Below are positions 1 through 64,000 of a stretch of DNA of 64,000 bases, one piece after another. The stretch covers positions 19,047,686 through 19,111,685 of the forward strand of contig OU015527.1 in NCBI GenBank assembly GCA_907165065.1. Direction: 5' to 3'. Source of the DNA: Caprimulgus europaeus (taxonomy: Eukaryota; Chordata; Aves; Caprimulgiformes; Caprimulgidae). Every line of letters begins with the position of its first letter. The first letter of the stretch is position 1. The position numbers and the translations under genes are program-made. The notes under the pieces were generated by a model that was given only the letters and a program-made list of their open reading frames with translations, did no database searches and had not been told where the DNA came from.

Positions 1-3000
1 CTGAAAGCCTTTCTTCATCAATAAGGATATAAATTAAACTCTTGAATTGCTAAAGCAAACTGCAATACACACACAGAGCTTATGTCGTGATTACAGAGAA
101 AGTCCTGTAAATGCTGTCTCCAATAATTTTTTTGAAGATCTAATGTTATTCTGAGACAGTGTAATCTTCACTCCCTAAATAATCAGGACCTGCAGGATTG
201 TGGAACTGTCCTCTCCTATGGTTCTTGCTAAAGTGTCCGACTGTCATTGCAACAAGTTCACAGCAGGGTTAAATTCAGTCATTTGATTTTAATCAGTCAG
301 AAAGTCTGGTGTCAAAAAACACTACAAAGTCAAAACTGAAAGTGAGCTTATTTGCTTTGGGTATTCCTTCTAGAAGCAATACTAAAAGATGTGGTAAACA
401 TGACATAAGGTCATGCTAAATATAGCTCGGTTCTATCTGCATCACTAAGAGCCAGGCAGGTTATAAAATTGTTGCAGGATTACGGTGACCTGGTAATATA
501 AATAAATCTCTGGGGACCCCGGTGAAGAACTTCCCAGAATGTGGATGTTTTTGCACAATCAGCCATTCGGACATATGAAGACATGCTTAGTGACCTCCTT
601 TCTTTCTCCAAGCAGCTGGTGTTCTTCATTACCAATGTCCCCCAAATTGTACTAAGCAAATAACAGATAATTGATGACATAGCCATTTATGAGATAATAA
701 GATAAAGAGTATTTGCAAAAGAGAAATTAGAAGAGATTTTTACCCTAGCCACTGTCAAGATAAAAGTAACAGAATGAGACAGCATATATTGTATTTGACA
801 ATCTCTCTATAGCGAAATCATCAGAAAGGTGGTCATCAGGGGAAATGCAGGGCAGCAGAGCAGTTACTGCTTACCTTTACATTGGTGATGATGGGGCCCT
901 GAAAAGACTTTGGAACAGTAGATGTCAAACACAAAATAATTTTTTCAAGTTGTCATAGTTCCAGGAAGAAATATGAGATAAAAAGGTTAATTTGAGGGCT
1001 TTTTTTATTATACTGTGACATTATATAATCTTAAATGGCTCCTGCTCTGTTGACCTGACAAACAGGAAGGCCCAAGCACAAGCCCTGACTGTTGAACAAG
1101 TTCTCCAGCTACTTGGAGAACTTGCCCAACCTCTGCATCTACTTCTAAGCATCTGTTTGGTGCCATGGGAGCTCCCACTGCTAACCAAAGGATTTTCCTG
1201 TCTGCAAGAACATGATGGAGCCTGACATATTGAAGTAGTAACACCTTTAAGGTCCAGTGCAAAAATGGCAGTAAGCAGAACTGGAATTATCTTTTTATAG
1301 TTCTGTTGGTTTTACTGATACACACCAAGACAGGGTCTCACCCAACATGCCTAGGCTGTAGGAGAGTAAACAATATTAAGGCTTGATACAATCAAAGTTC
1401 CAAAAGCAGTCCACGCTACTATACAGGTAAGTCATTTCAACTCCCAGGAATTGGAGAGCTGACCCTATGGAGTCAAAAAGTCAATATTGTATCCCACTTC
1501 AAATGCAATTTAAATTGTTAGAGGAAAAAAAATAATTTTCAGCAGTGCACAGTGTTTACTAAAAGCTGCTTGCAATGGGCAACCACCAGTCCTTCTGAAC
1601 TCTTTAAACATTGTCTTTGTATTAAGAAACCTGCAGTAAAATTTGCTGTAAAAGGCTTCATATCTCCTAGGATTCATAAGTCTTGTATGGATGATACTCC
1701 TGGGTTTTTTAGGCTCCAAAAGTATGTAAGTTAATGACAGTCAAGACTACTGCACTGATAGTGTCTGTAACCATGAGAATTTCAGTAAATATCTTATGTG
1801 AGTATTTAAATTACATTCCTAAAAAAACCCCACCAAAAAACCCCCAAAAAACAAACAACCCACTTCATGTATTTTCATTGTCACAGGTCAGGTATTAATT
1901 GCTATGATCTGTACAATTGCTTGTTATTTTGTTAAATTGTAGTTAAGTTTTATTTATTGCTTTTATGTATGGTGGCCTTTCTCAGGCTGCTTTACCCAAT
2001 TAGCCTGTTCTTGAACATGTATGCTCTTAGCTGATAACTAAAGATTCTCATTGTTGAAAATAAGTTGCACACTTACCTACCAGTTTCCAGGAGAGTAAAA
2101 CAAGTCAGACAATGAGCCTGATAGATCCCTGAAAGGGATTTCTTTGGCTGTGTAGAATTTTTTTCACAAGGATGTTAATTATCCTCTTTTAATGCCTTTT
2201 GTGCTGAAAGATACTGAATTAAAACATATCAACCTTTTTTTCCCTTAAGGAGCTTGCCTTGTCAGCAGTCCCTGATGTGCAAGTTAGCATAATTTATCTA
2301 GTGTTAATGTGGCCACAATATAGTACATGGTCTTAATCTTTGTAACAATTCCCCCTCTTAGAAAGGAGTGGAGGTATGCTCTCAAAATTACAGGAGAAAA
2401 TTTATGGAGTGCCATAGCCTCCTGCAAGGAAACTATTATGTAAAATGTCTTTATTCCCACATCTTAGAACGTGGCTTCAGTAGAACCTTAATGTTTCTTT
2501 TATCTCATTCTGCTTCTAAAATAGGATGATCAAAAGTATGTAATGCCTCCTCAAAAATACCTATTCACTATTCTTCCAGTGCAGAATGTAAGATCACCAA
2601 GTGAAGACAGGAGGAACAGGATTCAAAACAAAAAGAGGCTGCTCCTGCTGCCAGAGGTAGTAGCACTCTGGAAGTCCCTACCAATGTATGCTATTATGAA
2701 AAACATGAATTGGGGTTCGATGGAAGAGCAAGCAAGCACTTTAAAGAGAGATCCTTTAAAGACTTCTATCTAGAAGTCTATCTAGACCACTCACATCAGA
2801 TTCACAAAGCTCGCCTCAGACAAAAAAACCATGAGACCTGGCAAAAGTATCAAGTATATTACTCTACTACATTACTATATTACTTACTATTTTTCTGGGC
2901 TCAGTGGCTACTTTTGTAGAAGGAAATGGCACTGGCAGGAGTTTAAGTACAGTTCTTATGTTCCAGCCCACCATCCAGTTCCCCAAGGATATTGAATAGT

Positions 3001-4140
3001 GCTGGACTCACAGTTGAGTCCCTGTACTGTATCCCTGTGCTCAATCTCTCTCCACTTTGACAGTGACTGATACAATAAGTTAAAGGATAGCTTTCCAAAC
3101 ATGCAAGCACAGAGACTAAACAGCTTGTTCTGGACTATGCCCATATATTTTGCAAGCATATCAGGTGACAGTACCAAAATGCAACTATATTCTTAACAAC
3201 ATAGCACCTTTTCCTCTACTAAAAAGCCTTTTGCATTCCTTCTTAGTTGATTGTTTTCCTTGGCTTCTTCCAGTTTCAATTATTTTCTTTCATCATTTTC
3301 TGTGGACTTTTTGTCTGGGAACTGAAGATTTTAAGTTGTTCCTTTTTTTTCATTTTTAAAGATATATAATACATATGTTCTTGTTCATTTTTTCATTGCC
3401 TCACTAAACCTTCACTGACCCTCAAAGATAATCACTGCTTGCTCTCAGGCTGCTGTCGACATTTCTTCAAGGAGGACAAATCTCTGTAGTTTCATATCAA
3501 GCTGATTTGAGAACATCTTCTTTACCTAGGCACTAATCCATTCTTTCCCTTTTACACATTGAGCTGTCGTCACTTGAAGATTGTGCTTGCTTTCTGATTG
3601 TGGTTGATGTCTTTGGTAAAGATCACTATCAAAAGATACTAACTTTGGCCTTCTCAGTTTCACATGCTAATAATTTTCTTTTCTTTTCAGCAGTAAATAG
3701 CTCTTCTTCATTCTGTTTACTGCTAATACACTAATAAAATGACTTCATGGTACCCTGGTAGTTTTCTAGGGTTTTTCATTTTGTTTGTTGTTTTTTTTTT
3801 TTCCTTAAGTTTGTGCTGTACTTCCATTATCACACTTACTCATCTGACCCAATTTCCTGTTCCTAGTACATTTTCCTCCTGATCCTCAAGTAAGTGAAGG
3901 TGTGTCTTTAAAATATTTCTTATCTTCCCTCTGCAATGGGGTGCTTTTCACTCGTGTATTTTTGAATCAAAGCGGGTATGGCCACAGAGAATTCAGCACT
4001 GTCTGTGTGTGTGTGAGCCATATTCTGAGCATGACCACAAGATAGTGAGGCTCAGGAAATCTAAGGACTTCCCCATCCTGTATAAGGGCCTCTGTAGATC
4101 TTATGTTGCTAGGCACAAATATGCTCAGACAGACGTGCTG
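1..4140. other. AT-rich non-coding stretch, no gene recognised
   Basis: No open frame here exceeds about 80 codons and none resembles a known protein. I see no splice-consistent exon chain and no clear transposon. Low-complexity A/C-rich sequence lies at about 1820-1860, a T-run at about 3790-3803 and a short TG run at about 4003-4014. It is most simply intergenic or intronic bird DNA. Confidence 0.6.
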
Positions 4141-4149
4141 GCAAAAAGT

Positions 4150-4471
4150 GCATCACAGAGTAGCAGATGTCTGGAGGATGGAGCCAGGTTCTTCTCAGTG
4201 ATGTCCAGTGCCAGGACAAGGAGCAATGGGTGTAAGCTGGAACACAGGAGGTTCTGCTTAAACTTGAGAAGAAACTTCTTTACAGTGAGGGTGACAGAGC
4301 ACTGGAACAGGCTGCCCAGGGAGGTTGTGGAGTTTCCTTCTCTGGAGACATTCAAGACCCGCCTGGACGCCTTCCTGTGTGATCTCATCTAGGTGTTCCT
4401 GCTCCAGCAGGGGGATCGTACTAGATGGTCTTTCGAGATCCCTTCCAATCCCTGACATTCTGTGATTCTGT
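4150..4471 (+). mobile_element. CR1 LINE, 5'-truncated 3' end
   Basis: The plus-strand frame ending at 4392 reads as the C-terminal tail of CR1 ORF2, with motifs such as [20 protein letters not shown] and [14 protein letters not shown]. The stop is followed by the short CR1 3' UTR and the terminal ATTCTGTGATTCTGTGA repeat at about 4455-4471. Nearly all of ORF2 is missing, as usual for 5'-truncated CR1 copies. The junction with non-CR1 sequence at about 4150 is approximate. Confidence 0.93.
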
Positions 4472-4854
4472 GACTGTTTTTTGCTGCTTGCCCTATACCG
4501 ACTCCTTGCTTGATTTCCATCTTTCTTTCCATTCTGTCCTATCGCTACCCTCTTTATTTCTTTTTCTTTTGATAATAAATGGTGTTTATGATCAAAACCT
4601 GCATGTTTCATGATCAAAAAGCAGCCCACCACAGGGATTGCTTTCCAGCACTGTCTCAGGAGTGCGGGAAAGCCAAAGGGGAGGATTTCTCGCAGTGCAC
4701 CACAATTTAATTCCCCCCAAGTGCTGCAGCAGGCAACGTGTCCCTCGTGCTTTCCCAGCCTCCTGCTCCCGAGCACTGGGGCAGTGTTGCCCAAGGATCT
4801 CTAACAGTGTCCCTTGGGAATCTGCTTTTGAGAGCTCAGGGATCCACAGGTGCT
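4472..4854. other. no gene recognised
   Basis: This spacer between two CR1 pieces starts with a pyrimidine-rich stretch (4475-4570). It then carries GC-richer sequence with several overlapping open frames in different phases, none with recognisable motifs. Part of 4640-4854 could be decayed CR1 belonging to the next fragment. Confidence 0.45.
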
Positions 4855-5140
4855 GGCCAGTCTCGAAGAACCACCGTTTCAAAGCACAGGAGCAGGCCCT
4901 CCCGTTGTGGCGCAAGTCAAGCAAGCAAGGCAGAAGACTGGCTTGGCTCAACAGGGAACTCCTCTTGGAACTCAGGAGGAAAAAGAGATCGAGTGATCTC
5001 TAGAAGCACAGTCAGGCCTCAAAGGAAGTGTACAGAGCTGTGGTTCGCATATGGAGGGGCAAGACACAAAAGGCCAAAGCTCAACTAGGGTTGAAGCTGG
5101 CTATTTTTGTGCCAGACAAGAAAGGATTTGATTTAGTATG
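4855..5140 (+). mobile_element. CR1 LINE ORF2 fragment (outer element, left part)
   Basis: The plus strand reads as the CR1 ORF2 segment between endonuclease and reverse transcriptase: FKAQEQALPLWRKSS, then RLAWLNRELLLELRRKKR. A younger minus-strand CR1 interrupts it at about 5150, and it appears to resume on the far side at 5833. It has stops and frameshifts and is not functional. Both borders are approximate. Confidence 0.8.
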
Positions 5141-5152
5141 TTAATAGCAAGA

Positions 5153-5832
5153 GGAATCACAGAATCACAGAATCACAGAATATTAGGGATTGGAAGGGAC
5201 CTCGAAAGATCATCTAGTCCAATCCCCCTGCCGGAGCAGGAACACCTAGATGAGTTCACACAGGAAAGCGTCCAGGCGGGTCTTGAATGTCTCCAGAGAA
5301 GGAGACTCCACAACCCCCCTGGGCAGCCTGTTCCAGTGCTCTGTCACCCTTACTGTAAAGAAGTTCTTTCTCAAATTTAAGCGGAACCTCCTGTGTTCCA
5401 GCTTACACCCATTGCCCCTTGTCCTATCATCGGTCATCACTGTGAAGAGCCTGGTCCTATCCTCCTCACACTCACCCTTCAAATATTTATAAACATTAAT
5501 CAGGTCCCCCCTCAGTCTCCTCTTCTCCAAGCTAAAGAGGCCCAGCTCCCTCAGCCTTTCCTCATAAGGGAGATGCTCCACTCCCTTAATCATTTTGGTG
5601 GCTCTTCGCTGGACTCTCTCAAGCAGCTCCCTGTCCTTCTTGAACTGTGGGGCCCAGAAATGGACACAATATTCCAGATGTAGCCTCACCAAGGCAGAGT
5701 AAAGGGGAAGAAGAACCTCTCTTGACCTACTGACTACACCCCTTCTAATGCACCCCAGGATGCCATTGGCCTTCCTGGCCACAAGGGCACAGTGCTGGCT
5801 CATGGTCATCCTGCTGTCCACCAGGACTCCCA
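5153..5832 (-). mobile_element. CR1 LINE, 5'-truncated, nested inside another CR1
   Basis: This is a minus-strand CR1 with its 3' end at the low coordinate. Three copies of the 3' terminal repeat (seen as GAATCACA on the plus strand) lie at 5155-5180. The minus-strand frame 5821-5246 (191 residues) is the C-terminal third of CR1 ORF2, with motifs [40 protein letters not shown] and [17 protein letters not shown]. It is uninterrupted over this stretch, so the insertion is fairly young. It is flanked on both sides by plus-strand CR1, so it is nested. Confidence 0.95.
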
Positions 5833-5995
5833 GTGAGGGAGGTCCATAGAAAACATTGGACCCATACTTGATGAAGATGGTCCCCTGGCAAATAGGGATG
5901 CAGAAAAAGCAGAGGCATTCAGTGCTTTTTTGGCCTCAGTCTTTAATACTAATGATAGACCCTGGACTAGGAGACCAGGTTTGTGAGGCCATGCC
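5833..5995 (+). mobile_element. CR1 LINE ORF2 fragment (outer element, right part)
   Basis: The plus strand translates to a typical CR1 stretch ([20 protein letters not shown], then a [16 protein letters not shown] run). It lies downstream of the RRKKR region in the ORF2 order, so it is probably the continuation of the element at 4855-5140 after the nested insertion. It fades out near 5995. Confidence 0.8.
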
Positions 5996-6097
5996 TTCAA
6001 TGGTTTTGCTCTCTGGGCATCCTGCGGTGGGCTGGGAGCGAATCCAAGTGCCGCCCCTGCCAGACAAGGTCCTGCACTTGGCACCCCTCTCTTGACA

Positions 6098-6548
6098 GGA
6101 TATAGCATCAGGCACTGAGGAAGCCGTGGGGGAGAGTGGCTCTTTGGCAAGGGATGGTGGCATGAGCCAGCTGCCACAGAGAGGGATGGTGGAGGAAGCA
6201 GCAGGCTCCCAGTACCCCATCTGCCTGGGAGACATGACAAACACGGCCTACATGACCTATTGCATGCACTGCTTCTGCTTTGCAGGTGGAGAGGAGAGGG
6301 CTCACAGCCAGTCCGTGCAGCGGCACTACCACCTGTGCGGGCGGCCCAGCGATGACGCCCCCCCGGCTGGCAGAAGGGGCCTGCGGGGACCAACCGCAGA
6401 CAGAGGCAGGGCGCAGCTCCGGGGCCCTCCAGTGCCACCTCCCAGCAGGCTCCCACACCCAGTACTCCTCGGGAGCCAGCACCTCAGAGTGCAGGTGATC
6501 ACACAGCTGCCCCTGCTGCTGCTGTCCAAAGACAACCAAGGCAAGTAA
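6098..6548 (+). pseudogene. TOPORS-like RING gene copy, internally deleted
   Basis: The frame at 6126-6548 starts like the intact copy at 15436-16203. It has the first half of a RING finger (YPICLGDMTNTAYMTYCMHC), in which the first zinc-binding Cys of the CPIC motif is replaced by Tyr. Directly after CFCF it jumps to the C-terminal region (DAPPAGRRG, then GPTADRGRAQLRG), so the second half of the RING and the central repeats are missing. The 5' flank (GGCACTGAGGAAGCCGTG at about 6109) also matches the intact copy's 5' leader. The tail is frameshifted and extended. It cannot form a RING and is best called a pseudogene. Confidence 0.85.
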
Positions 6549-7275
6549 TTCAGCTGCACTGAAGACGACACTTACAATGAAAGAGCCACACTTAAACTAC
6601 TGCCCAGTAACACAAAACTTGTTGACTCCTCAGAAATACCTTATGGCTGGCTCTCTGTTCTGACTGGTTTTAACACTGCAATGTGTGTCACATCAGCCAG
6701 GTGGGAAAGTCATTGTAGGTCCTCCATAGAAGAATGTTGGTACCAACAATTTTCTCCTCTAGCACTCTGTATGCTTTTAAAGGTTGCTAAGGGTATCTCT
6801 TAAAAGCAGGACAAAAATAAAACTCTAACCTTGTCAATTATTTTTAAATTCACATCATGTGTGAGGAAACTGAAGAATGTATTTTCATCTTGTTGAACTC
6901 TTCTGAGTAATGATTCTCTTAGGACCTCATTCAAAAAGTTGGTAATTTTATAGTTCCAGGTTGGACACAGACAGAACTCTGAAATGAAATAAAATAAATT
7001 TGTACATGTCTGAAGATGCTGGTTTTTGAAGTGATGGTTTCAGCCATTGGAGAACACCCTGGTGCCATAACCCATACTTATTTTCCTCTAACTGTTCAAG
7101 CATTATCTGTATGTCTCTCAGTAGAGCTGGATGCAAACATTAATGACAAAGCAGATGGTAGTCAGATGTGTTTATGATGTGGAGACCTGCAGCACTTTCA
7201 TTTTACACTGCCAGCAAGGATTGCCTGTTCCACTTCTGTAGCAGTGCTTTTACGTTTATCAGTCTGTCAAAGCTG
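6549..7275. other. no gene recognised between the TOPORS-like pseudogene and the coiled-coil gene
   Basis: AT-rich sequence with several AATAAA-like hexamers (for example near 6815) and no long frames. It may contain 3' flank of the pseudogene and upstream intron of the next gene. Nothing else can be supported. Confidence 0.5.
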
Positions 7276-7296
7276 TAGAAAGGAGTAGAAAAGTGG

Positions 7297-9670
7297 ATGC
7301 TCGCAGAGGCCAGGGAGCATTTGGAGGAGGACCTCCGTGCTGCTGGGCAGGAGTTTGGAGAGTGCTCACCAACGACCTGTTCCGCGTTGGCCGTGCGGTG
7401 GAAGGCCCTTCACTGGGAAGGTTCCCCACTGCTACAGGCAACAGAAGAAGCCATGAGTAATCAAGGAGCCAGGAGAGATTCTGTGCAGAGCTACGCACAA
7501 GTGGCAAGCTGCATAGAGCGTATGGTAGGTGTGGAGTAGTTCCTGCTGCACTGGGGCTGCAGACCCTGAGCAGAGCAGGTCTGAGCCCTTGCTCTTCTTT
7601 CTGCTTGCAGGACAAGAACTATCAAGCAGTGCGTCATGCCCTAGAGAAGCTGAATACTATGGTTGGTGTCCTCTCCTCTGCCCATGTCCCAGGCTGCATC
7701 GGCTGGGGCTAAGAGTGATGGTGACCTTATTAATGTTTATAAATATGTTAAGGGTGAATGTCTGGAGGATGGAGCCAGGCTCTTCTCAGTGATGTCCAAT
7801 GACAGGACAAGGGGCAGTGGGTGTAAGCTGGAACACAGGAGGTTCTGCTTAAACTTGAGAAAAAACTTCTTTCCTGTGAGGGTAACAGAGCACTGGGACA
7901 GGCTGTCCAGGGAGGTTGTGGAGTCTCCTTCTCTGGAGACATTCAAGACCTGCCTGGATGCCTTCCTGCGTGATCTCATCTAGGTGTTCCTGCTCTGGCC
8001 AGGGGGATTGGACCAGATGGTCTTTCGAGGTCCCTTCCAATCACTGATATTCTGTGATTCTGTGAGAGGTTTGAAGGGACCTTTGGAGGTCACCTTGTCT
8101 TGTCCAAGCTCCCCCTGCTCAAGGAGGGTCACCTGGTGCTGATCACCCAGTGACCACGGGCAGAAGTGAGACTGGGGGTGACATTTTCCCCAGGATATGT
8201 TGATGTCCATCACTTCCCCATGTCTGGACCCATGAGTTGCCCCATCTCCCAGTGCCCTGGGGCAGTGGGCTAGTGAGTGGGCATGGCCCTGGGGCTGGAG
8301 AGGTGTGAGGGTACCTAGGTCCCAGCCCAGCTGCACACATGATACGCCTGTTGTTTTGTAGGTGGAGAAGCGATATTTCCAGATGGCAGCTGAGCTGTGG
8401 CAGACTGACCGGGAGAACGAGGTAGCGCTGAAAGGGCCAGGGGAAAACGGGTGGGAGCGCGCGGGCTCTGGGGTGGGGAGTGTGGTGAAGGGTCGCAGCG
8501 GGCTCAGGTGCTCAGACTCTTCCTTCTTTCAGGTGGTGCAGCAAAAAATAAAGAAATTTGAACAAGCACTAGAGAAGGAAGAGGCCAGGTGAGTTGAGGC
8601 CTTCGCATCACACAAATGTCCCTGCAGCACGTGGAGTGATGGGGCTGCCACTGCTGGTGCCAGGCAATGGGGTGGGGGGAATATGCAGCACGTGTTGTGA
8701 CAGGGGAGCCGAATCCCTGCCTGGGTGGGGTATGTTTGGAAGGGGACACCCTGCGTGGCTGTGGAGGTCTGTCACACGTCCAACCAAGCCCTCTTGTTTG
8801 CAGGCAGCGGCAGAGGAAGCAGATGGCAGTGGAACGCAAGGCTATGCTGCGGGAGGTGGTGAAAGCGCAGATGGTAAGGAGGAGAGCCTGTGCCAGCCCC
8901 TGCCCTGGGCCTGGACAGCGTGGGTCTCCCTGGGGAGAGGGGTCCAGGGAGGTCACAGCCGCACATAGGCTATAGTCCTGCACAAGGCTGAGACCAGGGC
9001 ATCCTGCAACTGCAGGTGTCCTGCCCATGGGGCGGTGCTTGACCAGCATTGTTGCTCTGTGTTCACGTGCAGGATAGAGAGCTGCGGGCGAGGAGAAGGG
9101 GCTTCGTTTATTGGCTGCAGTGAGTATCCCCTCTGGGTCCCCTGTGCCCCGGGGCCCGCTCCCAGGCAGCAGGTGCGATGGGCCGGGTGCCTGCTCCAGC
9201 CAGCGGGGCTCACAAGTCCAGGCTGCTGGGGAGCTGCTGGCCGGCTGTGGGCTTTGCAGCTGGGAAGTGCGCAGTGTCACTTTTCCCTGGGCCCGGGTGT
9301 TTCCCCAGGCTTGTGGAATCTCCTGTCCCACCCTGCCTGAGGGAGCAGTGAGAACTGGCTGGGGAGACAGCCATGGGGCTCCCAGAACGGCCCCCTCCAT
9401 CCCACTGGCATGATGGGGTTGGGATGCATCCCCCCTGCCCTGTCCCCCATCCCTCTTCTGCCCCACAGGACACTCTGCCTGCTCTGCGTCTGCCTGCTGC
9501 TGGCTGTCAGCTTTGCTCTGGCTGCTGGGGTCCTCTATGCCTCCTGGTATGACCCAGAGCTCTTCTACCGCCTGCTGTTGCGTCTGCTGTCTGAGAAGAC
9601 CTACGTGAAGCTGGCGTACAGGCTAGGAAAGCTTCTCCCCGTGGTCAGCGAGGGGCTGCTGCCTTCTTGA
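7297..9670 (+). CDS. coiled-coil, C-terminally membrane-anchored protein gene, seven exons (copy 1)
   Basis: Seven segments join with consistent intron phases and GT/AG borders: 7297-7524 (left edge uncertain), 7611-7661, 8362-8421, 8533-8588, 8804-8873, 9073-9119 and 9469-9670 (TGA). The spliced product is about 235 residues. It is charged and probably helical ([43 protein letters not shown]), then has one hydrophobic segment ([20 protein letters not shown]) and a tail of about 40 residues ([20 protein letters not shown]). A cytoplasmic coiled coil with a C-terminal anchor is inferred. The architecture and length recall the TMCO5 family, which is a weak suggestion. An in-frame TAG at 7276 means the first exon starts after that point. 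No upstream exons or promoter are recognised, so even this copy may be a 5'-truncated duplicate. A CR1 lies in intron 2. Confidence 0.6.
7719..8066 (+). mobile_element. CR1 LINE 3' end inside intron 2 of copy 1
   Basis: The CR1 ORF2 C-terminus starts abruptly after the non-CR1 sequence ending near 7718 ([38 protein letters not shown]). It ends with the terminal ATTCTGTGATTCTGTGAGA at about 8049-8067. The same 3' end and downstream flank occur at 26500-26847. Over the first 140 bases I count 9 mismatches between the two copies. Across the following 1.85 kb there are about 20. Confidence 0.95.
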
Positions 9671-9698
9671 TCGTCCCTTTTGTGTTGGGTTTGTTAGG

Positions 9699-9718
9699 TG
9701 GAGTTCAGGATCTCATGT
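9699..9718 (+). mobile_element. CR1 fragment, left of a solo LTR
   Basis: GGAGTTCAGGATCTCATG matches the ORF2 region seen at 24604-24623 in the long CR1. It is the start of a 5'-truncated CR1 that continues after the solo LTR at 10876. The uninterrupted equivalent is at 28479-28498. Confidence 0.85.
9714..9718. repeat. target-site duplication CATGT (left) of the solo LTR
   Basis: A direct repeat of CATGT immediately precedes the LTR and recurs at 10876-10880. Comparison with the empty allele-like copy at 28494 shows that exactly these five bases were duplicated. Confidence 0.92.
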
Positions 9719-10875
9719 TGTATTGGGTTTGCATGGCAAGGTTTTTGGTAGCAGTGGGGGAGGGGACATGGGGTGGCTTCTGTGAGAGAAGCTGCCAGAA
9801 GCTTCCCCCATGTCCGACCCGACACAGCCAATGCCAGCGGCTACAGGAACGGACCCGCCGCTGGCCAAGGCCGAGCCAATCAGTAACGCCTCTGTGATAA
9901 CATAATTAAGAAAAAAAAAAAAAAAAAAAAGGAAGGGAGAAAAAAAAGCTGCACACTTTGCAGCGGGAGAGAGGAGTGAGAAGATGTAAGAGAAACAACT
10001 TCGCAGACACCAAGGTCAGTGAAGAAGGAGGGGGAGGATGGGCTCTGGCGCCAGAGCAGCGATTCCCCGCAGCCTGTGGAGAAAGACCATGGTGAGGCAG
10101 GCTGTCCCCCTGCAGCCCATGGAGTTCCATGGTGGTGCAGATGACCACCTGTAGCCCGTGGAGGACCCCACGCCGGAGCAGGTGGATGCCTGAAGGAGGC
10201 TGTGACCCCGCGGGAAGCCCGCGCTGGAGCAGGTTCCTGTCAGGGCCTGTAGCCCGTGGAGAGATGAGCCCACGCCGGAGCAGGTTTGCTGGCAGGACTT
10301 GTGACCCCGTGGGGGACCTGCGCTGGAGCAGTCCCTTCCTGAAGGACTGCACCCCATGGAATGGACCCATGCTAAAGCAGTTCGTGAAGAGCTGTCAGTC
10401 ATGGGAAGGACTCACGTTGGAGCAGTTGGTGGAGGACTGTCTCCCGTGAGAGGGACCCCACGCTGCTGCGGGGGAAGGAGACCTCCCCCTGAGGAGGAAG
10501 CAGCAGCAGAAACAACGTGTGATGAACTGACCCCAACCCCATTCCCTGTCCCCCTGTGCTGCTGGGGGGAGGAGGTGGAAAATCGGGAAAGAGATTAAGC
10601 CCGGGAAGAAGGGAGGGATGGGGGAGGTGTTTTAAGATTTGGTTTTACTTCTCATTCTCCTCTAATTTTGATTTGTAATAAAGTAAATTTGTTTTTTTTC
10701 CCCCAAGTCGAGTCTGTTTTGCCCGTGCCAGTAATTGGTGAGTGATCTCTCTCCGTCCTTATCTCCACCCACGAGCTTTTCGTTATAATTTTCTCCCCCT
10801 GCCCATTTGAGGAGGGGGAGTGATAGAGTGGGCTTTGGTGGGCATCCGGCCTCTAGCCAGGGTCAACCCACTACA
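9719..10875 (+). mobile_element. solo LTR of an avian ERV (ERVL-like), 1157 bp
   Basis: The element begins TGTATTGGG and ends ACTACA, with TG...CA termini. It is flanked by a perfect 5-bp direct repeat CATGT (9714-9718 and 10876-10880). The empty site is present in the second gene copy at 28494-28498, where CATGT occurs once. It has an A-run at about 9910-9930, a tandemly repetitive GC-rich middle (about 10090-10460), an AATAAA at 10677-10682, and a U5-like end sharing GAGGGGGAGTGATAGAGTGG with the fragment at 45129. There is no internal coding region, so it is a solo LTR formed by LTR-LTR recombination. A 5-bp duplication fits class III (ERVL) elements. Confidence 0.93.
10090..10460 (+). repeat. 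degenerate tandem repeats inside the solo LTR
   Basis: Units of about 55-65 bases recur about six times around a core such as CACGCCGGAGCAGGT or GCGCTGGAGCAG, each preceded by a CCCGTGGA-like block. This is an LTR-internal minisatellite. The long plus-strand frame across it (10129-10449) is a by-product of the repeat period and GC bias. Confidence 0.8.
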
Positions 10876-11080
10876 CATGTGGAAGGAACAGATTTCCAAG
10901 CAGAATTGCAACCCTGGACTTCAGGAGGGCCAACTTTGGCCTTTTCAAGCAATTGCTAGGGGAAATCCCACGGGAAAGGGTACTTGAAGGTAAAGGGGCC
11001 CAAGATAGCTGGTTAAAATTCAAAGACTGCTTCTTCCAAGCTCAAGATCAGAGCATCCCGACACGTACGAAGTCAAGGAC
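10876..11080 (+). mobile_element. CR1 LINE ORF2 fragment (right of solo LTR)
   Basis: The plus strand encodes a CR1 stretch (ATLDFRRANFGLFKQLLGEI, then RVLEGKG and FKDCFFQAQDQSIPTR). It matches 28499-28697 with only scattered mismatches. It stops after about 11080, where the sequence switches to unrelated GC-rich DNA, whereas the other copy continues to 29287. The right edge is therefore a deletion or recombination point. Confidence 0.9.
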
Positions 11081-11744
11081 GCGAGCCAGGGGAAAGGCCC
11101 TGTCGGATGGAGGCCGCAGCGACCCGGGCTGCCAACTGCTGAATGCGGCACCGCTGCCCGCAGCCGCTCAAAGGGCCGTAGCTGAAGCCCGTGGGTCACT
11201 GCCTGCCCGCCTGCCGTCTGCCCCAGGCCCAGCTTCCTGGTGTCCCTCTGCGTGCTGGCAGCGGCGGCTCTGGTGGCCATCTGTGACCACAGCTGGTGAG
11301 GGAGCCATCCCTGTCCTTCATCCAAATCTGTGCCCCTGTGTTGTGACTCCCATCCCATCTCAGCGGGTGGGGGGACTGAGTGCAGGGCTGCATGGTCCTA
11401 CTGTGGGTTAAACCACCACACCCTTCAGTAAAGACTTTTCTGCCTTCCCCTCCGTGTCCTTGGGCTGGTTTGTGGAGCGCTCACATGCGTGTGTGTGTCT
11501 GCACCTGCCCGCTGGGAGCACGTGCACAGCCTGGCTGCTGCTAGAACCAGGGGTGTGGTTAGGGTGGTCAAGGAACAGGCAAACCCCACAGGGAGACACC
11601 AACACGCGGCGCCCACGGTCGCTGCTGCTTGTGTGCCCAGTGGGTGCTGACAGCTGTTTCTCTGGTGGCTGCAGCTGGCCCCACATTAGCTCTTGGCGTC
11701 AGCCCCCGGGAGGTGACAGCCGTGTCACAGTGGCGGTGGTTGCC
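11081..11744. other. GC-rich unrecognised stretch, possible gene fragment
   Basis: At 11225-11303 there is an acceptor-like CTGCCCCAG, a short frame that includes a hydrophobic run (FLVSLCVLAAAALVAICD), and a donor-like CTGGTGAGG. It could be an exon of a membrane protein gene related to its neighbours, or chance. No continuous gene can be assembled. A short CA/GT-rich patch lies at 11486-11498. Confidence 0.3.
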
Positions 11745-11782
11745 GTTGGTGTCCTCTCCTCTGCCCATGTCCCAGGCTGCAT
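11745..11782 (+). repeat. 38-bp exact repeat of the start of intron 2 of the coiled-coil gene
   Basis: The 38 bases starting GTTGGTGTCCTC and ending GGCTGCAT are identical to 7662-7699, the first bases of intron 2 of copy 1, directly after its donor. This suggests a third, mostly lost partial copy of that gene. Upstream of 11745 I cannot find a match to exon 2. Confidence 0.75.
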
Positions 11783-11789
11783 TGGCCTT

Positions 11790-11970
11790 GACAGAGAGCT
11801 TTGCAAGCCCACCTGGAATTGAATCCAGCTAGGGATGCCAACGGCAACAAGAAGGGCTTCCCTAAATCCCTAAGTGACAAAGAGAGCACTACAGAAAATG
11901 TGGGCCCACTGCTGAATGAGGCTGGAGACCTAGTGATGCAGCACATGGAAAATGCTATGGTCCCAAATGT
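11790..11970 (+). mobile_element. decayed CR1 LINE ORF2 fragment
   Basis: The plus strand translates to a CR1-type stretch (DANGNKKGFPKSLSDKEST, ENVGPLLNEAGDLV, then a diverged MENAMV). It matches the NVGPLMNEVGALV region of the CR1s at 25073 and 28937. It is older and more diverged than those copies. Confidence 0.75.
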
Positions 11971-12039
11971 GTTGTCAAAACACTTCCTAACACACAGGGC
12001 TATCCCACTGCCTCTCGTCCTTTCCCGCTCCCTCTCCTT

Positions 12040-12265
12040 CCTTGCGCACCCCTTCTGCAGATTTTAGAGCCATCCACTGCAGCACACCCATTGTGGGAGC
12101 CTTCCCAGCACGTTTCCCTAATTGCAATGCCATCGTTTCCCAGCTGCACATTGGCTTCCAGCTCCTCCTGTTTGTTGCCCGTGCTGCGTGCATTGGTGTA
12201 GATGCACCTCAGTTGCATTATGATCCCACTGCTTTTTTTGAGGGAGAAACCCTAAATCCTGTGTG
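12040..12265 (-). mobile_element. decayed CR1 LINE, start of ORF2 (endonuclease)
   Basis: The minus strand encodes LRCIYTNARSTGNKQEELEA followed by a diverged IAIRETCWEGSHN stretch. This is the start of the CR1 ORF2 apurinic endonuclease domain (compare CLYTNARSGGNEQEELE at 23976). It is frameshifted beyond that. Together with 12600-12960 it may be one old minus-strand CR1 that includes both ORFs. Confidence 0.85.
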
Positions 12266-12599
12266 ACTGTTCTAAGGTGGTTCTGTGGTTTCCAGTGCAT
12301 TGACAGTCCGTGTGTCCTTGCTGCCCTGTGGATCTCCTTCCCCTGTCTGTCCTGACATAGCTAAGGTGCATTCATTGCTGCTCTGGTTGGCTTGGCTTTT
12401 TACCCTGGTGCTTTCACTTCACAGGTGTCACCACTATCGGCCCCATACCCCATCCTTGTCACTTGAAAGCTCACTTTGCCATATTTGCTAGCCTGTTGGC
12501 AAAGATTCCTTTGACTTTTCTACTCAAGTGCATCCTCCCTCTCCCTATTAGGTTACAGCCATCAAAGAACATCCCATGATCATGAAAGCCAAAACCCTG

Positions 12600-12960
12600 G
12601 CCATAGCACCAGCCGTGTAGTCAAGTGCTGATCTGCATGAGGCCTCTGCTCCTGCCTGAACCCCTTCCTCTAACTGGTAAAAGGGAGGAAAAGATAACCT
12701 GAGAACCAATCCCTTTCAATTGCACCCCCAGAACTTTATAGTCTTGTTTGATTCTGACCAAGTTCTGGCTTGCTGTGGCCTCATTCAGGTCCACACAAAG
12801 GAACAATAATGGGTAACAGTCCGTGTTTCTAACAAGTTGTGGCAGCCTCTCAGTGACACCCTGGGCACTAGCACCTAGAAGGCAGCAAACTTGATGTGAT
12901 TCCCTCTTCGACTGACAAATAGGTGCCTTGGTGTCTCTTAGCAGATGGTCACTCACTACG
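12600..12960 (-). mobile_element. probable CR1 ORF1 (esterase-type) remnant
   Basis: The minus-strand frame 12956-12621 contains IKQDYKVLGVQLKGIGSQVI followed by FSSLLPVRGRG and a GRSRGLMQI-like run. I recognise this as the pattern of the SGNH-esterase-like ORF1 of vertebrate CR1/L2 elements. It lies just upstream, in minus-strand order, of the ORF2 start at 12265-12040, as expected for a longer CR1. Stops and missing ends show it is dead. Confidence 0.55.
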
Positions 12961-12965
12961 AGCGC

Positions 12966-13700
12966 CCACTGTTTCTTTTTGTGGTTTCTAGCGTGTGCTG
13001 CATGTACAGTTTCTTCTTGCAGAACTTGCTCACAGGTGCCTTCACCTGTTAAGACATCATCTCTGTTCCTGCCTGGTATGTAGCAGGGTAGAGTGTGAGG
13101 AAGAGTCCTGCCTGCTCTTGCGGGTCACCAGGCCCCACAGTGCCTCGCTCTGAGGAGTGTCCCCCCAAAGTGACAGGTGGTGAAATCCCTCATGTAGCTC
13201 TTCTGCAGCCCTCTAACACCACACACTTCTCCCTGTCGCTTGTAACTCAGCTGCCTGCTGTGACAGACCCTCAACCTGCTTCCACCGTTCACAGGTATGT
13301 GCCTGTGCCTCGGGAGGAAGGCCTGGACGCTCGCCATGGCAACCTGAAGGCCCCACCGCAACCTCTTTCCCTGGCACTGTGTCTGGGTGGAAACATCAGA
13401 TGGCTCAGGGGTCCTCGCTGTGGAAGCCGCAGCTTTTGCTCTGCGACAAGCGCCCAGCGCTCTGCTCAGAGGGACAGATGGAGCTGACCCACACCATGAA
13501 GAGAAGCTGGGCCAACTGCCGCACCAGCTGCCATGCCGGCCCCTCTCTGCCCCCGGCGCCTGGATGCCGCTGCTTACGCTGTGGGGCCTGTTCCTGTGGC
13601 AAACCCCTGCCCGCCGCCATCAGCCGCTCCGCTGTGGGCTGCACAGGTGCCGGGGCCCTGCGCCTGGGCGAGCACAGCCTTGCTTATTCATTAGTTCTAA
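12966..13700. other. GC-rich stretch with unrecognised frames
   Basis: Open frames in two phases run across about 13095-13890, the longest being 13387-13899 (170 residues, alternative start). There is a possible acceptor near 13290 (CCGTTCACAG). I do not recognise any domain, and codons are dominated by GC-rich composition. Part of it could be exon or 3' UTR debris of a neighbouring gene. I do not call a gene here. Confidence 0.35.
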
Positions 13701-13906
13701 GGACATTACCGGGATTATTTTGAACTTGCCACAGCAATCAAGAAATAAGTCCTTAAAAGATGAGGAGAATGAGGAAAGCGATGGCCATATTGCTAAGATG
13801 TGTATTTTGGTATTCATGTCCCCAGTTTTTCCCTCCTCTGTGTCTGTCACCGCTGTCTCCAAATGCAGTGACGGGGTGTTAGCTACTTGGATCAGCTGAA
13901 ACAGCC

Positions 13907-14364
13907 ATGTGTTCTAGACTTTTTACAAGAAGAACGGGGGAGTTGATGGTATTAAGGAGGAGGAAGGTGAAAACATGTGGGGATTGTGGGAACGTATCTT
14001 GGCCTACCCTGAGAGGGTTATGGGAACTACGAGGGTACGTGTCTGGAGACACGAAAAGGCAAGAGTCAAAACCAGGGTGTCAGCAGCTGAGTCGACAAGA
14101 TATGAGGAGGGAGCCTTGAAATGTATCAAAAGATGGACTCTGGCAAGCAAACAATAAAGGACGCACGCAAAGTCTATCAGCCAACCGCTATGCAGAAAAA
14201 GGTGCGTGAACAGCTCACGAACAACTGAATTATCCAGTCATTGGAAACTGCTTCACGTGAACATGAAATTAATGATAGATAAACCTCTGCTTTTGCTTAA
14301 TAAAGCGTCTTCACTTATAACTCTTGTAGAGTTGTCTCAAGTCCGTATCTTCGCCGCCAACAAA
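13907..14364 (+). mobile_element. possible solo LTR
   Basis: The stretch begins TGTTCTAGAC and ends GCCGCCAACA. It has AATAAA at 14299-14304 about 60 bases before its end and a small inverted motif (CTCTTGTAGAG) in the presumed U5. That layout is LTR-like, but I cannot find a convincing target duplication and no second copy is in the window, so the borders and the call are tentative. Confidence 0.4.
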
Positions 14365-14820
14365 AACACACTTGTAAGAAATACCAGTTTCACCTTTTGG
14401 AAAATGGTCTGTATTCCTTAGGAAGCCTACTCCTAAAGGAACTTTCTCACAAAAACTGTCCCTGCTTCTGCCTCAGGTGACTGTTTTCCAGCCAACAATG
14501 CGAATGGGAATCACTTGCCTTCTGCCTCCTAACAGCCTTCTGGGGCTTCCTTGGCTTTTATGCTTCTAGGCCAGACAAGCTCCAGCACTTTGCACTTCTG
14601 CCAGGTTTTTAAAAAAATTACTTTTTTTTCCTGTGTGCTTTAATCCAGTTGCTATACAAATTGTATTTTCATTTGCCTTGGTTGTACTAGCCAGCACTAC
14701 ACAAAGATATGTATATATATACTGAAATGTATTAAAAAGTGTGGAACCTAAGTGTAACAGAAGCGGTATGGGATAAGGGGTGGATGCTGTCCACTTGATG
14801 ACGACAGAACCAGACGCCCA
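14365..14820. other. no gene recognised
   Basis: AT-rich sequence with a short T-run near 14622 and an AT-dinucleotide patch near 14710. It precedes the promoter-like region of the TOPORS-like gene. Nothing else is recognisable. Confidence 0.5.
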
Positions 14821-14827
14821 TCCCCAG

Positions 14828-14976
14828 TCGATGGGGTCTCATGTCACCAAGTCCCCAGGTGATGGGTTCTGTTGTCCCCAAGGGATGGACTGTGATGTCA
14901 CCTAGCAATGGATTGTGATGTCACCTAGCAATGGACTGTGACATCATTGAGCAATTGTGACAGCATTGTGACGTGG
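14828..14976 (+). promoter_or_regulatory. tandem CRE/X-box-like promoter repeats of the TOPORS-like gene
   Basis: Units beginning TGTGATGTCACCTAGCAATG start at 14891 and 14914, and a diverged unit TGTGACATCATTGAGCAAT starts at 14937, giving a 23-bp period. Further shortened copies start at 14956 and 14967 (TGTGACGTGG), and CATGTCACC lies upstream near 14832. TGATGTCA and TGACATCA are one-base variants of the CREB/CREM site. CCTAGCAATGG resembles an RFX X-box half. They lie about 30-100 bases upstream of a TTAAATT box, where proximal promoter elements are expected. Function is inferred. Confidence 0.6.
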
Positions 14977-14988
14977 CATCCCTCGCTG

Positions 14989-15207
14989 CTTAAATTCGGG
15001 TGCCACGCCTCACCCAGCTGGCAGTGCCCGAACTTCAGCTGAGCAGTTTGCAAGGTTTGGAGTGTTGAGCGAGGCCTTTGGTGCTGGTGTCGTGCTTGGG
15101 GAGTTGTTTGTTGCAGCTCTCAGTGCCCGACCCTGGAGCCATTGGAAGATTTTTCCCAGCCCTGCCAGGTTCAGGGGCACCCAGGAGGCACGCCTGCATC
15201 AGAAGAG
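14989..15207 (+). other. probable 5' non-coding exon of the TOPORS-like gene
   Basis: A TATA-like CTTAAATTCG at about 14989-14998 is followed by GC-richer sequence ending in a donor-like AGAGGTGAGC at about 15205. A matching acceptor (CTCTCCTCAG) lies at about 15382-15391, leaving a short leader before the ATG at 15436. Sequence resembling the part after the acceptor (CAGGCACYGAGGAAGCC) is also kept in the pseudogene at about 6106. The splicing is inferred. Confidence 0.45.
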
Positions 15208-15435
15208 GTGAGCTGGGAGGAGACTTCTCACCCTGGGGAGGCGGCAGTGTTTCCTTCTTGAGGGACCTTGGCATTTCTTCCACTCCTCCCTGGGCCAGCC
15301 CATGACTGTGGCCACTCTTCCCTTTCTTGAGTGACAGCCACTGCTGCAGCACTGGTGAGAGGGAGCATCTCGACATCCCCAGCTCTCCTCAGCCCAGGCA
15401 CCGAGGAAGCCATAGGGCAATTATTCTCTGCTGCA

Positions 15436-16203
15436 ATGGCCAGCAGCACGAGCCAGGCACCCCAGGCAGGGCCGGCGGAGGCAGCAGCAGCCTCCCGGTG
15501 CCCCATCTGCCTGGGAGACATCACCAATGCGGCCTACGTGGCCTATTGCATGCACTGCTTCTGCTTTGTGTGCATCCACCAGTGGGCCGCGACCAGCCAG
15601 AGCTGCCCAATGTGCAGGCAGCCTGTGGAGAAGCTGCTGCACTCGGTGCGAGCGGACGACGACTATGAGGAGTGTGAGGTCCGCTCGCCCACCCTCCCAC
15701 GCATGAGAACGGCCACAGAGAGGGCCGGCAGCCAGCCCGTGCATCGGCGCTATGACCTGCGGAGGCGTCCCACTCATGGCCAGCTGAGAAGGAGACAGGC
15801 CTGCCCAGTCTGCAGGCAGCATTCGGAGCAGAGAACGGCCACGGAGAGGGCCGGCAGGCAGCCCGTGCTGCATCGGCACTATGACCTGCGGAGGCGTCCC
15901 ACTCATGGCCAGCTGAGAAGGAGAGAGGCCTGCCCAGTCTGCAGGCAGCATTTGGAGCAGCTGCGGCCGGGGAGAGCAGGCAATGACCACGAGGAGAACG
16001 TGGCCGACTTCTCTGCCAGCCGGCGCAGGGGGACAGCTGCGGAGAGGACCCACAGCCGATCGCCGCAGCTCCGCTACAACCTGCGCAGCCAGCCCCGCGA
16101 TGACGACCCCCCGGCTGGCAGAAGGGGGCGTCCGCGCTCCGACCGCAGACAGAGGCAGGGCGCAGCTCCGGGGCCCTCCAACCGACCCAGCGCTTCTCGG
16201 TAA
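15436..16203 (+). CDS. TOPORS-like RING-finger protein (putative E3 ubiquitin ligase)
   Basis: Single-exon CDS of 255 residues, ATG at 15436, TAA at 16201. The frame is open further upstream, but the first ATG is the natural start. A C3HC4 RING occupies about residues 24-62 (CPICLGDITNAAYVAYC, MHCFCFVC, SCPMCRQP). It is followed by LLHSVRADDDYEE, matching the sequence after the TOPORS RING. TOPORS is a nuclear ubiquitin and SUMO E3 ligase of about 1000 residues, so this protein keeps only the N-terminal module. After it come two near-identical repeats of about 40 residues (YDLRRRPTHGQLRRR plus ACPVCRQH), each ending in a copy of the last RING Cys pair, and an Arg-rich, probably disordered, tail. 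Two broken copies lie at 6098 and 59440. The gene ends close to a retroviral LTR. Ligase activity is inferred from the RING. Confidence 0.85.
   Translation: MASSTSQAPQAGPAEAAAASRCPICLGDITNAAYVAYCMHCFCFVCIHQWAATSQSCPMCRQPVEKLLHSVRADDDYEECEVRSPTLPRMRTATERAGSQPVHRRYDLRRRPTHGQLRRRQACPVCRQHSEQRTATERAGRQPVLHRHYDLRRRPTHGQLRRREACPVCRQHLEQLRPGRAGNDHEENVADFSASRRRGTAAERTHSRSPQLRYNLRSQPRDDDPPAGRRGRPRSDRRQRQGAAPGPSNRPSASR
15708..15960 (+). repeat. internal tandem duplication in the TOPORS-like CDS
   Basis: About 125 bases starting GAACGGCCACAGAGAGGGCC (15708-15831) recur at about 15834-15960 with roughly ten differences, including a 3-base insertion. Both units keep frame and encode ERAG.QPV, a basic YDLRRRP stretch and a CPVCRQH motif. 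A third, diverged relative of the basic part occurs near 16050-16085 (YNLRSQP). Confidence 0.9.
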
Positions 16204-16586
16204 ACAACCCTGCCCAGCACAGGCGAGCTCCAGCTGGCCCTGCTGCCCCTCCACACCCACCCGACCGCACGGTGGAGCTGCGGTGGAGGGCGGTGAAGCT
16301 GCTCCTCTGCACCCACGCAACGGCACAGTGGCCCCTGAGAGGAACTGCACTATGGACTTGTCTCAAAGATTGTTTGCAAGGTCGTTGGCAAGATTGTTTT
16401 CACAAGCCCTCTGGCTTTTGGAAACCCCGGCTTGTGAAGATGCCCTGCCCGTGGGAGGTCTTCTGCCCGGACAAGTCCCTGCTCCCAGTGCCCTGCCCAG
16501 GAGGGCACAGAGCCGTGCCATTGCTATGGAAACCACAGCCCTCAAAGGGGTACTTAAGGAGGACCTGCATGGGCAAGGGCAGCAAG

Positions 16587-16592
16587 AATAAA
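16587..16592 (+). terminator. polyadenylation signal AATAAA of the TOPORS-like gene
   Basis: An AATAAA sits about 385 bases after the stop codon. No other canonical hexamer is seen between the stop and the following LTR, so it is the likely cleavage signal. The intervening 3' UTR shows nothing else recognisable. Confidence 0.6.
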
Positions 16593-16724
16593 AGGGAGCA
16601 GAAGAGAGACAGGATGACCGTTTGACCGCCACGCGGCGCCTCCATTGCTGGAACTCCAACTGAGACCTCCTCACCCCCCCTTCACCATCGCCTCGCCGTT
16701 GGACACGTGGTTGTGACTGGGAAG

Positions 16725-17237
16725 TGTGGAGGGTGAGAAACTATGGACCAGGGTATTGTTTATTAAGATTTATGTTAAACACAATGTAAAGGTCAGACAG
16801 TAAAGGGTGTGAAATCGCTTATGCAAACTAAGAAGGCGCCAGATACCGCTTGTGCAAGATAAGAATGCAAGATAAGAATGCAAGATAAGATAACTGCCAG
16901 ATGTCCAGGAATTAACAGAAACAAAAACAAACAACTCAGGATAAGGACATAAAAGTGAGTGGTTAATTATGGGACAAAAGGGGAAGACTTTGGCCTCAAC
17001 GAACACCAGGAGGCAGAAAAAAAAAAAAAAAAACGACCCCCTAGCAACAACTGAAGCATGCACCTCCCCTACTTCATGTATACGGAAGAAAAAAATGTAT
17101 AAAAAGAGAACTGTTTGAATTAGTCGCACGGCAATAAGTGGAATTGTCGTCCAGCGCTGTCTTTGCTCATATTCTACTTGCTACAATTAATAAAATTTCA
17201 ATTGGATTATGATCCGTTGTGGTCTCAATTTATGACA
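16725..17237 (+). mobile_element. 5' LTR of a class I (gamma-type) endogenous retrovirus
   Basis: The right end is set by a CA at 17236-17237, five bases before the primer-binding site. The left end is uncertain because no 3' LTR survives; TGTGGAGG at 16725 or TGAGAAAC at 16734 are candidates. A TATA box (TATAAAAAG) is at 17098-17106 and AATAAA at 17189-17194, giving a normal U3-R-U5 order. The U3 carries three 13-bp tandem units (TGCAAGATAAGAA, 16853-16890) with GATA-factor-like sites. Confidence 0.82.
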
Positions 17238-17242
17238 ATTTC

Positions 17243-17260
17243 TGGTGCCGTGACTCGGAT
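17243..17260 (+). other. primer-binding site, tRNA-His type
   Basis: TGGTGCCGTGACTCGGAT is the 18-base sequence complementary to the 3' end of histidine tRNA, the same primer type that names HERV-H. It follows the LTR end after a 5-base spacer, which fixes the LTR border and orientation. Confidence 0.9.
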
Positions 17261-17634
17261 AAGGAACGGTGGGCATCTGTCCTCCGGGGAGGCGCCCCAT
17301 GGCAATCCGCGGCCCCGCGACTGATAGCCTACCTCAACCTTACCGACGAACCTAAATTCTAGAATAATGAGCAAAGGAGAAACCGGTAAAATCCCATAAA
17401 ATTCTGTGCACGGGAGTCCCGACGAAGACGCAGGACGCGTAAGTATATTGCGAATTTGTTCGCGGGTTTGCCATTCGGGCGGGATTGGGTTTCCTGGATT
17501 ATAACGAGTGAGAGGTTCGATATACTGAACCAAGCGAGTGTGGACCCTTAAGTACTGCGTTTCCCATCTCCCGCGAGGGACTGGGCCAGGAACAAGGGGG
17601 GCGAGTGAGTGTGTGTTTGTGGATAATCCAGAAG
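17261..17634 (+). other. retroviral leader between primer-binding site and gag
   Basis: About 375 bases without a protein frame. A splice donor and packaging signal are expected in such a leader. Several GT-containing donor candidates occur (for example CGCGTAAGTA at about 17438-17447 and GGCGAGTGAGT near 17600), but I cannot assign one. Confidence 0.55.
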
Positions 17635-19053
17635 ATGGGAGCGAAGGGCAGCAAGCCTTCGACTCCCATGGGAGGGGTACCCACTGTACCTAAGAATACC
17701 CCTCTGGCATATATCTTAGACAATTAGAGATATTTCCCTGGAACTCTAGGGAAAGATAAGCAGAAGATGATAGAATATTGTACTAAGATATGGGGAGGGA
17801 AGAAGATTTCTAAAAATGTCTTTTGGCCAGTCTATGGGTCAGAAGAAGATTGGGTGAGACAGCAATTAAACCTCTGGGTTAATAATAAAAAACCCCTTAA
17901 CCCGGAGGAGAGTCAATATGCGGGAATGTGGCTCGAGAAACCGAGAGCTAGACTTTACCCGCTGAATGAAATAAAAACTAAACAAAGGAAAAAGAAGGAA
18001 GAGCTAGACGAAACTCTTCTAACCCCCCCTCCTTACATTCCTCCTCCTGTTCCCGCAGCCCCTCCAGAGGTCCCCAGAGCGCCCACTCCCCCACCAGAAT
18101 CAGAACAAGGGTCTCCCCCTCCTCCTAGACGCGTGACTAGAAGTCAAAAAGGGGCAGCTCAGATGTATCCTCTAAGGGAAATGCCCATGGGGGGACCCCA
18201 ACCTGTGATTGGATATATTTCTGTACCCCTAAGCTCGGCAGACCTACGAGATTTTAAAAGAACCGAGATGGGAAACCTAATTGAGGACCCACTCGGAGTG
18301 GCAGAAAGATTAGATCAATTTTTGGGACCAAACCTTTATACTTGGGATGAGATGCAATCTATCCTCAGTCAATTATTTACTACCGAGGAAAAAGACATGA
18401 TTAGACGAGCAGGAATGAGATTGTGGGATGCTCAACATGCCCAGGGACCCCTAGCAGATATTAAATGGCCACTCCAAAAACCTGATTGGAATAATCAGGA
18501 TCCAGTGCATAGAATTCATATGCAGGACCTGAGAACTATAGTAATTCAGGGGATTAGAGAAGCAGTACCCCGTGGCCAGAATATCAATAAAGCATTTAAT
18601 GAAAGGCAAAAGAAAGATGAAAGCCCTACTGAGTGGCTGGAACGACTGAGGAAAGCCCTTCAGCTGTACTCCGGGGTAAATCCAGACGACCCTTTAGGGC
18701 AAGCGCTCCTCAAAACTCAGTTTGTGGCAAAATCATGGGAAGATATCAGAAGGAAGATTGAAAAGTTAGAAGACTGGCAAGATAGAGGGTTGGATGAATT
18801 ATTGAGGGAAGCTCAGAAAGTCTACGTAAGGCGAGAAGAAGAGAGCAGCAAACGACAAGTAAAAATGATGGTAGCAGCAGTCAGAGAGGATCGCAAAGGG
18901 CGGACTGGTGAACACAGGTCTACTGGAGCGAAACAAGGGAATGTAGTAGTAAAGAAAGAACAGGGATGTTGTTTTTACTGTGGGAAGAAGGGACACATAA
19001 AGAAAAATTGCAGAGAAAGGATCAGGGATGAGGAAGTATTGAAAACGGAATAG
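17635..19053 (+). pseudogene. gag: endogenous retrovirus gag, interrupted near its start
   Basis: The frame starts with an ATG at 17635 followed by Gly and a basic, Ser-containing N-terminus, the usual myristoylated matrix start. An in-frame amber codon sits at codon 31 (17725-17727). After it the frame is open from 17728 to 19050. Visible parts, in order, are a Pro-rich linker with a PPPY late-domain motif (about 18025), a capsid region of gammaretroviral p30 type, and one CCHC zinc knuckle (CFYCGKKGHIKKNC, about 18970-19011). A single knuckle and a gag-pol pair in one frame separated by TAG (19051-19053) are gammaretrovirus-like, implying stop-codon readthrough to make Gag-Pol. The early stop makes this copy defective unless that codon is bypassed. 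Confidence 0.88.
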
Positions 19054-21381
19054 GAGAGTCAGGGGCTCTATATTTTAGGGGACCGGAGTCATCATGAGCC
19101 CTTGATAAAATTAAAAATAGGTCCCCATAAACAAGAGTTCACCTTTTTAGTAGACACTGGGGCTGAGAAATCGACTATTTGGCAAATACCTGAGGGATGT
19201 AAAATTTCCCCTGAAAAAGTACAGGTAATTGGGGCAAAAGGAGAACCCTTTAAAGTAAGCAAAATCAAAAATGTGGTATTCGAAACTGAAAATAAATTTG
19301 GAATGGGTGAACTCTTGCTCGTCCCTGAAGCAGAATTTAATTTGTTAGGACGAGATTTAATTGTTGAATTACAATTAGAAATTAAAGTAGAAAATCAAGA
19401 GCTAACAGTGTCTGCTTATTCTTTGACCGTGGATGATCAAAGACAAATTAACCCCGATGTCTGGTGCTCTCCGGACACAATTAGTAGACTGGAAATCCCA
19501 CCGATTAAAATCCAAATTTCCGAACCCCACATACCTGTGAGGGTAAAGCAATATCCCATATCCCTAGAAGGACGGAGAGGATTAAAACCAGAAATTGATC
19601 GATTGTTAGCACAAGGAATCTTAGAGCCTTGTATGTCACCCTTTAACACCCCCATTTTGCCTGTAAGGAAACCAAATGGGAAATATCGACTCGTACATGA
19701 TTTAAGGGAAATAAACAAAAGAACTATCACCCGGTTCCCTGTAGTAGCAAATCCATACACACTGTTAAGCAAGATAGGACCCCATAACTCCTGGTATAGT
19801 GTGGTTGATTTAAAGGATGCCTTTTGGGCCTGTCCACTGGCAGAAGAATGCCGTGATTATTTTGCCTTTGAATGGGAAGACATAGAGACAGGCCGTAGAC
19901 AGCAATTAAGATGGACTGTGCTCCCCCAAGGGTTCACTGAATCCCCTAATCTGTTTGGACAGGCCCTGGAAGAGCTCTTAAAGGAATACCAGGTACAAAC
20001 GGGAAATGTGCTGTTACAGTATGTAGATGATCTGCTCATAGCAGGGGACAATAAGGAAGATGTAAGAAAAGAAAGCATTCGACTCCTAAACTTCCTTGCA
20101 CAAAAGGGACTACGGGTATCACAAGAAAAGTTACAATTTGTGGAGGAAAAAGTGAAATATTTGGGACATTATTTGTTTAATGGCAAAAAGATATTGGATC
20201 CAGAGTGCATTAAAGGAATTCTGGAATTACCTATGCCTGTCACTAAAAGGCAAATACGGCAGGCATTAGGACTATTTGGGTATTGTAGGCAATGGATAGA
20301 AAACTACAGCTTTAAAGTTAAATTCCTATATGAACAGCTGTCTAAAGACAAAATACCCAAATGGACCCCCCAGGATCAAGAGCAGTTTGCCAGTCTCAAA
20401 AGGGAGCTAAGTGAAGCACTGGTTTTAAGCCTACCAGATTTAAAGCGGCCATTCCATTTATTTGTTAACATACATGAAGGAACGGCATTCGGAGTATTAA
20501 CTCAGGAGTGGGCCGGACAAAAGAAACCGGTAGCATATCTGTCAAAGCTGTTGGACCCTGTGAGTAGGGGTTGGCCGAGTTGTTTACAGATCATTGTTGC
20601 TGCTGCCTTATTACTTGAGGAAACGAATCGCATTACCTTCAATGGAGAAGTTGTCTTATATGCGCCTCATAACATCAGGGGAGTGTTACAACAAAAAGCA
20701 GAAAAATGGCTTACAGATAGCCGATTATTAAAATATGAGGGAATACTTATAGAATCCCCTAAACTATCTTTGAAAACTATTGGAGCAGTTAACCCCGCTG
20801 AATTTTTGTACCCAGGAGAAGGTAATGAACTATTACATAATTGTTTCCAAACAATTGAACAGCAGACACGCATTAGACCAGACCTAGAAGAAGAAGAACT
20901 ACAATGTGGGGAAGTATTATTTATAGACGGATCATCACGGATAGTAGAAGGTAAACGATTGTCCGGATATGCCTTCGCTAAGTTGGAAAAAGGAGAATTT
21001 AAGATAATAGAATCAGGCCCCCTGAGTGCCAGCTGGTCGGCTCAAGCCTGTGAGCTGTATGCATTGTGGAAAGCATTAGTATCACTGAAGGGAAAGGATG
21101 GAACTATATATACAGACTCACGCTATGCGTTTGGAGTAATACACACTTTTGGAAAAATATGGGAGGAAAGAGGATTTGTTAACTCACAGGGAAAAGAACT
21201 GATACACCCGGAATTAATGCGGCGAGTTTTGGGGGCATTGAAAGTGCCGAATAAAATAGCAGTTGTACATATAAAGGGACACCAGCGAGGTACAAGTTAT
21301 CAAGTTAGGGGAAATAATGCAGCTGATACAGAAGCAAAACGAGTGGCAGGCAATTATAATACGATTTTGACGATACAATAA
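19054..21381 (+). CDS. pol: endogenous retrovirus protease, reverse transcriptase and RNase H (pol, first part)
   Basis: Open in the gag frame from the gag amber codon to a TAA at 21379-21381 (about 775 codons). Protease has the aspartic active site DTGA (19153-19164). Reverse transcriptase has LPQGFTESPN and the catalytic YVDD (20020-20031). RNase H has a FIDGSS start (Asp at 20926-20928) and later TDSRYAFG and a HIKGH.R histidine region. The domain order and the readthrough-type start fit gammaretrovirus-like class I elements. No stops or frameshifts interrupt this part, so the copy is relatively young. The TAA between RNase H and integrase is in the same frame as the integrase start and breaks the polyprotein. 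Confidence 0.93.
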   Translation, partial: ESQGLYILGDRSHHEPLIKLKIGPHKQEFTFLVDTGAEKSTIWQIPEGCKISPEKVQVIGAKGEPFKVSKIKNVVFETENKFGMGELLLVPEAEFNLLGRDLIVELQLEIKVENQELTVSAYSLTVDDQRQINPDVWCSPDTISRLEIPPIKIQISEPHIPVRVKQYPISLEGRRGLKPEIDRLLAQGILEPCMSPFNTPILPVRKPNGKYRLVHDLREINKRTITRFPVVANPYTLLSKIGPHNSWYSVVDLKDAFWACPLAEECRDYFAFEWEDIETGRRQQLRWTVLPQGFTESPNLFGQALEELLKEYQVQTGNVLLQYVDDLLIAGDNKEDVRKESIRLLNFLAQKGLRVSQEKLQFVEEKVKYLGHYLFNGKKILDPECIKGILELPMPVTKRQIRQALGLFGYCRQWIENYSFKVKFLYEQLSKDKIPKWTPQDQEQFASLKRELSEALVLSLPDLKRPFHLFVNIHEGTAFGVLTQEWAGQKKPVAYLSKLLDPVSRGWPSCLQIIVAAALLLEETNRITFNGEVVLYAPHNIRGVLQQKAEKWLTDSRLLKYEGILIESPKLSLKTIGAVNPAEFLYPGEGNELLHNCFQTIEQQTRIRPDLEEEELQCGEVLFIDGSSRIVEGKRLSGYAFAKLEKGEFKIIESGPLSASWSAQACELYALWKALVSLKGKDGTIYTDSRYAFGVIHTFGKIWEERGFVNSQGKELIHPELMRRVLGALKVPNKIAVVHIKGHQRGTSYQVRGNNAADTEAKRVAGNYNTILTIQ

Positions 21382-22537
21382 GTACCTGTTAGTAAAAATT
21401 TGAGCTTTGAGTTTGCAGAAAAAGAAAAGCTAGAACAAATGGAAGCTAAGGAACAAGATGGTAGGTACATATTGCCAGATGGGAGGGAAGTCTTGCCAAA
21501 AGGCATAGCACTCAAAATATTTTCCAAAATACACAGCAAAACACACTGGGGAACCCAGGCATTAGTTGATCATTTCAATCAACAGTTTGCCTGTATAGGC
21601 GTATATAACGTAGCAAAGACAGTCACGGCAGCCTGCGAGACCTGTCAAAAGGTTAATCGAAACAACATGAGACAAAAAACCTCTTGGAGGACGTTCCCCA
21701 GCATACAGACCTTTCTCACACATACAAGTGGATTTTACTGAATTACCTAGGGTAGGGCGTTTCAAATATCTATTAGTAATGGTGGACCATTTAACACATT
21801 ATGTTGAGGCTTTTCCTACCTCCAGGGCAACTGCTAACCAAGTTACTAAAGTGTTACTTGAACATATTATACCTCGATATGGAGTACCTGAAGTAATCAA
21901 CTCAGACAGAGGAACACACTTTGTGTCAAAAATTATCAAAGATCTAACCGAAAGCTTGGGTATTAAGTGGGAATACCATACACCATGGCATCCACAAAGT
22001 TCGGGAAAAGTTGAAAGAATGAATGGAGAAATCAAAACTATTCTGACTAAATTAATGATAGAAACCAGATTATCATGGATTAAGTGCCTACCCATGGCAT
22101 TATTAATTATCAGAACCAGGCCCCGAGCAGATGTGGGAATATCAGCGTTTGAAATGGTGTATGGAATGTCCTATAGAATTGAAAATCCACAAACAAATGT
22201 TTTAATTCGAGACCATGTGATTAACGAATATGTTTCACAATTAGCAGAACATCGTAATAAGCTTTGGGAACACGGATTGATTGTGCAACGACCTCCACTG
22301 GACTTAAAAATTCATAATATCAAACCCGGGGATTGGATACTGATTAAAGTGTGGAAGGAAAAGACCCTCAAGTCCAATTGGGAGGGACCGTATCTTGTTT
22401 TGCTTACAACAGAAACAGCTGTTCGGACTGCTGAGCGTGGATGGACTCATGCTAGTCGTATTAAAGGCCCAGTGACGAGACCCCAGTGGAAAGTAATCAG
22501 TACTCCAGGTGACACCAAGATAACCCTGAAAAGATAA
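21382..22537 (+). pseudogene. pol: endogenous retrovirus integrase (pol, second part), frameshifted
   Basis: The integrase continues in the pol frame after the TAA at 21379. It includes the zinc-binding HHCC domain (IHSKTHWG, then CETCQKVN). At about 21680-21730 the reading frame changes, and the rest (to the TAA at 22535-22537) lies in another phase. The catalytic triad is intact: Asp at 21785, Asp at 21905 and Glu at 22013, with 35 residues between the last two. The C-terminal domain (PGDWILIKVWKEK.L and W.GPYLVLL) is present. The stop and the frameshift make the copy defective. Confidence 0.9.
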
Positions 22538-22677
22538 TGATAGAGACTTTATTCGAACACTTTGTTGTGTTGCCTTCTGGTATAAAGTGTGTATTGCTAT
22601 TTTTATTTGCAATAATAATTTCTTTGTTCATTTATTATATATGGAAATGTACAAAGTGGGGTAGGAGAAATTGTTAG
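22537..22677 (+). CDS. small putative one-pass membrane protein between pol and env
   Basis: A 46-codon frame whose ATG shares one base with the integrase stop (TAATG). It encodes a short acidic N-terminus, a hydrophobic stretch of about 20 residues (CVLLFLFAIIISLFIYYIW) and a basic Cys-containing tail (KCTKWGRR). It is not part of pol or of a recognisable env. Simple gammaretroviruses have no gene here, because env normally overlaps the end of pol. It could be a real accessory peptide, a remnant of a longer gene or chance. I know of no homologue. Confidence 0.4.
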   Translation: MIETLFEHFVVLPSGIKCVLLFLFAIIISLFIYYIWKCTKWGRRNC

Positions 22678-22681
22678 ACAT

Positions 22682-22828
22682 ATGCAGCCACACAATATAA
22701 AATACAGAGACCATACTGATGTAAATAACATATGCACCTTGGATATAAGAATCAGGTGTAATGATTTGACCTGCAACTGTTATCCATTTACTTGTTTTAG
22801 GTGTAAGGTATGCCAGGATAAATGGTGA
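22682..22828 (+). CDS. small cysteine-rich putative protein between pol and env
   Basis: A 48-codon ATG-to-TGA frame with seven cysteines, six of them packed in 19 residues (CNDLTCNCYPFTCFRCKVC). That is far denser than expected by chance in AT-rich DNA. The arrangement could bind zinc. It directly follows the small membrane-protein frame with only 4 bases between. No homologue is recognised, and expression is unknown. A passing resemblance to Cys-rich retroviral transactivators is only an impression. Confidence 0.35.
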   Translation: MQPHNIKYRDHTDVNNICTLDIRIRCNDLTCNCYPFTCFRCKVCQDKW

Positions 22829-22859
22829 ACACACTGTAAATATGGATACCCTCCAATAG

Positions 22860-23306
22860 GAGTTTATACACATTGTTGGAAAAATCCAAAGAACTCTCAC
22901 TGAGTGGAAATTGGAACAATTAGAACAAGAAATAATTTGGAGATCCCATGAGTGGTGGGAAATTTTTGCCAAAGGAATAAAACCCCAATATTATTGTTAT
23001 CATTCAAACGAACCAGTCCCCTTTGTAGCTGAAATCTTGGATATGAAGTGCAGAAGGGAAGTACTAACTGTGTCTTGCTTTATCCCATTAGTTAAAGCTG
23101 CAAAGTGGGGAGCCTATATAAACAGGCAGAAAGCCCGAAACAGCTGTTCTCCTGAAGAATTCCCTTGCTGCCGAGAAGATGGTACACCCCGTGACTCGAA
23201 GCAACCGAGTCGACGGGCGAGGCAGAGGAGGAACAAACTGTGGAGAAAAGAACCAGAACAATGGGACGCAAAAGCAGCAATGGTCGAACTTCCCCAGGAC
23301 TGGTAA
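22860..23306 (+). CDS. open frame with Arg-rich motif, overlapping the start of env
   Basis: A stop-free stretch of 149 codons in the third phase with no early ATG; the first is at 23043. It would need splicing or belong to a longer ancestral frame. It contains EWKLEQLEQEIIWRSHEWWE near the start and a strongly basic run (SRRARQRRNKLWRK) at about 23204-23245, which overlaps the env leader in another phase. Arg-rich motifs of this kind bind RNA or act as nuclear signals in retroviral regulatory proteins. That reading is inference, since basic runs can also arise when one frame shadows another. Confidence 0.3.
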   Translation, partial: EFIHIVGKIQRTLTEWKLEQLEQEIIWRSHEWWEIFAKGIKPQYYCYHSNEPVPFVAEILDMKCRREVLTVSCFIPLVKAAKWGAYINRQKARNSCSPEEFPCCREDGTPRDSKQPSRRARQRRNKLWRKEPEQWDAKAAMVELPQDW

Positions 23307-23750
23307 AAATATACTTAAATTGACAAAATTAACAAACACCCTTTTTCCTGGTATACTGTTAATTTTGTTATTAATAATAGCCCAAACAAAAGGAGGAAAC
23401 CCACATGAACCATTTAAGTGGGAATTAATATCTTGGGAAGGAACGAGAACAATAGCCACCTTTAGCAACCCAGGACCACCTGAATTCGTAGTGAAACTTT
23501 GTGATTTAGTACCAATACCTTGTGAAAAAGGACCTCCATTTTATATATGCCCGGCCTCTGGACAGCCTTACTGTAATTATCCCAGACACTATTATTGTGG
23601 TTATTGGGGATGTGAAACAATAGCCTCGGGCTGGACAGTAAAGGCTCCTGATAAATATATAAAAGCAACCTGGACTCCTGACAGATGTATACCTGAACAA
23701 ATAGGTGTAGATCTTACAGGTCTACGTGACGTGGACTATGTACCTTCACG
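23179..23750 (+). pseudogene. env: endogenous retrovirus env, N-terminal part only
   Basis: The frame starts at an ATG at 23179. It has an unusually long polar leader of about 53 residues, then a hydrophobic signal segment (FPGILLILLLIIAQ), then the start of a surface subunit (NPHEPFKWELISWEG) with several Cys-Tyr and Cys-Trp motifs. The rest of the surface subunit, the transmembrane subunit and the 3' LTR are absent. At about 23700-23780 the sequence becomes CR1, and the frame happens to stay open into CR1 until 24246. This copy cannot encode a functional envelope. Confidence 0.8.
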
Positions 23751-23759
23751 TGACAAGGA

Positions 23760-26700
23760 AGTTTGTACCCGCATCATTTTGCCTATCTCACAGGGGCAAA
23801 AGGAGGCTGGGGCAGGAATTGGCAGGGCTCATTTGGAGAGCTTTAAACTAGACGTGAAGGGGGAAGGGGTCACAGCTGGGCTTGTGCCAGTGGGGCAGCA
23901 CTCTAGAATTGATGAAGGCCGGGAGGCCTCCCACCCCCCTAGGCTGAAACTGGTGCACTTGGCTCGCTCCCTGCAATGCCTGTACACCAATGCACGCAGC
24001 GGGGGGAATGAGCAGGAGGAGTTAGAAACCCGTGTTGGGTCAGGGGATGATGATCTGGTGGCAGTTACAGAGACATGGTGGGACAGCTCACATGACTGGA
24101 ATGTGGCCATGGATGGCTCTGTCCTTCTCAGGAAAGACAGGCCAGCAAGGCGAGGTGGTGGAGTTGCTCTTTACGTGAGAGAGCAGCTGCAGTGTATTGA
24201 GATCTGTCCAGGGCGGATGAGGAGCGAGTGGAGAGCCTGTGGGTGAAAATCAAGGGGCAGGCTGGTAGGGTTGATACCGTTGTGGGTGTCTATTACAGGC
24301 CACCAGATCAGGGTGAGGAAGTTGATGAGGGCTTCTACAGGCAGCTGAGAGCAGCCTCGCAATCACAGGCCCTGGTTGTTGTGGGGGATTTTAACTACCC
24401 AGATATTTGCTGGAGGGACTACTCAGCCAGCCACCCACAGTCCAGGAGGTTCCTCCAGTGCATCGATGATAACTTCCTGATGCAAATGGGGGATGAACCA
24501 ACCAGGAGGGGAGTGACGCTGGATCTCATCCTCACTAACAAGGAGGGTCTGGTTGAGACTGTAAAGGTTGAGGACTGCCTGGGCTGCAGCGATCATGAGA
24601 TGGTGAAGTTCAGGATCTCATGTGGCATAAGCAGAATTACAAGTAAAATTGCAACCCTGGACTTCAGGAGGGCCAACTTTGGCCTTTTCAAGCAATTGCT
24701 AGGGGAAATCCCAAGGGAAAGGGTACTTGAAGGTAAAGGGTCCCAAGATAGCTGGTTAGCATTCAGGGACTGCTTCTTCCAAGCTCAAGATCAGAGCATC
24801 CCGATATGTAGGAAGTTAAGGAAGGGACCCAGGAGACCTGCTTGGTTAAACAGGGAACTGCTGGGCAAACTCAAGTGGAAGAGGAGAGTTTACAGATCAT
24901 GGAAGGAGGGGGCTGGCCACTTGGGAGGAATATAAGGATGTTGTCAGAGGATGTATGGAGGCAACTAGGAAAGCAAAGGCCTCCTTAGAATTAGATCTTG
25001 GCAGGGGGGTCAAGGACAACAGGAAGAGCTTCTTCAAATACATGGCAAATAAAGCCAATGTTAGAGGCAATGTAGGCCCACTGATGAATGAGGTGGGTGC
25101 CCTGGTGACAGAAGATACAGAGAAGGCAGAGCTATTGAATGCCTTCTTTGCCTCTGTCTACTCTGCTGGAAGCTGTCCTGAGGAGCTCGGTACCCTGGAG
25201 ACCCCAGAGGGAGTCAGGACAATGGAGGAGTTTGCCTCAGTTGATGAGGACTGGGTCAGGGACCAATTAAGCAACCTGGACATCCACAAATCTATGGGTC
25301 CAGATGGGATGCACCCACGGGTGTTGAGGGAGCTGGCTGAAGTTCATTGCTAGAGCACTCTCCATCATCTTTGCTAAGTCGTGGGGAACGGGAGAGGTGC
25401 CTGAGGACTGGAGGAAAGCAAATGTCAGTGCAATCTTCAAAAAGGGCAAGAAGGAGGACCCGGGTAACTACAGGCCGGTCAGCCTCACCTCCATCTCTGG
25501 GAAGGTGATGGAATGACTTATCCTTGGTGCCATCTCTAGGCATATCAAGGATAAGAGGGTCATTAGGGGCAGTCAGCACGGCTTCACCAAGGGGAAGTCG
25601 TGCTTGACCAACCTACTGGACTTTTATGAAAACACAACGAGGTGGCTTGATGATGGCAGAGCAGTGGATGCGGTCTATCTTGATTTCAGCTGTCTCCCAC
25701 AGTGTCAAATGCCTTGACACTGGATCTCATCCTCACTAAATCCTTGCTGCCAAATTGAGGAAGTGTGGATTAGATGAGCAGGTAGTGAGATGGACTGTGA
25801 ACTGGCTGGTGGGAAGAAGCCAGAGAGTGGTGGTCAATGGGGCAGAGTCTAGTTGGAGACCTGTGTCTAGTGGAGTCCCTCAAGGGTCGGTACTAGGACC
25901 AGTACTATTCAATATATTAATCAATGACCTGGATGAGGGAACAGAGTGCACTGTCAGCAAGTTTGCTGGTGACACAAAGCTGGGAGGAGTGGCTGACACA
26001 GCAGAAAGCTGTGCTGCCATCCAGAGAGACCTGGACAGGCTGGAGAGCTGGGCAGGGAAAAACTTGATGAAATATAATAAGGGCAAGTGTAGGGTGTTGC
26101 ACCTGGGCAGGAACAACCCCAGGTTCCAGTATAGGTTGGGAGATGATCTACTAGAGAGCAGTGTAGGGGAAAGGGATCTGGGAGTCCTGGTGGACAGCAG
26201 GATGACCATGAGCCAGCAGTGCCCTTGTGGCCAGGAAGGCAAATGGCATCCTGGGGTGCATTAGAAGGGCTGTGGTTAGTAGGTCAAGAGAGGTTCTCCT
26301 CTCCCACTGCTCTGCCCTGGTGAGGCCACATCTGGAATATTGTGTCCAGTTCTGGGCCCCACAGTTCAAGAAGGACAGGGAACTGCTTGAGAGAGTCCAG
26401 TGCAGAGCCACCAAAATGATGAAGGGAGTGGAGCATCTCCCTTATGAGGAAAGGCTGAGGGAGCTGGGTCTTTTTAGCTTGGAGAAGAGGAGGCTGAGAG
26501 GGGACCTTATTAATGTTTATAAATATGTAAAGGGCGAATGTCAGGTGGATGGAGCCAGGCTCTTCACAGTGATGTCCAATGATAGGACAAGGGGCAATGG
26601 GTGTAAGCTGGAACACAGGAGGTTCTGCTTAAATTTGAGAAAAAACTTCTTTCCTGTGAGGGTAACAGAGCACTGGGACAGGCTGCCCAGGGAGGTTGTG

Positions 26701-26850
26701 GAGTCTCCTTCTCTGGAGACATTCAAGACCCACCTGGATGCCTTCCTGCGTGATCTCATCTGGGTGTTCCTGCTCTGGCCAGCGGGATTGGACCAGATGG
26801 TCTTTCGAGGTCCCTTCCAATCACTGATATTCTGTGATTCTGTGAGAGGT
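23760..26850 (+). mobile_element. long CR1 LINE, near-full ORF2 with multiple breaks
   Basis: The left border with env is approximate. Visible ORF2 parts are the endonuclease (CLYTNARSGGNEQEELE, VTETWWDSSHDW, VVGDFNYPDICWRD), the linker, and the reverse transcriptase ([46 protein letters not shown]). The C-terminal region ends with the ATTCTGTGATTCTGTGA terminus at 26830-26847. Breaks are a frameshift near 24235, a stop and frameshift near 24930, a frameshift near 25345, a rearranged patch at about 25685-25745, and a frameshift near 26220. The RT catalytic FADD reads FAGD at 25962-25973. It cannot be autonomous. Confidence 0.93.
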
Positions 26851-28498
26851 TTGAAGGGACCTTTGGAGGTCACCTTGTCTTGTCCAAGCTCCCCCTGCTC
26901 AAGGAGGGTCACCTGGTGCTGATCACCCAGTGACCACGGGCAGAAGTGAGACTGGGGGTGACATTTTCCCCAGGATATGTTGATGTCCATCACTTCCCCA
27001 TGTCTGGACCCATGAGTTGCCCCATCTCCCAGTGCCCTGGGGCAGTGGGCTAGTGAGTGGGCATGGCCCTGGGGCTGGAGAGGTGTGAGGGTACCTAGGT
27101 CCCAGCCCAGCTGCACACATGATACGCCTGTTGTTTTGTAGGTGGAGAAGCGATATTTCCAGATGGCAGCTGAGCTGTGGCAGACTGACCGGGAGAACGA
27201 GGTAGCGCTGAAAGGGCCAGGGGAAAACGGGTGGGAGCGCGCGGGCTCTGGGGTGGGGAGTGGGGTGAAGGGTCGCAGTGGGCTCGGGTGCTCAGACTCT
27301 TCCTTCTTCCAGGTGGTGCAGCAAAAAATAAAGAAATTTGAACAAGCACTAGAGAAGGAAGAGGCCAGGTGAGTTGAGGCCTTCGCATCAAACAAATGTC
27401 CCTGCAGCACGTGGAGTGACGGGGCTGCCACTGCTGGTGCCAGGCAATGGGGTGGGGGGAATATGCAGCACGTGTTGTGACAGGGGAGCCGAATCCCTGC
27501 CTGGGTGGGGTATGTTTGGAAGGGGACACCCTGCGTGGCTGTGGAGGTCTGTCACACGTCCAACCAAGCCCTCTTGTTTGCAGGCAGCGGCAGAGGAAGC
27601 AGATGGCAGTGGAACGCAAGGCTATGCTGCGGGAGGTGGTGAAAGCACAGAGGGTAAGGAGGAGAGCCTGTGCCAGCCCCTGCCCTGGGCCTGGACAGCG
27701 TGGGTCTCCCTGGGGAGAGGGGTCCAGGGAGGTCACAGCCGCACATAGGCTATAGTCCTGCGCAAGGCTGAGACCAGGGCATCCTGCAACTGCAGGTGTC
27801 CTGCCCGTGGGGCGGTGCTTGACCAGTGTTGTTGCTCTGTGTTCACGTGCAGGATAGAGAGCTGCGGGCGAGGAGAAGGGGCTTCGTTTATTGGCTGCAG
27901 TGAGTATCCCCTCTGGGTCCCCTGTGCCCCGGGGCCCGCTCCCAGGCAGCAGGTGCGATGGGCCGGGTGCCTGCTCCAGCCAGCGGGGCTCACAAGTCCA
28001 GGCTGCTGGGGAGCTGCTGGCCGGCTGTGGGCTTTGCAGCTGGGAAGTGCGCAGTGTCACTTTTCCCTGGGCCCGGGTGTTTCTCCAGGCTTGTGGAATC
28101 TCCTGTCCCACCCTGCCTGCGGGAGCAGTGAGAACTGGCTGGGGAGACAGCCATGGGGCTCCCAGAACGGCCCCCTCCATCCCACTGGCATGATGGGGTT
28201 GGGATGCATCCCCCCTGCCCTGTCTCCCATCCCTCTTCTGCCCCACAGGACACTCTGCCTGCTCTGCGTCTGCCTGCTGCTGGCTGTCAGCTTTGCTCTG
28301 GCTGCTGGGGTCCTCTGTGCCTCCTGGTATGACCCAGAGCTCTTCTACCGCCTGCTGTTGCGTCTGCTGTCTGAGAAGACCTACGTGAAGCTGGCGTACA
28401 GGCTAGGAAAGCTTCTCCCCGTGGTCAGCGAGGGGCTGCTGCCTTCTTGATCGTCCCTTTTGTGTTGGGTTTGTTAGGTGGAGTTCAGGATCTCATGT
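26635..28498 (+). repeat. segmental duplicate of 7855-9718 (about 99 % identical)
   Basis: With a constant offset of 18780, bases 7981-9713 and 26761-28493 differ at about 18 positions and have no gaps. Left of about 26635 the CR1 sequences diverge (9 mismatches in 140 bases), then the flanks are unrelated. On the right both continue into the same CR1, which a solo LTR interrupts in copy 1 only. Confidence 0.95.
27142..28450 (+). pseudogene. coiled-coil, membrane-anchored protein gene, copy 2, 5' exons missing
   Basis: It holds exons 3-7 of the gene at 7297-9670: 27142-27201, 27313-27368, 27584-27653, 27853-27899 and 28249-28450, with all GT/AG sites kept. There is one residue change near the end of exon 5 (Met to Arg, 27652) and one in exon 7 (Tyr to Cys in the segment after the membrane anchor). 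Exons 1 and 2 are absent because the left side of the duplicate is CR1 joined to a provirus. Without a start it is probably a pseudogene, unless driven by the upstream retroviral or CR1 sequences. Confidence 0.75.
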
Positions 28499-29290
28499 GG
28501 AAGGAACAGATTTCCATGCAGAATTGCAACCCTGGACTTCAGGAGGGCCAACTTTGGCCTTTTCAAGCAATTGCTAGGGGAAATCCCACGGGAAAGGGTA
28601 CTTGAAGGTAAAGGGGCGCAAGATAGCTGGTTAAAATTCAAGGACTGCTTCTTCCAAGCTCAAGATCAGAGCATCCCGACACGTACGAAGTCAAGGAAGG
28701 GAGCCAGGAGACCTGCTTGGTTAAACAGGGCAAACTCAAGTGGAAGAGGAGAGTTTACAGATCATGGAAGGAGGGGGCTGGCTACTTGGGAGGAATATAA
28801 GGATGTTGTCAGAGGATGTATGGAGGCAACTAGGAAAGCTAAGGCCTCCTTAGAATTAGACCTTGCCAGAGGGGTCAAGGACAACAGGAAGAGCTTCTTC
28901 AAATACATGGCAAATAAAGCCAACGTTAGAGGCAATGTAGGCCCACTGATGAATGAGGTGGGTGCCCTGGTGACCGAAGATACAGAGAAGGCAGAGCTAT
29001 TGAATGCCTTCTTTGCCTCTGTCTACTCTGCTGGAAGCTGTCCTGAGGAGCCAAGTATCCATGAGGCCCCAGAGGAAGTCGGGACAATGGAGGAGTTTGC
29101 TTTGGTTGATGAGGACTGGATTAGGGATCGATTAAGCAATCTGGACATCCATAAATCTATGGGTCCAGATGGGATGCACCCACGGGTGTTGAAGGAGCTG
29201 GCTGAAGTCATTGCTAGAGCACTCTCCATCGTCTTTGCTAAGTCGTGGGGAATGAGACAGGTGCCTGAGGACTGGAGGAAGCTCTGACAT
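28478..29290 (+). mobile_element. CR1 LINE ORF2 fragment, 5'- and 3'-truncated
   Basis: The frame 28478-29287 is CR1 ORF2 from the end of the endonuclease into the start of the reverse transcriptase (ATLDFRRANFGLFKQLLGEI, SLELDLARGVKDNRKSFFKY, SMGPDGMHPRVLKELAE, VPEDWR). A short internal deletion near 28730 removes part of the linker compared with 24843-24870. It ends inside the RT at 29285-29290, without the CR1 3' end, so the right edge is a deletion or recombination junction. It also marks the end of the rearranged island. Confidence 0.92.
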
Positions 29291-30488
29291 CAACTGCTAG
29301 GACTGGGAGGTTGCCCAGGACAATGCGCTTTCCCATGCTAAGGGAAAGACATCTACATTAGACTTTGGACACCTGTTTGTCCATTTTTACAAATGTCAAA
29401 CTGTGATTCAGAGTGATGGAGGTGAGACAAAATAAGGGGGTAGGGGTGAGGAACCTTAGAAGTAGAAAATGGTGGTAGTCAGCTTCTACAAATTTTTGCC
29501 ATGTCTTTTTATTAGATGTACATTTCCATCAGTCTGTAAGCCTCAAATCTTAGGACAAAACACATTTGCAGATAGTTTGCAGGCAGAGGATTACCAGATA
29601 CAACTGCTTTTAGGTCAGGTTGTTTTCCTGGTGTCCCAGTGATTTATTTTCAGAGCTGTTAAAGACTTCACTGAATTTCTGGTCTAACTTCAGCAGTAGC
29701 AACGAAGACCTTAATCTCCATTTCTAACTCACGAAACTGTCTCCAAGTTACACTACAATGACCCAGTTCAGAGTGTGTATATATTGTCACTGGATTCTTC
29801 CATATGCAAGCAAAAGTTAGAGTTAGTGGTCCCTAAATCCAATACAGACTATCAGTTTAGGGTAAAATAGCATGACCTGATGAAGTGTCTGAGCCACCAC
29901 CTAACTCAGGAACAGTAGAAGAGGTTCAGCTCTTATACTGGGGAAAAACTACTGAACACTGAATAAATAACTTCCCTTATGGTTTTATCCTGACTATTTG
30001 TTGTGTCCTCATATGTTTCCTTTCCTAAGATCTTTCATGTGTCTTTTGGAGCTCAGTATTTTAAATTATCCTTTTCTCTGCCATTTGAATGCTTTTACCC
30101 ATAGCAGGGTATTGTCACTCACTTCTGATAAGAGATATGAAAGTGAAGGTGATGTGCTGCTCTTGTGGAATAAGACCACAAGCATACTAAATAAAACAAA
30201 ACCTAAACAACTCGCACGCTTTAGTAGGAGAAAGCTGAAAACTGCAAAGTTCAAATAAAAACAGATTGCCATAACCTAATTAAATTCTAACTAGCAATTT
30301 ACTAGCCAGTAATATGCTCAGCTGGAAATATGATTTGAAAACTCATGTAAGTGCATATATACATATGTATATGTGTATTTCGCTTTTGTATTTATATAGG
30401 CATTTGTAGTGCATAGCTTGAAAAGGAACTTACTACAAATTTAAAATATATGCTAAAAAGCATGTATCTCTAATCCATAGAAAATCAG

Positions 30489-30535
30489 TAGCATGTAGTG
30501 TAACCAAGAAAATCTCTTGGTTACACTACATGCTA
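30489..30535. repeat. perfect 21-bp inverted repeat with 5-base loop
   Basis: The arms are 30489-30509 (TAGCATGTAGTGTAACCAAG plus A) and 30515-30535, exactly reverse complementary, with AAATC between them. A transcript would fold into a 21-bp hairpin. No flanking transposon ends are seen. Confidence 0.9.
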
Positions 30536-33518
30536 GACAGAGTTTATTTCTGAAGATTACAGAGTTTTCAAGAACTTTGAAGTGCTTTAACAGCTTTGAG
30601 AGAGTTCCATTTTTTGTCAGTCCTGAAAGTACTTCTTCAAGAAACAGTACTTCAGCCTTCATGCTGATTTCACACTTTCAGCTGTATGCAGTTGTATCAA
30701 TGCTGATTCCAGAGGTGACTTCTAGCTCACAGACAACATTTTATTTTTGAATAAAATAGAAAAGGAGTAAAAAAACTGTACAAAAATTTCAAATTCAGAG
30801 TTAAGCCTAATTCTTCAGTAAAGTCTAAGTTTCATCTGTAACCCTTTTGTCTGTAATATGTAGTGTTGTTGCTGGGGTTTTGTCTCAGTTTGCCATTACA
30901 ATTCATAACCACAATGCAGAGGCACATTTATTATGCCCTGTGATGTATTACTATGGGTTACCCTTAAGATCTCATTGGCTTAGATAATATCATCTCAAGA
31001 TTTACAGTTTTCCCTGTACATCACATAGAGGATATGGAAAAGAAGATATGACTATTTTTACTCCAGTAACCAAAGTGTCCTTGTAGAGTCATACAGAGCA
31101 GCCTCAACTCTGTAGTTAGGATCCTGAAAATACAAAATGAAAGGAAAAGCAAACAAAAGGAAGAAATTTTCAAGTAAAATAACTGGAGCAGCAGCAGGCC
31201 TGTATCTATTGTTGCTGTGTTTAAGAATTGTGAAGGTCAAGCTAGCACAACAATGAAATTTAAGAAAGCCAGCACCAGTGAAAGTTTAGAAGGTGCAGAC
31301 GGAAGAGGCAGGAGGGGAAAGACAAAGTTCTCAAGATAAACAGAAAAGGCATTTTTGTACCCCCAGAGCACTAGCTGCAAGCAGCCCAAGGCACGTGGCC
31401 ATTTCTGCTCCATGACAGGGCAGTTTGACTCTCCCACATAGGCAGGAAAAGGGAATTTTGCTCTTGTGAGGGGGTGCCATGTCCTTCTTCTTTCTGTTTC
31501 CTCAGGGTTTGTTGCTTAAGCTATGGAACAGATTTTAAGGGTGATCTTTTGTGATGCACTGCACCAAACGGTTGAACTCACCTCTGCATTGCAATCACCA
31601 ATTTTAATGGCTGGCCTGGGACAACAGCATCAGAGGCAGAGGTGAAATTACCATGAAAGAGATTTTGAGTTATTATTATTCACATTTTCAGTCTCTCACA
31701 GAGACTGGAAGATCTGGATTCAGGCTAAACCCATAAATACCCTTGGCAGAGGATAATTAGGAAGGCATCCTTATTAAAAAGTATAGTACAGCTTCTGTTT
31801 CTTTCATGAAAAACAGCGCATAAAATGACAGCTATGATTCTTAATGAGACAGTGTCATCACTAGGGTAGAGATGGGAATTCAGAGATTTCTTTCTTGTCC
31901 AGTCATGGATTTACTCTGTGACCACAGTCAGCACAACTATTCCCTGTTTCATTTAACCTCTCCGTAAAAGAGGAAACTGCAGGCACAGCTCACTGCATGG
32001 TCAAGCCAATCTGCTTAATATTTGTAAAGCTGAGGGCAGAAGGCAATATCAAACTGCAGGTATATATTATGTGAACTAATTCAGTAGTTCTCCAACAAAT
32101 GTGCCTTACTAAATGCATTTCTGTGCTCAAGCAATGTTGCTAGCAATTTGCAGTTCCCCAGGATATGTAATATATTTATATGGAAACCAAATCTTTGCAG
32201 TACATCATCACCAAGAAGAAAAAAAATATATATTTATTGCAGAAAAGGCATGTAAAAGTTGAATAAATTACAATGATAGCTGTGTGCAAATGAGGACTTT
32301 AAACAACTTGAAGTATCATTCTTTCAGTGAAGCTCTTGGAGCTGTATAACCTTGAATCTATATCTGTAAATAGCAACAGAAGTGAATTTGACAGTTATCT
32401 GTAAGTATTTAAATTCTGTGCTATTAGCTTTTTTAAACATAAATGTCTTGCTTTTACCACTCATCAGGTATAAAAGTAACTTTAATAGGAGAAAATTTAG
32501 GGGTTGATCCTCATTGCCCTTGGACAACAAGGAAAGAGAGTGCTTGAGCACAAATACAGTCTCAGGGGCAGAAACTAGGTTTTACAGAAAAAGAGAAGTG
32601 GACGAGAAAGAAACTCTCCCTGTTCCCCTTTTGACTTAGTGCACTTACAGGAGTACCGTCTGACCCCACTGGTAGGCTGTCTCTGCCAAGACGAAGATAG
32701 CTGTCCTCATTCCTGGAGTGGCCCCCCAGTTATGCTGTGTTGCATCAGCTTTCAACCACTGCACTGGCCTACAATCACCTGGACATCTGAGTACCAGTCC
32801 TGTTGTGTACATGAAAAGCAAATAAGAATTCACTTGACTGCTGTCCTCACCTCAGATGGAAAATTTTCAAGGGCATGCAGTCAGGAGGATGCTCCATCCC
32901 AGCCTGACTGGCACGAGAGCGTTGCAGTTGCAGGGCAGAGCAGACAAGCATGAGAACCTGCAGAAACAAGCTGCTGCTGAAACATCGGCTTCCCCCATTT
33001 CCCTGTCCCACCGCCTGAGGCTGCTTTGCAGGCTGAGCTGCTCTGCTGCTGTTCCATGAGCAAGGAGGGCAAAGAAAATCAGTGTATTTAGCACAGAGTG
33101 CCTCATTCCCTCCTGTCCCACACATTCAAGTCCCCCTGTTAACGCACATGGGCTGTGTACTGATTCAGCCCTGCAGTACACCAACCAAAATCAGTTAGAC
33201 TGAATGGAAGGCTTCTGCACCACCACCTCTTTTCTTGCTTTGGTTCTATCTGTGTCACAGACTTAATTCTCATACAGCAGGAAGGATGCTGTGGCCGTGA
33301 CTAAGGCTCCTTTCTAATGATCACATTGACTGACCTTCCCCATCTCAGTCAGGTTGGTTTCAGATCAGACACCTAGCAGGGATCCCCATCCTGGCACAAG
33401 AAGGACAGGGGCTACTGATAGACTGCAGGGCTTCCTGGGCTTTCACTATTCATACTTGGGTTGTAAGAGCCAAAACCCTGCAGCAGGAAACTCAACAAAA
33501 TATTCCCACCACCACACA

Positions 33519-33532
33519 GACACACACACACA
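33519..33532. repeat. CA microsatellite
   Basis: A short ACACAC run follows CCACCACACAGA at about 33508. It is an ordinary simple repeat. Confidence 0.7.
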
Positions 33533-36500
33533 ACACTGAGCAAAGTGCACAGAGGATACGCGGAACACAGAGTCACTTTTTCATTTATTTGTTTTTAAAC
33601 ACCCTAATATAAAACCTTATACCAAGAAAGTACTTTGGGCACAAAATAGGTGTAAGGAAGCTTGGAGTACTGAGTCAGATGCAACAGGCTAATCATTATT
33701 TTGATGAATGTTTTACTATTAGCACAAGTTAAGTAGTCAAATCTAATTTTTTTTTGTCCCACTTGGGGAAAAAAATCCCAAGTAACTGAGGAGTGGAAAT
33801 CCATATAAAACTTTTCTATCCCATATGGATTTTCTTGTTAAAAACAAAAAGATAAAAATACTTTTTTTTTTTTTTTTCTCTTGAGAAATAGTGTCAAGAA
33901 CAAACCTATCATTAAAAATACGAGCAACAGACTGGGAATCTCCCCAGTCAGCATAATGTGACTTCCAGGCAAGGGGAAAACTCCCTGTAAAGCAGGCAGG
34001 GAATTTGAATTATTAAAGCTGAAGGAATAATCTGCTCACACTGGTCAGAGCAGGGCTCTCTCAAGAGCTGATGGGGTTTTTCCACTGGCAGGCAGGCTAC
34101 ATTGTACGTGAGCTGCATTTAGAGCAGTCACCAGCATATTTCCATATTGCTTTCTCAAGCAGAATTTCTATTGCTGCAGGTATTTTTCCCCAAATCCCCA
34201 CCACTTCACCATCCTTTTGCTGTTAGAGATGATAAAAAATCAAATGAGAAACTAAGATTAGGTTCTCCAGAGAATATAACATAATTTCCCTATCACTTTT
34301 TAATTGGAAATAATTGTACCGACAGTGGATAATGCAACAAAATTAAAATCTGTGGGCACAAGGTTTCCTAGACAACCTCTTAACAATTGTTTGTTTCTAG
34401 GTGGTATGCTTTGCTGCTCCATAAAACATAGAACAGCCTCATCGGTTGCAGACTGAAAGAAGGGGGAAGGCAGAGGGGAATCGCCCCAACAAGAGTTTCC
34501 TGGCATCCCTGAAATATTTCTGTCTTTCATAATTCACTTGTGTCGAGTTTGGTATGACTTTCACCTCCTGACACCTGCAGACTCATAGATAAATAGTCAC
34601 TTGAACTGGAAACTGCCTCAAAGAGCCAGGCATCAGGAAAGCAACACTGACATACCACCAGTCCCTTCTCTCATGGCAGTTGCTTTGTTTCTAAATTCTC
34701 CAAGACAAGGGGCACAAGAAGATGCTGAGGACTGTGCTCTCACCTGCCAGCTTTGCCTGGTGTTATCACTGGGGGCTGGAAGCCCCAACAGAGCTGAAAG
34801 CTTGTGTTTTTCAAAAGTATTTATGTGTTACAAAGGTGCCTACCTGTGTTGAGGAACTAATTAATAGCCTCCAATTACTAAACCCAAAGGCTTTTCAGGT
34901 AGCAAGAGCACCACCAGCTTTCCCTCCTCCCTGCCCAACAACTTGGAATATAAATTATCTTGTGAATTCCTACAGCAGCCACATCTCGCCCTAATTTTCT
35001 CCTCCCGCTCTGTTCCCTTTCCCTGCCCTTTTCTACCTACTCATCTAGGTGAAAAACTGCTGTTTGGGTCAGTCCTGCCAAGGTGGGGATAGGGGATGGG
35101 CCAGTAACCTGATATCCATGCAGTCATTAAAAGATCATGAGCATATTTCAGGAGCCTTCTTTCACCTCCCATCCTGCTGCACTAGCCACTTCACTTCCTC
35201 AGCTACAAAGAGGGGGAAAACTGTGTTGTCTTTTTCTCCCTTTATATTCCCTTGATATGACACTGAAAAACCACCCCACATGGCTCAGCATGTACACGCA
35301 GAAGAAAACAAATCCTTGGTTTTGTGTTATTGTCACCTCAGATGGCAAAACTGCTGCAGCCTGTTGTTGTGGGCGTGGCACTTTCTGGATCCATCCCTAA
35401 CATGATTTAGATTGGAGTTACAAGGAAACACACAGTCAAAAACCTGCAGCTCACTAATAATTCGTGGGGAAGCAAAGGAGAAAATGGATGCCAATAAAAT
35501 GAAAATGTTAAAAGCTGTCTCCATACTAAATAGTAAACACACAAGCACCAACTGGACATGTTCAATTATACTTGCATGGTTTTGCTGCAGCTTAATTCCA
35601 AATTTTACTATTAAGTCACAAGGTTAAAAACACTGGACAGAAAAGAAACGTGACCCAGCTTTGGTAACAGCAATAACTGACAAACAGCAAGTAAAACAGA
35701 AAATGCACCCATGATATCTTATATAACAACCCAGTGAGATAGAGCTTTTGAGATTCCCAACGTAGAACTACATAACAGTTATTAAAAAACTTATGAAAGG
35801 AGATTGATTTCATTTGGTACCCATACCAAACAATATGATGCAGTTTAGTCCAATTGTTTATTTTTGTTGGCTATAAGTAAACGTCAGAACACACACAGAT
35901 AATTAACGTCTTGCAAATATATTAAAGCAGAAGACAAAGAATAATCTGTTGGGTCTCATCTGTGCAGGGGGTTGATTACCCAGTTTTACTATTTCATAAA
36001 AGTTGTTCTGGAACATTGAATCCACTTTGCAAGACAGTTAGCAAACCCAGACCCTGATCAGTTTTTATTGCAGAGTGGAGCTTCCAGATGGAAGAGCATC
36101 CTGCAAGAACTGCCTCACTATTGCTCAGTCTGCAGCAGGCTGGCCAGCCAGCTCCTCATGGAGGTAAAGCACTAGATGGAAAAGAAAGGGTGTACAGTCA
36201 GTCTGAGTTTAATCACTTCAATATCACAGCCACTACTTCTAATTGCAAATCATTGCCTTCATGGGAATACTTCAGAGCAGAAAGAAGCGTCACCAGCATC
36301 AATGCCTTGCCACTGTTAGGAAGCAAAAGCTCTACAGGACTTCCTTACATGACATGACTATGGAGGTTAGCACTACACAGTTATTTTTTAATTTTATAAC
36401 AACACACAAAATATGTTAGCACTTCTTTCCATTCCAGACCTCCAACAAAACTTACTCTATAATGAGAAGACATTTTGGAAGTTTCAGGAAAAAAACCCAA

Positions 36501-39500
36501 CTCTTTGCTCCAGTGTTATTTACATTTTTCTCCACAATACTTATCACCATGCAGACAGGCTGTAGCCCTCCTGGAGCAGCAAGAGCTGCAGAGCTGCACA
36601 GGGTACACATTTCCTGATGTGGAAAAGCAAACTAACATGCTGTGGTTTGATTTCTACCTAGAAGCCACCTCCATATCAGGGAGCATCATCAGTACCCACA
36701 ATGATGCTGACACAGTGATGTTGGAAGTAGCCATGATATTTAAAAGGGACAAATGTAGAATTTAAAAGTTCATCAGATGAAAATTTGGAGTCTTTAATGT
36801 CCCTCTTAATTTCTTCACTGCTGTGAGTAAGTAAGCAAGAAGCTCCTCTAAAAGGCCTGGTCTACAGCAGAGAAGGTTAACGAACCCTCAAAGGATAGAT
36901 ACAGCTTACACAGAAAGACTGCTTGTGCTGACACAGCTTCTTACTACTGCCACAAATGAAATAATTTATATTGACTTGTTTGTCAAAATGAGTTGTATTT
37001 GCACTAGGTATTGCTCTGCTGGTATAGAAATGCTGAATGTTTTGGGTTTTTTACCTCCACAAACCTCACAGACATCACTAGACTCTAAAAAGCTGTTTGC
37101 ACTCACCTGTCCCAATGCTTTTCCCTCTCCCTTCTTAATTGTCTGCATTTCAAAAACTGACTTTATTGCTCATAAGATTGGTGGGTAGCCATGTTTCTGT
37201 ACGAGCCTTTAAGCATTTGTTCTTTACTGCCCTTAACAATGCTTTCTTAGGAAGCACTTTTTAGGGGCAGAGGTGAGGGAGGAGCATTATTTTTTATTTT
37301 TATTTTTATCTAATGACACCCCAGAAAATAATTTTGGAGTGTAATTCTCAGGAACAGATTCTGGGTAGAAAATTTTGGTGGTACCATTTGGCACATGCAC
37401 AATTCCCAAAAGACATGTAGGAACCTGTAGACAGGTGGCTGTGGACTCAGAAGAGTATTTCTTTCCCTCCTTGCTGGTCTAGGCCAAAATCTGGTGCTCA
37501 TGGATTAAAATTTCTGATAACCCACAAGATCAAGGATGACTATTCAGAAGCTTCTCATACTATTTCATTGCTTCCAATGTTTTTCTGATCCCTCGTAACG
37601 TAAATTAAGGAGACTGCAAAAACAAGTAACTTTGCAGATGTAGGAATGGAAACTAGTCTAAGGAAAATTATATTTGCTGGAAAAGGAGAAACAGGCAATG
37701 GAGAAGCACATGTCAAAGGGCAAATAGGACTGAATTCACTTATTGTAGCACACAGGTATTCTGCATTATTTTGCAAGTTTCGTAACATAAGCTGCAAGCA
37801 GCAACTGCCAGAGAAAAAATAATTGAACATGTCTTTTCAGCTTCTTTTTAATACATAGGCAAAGACTAGTGTTATGTGCAAATTCTACCTGTCTGACCAA
37901 AATTTGGGGAGACTGCAAATTAACTGCAAATGCAGTAACCATGATAAAATTGAAGAATTTTTAATAGCTGTTTTAAAATTAATCTTAATAAGCACTATGA
38001 AGACAGAGTTCTTCTGAAAGTCCAAGTCCCATCCATACTACTCCTGGTGATATGGACAACAACTATCCTGTTATTTAAGGGAGAAGATCATCCTGGTTTG
38101 AAGAACGCTTTTGTACCTTCTTATGGATGCAGGAAGCATAAGATAGAGAAAACACACTTATTAAAACAGAAACTTAGCATAACCCTATGTCACGCTTAGC
38201 ACTTCCTTTACTCCCTTCTGTAACCTGGCTCCAAGCATATTTTTAAACACCAGCTTTGAAAATGCAATAGCAGACATCACCAGCCTTCCCAAGGTCCTCA
38301 CAGCAACAGTGCTGACTGTCTAACGATGGAAGATGTGATTACTCACACGCACTGTCTCCTCACTCCCAGGCAAACTAAGGACCATAACAAATAATTTGTC
38401 AGATTGCATTAAATCGACCAGAAAGAGTTTTTTTTCCAAACTTGTAGTTTCTTATGACAAAAAAGAAAAAGCTATAATAATTAAAGAACAGTAATCTATA
38501 TGTTCTCTGGTCTTCCTCCTTTATTCATGAATCTGTATTTCCCACATTTTAAGCTTTTCTTGACAGAACATCACCACCTAGTGACTGTGAATGTTTGGAG
38601 CTTCCAGAAACCGGTTTAGCAGACCTTGAAAAGAGAAGCCTGATAGGAAGAAAAAAGAAAATGAGAGAGGAGAACAATCCTTTTGGTTATTTACACTGGA
38701 AAAATTTCCCAAGCAAGCTGAAAGAACACATTCTAATGAAATGCAAGAAGATTTTTACAGGTTGATTAAATGATTAACACTGAACTAGCAATATTTATCA
38801 CTTTAAATAAGAAAATCTAGGCTTTTAGATCATGCTATCTCACATCAGTTTAGCTCAGCAACATCAAGTATAATTAGAATTAAATTAAAATGTAAAATAT
38901 TAAGAAGGAAAAAATTCAGACAATGTCAGGAAAACATTGTCTGTGAGACCTATTCACTGGAGATACAGTGTCTTGATTCTGTCGTATTTTAAAACTAGGC
39001 TCTACGTGCTGTGGAATTCAAGCCCATATTTACCACCACTGCATACAATCCAATGAATACTTTCTCTCTCAGATTTTTTTTTTGTTTCTGAGATATCTAA
39101 GAATCAAGATAAAGATCTCATTTGTAGGTAAGGTTCTCCCAGATAAATTGCCTAATGTGCAATACCTTTGCAACCATATTGCAACCATTACTGAAGTGCT
39201 TCTTTCTGCAAGACCCTACGACCACTCCAGTTATACACTGTTCACCATCAAAGTAATTTTACAGGACAGAAATAAAAAATAAAGACTAGCTCAATACATA
39301 TTTTACCTTTTCCAAATATTTTTTTTTTTAAAAAAGAAAAATAGAAACAGGTTTTTGAAGATGTGTACCTAGACCTGCAAGATTAAACGTCATTATTAAC
39401 TTGTGCTGAACATAAGCAGAAAACAACATAGTTTTCAGCTTGATCAGACACTGAACACAGCTATAACTACTGCTGAGCAGCCTCACAAGTCTCTGCCGAA

Positions 39501-41040
39501 AGTAGGGGAGGAGCCAGACAATTAAATTACCTTGTAGCCAGTTTAACCTGGGATTAATAACCTCAGCAACAAGGGCTTTTTTAGGTAAGTTCACCCCAGT
39601 TTATTGGTAAAGTGCTTTGCGTCTTAAAATGCTTGCCAAAGCATTTTTCCCCAATTCTTGCATTGCCTAGAAGTACATTGAAAGGATCATGTTTATGTTT
39701 TTCCTGTCAATGAAGTTCAGTTCCTGGCTCTGTTCCGAAGCTTCATGAATTGTTTTTCCTATGGCTGCCAAGGGGAAACCTTCCAGAGGGAATTGCTCAA
39801 ATATAATGGTGATTTGAGCCACAAATAATGGCACCATAAGTTAACAAGAAACAAAGCAGTGTAAGAAATAAAGGTGTCATGTAGATGCTCTATGAAGAAG
39901 GTTGCATTCAGAAACCTAAGTACAGGCCCATTGAACCAACATCTGTTTTGCTATAGATACCTGTTAAAACAGGGTCAAACCTAAGTTACAAAACCCAGCT
40001 TTATGCTTATCTTTCTTAACTCCCTAAAGATGAGATTAATTCAGATAAATCTCTTTTTTCTCATTGTGTATAAGAGTACCAATCTTTTCACTGTGAATTT
40101 GACTCAGACTAGTAACTCAATTTTGTAAATTTAAGAGGCGTCACTAATAACAATTGGAACCAATACTAGCTACATGCAACAAAAGTAAAATGTACATATC
40201 TCAGACTGTATTTTTTAAAGAAAGTAGATAAAACAACTTAGCATACATCATCAGTAGGGTCCATAAAAAAAAATCTTAAAGCTCTTGAGTAGCACTTGGT
40301 TCTAAGTACAAGTATAAAATTAATTATAGTCCAATGTGAGTTATAAAATGATTACTATTACATTATACCTTTGAAGACTTAATATTGTGATCTTGTGATC
40401 TTGATTGGTGTTGTATGCTGGTAGAGAAACTTGGAGTGTGAGTACAGGAAAGTATGGAAAACTAGAAACTAGACGTGGATTAAACAAGTCATATTCGGTA
40501 GGAAAAGAGAAAAGAAGAAGGAAAATTTCATTAAGAATCAACCCAGAATGCAATGATTTCTCTACAGCCTCCTTAACTTTTTTGATTGTTCTCTGGGATC
40601 AACTTCTAAATAAAGCCAACATTTTCAAGTAAGAGAATAAAGCTTTAGTTTTCAGAAATTTCTAACCCCAAACTTCTGTTGGCTGAATTCAAACCAACTT
40701 TGTTATACTTCTTGCTCCAAAACTACTAAGTTTACTCTTGGACATCAGCATTTTGCTTACCTATAGTTAAAATAAACCCTTAAAATAAATGTAGCTATTT
40801 TATTCTAAATAATGATATAGTAGTTTTAATACATAGTTAGAAAGTTCAGCAGTAGCCCCTTTATGAGTGTCCTTAAATATCTGTAAACCATAAATCTGGA
40901 GGATAGTGAAGTGACAGAGACAAGGAATTGATTGCCTGCCACAAGAGACACCCTGTAGTAATCAGGTCCCCTTTTGCCCCTGCAAGCCTGGTTCAGGCAG
41001 GGCTGTCAGAGCAATGACCGCACCTGCAGAAATGCAGACA

Positions 41041-41482
41041 GAATCACAGAATGTGAGGGATTGGAAGGGACCTCGAAAGATCATCCAGTGCAATCCCCCT
41101 GCCGGAGCAGGAACGCCTAGATGAGATCACACAGGAAGGCATCCAGGCGGGTCTTGAATGTCTCCAGAGAAGGAGACTCCACAACCTCCCTGGGCAGCCT
41201 GTCCCAGTGCTCTGTTACCCTCACAGTAAAGAAGTTCCTTCTCAAGTTTAAGTGGAACCTCCTGTGTTCCAGCTTACACCCATTGCCCCTTGTCCTACCG
41301 TTGGACATCACTGAGAAGAGCCTGGCTCCATCCTCCTGACACTCACCCTTAACACATTTATAAACATTAATGAGGTCGCCCCTCAGTCTTCTCTTCTCCA
41401 AGCTAAAGAGGCCCAGCTCCCTCAGCCTTTCCTCATAAGGGAGATGCTCTTAACATCTTGGTGGCTCTGTGCTGGACTCTCT
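41041..41482 (-). mobile_element. CR1 LINE, 5'-truncated
   Basis: The 3' end (seen as AGAATCACAGAATG) is at 41039-41052. The minus-strand frame 41401-41117 is the ORF2 C-terminus ([45 protein letters not shown]). Further up, the element reads on to about 41482 with a small deletion at about 41448-41455. It is closely related to the CR1 at 5153-5832. Confidence 0.94.
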
Positions 41483-43036
41483 CTGCTATGGTGCGCAGTG
41501 CTGCCCATCACATAGCACTGGCTGAAGAGGTGGCAGGGAAGGGGCTTCCTTCCTTGGAGTCTGGAGGAAATATGACTACTATCTCTAAGAGCACAACAAG
41601 CCTTTGGTACAAGGTAGCTTTTACACACATCTTCTGTGCTAGGTCAGATCTAATGATCTATGTTGTACAGGAGGTCAAACTACACAATTTAATGGCTGTT
41701 TCTGTCTGTAAAGATTGCTTAAAGTCTGGGAATATCCTAAGGAGAATAAATTTGCAGTCTCCCACTGGAAATAACAGACAGAAAACAGCCCTGTGAAGAG
41801 CGAGGCGCTATTTGAGCCTCAGCTGAAACACAGAGAAAGGAGGTCAGGTAGAGGCAGTAATGCACGACTTCCTCTCTATTCCCTGCCTCAACATTTTTTT
41901 TCACTAGCCATAAAAATTCTGCCTACTCATCTTGCTCAAGATGTGCACAATCAGATATTATTTGATTGGCTTTTGAAATCTTTGGATTATGGTAAGAGCA
42001 TACCACACCTCCCATGGGCAGAGCAAACAAAACAGAAGCTAGAAGCTTCTGGCAATAAGAAAAAAAATAACTTCTTTGCGAATAGAAAATACAATGGACA
42101 CAATTTATAACCAAACATTCAAATAAAATATGTGGAAAACACAAAATAAACCTGGCAATCAGCAATCACGACCTAATTGTTTGGACTACTTTCTAGACAT
42201 GACTCCCTAATTTTGTGTTGCATATGCACCCTGGCACAAGCCCAAGGAGGTTCAACCAGATATTCTCTAAGCTTTCACTACACTTCTCTGGGAAGGTCTA
42301 TTTGTTTTCTGCCACAATAGGCTTCCTCCTATTTACACTTCAATTAGATCTAGGATTACCACCAAAGAAGACAGATTAGGCAGCTGATTTTTTTCCCCTC
42401 TGATTTTGGCATCTCCAGAAGTAGTGCATCAGCCAGATTCACCCCTGCCTCTATTTGGTACTAATTACTTGCAATCCAGCCAAAAAGGATTCCCCTGAAG
42501 AGCATGAGAGAACTCCAGCTGCAGCAGGAGTCACAGACTATGCATAAGTAAAGGAAAGACACAGGCATCTATTTTAAGGAACACAGCAAAGCAGAAAGCA
42601 CTGTGAAACTCCCCACCTCTCCAGCACAGAGTTGCAGTTTAGCTCCATGCTGTATTTGTTTTCATCTGACCTTAAATAAGTATAGATGATGGGAAGCCTT
42701 CTAGTGGTGCCTCCAGATTTGGAGACACTATTTTGTTCTGCTACTCAGCACCTTCTTTCCACCAGTAAATAGAAACTAAACCCAAACTTTTATGGTTCAC
42801 TTAAACAGTAAATAGGTACATCCTGGTTGGCCCACAGACCACTGAGATAATGCTCCAGGTTGCTGCAGAACAATTAATTGCAGAGCCATTTCAGGCCAGA
42901 TCAATACTAAAGCTTTTATCTATTGTTTCGTTACACAATGATTCATACAGCTTTCACTTTGACAGCACAAAGACAAAAAACAAAACAAAGAAGAAGAAAG
43001 AAAGAAAAAAAAAGGCTGGCATTTAGGGAAAAACAC
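41483..43036. other. no gene recognised
   Basis: AT-rich sequence with short frames only (for example 41793-42110), which have no recognisable domain. A purine-rich A/G stretch lies at about 42970-43012. Confidence 0.5.
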
Positions 43037-43660
43037 TGATTCAAAGGAATCAACTCACAAACGGACTGTAAGCCAAAGCACCTTTATTTTTGCCGGTGGT
43101 GAGAGCATAGGGTCCGCACCCTACAAAATGCACCTCCACCAAGGTAAAATTTCAGCAAGCTTATACAGCAATTTTATCAAACATTTCATACGTTCTGTGG
43201 TTAGTCCCTGATAAGCAAGCAGTTTGGTTATATAACTTAAAAGATCTATTCTGTCTATTATAACTAATTTATATGGTTTCCTAGATAAAAAAGCATACAT
43301 ATCTAAAAGCAGTTGTCTTGGTTATGGTTTCTTAAATAGCAAAGCACATGTTAAAGGCAGCTGTCTTGGTACATATGACATCCCTGCAGAGGGGTGGGTC
43401 TGCAGACGGGTAGGCCCCTGTCTCGGTACTTATCATACCCCTGCAGAAGGGTGGGCCTCTGTAGACAGTCAAGTTGAAACAAAAGAACTCACAATATTTA
43501 TTATTTCATACTTATGCTAAGAGCAGCCTGATTATGTCAAGCAGACCTTCAAACTTAACTCTATTCCTTAATTCAACACCAGTTCACAAAATTCACATTT
43601 TATGCTAGGCATAGAGTACCTTGTGCAATGGGAACACTCAGAGGCTGAAAACTTAGAACA
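43037..43660 (-). mobile_element. probable ERV LTR
   Basis: Read on the minus strand it starts TGTTCTAAG (43660) and ends near GAATCA (43037). It has AATAAA at about 43085-43090, followed by about 50 bases of presumed U5. Just upstream on the minus strand is a purine tract (GAAGGGAGGGAGAAAA, 43661-43678), as expected for a polypurine tract before a 3' LTR. Two diverged copies of a motif with GGGTGGG and CCTGCAG lie at about 43380-43470. No coding sequence remains beside it. The borders are inferred. Confidence 0.55.
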
Positions 43661-43678
43661 AATTTTCTCCCTCCCTTC

Positions 43679-44985
43679 AATACATCAGCCACTTTCAGAC
43701 CTAGGAAGAAAAAGGCACATCCCACCTTCTACTCTTACAAAGTAAGAAATTTATTTCTAAGCAATCTTCCTCCAAATGGCATGTTAATGACCAAGAACGA
43801 CCACTTGGATCACAGAAAGGGAAAGGGTTGCAGTCAGAGGAAACACAACTTGCACCTTAATTTTTCACAGCCAAACTACGTGTCCAACATAAGCTCAGTA
43901 TCCTGGTTTACAGTGTATAAAGTGCACGTTTACAACAAAGATACCAATTCCTTCCTCTGAATTCAATATTAGAGCTCATACATTTCAGCAAAGAGAAGAG
44001 TTACCACCCTCATCTCCACTTCAAGGGGAAGATCCTCTTGACTGCATTCCTACAACAAGATTCAGATAAATCACAAGTTACCCAATATAAAGAAGCGGTG
44101 CAGACAAATCACATATTAACATATATGATAGTAACAGCACAGCCTTTTTCAAAACAAATGCCAGAAAATATTACCTGTATAATAAGCTGCTGTTTCTTTC
44201 CCATCCCAGCTCAGGGAATGAGAAGTCTTCTGAAATACCAGTCAGAAAGAGCTCCAGTGCCTTCCCTCCACCCCAATACCTGGCATGTTTTTTCTTAATT
44301 ACTGTTCTGCAGATGTCACTTCGTGGTTTTCCCTCATGATAGGGCTCATTATTCAACTTCCCTTTCAAAAAAAGAGGAGAGAAATCTTTGGAGCATCAGA
44401 CTGCTTCTGCCCCCAGAGATGACAGGGTGATAGATGGTGTCATTTTGAGTACTCATCAAAAGCCAAATGTGATTGCATTTCCAGTGAAGTGGCAAAAAGA
44501 GTGATGGAGGTCAAGGGTTCTGAGTCTTCAGAAGCAGCTGGGGAAGAGAGCGAATCAGGAGTCCTCAACAGAGGTGTTCAGTTGTCGTTTCCCTTCATTG
44601 TATAGTAGCTCTTTTCTTCACCAGCAGAGAAAGACTTGAATGCTAGAAACTGCCTACTTTGTGAACACACACAACAATCCAGCAACTGAGAAAGGCTGAA
44701 CCTTTCTGAGCTTTCAAAATTCATGGGAACATTCTGTAGCTGGAAAACAAAACTTCCAATAATTCCATAAAATGCACACCATCAGGTGTTCTCTATGGCT
44801 CACATAAAACATAGTTCAATGAGCCAAAAAAATGAGGCCATGAGCAGTCCTGGCCAGACTACAACAGTGGAGAACCCATATATCTTAATTTGTGCTCAAA
44901 GTTCAGAAATATTTCATATCATAAGTGTCAAAAAATGGCTTCAGTTCATTTCCTGTATATTTTTAAAAATCAATTAATCACAAAA
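43679..44985. other. no gene recognised
   Basis: Mixed-composition sequence with no frame over 90 codons, no recognised repeats and no exon-like series. Confidence 0.5.
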
Positions 44986-45193
44986 TTGTTTTTTCCCCGA
45001 AGTTGAGTCTGTTTTGCCCGTGCCAGTAAGTGCTGAGTGATCTCTTGATGTCCTTATCCTGATCTCTTGCTTATCCTTATCTTATCCACAAACCTTTTGT
45101 TATATTTTTCTCTCCCCTGCCCAGTTGAGGAGGGGGAGTGATAGAGTGGGCTTTGGTGGGTATCTGGCATCCAGGCAGGGTCAACCCACCATA
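44986..45193 (+). mobile_element. 3' end fragment of the LTR family found as a solo LTR at 9719
   Basis: The sequence matches the last 180 or so bases of the solo LTR: GAGTCTGTTTTGCCCGTGCC at 45005 versus 10709, and GAGGGGGAGTGATAGAGTGG at 45129 versus 10813. It ends GTCAACCCACCATA, where the other ends GTCAACCCACTACA. There are about 15-20 % differences and small indels, so it is older. The 5' part is missing. Confidence 0.88.
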
Positions 45194-45565
45194 ATATGAC
45201 ATCATGTTCAGTATATAAATGAGGATTGGACAGAAAACTCTGTTTCTCACTCTTCCAAGATCAGGGTTTCAGGATTCTCTCTCCTCTGGGATCACTAGCC
45301 AGGAATGGGCTGGACATGGGTCAGGGGGTGGTGAGCAATTGTACTGTGCATCACTCATTTGTATGTTCCATTATTAATGTAATGAACATCATTATTATTT
45401 TATTTTTGTATTTTATTTCAATTATTAAATTGTTTTTATCTCAGCCCACGAGTTTTCTCACATTCACCCTTCTGATTCTCTCCCCCATTTCTCGGGCAGG
45501 GGAGGATGAGTGCATGGCTGTGTGGCGGTTGGCTGCCGACCGAGTTAAAACCACCACAGTGAGAC
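45194..45565 (+). mobile_element. 3' part of an ERVL-type LTR (second family)
   Basis: It starts ATATGACATCATGTTCAGTA and ends with TTAAAACCACCACA at about 45561. The beginning matches the middle of the LTR at 49288-49690 (TCATGTTCAGTATAT). The end (ATCTCAGCCCACGAGTTTTC, later GGGGAGGATGAGTG) is the typical end of an avian ERVL LTR. It joins the preceding LTR fragment directly, suggesting nested insertion or recombination. Confidence 0.75.
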
Positions 45566-45684
45566 AGTATCAAAACTTTGCTAAAATAAAAAACAAACAA
45601 ACAAACAAAAACACCACCAACAAAAATATTTACTGGCTTCTCTTGGTCAACTATATAGGTGACTTTGTCATAAAAGGAAATTAA

Positions 45685-46335
45685 GTTGGTTAAGCAGGAG
45701 TTTCCACTCTGAACCCGTGCCAGCTATGACCAATGACCTTCTTTCAAGTGTTTTTCAGTATCTCCCAGAATAACATTCTCCATAATTTTACCAGGCACTG
45801 CAGTAAGATTGACAGGCCTTTAAGTACCAGGATATTCCTCCTTACCCATCTTGAAAACTGGGATGACATTTGCTAGCTTCCAGTTGACTGAGACCTCTCT
45901 AGACTCCTAGTAATGGACAGAGGTTCCATGACAACATCGGCCAGCTCTTACAGTACCCTGGGATGAATCTCACCAGGCCCCATAGATTTATGCACATCCA
46001 GCTGAAGCAGCAAGTCCCAAACAAGTTCAGGGTCAGCTGTGAGTTTATCATTCCCCAGTCATGATCTTCCAACACAGAGCTCCAGGGATTCCCAGAGCCC
46101 ATCATCAGTGTTGAAGATAGAGGCGAAGAAGGCATTAAACATCTCAATTTTTTCTACATACCTATTTGTGAGTTGACCAACCTCATCAAGCAATGGACCA
46201 ATGTCACTTCTGATTTTCCTTTTGCACATATTTTTAAAAGCCCTTTTTGTTGTCCATCACAGTGTTGGCCACCTTGAACTCTAATCAAGCTCTGGCCACA
46301 TGAATTTTCTCCTTACAGTGGCAAATAGCACCTCT
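45685..46335 (-). mobile_element. old CR1 LINE ORF2 fragment
   Basis: The minus strand contains, in order, a diverged linker near 46330, a DNKKGF-like stretch, IGPLLDEVGQLTNRYVEKIE, a FNAFFASIF-like run near 46120, and the RT start around 45960 (HKSMGPGEIHP-like). Many stops and frameshifts show long decay. Confidence 0.8.
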
Positions 46336-47155
46336 GTAGTCCTCCCATGTTGCCTGACCTTGCTTCCAACATCCAAACACGTTTCCTTTTCTGCCTAAGT
46401 TCTAGAGGTGCACAGACAGCGTGACAAGAAAAGCCTCCCTGCTCAGCAGGGGTAACTGCTGCCAAAGGGACAAGCGAGGCCATCCACCAGCCTGCTGCTC
46501 TGCAAAAGCGCAGAGTAAGGCTGATGCAGGTCGGCCATGGCACTTTGTGCAATGATCCCACCAGAACTGGCGAGCTGCGCTGAGCAAAGCCATCTAAGGG
46601 ATCTGCCCTTCAGAGCTAAGGTAGCAATTGGACAGGTAGGTCCTTGCCACCTGTTAACTTCCACCTTGCCATTGCAGGTGCCTACAGTTGCTCTGGTAAG
46701 CTGACACCTGAAGAGCTCATCCGGGGAAAGAAGAAACATGAGCTAGCTTTAATTAAGAGGAATAATTGATCCATGTTTATCATGGCTTTATCTGTCTAAC
46801 AATACTATTGAACCAAAGGGTTGTCAGACTCTTCACAGGAAAAGGAAGAACAATCCAACAGAAAGAGACAACTGTGCTATGAAGGGGAGAGTGATATCCA
46901 GCCAGGCAAGAAAAGCCAAAAGAGAGGTCTCAGGAACAGGCAACTGAGAAAACCCAGGCAGGGCAAAAAGAACAAGGAGCCCAAGTGTGTAACAGACCCT
47001 GCTGTCCATCTTTCAAATTTTAACACAGCTGTGAGTATAGGAAATATTTCTGAGGTGCACAGAGATGGCCCAGAGAGGAAGCATGTACCTGCCCTTGGGA
47101 GAACATCTATGTCAGGAGAAATGTACCACTGCAGCATTGGCAGTTTTAATTTTGC
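46336..47155. other. no gene recognised
   Basis: Frames on both strands at 46443-46739 and 46821-47191 have no recognisable domain. Part may be flank of the decayed CR1 pieces on both sides. Confidence 0.4.
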
Positions 47156-47159
47156 ACTT

Positions 47160-47525
47160 GTCAGTTGGTGCTGCAGCAGGACCCTTCTCAATCATCTACC
47201 AAAGGTCTTGGGAATCTGGAGAGTTCCCCATGGACTGAAAGCTCACCAGCATTGTTCCTATTTACAAGAAGGGTGTGAGGGAAGACTCAGGAAACTAAGT
47301 TTCCTGAGTTAACATGTTAATCTGACCTCAGTAGCTGGGAAAACTGTGGGCAAGGTCATATAAGGTACTGCTGAAAGGCATTCAGCATGGAAATTAACTA
47401 ATGCAAATGCCAGATTCTGCACTTGGGACAAAACAATGAAAAACACGAGTATACCTTGGGTGACGAGTGGCTGGAGAGCAGCCCTGCAGAAAGAGATATG
47501 GGGGTGAGATGGAAAGGTAGAGCGA
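47160..47525 (+). mobile_element. old, internally deleted CR1 LINE ORF2 fragment
   Basis: 47195-47290 resembles the RT stretch before NYRPVSLTS (ACAAGAAGGG near 47265, then ACTCAGGAAACT). 47390-47515 resembles the later CR1 region (CAGATTCTGCACTTGGG, then GTGGCTGGAGAGCAGC and AGATATGGGGGTG). About 1 kb of the element is missing between them. It is strongly diverged. Confidence 0.65.
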
Positions 47526-49287
47526 CGCAACCCTTCTGTAGCAATTGCTTTAACAGTGACTATTTATGAAAGTGGAAGGGATCTCTTTGCTTTGCGGAGG
47601 AAAGATTCTAATAATGGAAACAAATGTTACAAATGAATCTAAAATGTTAAATTCAGGTCATCTTGTCTTTCAGTTCATCTTAGCACAAAGTGTCCACAGC
47701 TCCTTCTATATATATTTTACCGATTTTTTACATGGCAATAGAGCCAAAGTTCTTGTCAAAATGATTTAAATTTGTAGTCAATATACATGCATTTTGCTGT
47801 TCTATCAGAATTTACAGTGGGAGAACTTGCTCACAAGAAATACTTAGGGAATAACCACTCCTCTGGAGAGGTGTATATGGAAAATGATGAAAGCAGATTT
47901 TCTTTATACCAGTTTAACTAAGGATTTTCTTGTGAAGATAGTACAACTGTGTTAGGGTGAGAGTAGAATGATGAATGATTATTTGGTGCCCCATCCATTC
48001 TCATTCTGCCGTAGCTACAGTAGATTTTCACAGGAGCAAGGTTTGACTGTGAGTTTTATTCTGCTTGGCAGAATGAGCCTCTCCCTAGGAGTCCAAATCT
48101 TACCGTTCAGCCATGACAGAGGGCTCGAGCATTCTCTCTGCCTCTCTGCTGCTGCCACTCAAGTATAAAAAAGGGTTTCGAATGCAAAACTAATTTTGTG
48201 GTCAGTTTTAGCTGTTGGAATGTCTCTTGACACTAGAGAGAAAACAGAGCAAACACTAGAAGACTAAAATTATTTCCTCACTGCATTAAAGAATAAGCAT
48301 ATGGATGGGGGCATAGATCATTATTGAAATGCTGGTCCTTTGTGCCTGTCTTACTATATTAGAAAGAATGTATCTTTGTAGCTGCATCACATCAGCAACC
48401 TATGAGTTTTTCCCAGTTTGACCAGACAGGTATTCTGGAAAGATGATACACCTGATATGTGTTAACTGCATGTCGATATCACTCCTTAGCCTGATGGTGC
48501 TCAAGAGCAATTTGCTTTGAGACCTACAAACAAACAAACAAACAACCCAAACAAAAAACAACAATAAAATTCATAAAAGCTGAAGTCCTGAAAAGCCTCC
48601 AAGGTAAACATATACAGGTTTTACTGGCAGATAAGAACAAGCAAAATGGAGGCAGTGAACAATCTGTAATGCAGTTTACATAAACATGACAGTTACACAG
48701 AAAAACCTTGCATTACATGGGCAGTTTTGGCATCTAAATAGGTATGTGATCTAGAGATATGAGCTTTACTATGGAATGAAAATATGTCATAGAAAAGGTT
48801 GTTTCTATGAGACAGTGAGAGTCGTCATGTTAAACCGTGTTGGTTTCTATGTTCAAGAGGCCAGAGTAAGTGGAGGAAATGTATGTTTCACCTTCTAATG
48901 CCTTGGAGCACAGCTGTTCAGGCCTCTATGGGGAAAGCTACAGAAGTTCTAGGTAGGCTTTCTGTTAGAAGAGAAGGTGGCAGAGGATTACAAAGCATTG
49001 TTTTGCTATTAGAGGTGTCTTCAGGGGTTTGTTACAGGCAGCATAGAAGTTTTGACTGCAGGCTCAGGTACCAGTGATATTCCATTGCTGCCTGAGGTCA
49101 CTCACTTAAAGGAAAGTAAGCCTTCCTTGCTGTCTATCTGACTTTCCTTCTCTCTCTCTCTTTTTCTCATTTTCAAAATAATTTTGTATATACCAGCAGA
49201 GGTAACCCTCTCCTTTAGAAAGGAGCAGAGAGTGACTATGTTATTTTTTTAAAAAAAAGCAGAATTTCCCGCAGCATGGAGGAATGT
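47526..49287. other. no gene recognised
   Basis: AT-rich DNA. A CAAA tetranucleotide run lies at 48526-48545 and a CT run at 49148-49163. No other structure is seen. Confidence 0.5.
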
Positions 49288-49690
49288 CTTGGTTTCACTA
49301 GGATAATTTTCTTTTTAGTAGTTAAAATAATGCTGTGTTTTGGGTTCAGTACGGGATTTGTTATGAGAAGAATGTTGATAATGTACTAATGTTTTTAGTT
49401 GTCACTGGAAGTCCAAGGACTTCTTGTTTTGCTAGTCTGCAAGTGGAAAGGACTAGAGGGGGAAGTGCAGTAATTAGCAAAACCCCAAACTGGCATTTGG
49501 ATACACCAATGAGATATTCCATATCATATTATGTCATGTTCAGTATATTAACTAGGGTTGACCAGAAAGTGGGTGGATTATTTCAGGGATTGTTTGGGCT
49601 CGCTCTTCCAGGATTGTGGTTTTGGGATTGTCTCTGCCTGTGTCTTCTTAAAAGTCGTCTGTCAGAGAATGCTTTGTGTAGACTGCGGGG
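49288..49690 (+). mobile_element. 5' part of an ERVL-type LTR (same family as 45194)
   Basis: It starts TGTCTTGGTTTCACTAGGAT, followed by TTTGGGTTCAGTACGGGATT and GTTATGAGAAGAATGTTGAT. The same start occurs on the minus strand at 57839. From 49530 it overlaps the start of the fragment at 45194. The 3' half is missing. Confidence 0.8.
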
Positions 49691-52600
49691 ACTACCATTT
49701 TAGATAGAAACTGTATGGGGCACAATATACTTTATGCATTACTGTTTCACCATTCTTGACAAAAGCATAATTCTATCAGTCTTCATCTGTTTATGGACCA
49801 AAGAAGGCTCACAGCTACAAGGCTGAACTCATGCAGAATGCTATGAATGGGAAAAACACATTAATATGTGCCCTCACATGAAGAAAACACATGTTTTCTT
49901 CAACCTGTGTTTTCCATGTTGCTAGCCTGATTCTCCCCTGGGCCCTGGAGAGGCAGGCAGGGTAGCAGAGGAAGGGACACAGAAGAGCTGTGGGTGGCCT
50001 GCACAGTGAGCCTGAGTGCTGAAGGTAAAGAGACGTGAGGGGAACAAGGCTGCATGAGGATGGATGGAAGCTGGAAGTGCCTGGTGCCATTACCATAGTC
50101 TGATTTGATGTGGGAGCACACCCTAAGAGCAGAAATAGACTCAGTGACTTCAAAGACCTCAAATAAAGATGCAAATGGATTTTCCTTCCCAGTCACTGCC
50201 ACATGGTCTTATAGACTGAGACTGTGAGAGAGAAAGAGATAATTACCCACCTAAGTAAGCAGCAAGAATATGTTCAAATCTGTCCTGTTCAAGGAATTAG
50301 TGGTGAAACAGTTGCAAACACCTCTGTAGAAAAAGTTATACAGGACAATGGCATCATTGTGCTCATGCCCCAGATTCTTGTGAATAGCTCCAAGGAAGAG
50401 AGCCTTAGCTCCCTCCCTATCTTCACTCTGGTGATATTTGGTGAGTGCCACAATACTCCAGGCAATCACCCTTACAATGTCTTAATGACCAGACACTTGG
50501 AACAAAGATTTGAATACTCTGCAAACCAGCTGCCTCAGATAGGGCCTAGTGGGCCCTTGGTGGAAACATTAGAGAAAAGTATTTTTCAGTGCAGTCAGCA
50601 AAGCCTGAAGTCTTGCCTTTTGTGTTAATCCAGTTCAAACTCCAATTTAACAATCACTGCAAATTGAAATGGCAGCATCTGGAACACTTTTTCCCTCTTC
50701 TCAGACATCTCCAGGCTGTTTTCCCATGTTACATCCTCCTTCCAGCTACTGAGAAGGACTGATCAAACATGACAGAGACTGGAGTACTTGGAAGCAAATG
50801 GGATTGCTGAGCTGGAAAGAAAGCATGTGCCCCAGAATTTAGTACTCTCTTTGTCACCTCTCTGTTGCTGTTTTCTGCAACAAGAAAATGGGGCTACTGC
50901 CTCTGCTGACAGGAGGTTTTGCTCCACCTGAGAAGTTATCTCCTCTGAATGAATGTGCAGGACCATTTTGGGGGTGGATTTGCTGTTTCTGTGTACAAGC
51001 ACTGGCAAATATAGCTGGTTATGGATTTAAGTGGGTGGATAGTTTATTTTCTCTTTGAATACTCTAAGCTTACATGCCTTGGAGAGGGCACGAGTGCCAG
51101 CAAGGTTTGGCTCTCAAGATTTAGTCCTTGTAGTCATGTTTACTTCAGCTGCCTGTTTTATTTCCTAGTTTTTGAAGACAGCGACAACTTGGCAATTAGT
51201 AACAGTATCTCCCTTTTTTTGTTTGTTTGTAACAAAGGACCAACCACTGCTATTCATGTCTGTGCTCAGATTTGAGGTTTAACTGCTTCTGTTGGAGTTG
51301 GTAATGCCAAGAGCATCAAGGAAACAATAGAGCACATTTGTACCCTCTCCTCGTACCTTGACATACAGGCCCTATGCACTGTCAGAGAGAACAAACAGGA
51401 CTTGCAGAGATATGGAAACAAGCCAAAAACACGTAGAGCCATCTTCCAGGCTTTTTTCCCCATGAGATGCAAAGCACCATAATTAAGGCACCTATCCAAT
51501 TCTCCTTTGGTCAGGTGAAGCTGAAAGCCTAAAACTAAGCCAGAGCTTAGCTTCATGCTGGCTTGAAAGGAGTTTAAGCATACACTTCACTGTTGCACCA
51601 CAGTAAGGCAGTGCCCATTTAGGCAAATTTGCTCTTTGCTGACCTCCATAACCTCTGTTTTTTATTTAGCAAGGCAGAAAAGCCACTGCAGTTCTGCCAG
51701 TGAATACTAGGGGCTGTTTCTTTCTGTGCAACTATAATGCTCATTAACAATAAACACCATTATGATTGCATAAAGCACCATACATTCTCTAGACAAGAAT
51801 TTGTTCTGTGCTGCCCAGGGAAATGTTTTACTTATTCAGGCCACTGATTTCTGTTTCTTGTCTCTAGATGTCAGATGGGTTAAAATGCAAGTTCAGTATC
51901 ACTTTGCAGACATTATCTCAGGCCTGATGTCTGGGGCAGAGGTGTTGATGAGGAAGATTTACTCAGAGGGTAAGATACTGTAATAATATGCCAGCAACTG
52001 GAATTCAGTCTTTGATTACATCAGTGTGAATACTCATGGCTGCTAGAACAGTAACTCTTTTTCCACTGCCTTTCTCCTTCCTTTTTACTTGCCTTTAAGC
52101 AATATTCCCTAAATAAGAGATTACAGGTAGAGGAGCCAACTGTTTTCCTGTTATACATAATTAGTTTGATAATCATAAGTATTTTTGCTTGGATTTCAAC
52201 TGTTTCCTGCAGCTAAGGATGGTGTGATTTTGACACTGCCAAATCATTTTGAATGTTTAAAGAATATGAAGCAAAACTAGCAAAGGGCTTGCTTTCAAAA
52301 TGCAATAAACTGGATGCCATTGATGAGAGATACCTGCATGTTCTTATTTAAGCATTTCTCCCTATGCTTCATACTTAAATCTGTCTCTGTTAAGGAAAAC
52401 AAGAAGAATATCAATTATGGTGTTACTCTGAATGTTGTAATTTCTTCTTTTCAGTGAAAGTTTACTTTCACTTTTGTTGCTCTGACACTTCTTGTCATAT
52501 TTTCTCTGACCTCTCTGAGTTGCATTCAGAGTTATTTCTAGGGGTGCCCTGGCCACCTTTTCTGGACAGCATTTTGCTCTCTTCATACCTCTGTGTAGCG

Positions 52601-53680
52601 CTATTTCCACTGTTCACTAGGTCTCCACTGAAAGCATTTAAGGTAATTTTACGGAGGATCTGTGGAATGTGAACACTAGGAGAGGGAGGAAATGGCTGCC
52701 TAAGAAAGGAAACACTTGCCTGTAGGGTTCCAGCCTCAGGCGCTGCAGTGGTGTGAAGTTTTGCAGAGCAGATGACTGGCCGTGAGAAAAGAGAATGGGG
52801 TCTCATGATCATGAGACCTAATTCTGCCGCCCTGCAGAAATCAATTGATCTTTTCTACTTTTTCAGGGTTCCTAAGTGGTGTCCAAAAATTTGAGAGCTA
52901 CAAGAGGTACAAAGCAGAAACACATGGATGGTTATGCTTATGGATGGGGTGGTCTACCCAGCTCTGAATTAAAGGATTCAGTCTGTGCTTAGACTGACTT
53001 TTGCAGACTGACTAGGGTGCCTTAAGCCCATTTACCTCTGTTCTATACTTTCCAGATTTTTTCCTACTCCACTTTCCAGATATTGGAGAGTGAACTATAC
53101 TCTGAGACAGGATGGAAGAATTAAAAAAACTCCACCATACCAAAAAACCCTTACATAACCTCCAAAAAACCAAACCAACAACCCAAAACCCAAGAAACCC
53201 CAATAAAAAACAAATACAGTGGGAATTTCAGACAATATGCTAAATTAAGCAAACACTTCTGAAGCTTATTTCTGCATCATAGTTCCTTTTGCATGAATGC
53301 AATTGGCTTCCCTTCTATGGAGCCTGTGATTACTGAAGTTTGTGAAGCACTCAGACAGAGTATGTATGTGACAAACAAGTACTCACTAGCTCTGCCTCAA
53401 GAACAGAACCTGGGATAAGAGGCCTTTAAGCACCACGGACTGTTTAGCAAAATCCTTAACTATTGAGCAGTGGGTAATTCAAGGAGTGATGCACATGCAG
53501 TGTCTTGAATGCTGTAGGCTTCTTATAGGATAAGCAAGCTCTAATTTTATTGACTCTGCAGATGTGTGTATGTACACAGATCCTCAGCTGAATTCTGTTG
53601 GGTTAATTTTAGCCTAAGATCTGGGTATACATCAAAACAGTGAGTGAAGAAGACAGGCAGACTCTTCTTGGTTGGTTCCC
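49691..53680. other. no gene recognised
   Basis: The longest frame (50224-50628, 134 residues, plus strand) has no recognised domain, and its codon use looks like its surroundings. An A-rich, CCAAAA-rich patch lies at 53120-53215. No exon series or young transposon is seen. Confidence 0.5.
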
Positions 53681-53684
53681 AGAG

Positions 53685-53926
53685 GCAGGACAAGAGGCAG
53701 TGGGCACAAAAAGAAATACTTAAACAACAGGAAGAAATGATTTGCTGTAAGGATGGTCAAACACTGGAACAGGTTGCCCAGAGAAGTTGTGGAGTCTTCA
53801 ACCTTGGAAGTACTCAAAATCCATTTGGACATCATCCTATGTAACTGACTCTAGGTGACTCTGCTTTGAGCAGAGCATTGGACTAAAGACCTCCAGGGTG
53901 CCTTCCAGCCTCCATGATTCTGTGAT
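53685..53926 (+). mobile_element. old CR1 LINE 3' end
   Basis: It starts with CAGGACAAGAGGCAGTGGGC and includes the AACACTGGAACAGGTTGCCC region and GAAGTTGTGGAGTC. It ends with the CCATGATTCTGTGA terminus at 53912-53925. It is more diverged than the CR1s in the 4-29 kb island. Confidence 0.88.
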
Positions 53927-54302
53927 AGTATTATATAGTGTTCTTCTGCATAGGCTTTTTAAACCTAGCTTCCATAGAAAATGTGTTATCTTCTAGCTAA
54001 CTGTTCTGGTCATTACTCAAGATGAACAAAAGCTTGTTTCCCCTCCTTCTTTACTAGATACTATTTCTCAAATCAACAAGAATGATTTTGGAACGCAGAA
54101 TTATGAACACTGGCTAGTGGCCACTCAGAAGAAATGCAGACTGTTGCAACTGGCAGATAAGGAGAAGGAGAGCAGTATTTGTAGACACATTTTCATTTGC
54201 ACTGAACACCTGCGAGTTAAGTGTATATCCTCTTCCCATCCACACAGAGGTGGAGCCATCCTGTTCCTTCTGATACAGGTAAGTTCACTTAGAAGCAGGT
54301 TT

Positions 54303-54358
54303 TGAACCTGATCTTTAAGGTCCCTTCCAACCCAAACCATTCTATGAATCTATGAATT
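54303..54358 (+). mobile_element. CR1 LINE 3' tail only
   Basis: AAGGTCCCTTCCAACCCAAA followed by CCATTCTATGAATCTATGAAT is the last 50 or so bases of a CR1 3' UTR with its terminal repeat. Confidence 0.8.
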
Positions 54359-54844
54359 TTATTTGTCACAGGCTAAAGCACAGTGTGTAAGAGTTGTGTC
54401 TTAAGATACTAAGGACAATATAGTGCAGAAGAGATTTTGTAATGCTTCTGTTAACACACAAATAGAAATGGAAAACCATCACAAGTTTGTAATACTTAAT
54501 CTAGCTAAATAAAATTTGTGGTCATCCCCTGTCCCACAGAAAATGAGGCTTAAATGTGTATGCCTCTCTTTCCCAGCAGAAATTCGACCACGCTCTCATC
54601 ACCAGTGAAGATGCCTGCTTTGAAGGTGCTTTAGTCTACCTAACTGAATTTTTCACAAATGTCAAAAATGGACCATATAAAGAGTTAGGAGAAGCAACTG
54701 ACAGACAAATTAGAAGGTATTTCACACATCCGTGACAGTTGCAGGGGAGATGAGGGACCCTCCTTTCGGTGAGTTGGGGGCATACAGGAGCTGGCAGGCA
54801 TGGAAGAGGAGTTTGCTCTCCAGGGTTAATTGTTCCTTGTTCTC

Positions 54845-55585
54845 TCTGCTGTGGGTCTTAACATTGAGATCTGGATGAAGGGATTGAGTGCACTTCCAGT
54901 AAATTCACAGATGACACTAAGCTGGGTGGGAGTGTTGATCTGCTTGAGAATAGGAAGGCTCTACAGAGGGACCATACTGCTGCTGTGCTCTCCCAGTGAC
55001 TGCCTGTGAGTGCAGGGTGCTGAGTACCTGGGCTGTTACTGACCAGGAATTTGGCAGCAGAGATCCAAAGCTCTCTGGAGTCAATGGGAATCTATTCTGC
55101 TCCTTCACTGGAGCGTGTCCAGAGAAGGACAACGGAGCTGGGGAAGGGTGTGGACCACAAGTGTGCTGAGTTCACGGCTGAGGGAACTGGGGTTGTTGAG
55201 CCTGGAGAAAAGGAGGCTGAGGGGAGACCTTGTGGCTCTGTCCAAGTCCCTGCAAGGAGGGTGGAGAGAGGTGGGGGTGGGTCTATTCAACCAAGGAGCA
55301 AGTGACAGGACAAGAGGAAATGGCCTCAAGTTGGGCATGGGGAAGTTTAGATTGGATCTGAGGAGTAATTTCTTCACTGGAAGGGTTCTCAGGCATTGGA
55401 AGGGTTGCCCAGGGCAGTGGTGGAGTCCCCATCCCTGGAGGGAGTTAAAAAATGGGTACATGGGGTGCTCAGAGATCTGGTTGATACCAGATGAATACCA
55501 CTGGTGATAACAGTGGACAGGTATGGTTGGACTCAATGATCTCAGAGGTCTTTTCCAACCAAGCGATTCTATGATTCTATGATTA
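54845..55585 (+). mobile_element. old CR1 LINE, last quarter of ORF2 and 3' end
   Basis: It begins in the RT after the catalytic motif (AAATTCACAGATGACACTAA) and continues to [19 protein letters not shown] and [20 protein letters not shown]. It ends with GATTCTATGATTCTATGATT at 55565-55584. It is a different, older subfamily from the island CR1s, with several frameshifts. Confidence 0.92.
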
Positions 55586-57699
55586 TGGTAGGATGATCCA
55601 GGCGTCTTCTTCAGAGTAAGTGTGGTTATATTTCCAGAAAGTTTGCACATTTCAGAAAATCCAGCGTCCATGTGGGTGCAATTGTAATGTTAGGGTAGGC
55701 AGGGAGGAACTTACTTTCTGGGTCTTCAAGCTTCTAGCACCGAAGCTTAGGGCAATAGTAGTAATTGTAGCTAGATACTGTAGTAGGTTCTTACATGACA
55801 GACTTGGAGGTAAGGCAGCAGTGTTGTCCAGGGCGTGCCCCACAAGTAGGGGGATAACCTTTAATCATAGATTCTGGCAGCATTAGGTAAGGCAACATAC
55901 ACTGCTCAGTGCACTGCCTAGCTTCTTCTTGCCCAATGCTCCTGGGCAAATCCCAAGCTTCTGTGAAGAAGCAGGTGGTCCAGCTACACTTCTGATTAAA
56001 AGTGAGAGGTTGCACTGTTCTGAAACTTCTGATTAGTAGCAGTGTGCTGCAAACCAGCCTGCGATCTGGTGTGTTGCAGTCTTGACTGCAATTTTAAATC
56101 ACTGGTCTGGCTACCCTCTAGTGTGAGTTGTTTCCCAAGAAGAAAGAGCATTGCTCTTTGCAAAAACTCCTTATGTTTGCTTTATTGCTGTCTTTTCATG
56201 CACAGTATATCACAGATGTTCTCCTGTCAGTTTGCTACAAAATGTGGGAGATTCAGAAATGTTTTTCTTGGGGGTTTTGTTGCATTTAATCAATAGCTTT
56301 CTTTGCTTGCATCTGAAAGAATGATATAGAAAATAGATGCTAAAGAGAATGTGGGTGGCATTTGAAAGTAGGTTTGGGTGAGAACTCTGTTTCCAGCACT
56401 AAAGAGGGTATGTTATTCAAGACACTGCTGTTTCTTCCAGAGAAAGAACCAGAACTGACTTCCCTTTCAAAAGAAGAATCAAATGAGAATCCCAAGCTGG
56501 AAGAGCTTGCTTGCCTCCTAGATAAGGCATACTGCTATAACCCACAGACTCACACACTCTTCTCTTGGCTAAGACAAGAGCCTTAGTAGCTGTAAGACAT
56601 TTCTTTCCAAAGCTCATAAAATGGGAAGTGAGGAAATACAATGCCTCATCTGTTGCCCTTCCGATTTTGATCTGGAAATAGAAAAATATGCATGTATCTG
56701 GTCTTCTTAAGAAAATATTTATGTTTCTGTATCTTCCTAAGCACTGATGCTCTGAGAGATGGTTTGGTTTTATTTATTTATTTATTTGTTTATTTGTTTA
56801 TTTATTTAATTCTAAAAGCTACAGTACAGGGGTGGTGTCCTTCATCACTTTTTCTTGCTACATGTCATAGTTAATCATTAAGCTATCAGATTTTTACTTT
56901 AGGTCTGAATTTTAACAAGATGTGTTACAAGGTTTTTTGCTTTAATGTGGCAGTGGTATAAACCAGCAGCTCTGCTGCATTAGTGACTGCTCGTCAGGAG
57001 GTTTCCCAGAGGATTTCTATGGGCCCAAAGCAGGTCTGTGCCCTATCATGTGCTATTGATCAAGAAAAAGGAAAGACTTGGTGTAGCAGATATTCTCTGG
57101 ACACTTCTGATGCACTGGTCTATTTCATACTTGTCCAGGATCAAGGATCAAGGTTGGATAAACGTTTTCCTCCCTTCCAATACCTGGTTCCCAGAAAAAG
57201 TTCATGCTTGGACGAAGTGTGCTGCTAATCATTAGCTTCAGTAGCTCTTAAATGTTTACTGCAATTTATCATTGTCTCTGGCTACTGTAAACAGATTTAT
57301 CATCTGAGATTCCCAACCCCCATATTATCCTTGGGTACAGACACACTGGATAAATAGCAAACCAGAAAAAAATTAAAGGCAGGCTAGAGTCCAAACTAAA
57401 CAACACCAAGCATCTGCTGGTAATTTTACATTATAGATGTAAAAGCCTACTCGAGCTTGGCTGAATTTTGTTCTCATGTAAGAGCAGATTGCATGCGCTA
57501 CTGTAACTGTTCAGTGAGAAAGTGCAGTTGGTAAATATTAACTCATTTCCTTCAGATTCCAGAGGTGGAGTATTCTGTGATGTGTTGGTTTGTAAGAGAA
57601 AAAGGCATGCCTTTTGGGAGTGAAAGGCTGCTTTCTCTCTAGCCAGCTTTGTAAGTTGCAGGGATGGAAAAAGAAAAAATTGGTAGTGGCATTGGTTGG
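55586..57699. other. no gene recognised
   Basis: It contains a TTTA/TTTG tetranucleotide array at 56768-56808. Other frames are short and show no recognised domain. Confidence 0.5.
56768..56808. repeat. TTTA/TTTG microsatellite
   Basis: About ten tandem tetranucleotide units, first ATTT, then mixed GTTT and ATTT. Confidence 0.85.
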
Positions 57700-57709
57700 A
57701 TCTGGCATC

Positions 57710-57839
57710 ATAGCTGTGACACAATGTCCTTATATGTTATCAACATTCTTCTCATAACAAATCCCATACTGAAACCAAAACATAGTGCTTTCTAGCTACT
57801 ATAAAGAAAATTAACTCTATCCTAGCAAAACCAGGACCA
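57710..57839 (-). mobile_element. start of the 3' LTR of an ERVL-type element
   Basis: Read on the minus strand from 57839: TGGTCCTGGTTTTGCTAGGA, then TTTCAGTATGGGATTTGTTA and GAGAAGAATGTTGAT, matching the LTR start at 49288. Just upstream on that strand is a purine-rich AAGGGGTGGATG that can serve as the polypurine tract. The similarity fades near 57710. Confidence 0.8.
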
Positions 57840-57989
57840 CATCCACCCCTTATTCCATACCATTTCTATCATGCTTAGGTTCCACACTTTTTAATACATT
57901 TCAATATACATACAATTATTATTCCCTTAGTTCATGGGCCATTCCTTCAAAATGTCTATTGAGTTCATTTAGTCTGTGACCTTGGATTC

Positions 57990-59430
57990 CATCTGTCATG
58001 GCCATCTTTCAAGGTAGGACAGACAATATGAAGTTCACTCAGTTGGCTGAGTAGGTGACATTGGACACAGCAGAAGGATGGTGTGCAGTCTCTGTTGCAT
58101 GCTGCATCTGGAACTCATAGCTGGCATATCTGCTGTGGCTGGCTCAGTTGGCAGATCCTCTGGTGCTGACTACTCATGTGGCTTTTGCTAAATGAGCGTC
58201 CCAGTGTTTGAAAGTTCCACCACCCGTTGCTTTTAGTGTGGTTTTCAGCAGCCCATTGCATCGTTCAACTTTCCTGTAGGCTGGTGCCTGATAGGGAATG
58301 TGGTACATCCGCTCAATGCCATGTTCTTTGGCCCAAGTGTCTATGAGATTGTTTCAGAAATGAGTCCCATTGTCTGGCTCAGTTAGTTCTGGGGTACCAT
58401 GTCACCGCAAGACCTGCTTTTCAAGGCCTAGAACAGTGTTTTGGGAGGTGGCACAGTATATGTCTCCAACCACACAGTGGCTGCATCCACCATGGTGAGC
58501 ATGTGGCACTTGCCACTGTGGGTTTGTGGGAGTGTGTTACAGTCAATCTGTCAGGCCTCTGCATATTTATATTTTAATCATCTTCCTCCATACCAGAGAG
58601 TTTTTAACTGCTTGTCTTGCTTGATCACAGCACATGTTTCATGTTCATGAATGGCTTGTGCAATAGTATCTATGGCTAAGTTCACCCCTTGATCACTAGC
58701 CCATCTGTATGTTGTACCTCTTCCTCGATGGCCTGAGGTATCATAGGCCCAGTGAGCTAAAACTTTTTCACCTTTATGTTGCTGGTCCAGGTCTACTTGA
58801 GACAATTTAATCTTAGCAGCCTGGTCCACCCGTTGGTTGTTTTGATGTTCTTCAGGGGCTCAACTTTTGGGCACATGAGCCCAAACATGTCATCTACATG
58901 ACATATCTTTACAACTAGTCTCTCTGGCCAGGCAGCACTATCTTGCCATAATTCAGCAGCCCAGATGGGTTTGCCTCTGCACTGCCAATTGTTTTGTTTC
59001 CATTGCTGTAACTTGGCATTTGCCACCATCCATGAGTCTGAATCAAGGCAGAGCACTGGTCATTTCTCTCACTCAGCAATGTGTAAGGCCAGCTGGATGG
59101 CTTTTACCTCTGCAAACTGCCTCGATCCACCTGCTCTTTCAGCAGCTTCAGCAACTTGTTCCTACAATATGACAGGACCCATCAGTGAACAGGGCATATA
59201 ATTTCTCACTATCTGATAGTTCATTACATGGTGGAGCCTCTTCAGCACATGTCATCTCTTCTGGTGACACTCCAACATTTTTGCCTTGTGGCCAGTTTGT
59301 GATCACTTCCAGAATTCCTGGCCGACTGGGGCTTCCTATTTGAACCCGTTGTGTGATCAGTGCAACCCACTTACTTCACGTCGCATCAGTTGCGTGGTGT
59401 GTAGAGGGGATGGTCCCTTTGAACATCCAG
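57990..59430 (-). pseudogene. pol: ERVL-type pol remnant (RNase H and integrase)
   Basis: On the minus strand the RNase H starts near 59190 (YALFTDGSC) and continues with DSDSWMVANAKLQQWKQNNW (about 59040-58980). The integrase zinc domain follows (HDTSGH-like, then HEHETCAVIKQDKQLKTLW, 58660-58580) and then a decayed catalytic core with an SDNGTHF-like motif near 58365. Stops, frameshifts and a deletion break it, and the 3' LTR start follows at 57839. RNase H plus integrase of this type is characteristic of avian class III ERVL. Everything upstream of RNase H is missing. Confidence 0.82.
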
Positions 59431-59439
59431 CCCAGCACA

Positions 59440-59860
59440 GGGAATCCGTGCTAGGCGCTCGCCTGTGCTGGGCGGGGTTGTTTACCGAGAAGCGCTGGGT
59501 CGGTTGGAGGGCCCCGGAGCTGCGCCCTGCCTCTGTCTGCGGTCGGAGCGCGGACGCCCCCTTCTGCCAGCCGGGGGGGTCGTCATCGCGGGGCTGGCTG
59601 CGCAGGTTGTAGCGGTGCTGCGGATGTGGTCCCTCGCCGTGGCTATCTTCCTGTGCAGATGGGTGGGCAAGCTGACCATGTACTCCTCGTAGTCACTGTC
59701 CCCTTACAGCGAGTGCAGCGGCTGCTCTGAAGGCTGCCTGCAGAGTGGGCAGAGCACTGACCAGCTCTTTGCAGCCCCTTCTGCTGTGGCTTCCACATAT
59801 GCCATAGCAGCACAGAGGCACAAGATGCCACAACAAGGCACGTAATGTTCTTTGGGGGAT
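59440..59860 (-). pseudogene. TOPORS-like RING gene copy, broken, minus strand
   Basis: The stop codon of the intact gene's C-terminus corresponds to 59482-59484. The minus-strand frame from there upward encodes TPPAGRRGRPRSDRRQRQGA and GPSNRPSASR, identical to the end of the intact copy. Upstream (59750-59690) is the second half of the RING and its follow-up (CPLCRQPSEQPLHSL, a stop, then GDSDYEEYM). The central repeats and the first RING half are missing or unrecognisable, and at least one frameshift separates the two parts. It abuts the ERVL pol remnant at about 59430-59440. Confidence 0.85.
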
Positions 59861-62800
59861 TTTTGGTAATGGTACAGTGCAGTAATTCATCACCTCAGCC
59901 AAAGGCTGCAGTTTTGCTTAGGAAAAAACAAAAAGATGAAGAGCCATTTTCTAGCCTACATGTAAATTCAGGATGCTCACAGGAGAACACTAGAAAGTAT
60001 GTTCACTGCTTTCTGGACTCTGAGCGCTGCCTTTTTCACCTGAAGTAATACCCTGACGTTGTACCTTGAAGCAGAGTAGTTCAAACAGACTAGTTTACTC
60101 TGAGCCAAGTTAGTGTCCTGGTCAGAACTGCACAGAGAGTGATTTAAGTGCTATTTAATGCTATTTTGCTGGAGCTCTGCAGGACCTGTCACCAGAGCAA
60201 GTGGGGCAAACCAAAGCCAAATGCTCTAATGGGGCATGATACCCTGAAGAACAATGGGCTTTCTTAGTAGAAATCAGATGAAAATTCATCAGGATCAGCC
60301 TACTGTCATGAACCTTGCATCTTCCAGCCAGGAAAGAAGGGTGCCCATGCTGGGCTGGAGCCAGTGGTGGCACAGCTGCGGGCTGAGCCATCCTGCCAGG
60401 GGAAATGTGCCGGGACAGCAATCACAGCTGGGTGCGAGCAGGCTGCAAGCAGCAGGAGTGAATCTGAGTTCTTCCACTGCCCCTTAAAGAACAGATCTTT
60501 ATCCACTGTCTTTGTGCACCCTTGCTAACTCTTCACCCTGTGAGGAAAAAATAAATAAATGTTGTTGTATTAATGATGACATTCATGTGGCTCCTTCCCT
60601 ATACTGAAAGAAAAGGCCAGTTTGGCCACGTGCCAACACTTGAAACTACAATTTTTTTTTTTTTTTTCATGTTTTTGCTTCATCTTGTGACTAATCCACT
60701 TCTATGTACCAACACACACCTGCATTGTATTTGAACTGAAAGCATTGCTAGCATTTGGAGACGGGTTTTTATGGGCAGTTTCAATGGTGAAGAAAACTGA
60801 TGAACTAGACTACCTTTGAAATCCAAAGCCTTTTTGCTTTAATCCAAGTTTCACATAGCCACAGTTCTTGGACACAGCCTTAGTCGAGATAATCCAGAAG
60901 AAAAGAGGACACATAGGCTTACTTTATCATCGGAGGAATTTATGAATGTTTGTTTTATGATCACCTGGAATTTTAAACACTTGCCTATGTGGAGATACCT
61001 CTTTGAAACTTGTGACATAAGCCTGTAAATCTGTAAATTTTCTGCACTCTCGCCCCAAGACCACAAGCTAAACGGACGACTATTCTGAGTCCCAGATATT
61101 CCCTGCAGTTACATGATGATGTCTGACAGTGGCGTTAGTGGCAGTTTCCCAATAAACAAACCTTTTCCTCACAAATTTTGCATAAAATACAAGTTGCTTA
61201 TAAGCAGTGCAACTCCTGCAAAGCAAATTCAGCAGACTTCATGCTTGAGGCCATTTCTCTGAAGATGTTGGTTGCTAAATGCATATCAGTTCAGAGTGAA
61301 TTTCACAATGTCTCTCTTCACTAGAAACTATCACACCTTCAAAATTCTAGATTCTCTGGACAAGACACTTTATATAAATTGGTTCAAATATTGCCAAAGA
61401 TTTTTTTTAAAAAAAAAACTTCTGCTGTCAAGAGATATCTACTCTTTGCACAACTTATTCCAGCTACATGCAGCAGGAAATCAGCAGGTAAAAGCTAACG
61501 TTTTCAAAACTGTGATGGAATTTTCAGCAAATAATTCAGAAAGCAAGTAGAGAAGCCTCCTCTTTTAAAGTTTTTTTCTAATAAAAGGTGTAAAATAGAA
61601 TGGTGTCATAATCACGTGATCCTGAAGTTACTGCATGATGGTTTGAATGATAACGAAATACTTCCAGAAAGCATCAGACTTCAAGCACAGTATTGTTTCA
61701 CAAGGTGGCACAATCACTCTTCATACTGTGCATGTATCATTTTCCTCCGCCACCAACAACGCGGTTGACATCTAGATAGCCTCCCAGTGTAGCTGTGAAA
61801 GAGCCTACTGGTATTCAGTCGCAGAATGCATAAGCAAGGTAGACAGTCTTGGAGCCCAGTCGAAGGCTTGTTGAAATCGATAAGCTTTCCGGTGTCTTTG
61901 ATGAGAATTTAATATTTTATTCACAGTGTGTTTATAATTGCTTTTAACTTTCAACATTATTTTTACAGAGATAATTTTCTTAAGGACTGTTTACCCCATG
62001 TGCACTAAACTACCTTTCTTTGTTTTGATAACCACATCTAGTAAACCACAGAGGTCATCTTAGTGATAAATAAGGGAATACTATGAACAACAAATATTTG
62101 CCCAACTCTGCTTAGCTTCAGTTCTGAAAATTTCCCTCAGCTGACCAATTCAGGTCCTTTGAGCTATTTCCTTTGAAATAAGCATGTAGACACAAACATG
62201 GCTTAATTATGTCTGTGAAAATCTTTACCTTAGCCAAAAGGCTACTGAGGACCTAGCAGAATAATCCAATTAATATCTGTTTTCAGGTGACGAATTCACC
62301 TCTCCCTGTTTGGCACAGAGTTGTTAAGTCACACGAGTTTTGGATGCCACTAGTGCACATGGAAGCCATGTCTCAGGAAGCATCACCAGGTGCTGACTTG
62401 CAAAAGCAGAAAACATGCTCTTCGTTACACTGAGTATCTAGATTATACATTCTTAATAAAATATTGGGATGGGAGGAGGACAGAAATTTACAGCTATAGT
62501 TCGATTTTCCAGTCCCCTTTAAAAACTCTCCAGCCAGGCTTTCTAATCCTGTGTGTGATTAGCTACAGCTGACAATGTATTAAAACTTCTCAGGAAAAAT
62601 AAGCTCATAGTGCTTAGCTCTTGTCTGGCTTTTTAGAAATTCTAGCACGATTACTAACAAACTCAGCTAGTAGTAAGAATTAGGTGAACTGACACACCCA
62701 TAATCCTACCAAATTCAATGAGATTGCTTCTAAATCAAGTCAAAACACTCACCTACTGCAGAAGTGGGTTCTAATTAGCATTTCTGATATTTTGCTCTCT

Positions 62801-64000
62801 TAATTTTCCAGTACAATTCTTTATATTCTTAATTCAAGCTTTGGAAATTAGTCTCTAGGATCAGGAGGGAAAAGTGACACAGTGTACAAATTAAAGCTAT
62901 TTTTTCCTGGATTTATATAACACTTGCAAAACAATGTTATTGAAATATTTAATGCAAAGAGTGAGTCTTTTAAGTATCATTTGTCCTTCATCAGACAGTT
63001 CAAGTTGCAGACTAGAAAGACATTCTACTAGGTGACTTTGATGCTGAGTCTGAGGAAAAGTGGTGTTTGAGTAAAATTCCTAGCAAATTTGGAAGAAAAT
63101 TTGATTTTTTATGCATTTGTTAATGTCCTCTTCATCAATTTGTGAAAAAGGACTGTATAAAAGAAAACACTGTAGGAAACTCACCAAACCAATGTGCCTA
63201 GGATCAGAAGAAAGCATGTTTAAAGATATCTGGGCTCACAGTTCCCTCCTTTGAATTTTTATTTTTAAGTTCTTACATGGTTTGGTGACACTAAATGGTG
63301 GAGGAGGGTGTGTGTGTATGTAATCATTTTTATTGGGGCTGATTTATAGTGGAAGATAACTATTCAGTTGTCCTCTGGGAGAATGACTGCTTATCTCTGT
63401 AGACATCCTGCCATTTCCTTTCTAGATTTTTCTTCTAAGTTTTTGTTTGTTTGGTTTTTAATTTAGTTTTTTACTTCCTCTGCCAGAATTTTCTTTTCAA
63501 ATGTCTTGAACGACCTCCAGAGTTTCTGGCATTCACTTCTCAGGTAGTGCTCTGTACCTTCACAAAACAACACAACTAAGTATATGCCATGCAGCTTCCT
63601 CACATGTGTGACACTGGTAAGGTATTTGGCTATTGCTGTTAAAAATTAATTTTTAAATTTATTTTATTTTTTCTTTTGTTTCCAAGAAAACAAACAAACA
63701 AACAAAACCTTCCTGTGGCCAGTTTGATCAAATGGTGGTGCTACCTTTGGTATTACAACAATTATAAAAGCTATTAGAAGATCTTTTTCTGCCTTATGAA
63801 TGTAGTTTAAAATTTTTGAAGAAAGCACTACTCAGGTTCTTTTCCTATTGTAGATGCTGTAGGGGAGTTAGGTTAAGCAAGAAAGATTTTTACTTTCAGT
63901 CTTAATCTTTCTCTGTATTGTCAGTTCTAGAGTACATTGAGAACCAAATATTTCTGCTGAGGTCTTTAAAAGAGAGTTTTTCTGTTGTGCTCCTTACGAT
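59861..64000. other. no gene recognised
   Basis: AT-rich DNA to the window's end. A T-run lies at 60651-60668, an A-run at about 61407-61418 and a CAAA run at 63690-63705. No frames above about 92 codons, no CR1 tails and no exon chain are seen. Confidence 0.5.

What the first reader, a model, noticed from the sequence alone, without database searches (positions are those of the whole stretch)
7719..28498. Two gene copies joined to different flanks inside the same CR1: signature of CR1-mediated ectopic recombination
Copy 1 (7855-9718) and copy 2 (26635-28498) differ at about 1 % and share a CR1 3' end in the same intron. Upstream of the point where identity drops (9 mismatches in 7719-7860 versus 26499-26640), copy 1's CR1 ends after 140 bases against intron DNA. 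Copy 2's CR1 instead continues for about 2.9 kb to a retroviral env. A simple insertion cannot give one CR1 insertion two different lengths. A crossover or gene-conversion edge inside CR1 at about 7855/26635 explains it, and also explains the lost 5' exons of copy 2 and the lost 3' half of the provirus.
Basis: partly seen in the sequence, partly recalled or inferred. Interest (0 to 1): 0.75.

Follow-up and report, generated by a model that had tools for sequence, protein, structure and literature searches.

The report
Gene copy fused within a CR1
In a bird-like genome, one of several copies of a little-known gene has lost its first exons, most likely because two look-alike mobile-element (CR1) copies recombined; the kind of event is already known, and here its junction can be read base by base.

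Summary
Copies 1 and 2 align ungapped with 30 mismatches in 1,999 bases, 9 of them in 7722-7854, and copy 2's CR1 runs 2.85 kb further left. The window's own genome shows which state is old. Copy 1's short CR1 is an ordinary 5'-truncated insertion with a GAGAG-type target duplication. Two other copies share it, two lack it (empty site), and one is uninformative. Copy 2 is therefore the recombinant: another CR1 up to 26634, then the gene's CR1, in register. Best reading: a homologous CR1 x CR1 joint that removed copy 2's 5' exons, most likely a deletion between direct repeats.

Corrections. (1) The mismatch step alone is weak inside the CR1 (p = 0.12); structure and shared alleles carry the case. 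(2) The lost 3' part of the provirus is probably a separate event: it ends at 23776, 2.86 kb from the joint, and beside copy 3 what is probably the same CR1 runs further 5' to an LTR. (3) Homology does not end at 9718/28498: a 1,157-bp solo LTR interrupts copy 1.

The locus is a CR1-rich duplication cluster with several non-homologous edges. New example, known mechanism.

The parts
7611..9670 (+). Copy 1 of a TMCO5/TMEM191-like gene: 3' coding exons at 7611-7661, 8362-8421, 8533-8588, 8804-8873, 9073-9119, 9469-9670; one more likely exon within 7282-7520
   Evidence: Splice signals read by eye from the sequence and frames; Pfam TMEM191C E=1.9e-6 and TMCO5 E=5.4e-4, both under curated cut-off; 18 protein relatives, named after birds
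7716..8062 (+). CR1a: ordinary 5'-truncated CR1 insertion in the intron, target duplication (G/A)AGAG
   Evidence: Empty site at 6.456 and 6.481 Mb; same short form in copy 3 and at 7.286 Mb
9697..9718 (+). CR1b start, first part (second CR1, just past the gene)
   Evidence: 28477 in copy 2 matches CR1 from 24602 on; absent at 6.456/6.481 Mb, where homology ends at 9692-9693
9719..10875 (+). Solo LTR-like insertion (TG...CA, 1,157 bp) flanked by CATGT; absent from copies 2 and 3
10876..11080 (+). CR1b, continuation, cut at about 11080
   Evidence: Matches 28494-28698
11085..11743 (+). DNA that, in whole or part, lies upstream of the gene in the 7.28, 6.456 and 6.481 Mb copies; here it follows copy 1's CR1b (tandem-duplication-type joint, shared with copy 3)
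11742..11786 (+). About 45-bp second copy of intron 7662-7706 at the joint to unrelated DNA (11787 onwards)
17238..23776 (+). Provirus interior (gag, pol, start of a putative env), 3' part missing; LTR ends at 17237
   Evidence: Gag_p30, RVT_1, RNase_H, rve, MLVIN_C; 13 of 13 listed relatives of the env piece stop matching at 23776
23781..26634 (+). R2: long CR1 that forms the left part of the hybrid
   Evidence: 23781-24668 differs by 19 of 888 from the CR1 beside copy 3, the first of 39 other listed places but by a small margin; 24900-26660 has no listed relative above 93%
26635..26652 (.). Likeliest interval of the recombination joint (7855-7872 in copy 1)
   Evidence: Copy 2 departs from CR1a through 7854 and shares copy-1/3-lineage letters from 7873; in register with other CR1s
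26635..28476 (+). Copy 2: 3' part of CR1a plus the gene's 3' exons; 5' exons missing
28477..29280 (+). CR1b of copy 2, longer than in copy 1, ended by a joint with 9-bp microhomology (CTGGAGGAA)
29272..50285 (+). Right flank, colinear in blocks (about 90-98% alike) with DNA downstream of the gene at 7.3 Mb

Best explanation
Copy 2 is a truncated gene copy whose left edge is a homologous joint between two CR1 copies in the same orientation: R2 (23781-26634), lying after the RING-gene/provirus block, and CR1a, the short CR1 in the gene's intron. Shown: CR1a was first a short insertion; copy 2 has it fused in register to another CR1; its original left target site and 5' exons are absent. Inferred: R2 and CR1a were direct repeats on one chromosome in a tandem gene cluster, and recombination between them (unequal crossover or single-strand annealing) deleted the DNA between, including copy 2's 5' exons. 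The missing provirus end and the right edge of copy 2 come from separate non-homologous or microhomology joints.
For: CR1a has a target duplication in copy 1 and at 7.286 Mb and an empty site in two copies. In 7722-7854 copies 1, 3 and 7.286 Mb differ from each other by 1-3 of 133, copy 2 from each by 8-9 of 133. At 5 of the 8 sites there where copy 2 departs from the CR1a majority it has the commonest letter of the other CR1s, at 3 a rare one. Right of the joint copy 2 shares letters seen only or mainly in copies 1 and 3 (7873, 7897, 8014, 8043). 39 of 40 other listed matches to 24900-26660 run across the joint in one alignment (they end 26 bases past it), and CR1s at window 5165-5833 and 41038-41483 and at 7.299 Mb align from left of the joint to the CR1 3' end. 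R2 and CR1a have the same orientation. Copy 2's right flank lies, in the same order and orientation, about 10 kb beyond the gene at 7.3 Mb, so copy 2 looks like the resident copy that lost its front.
Against: The step inside the CR1 alone is not significant (p = 0.12; 264 of 1000). Left of the joint copy 2 also shares with CR1a five letters that are not the commonest among the other CR1s (7728, a tie, 7747, 7758, 7802, 7846), and there it is nearer CR1a (6-7%) than the three other window CR1s compared (9-10%): either the two CR1s are of one subfamily or the exchange is patchy. Right of the joint copy 2 departs from all three CR1a copies at 7951, 7952, 7982 and 8003, at 7951 with the general CR1 letter, so the edge could lie further right; decay of one CpG could explain 7951-7952. 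R2's own 3' end and flank were not found: nothing above 93% for 24900-26660 (40 of 10,717 candidates scored). No reciprocal product and no intermediate with copy 2's 5' exons was seen. The CR1 end at 4167-4473, which might have been R2's 3' end, differs by 9 of 97 from R2 there and does not fit.
Confidence: 0.7

Rival explanations
1. One-sided homologous insertion: the block 11787-R2 was captured into the intron of the second gene copy during repair of a break. Its right end was joined by CR1 homology, its left end without homology at 7706/11787.
For: Seen in native gene coordinates, the second unit reads 11085-11743, 7662-7706, block, 7855 onwards: the two edges of the block are only about 148 bases apart.
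Against: Copy 3 shares the left joint but not the right one, so the left joint most simply came first. No donor copy of 11787-16740 was listed beyond copy 3; other matches were a dispersed repeat and RING-family paralogues at 80-85% (40 of 4,435 candidates scored).
Confidence: 0.15
2. Replicative template switching: copy 2 (26635-29280) is a templated insert copied from another gene copy, entered through CR1 homology and left through 9-bp microhomology.
For: The right edge has the microhomology CTGGAGGAA; small filler pieces (about 45 bp at 11742, 15 bp in copy 3) are seen in the cluster.
Against: The flank beyond 29272 follows this very gene in the same order and orientation at 7.3 Mb, which a random template switch would not predict.
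Confidence: 0.1
3. Assembly join inside the CR1.
For: The joint lies in a high-copy repeat; reads could not be examined.
Against: No N in the window; the window lies inside an 82.6-Mb contig of a 121-contig assembly; copy 2 has 9 private substitutions outside the CR1, so it is not a duplicate of copy 1 made by the assembler.
Confidence: 0.06
4. The long CR1 is the original insertion and the short one in copy 1 arose by deletion.
For: None found.
Against: Short form shared by copies 1, 3 and 7.286 Mb with target duplication, and empty sites in two copies; 8-9 mismatches in 133 between the two forms.
Confidence: 0.02

Closest known systems
LINE-LINE non-allelic homologous recombination (known in mammals for L1; recalled, no call)
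   Same: In-register fusion of two LINE copies in direct orientation, loss of the DNA between, one hybrid LINE left
   Different: Here the element is avian CR1 and the shared tract is short: CR1a is only about 347 bases
CR1-psi in parrots (PMC8854603; passages with the searched terms seen)
   Same: The authors say that deletion by recombination between CR1-psi copies may have contributed to exon losses
   Different: There it is offered as a possibility; here one joint with target duplication and empty sites can be read. The CR1 subfamily of this window was not determined
Chicken avidin gene family (PMC1082904; passages and cited titles seen)
   Same: Clustered avian gene copies with CR1 elements nearby; a cited title names copy-number change by unequal crossing-over
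   Different: In the passages seen, no CR1 is shown as the crossover site

Membership tests
Homologous recombination between LINE copies | Joint in register between two copies of the element | tested here: met
   39 of 40 other listed CR1 matches cross the joint in one alignment; two window CR1s and one at 7.299 Mb align across it to the CR1 3' end
Homologous recombination between LINE copies | Left and right parts derive from different insertions | tested here: met
   Structure: target duplication, empty sites, shared short form; allele pattern with some contrary sites. The mismatch step alone is weak
Homologous recombination between LINE copies | Both parental junctions found | tested here: inconclusive
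   CR1a's intact form found in three copies; R2 matched only at its 5' part beside copy 3; R2's 3' flank not found
Homologous recombination between LINE copies | Reciprocal or intermediate product | not testable with these tools
   Would need population data or related birds; the genome tool says this genome has no relatives here
CR1 insertion by retrotransposition (CR1a) | 5' truncation, ATTCTGTG-type 3' end, short target duplication, empty site | tested here: met
   (the typical 3' end is recalled)
Gammaretrovirus-like provirus | gag, pol, integrase domains and LTR | tested here: met
   Gag_p30, RVT_1, RNase_H, RVP, rve, MLVIN_C; LTR end and a primer-binding-like stretch after 17237 (tRNA-His type is recalled)
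Gammaretrovirus-like provirus | env | tested here: inconclusive
   TLV_coat E=0.22, under cut-off
TMCO5 / TMEM191C protein family | Pfam score above curated cut-off | tested here: not met
   28.5 against 32.7 and 19.8 against 32.2 bits on the 3' exons alone. For it: 2 of 18 protein relatives carry the TMCO5 domain (PF14992) in the precomputed list. Resembles the family; not filed as a member

The most novel reading that the evidence does not exclude
Probability: 0.25. Interest if true: 0.55.

Novelty: new member of a known kind. Interest (0 to 1): 0.34.

Why it matters
CR1-driven recombination in birds has been proposed by association (for example in parrots, PMC8854603). Here one joint can be polarised inside a single genome: paralogues supply the empty site, the short insertion and the hybrid. 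It shows how a gene copy can lose its front through a few hundred bases of shared CR1, and within one locus it separates a homologous joint from several non-homologous ones.

Tried and rejected
Rejected: the long CR1 as ancestral; one crossover explaining both the exon loss and the provirus loss; 4167-4473 as the 3' end of R2 (9 of 97 differences; no target duplication seen). Tried without gain: a look for target duplications around the provirus LTR by eye: none fits either possible LTR start. Rfam: 0 matches at gathering score. Order of splitting by shared substitutions is weak: 2 sites for copies 1+3, 1 for 1+2, 1 for 2+3. The reading C37 = Z and C36 = W is inference from size and CR1 richness, not tested. 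No age is given, because no rate was tested.

Papers: five searches around CR1 and recombination gave 9, 5, 19, 0 and 10 papers, one on transposable elements and non-allelic recombination in birds gave 29, one on TMCO5 gave 0. Two papers were opened, for passages only; for the others only the listed titles and abstract starts were seen. I make no claim that such a joint is unpublished.

On the second check I lowered the main confidence from 0.72 to 0.70, because five letters that copy 2 shares with CR1a left of the joint and the small margin had been left out.
Full report
What is there. The window lies at 19,047,686-19,111,685 of contig C37 (82.6 Mb) of a genome of 1.18 Gb in 121 contigs; CR1 content and the protein relatives point to a bird. 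The gene stretch 8070-9690 has seven near-full matches, all on C37: copies 1 and 2 in the window, copy 3 on the minus strand at 19.138 Mb, and more distant copies at 6.456, 6.481, 7.286 and 7.334 Mb (40 of 52 candidates scored, the other matches short). The 3' exons encode a coiled-coil protein with a membrane segment (my reading) that resembles TMCO5/TMEM191C but scores under both Pfam cut-offs. A protein search listed 18 relatives named after birds: 17 are called uncharacterised, one dynactin subunit 2-like; 2 carry the TMCO5 domain in the precomputed list.

The observation. Copies 1 and 2 align without gaps over 7720-9718 / 26500-28498 with 30 mismatches. Nine fall in 7722-7854 and 21 after it. 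Left of 7720 the sequences are unrelated: copy 1 has intron, copy 2 has more CR1. A change-point test finds the step in the whole block (2 of 1000 shuffles reach it) but puts its best position at 8004. Inside the CR1 alone it is not significant (264 of 1000 for copies 1/2, 136 of 1000 for copies 3/2), and the control pair copy 1 / copy 3 shows none over the block (269 of 1000). Density alone therefore does not place the edge.

Which state is old. At 6.456 and 6.481 Mb the intron reads straight through where CR1a sits; in copy 1 and at 7.286 Mb the CR1 is flanked by (G/A)AGAG. CR1a (7716-8062) is an ordinary 5'-truncated insertion of about 347 bases. Copies 1, 3 and 7.286 Mb carry the same short form with the same left intron flank; the 7.334 Mb copy starts at 8166 and is uninformative. 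Copy 2 lacks the left flank and the left half of the duplication, so it is the derived, recombinant copy.

Where the joint is. In 7722-7854 the three CR1a copies differ from each other by 1-3 of 133, copy 2 from each by 8-9 of 133. Compared with eight other CR1 3' ends (6-7 of which cover this part), copy 2 has the commonest letter at 5 of the 8 sites where it departs from the CR1a majority and a rare one at 3. From 7873 on it shares letters seen only or mainly in copies 1 and 3 (7873 C, 7897 G, 8014 C, 8043 A). This gives 7855-7872 as the likeliest interval. Contrary sites: left of the joint copy 2 shares with CR1a five letters that are not the commonest elsewhere (7728, a tie, 7747, 7758, 7802, 7846), which a common subfamily or a patchy exchange would explain; right of it copy 2 departs from all three CR1a copies at 7951, 7952, 7982 and 8003, at 7951 with the general CR1 letter (a decayed CpG at 7951-7952 could explain that pair). 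The fixed-difference counts are 7 of 135 left, 4 of 207 in the CR1 right, 10 of 1635 beyond; left against CR1-right gives p = 0.12.

Homology or not. Of 40 other listed matches to 24900-26660, 39 run across the joint in one alignment, though only to the query's end 26 bases on (40 of 10,717 candidates scored). CR1s at window 5165-5833 and 41038-41483 and at 7.299 Mb align across it to the CR1 3' end. So the two CR1s meet at the same element position. A joint made without homology would rarely do so (inference).

The partner CR1 (R2). R2 runs from 23781 to 26634. Its first 888 bases differ by 19 from a CR1 beside copy 3. That place is first of 39 others listed, but by a small margin: 97% over 888 bases against 96% over 920, 1501 against 1496 bits. 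CR1a itself shows 5 of 205 differences between copies 1 and 3, so 2.1% fits one insertion carried along by duplication, though the differences are uneven, 0.4-4.4% per 250-base bin. The case for one insertion rests mainly on position: in both places it follows the same block and LTR in the same orientation. The 3' half has no listed relative above 93%, so R2's original 3' flank is not found.

The provirus. Next to copy 3, this CR1 continues further 5' through ORF1-like sequence and meets the end of an LTR that corresponds to the window's LTR ending at 17237 (the ORF1 label is recalled from CR1 structure). In the window gag, pol and a putative env start lie between that LTR and R2. In 13 of 13 other listed places the env piece stops matching at 23776; four bases separate it from CR1 at 23781. 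The 3' loss is thus at a non-homologous edge 2.86 kb from the CR1 x CR1 joint.

The far side of copy 2. Copy 1's second CR1 (CR1b) is interrupted by a 1,157-bp TG...CA element with a CATGT duplication, absent from copies 2 and 3, then cut at about 11080 and joined to 11085-11743, DNA that lies in whole or part upstream of the gene at 7.28, 6.456 and 6.481 Mb. That is what a tandem-duplication joint looks like, and copy 3 shares it. Copy 2 keeps CR1b to 29280 and then joins, over CTGGAGGAA, to DNA which at 7.3 Mb lies about 10.2 kb beyond the same gene in the same order and orientation. So copy 2 looks like the resident copy that lost its front, and copy 1 like the added one (inference).

Other edges. 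I count eight at about 4166, 7276, 11080, 11743, 11786, 23776, 26634 and 29280; the one at 4166 could also be a plain truncated CR1. Five of the eight touch a CR1, but only 26634 is in register. The locus is therefore not purely a product of CR1 homology.

How it most likely happened. Shown: short insertion first; hybrid CR1 in copy 2; left target and 5' exons gone; provirus edge elsewhere. Inferred: R2 and CR1a stood as direct repeats in a tandem cluster and recombined, deleting what lay between. Copy 3 shares the left joint 11743/11787 but not the right one, which favours deletion after the block was in place over one-sided insertion.

Known or new. Recombination between LINE copies is a known mechanism (recalled), and CR1-linked exon loss by recombination has been suggested in parrots (PMC8854603, passages seen). 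This is a clear new example, not a new kind.

Noticed in passing
G000 C37:7286104-7298751 and 7323136-7335807 (L016-L019, L026): Inverted repeat (palindrome) with about 12.6-kb arms, 97.9-99.7% alike by block, each arm holding a copy of the gene and CR1b; spacer about 24 kb, most of it homologous to window 29272-50285.
   Followed up: partly
window 9719-10875: Solo LTR-like element in copy 1 with a 5-bp CATGT duplication; copies 2 and 3 show the uninterrupted sequence.
   Followed up: yes
window 15331-16203 and 6126-6548: A RING-finger frame and a related piece 84% alike over 123 bases, of a family with further copies on C37 at 26-34 Mb; copy 3's neighbour keeps that family's flank beyond the 7276 edge.
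   Followed up: partly
window 25690-25740: Inside R2 a short stretch looks inverted (by eye), and a 25-base near copy of 24514-24538 sits at 25715-25739.
   Followed up: no
window 11742-11786: About 45 bp copied from intron 7662-7706 at a joint; suggests template switching.
   Followed up: partly
window 28638-28734 against C37:7287800: CR1b of the 7.286 and 7.334 Mb copies lacks about 95 bases here and is only 90% alike beyond it, against 96% before it: possibly another CR1-internal joint.
   Followed up: no
G000 C37:19132277-19133170 and 19140962-19141746 (L011, L012): The joint R2(24668)/4470 occurs twice beside copy 3, the two CR1 pieces differing by 3 of 785: a recent local duplication.
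   Followed up: partly
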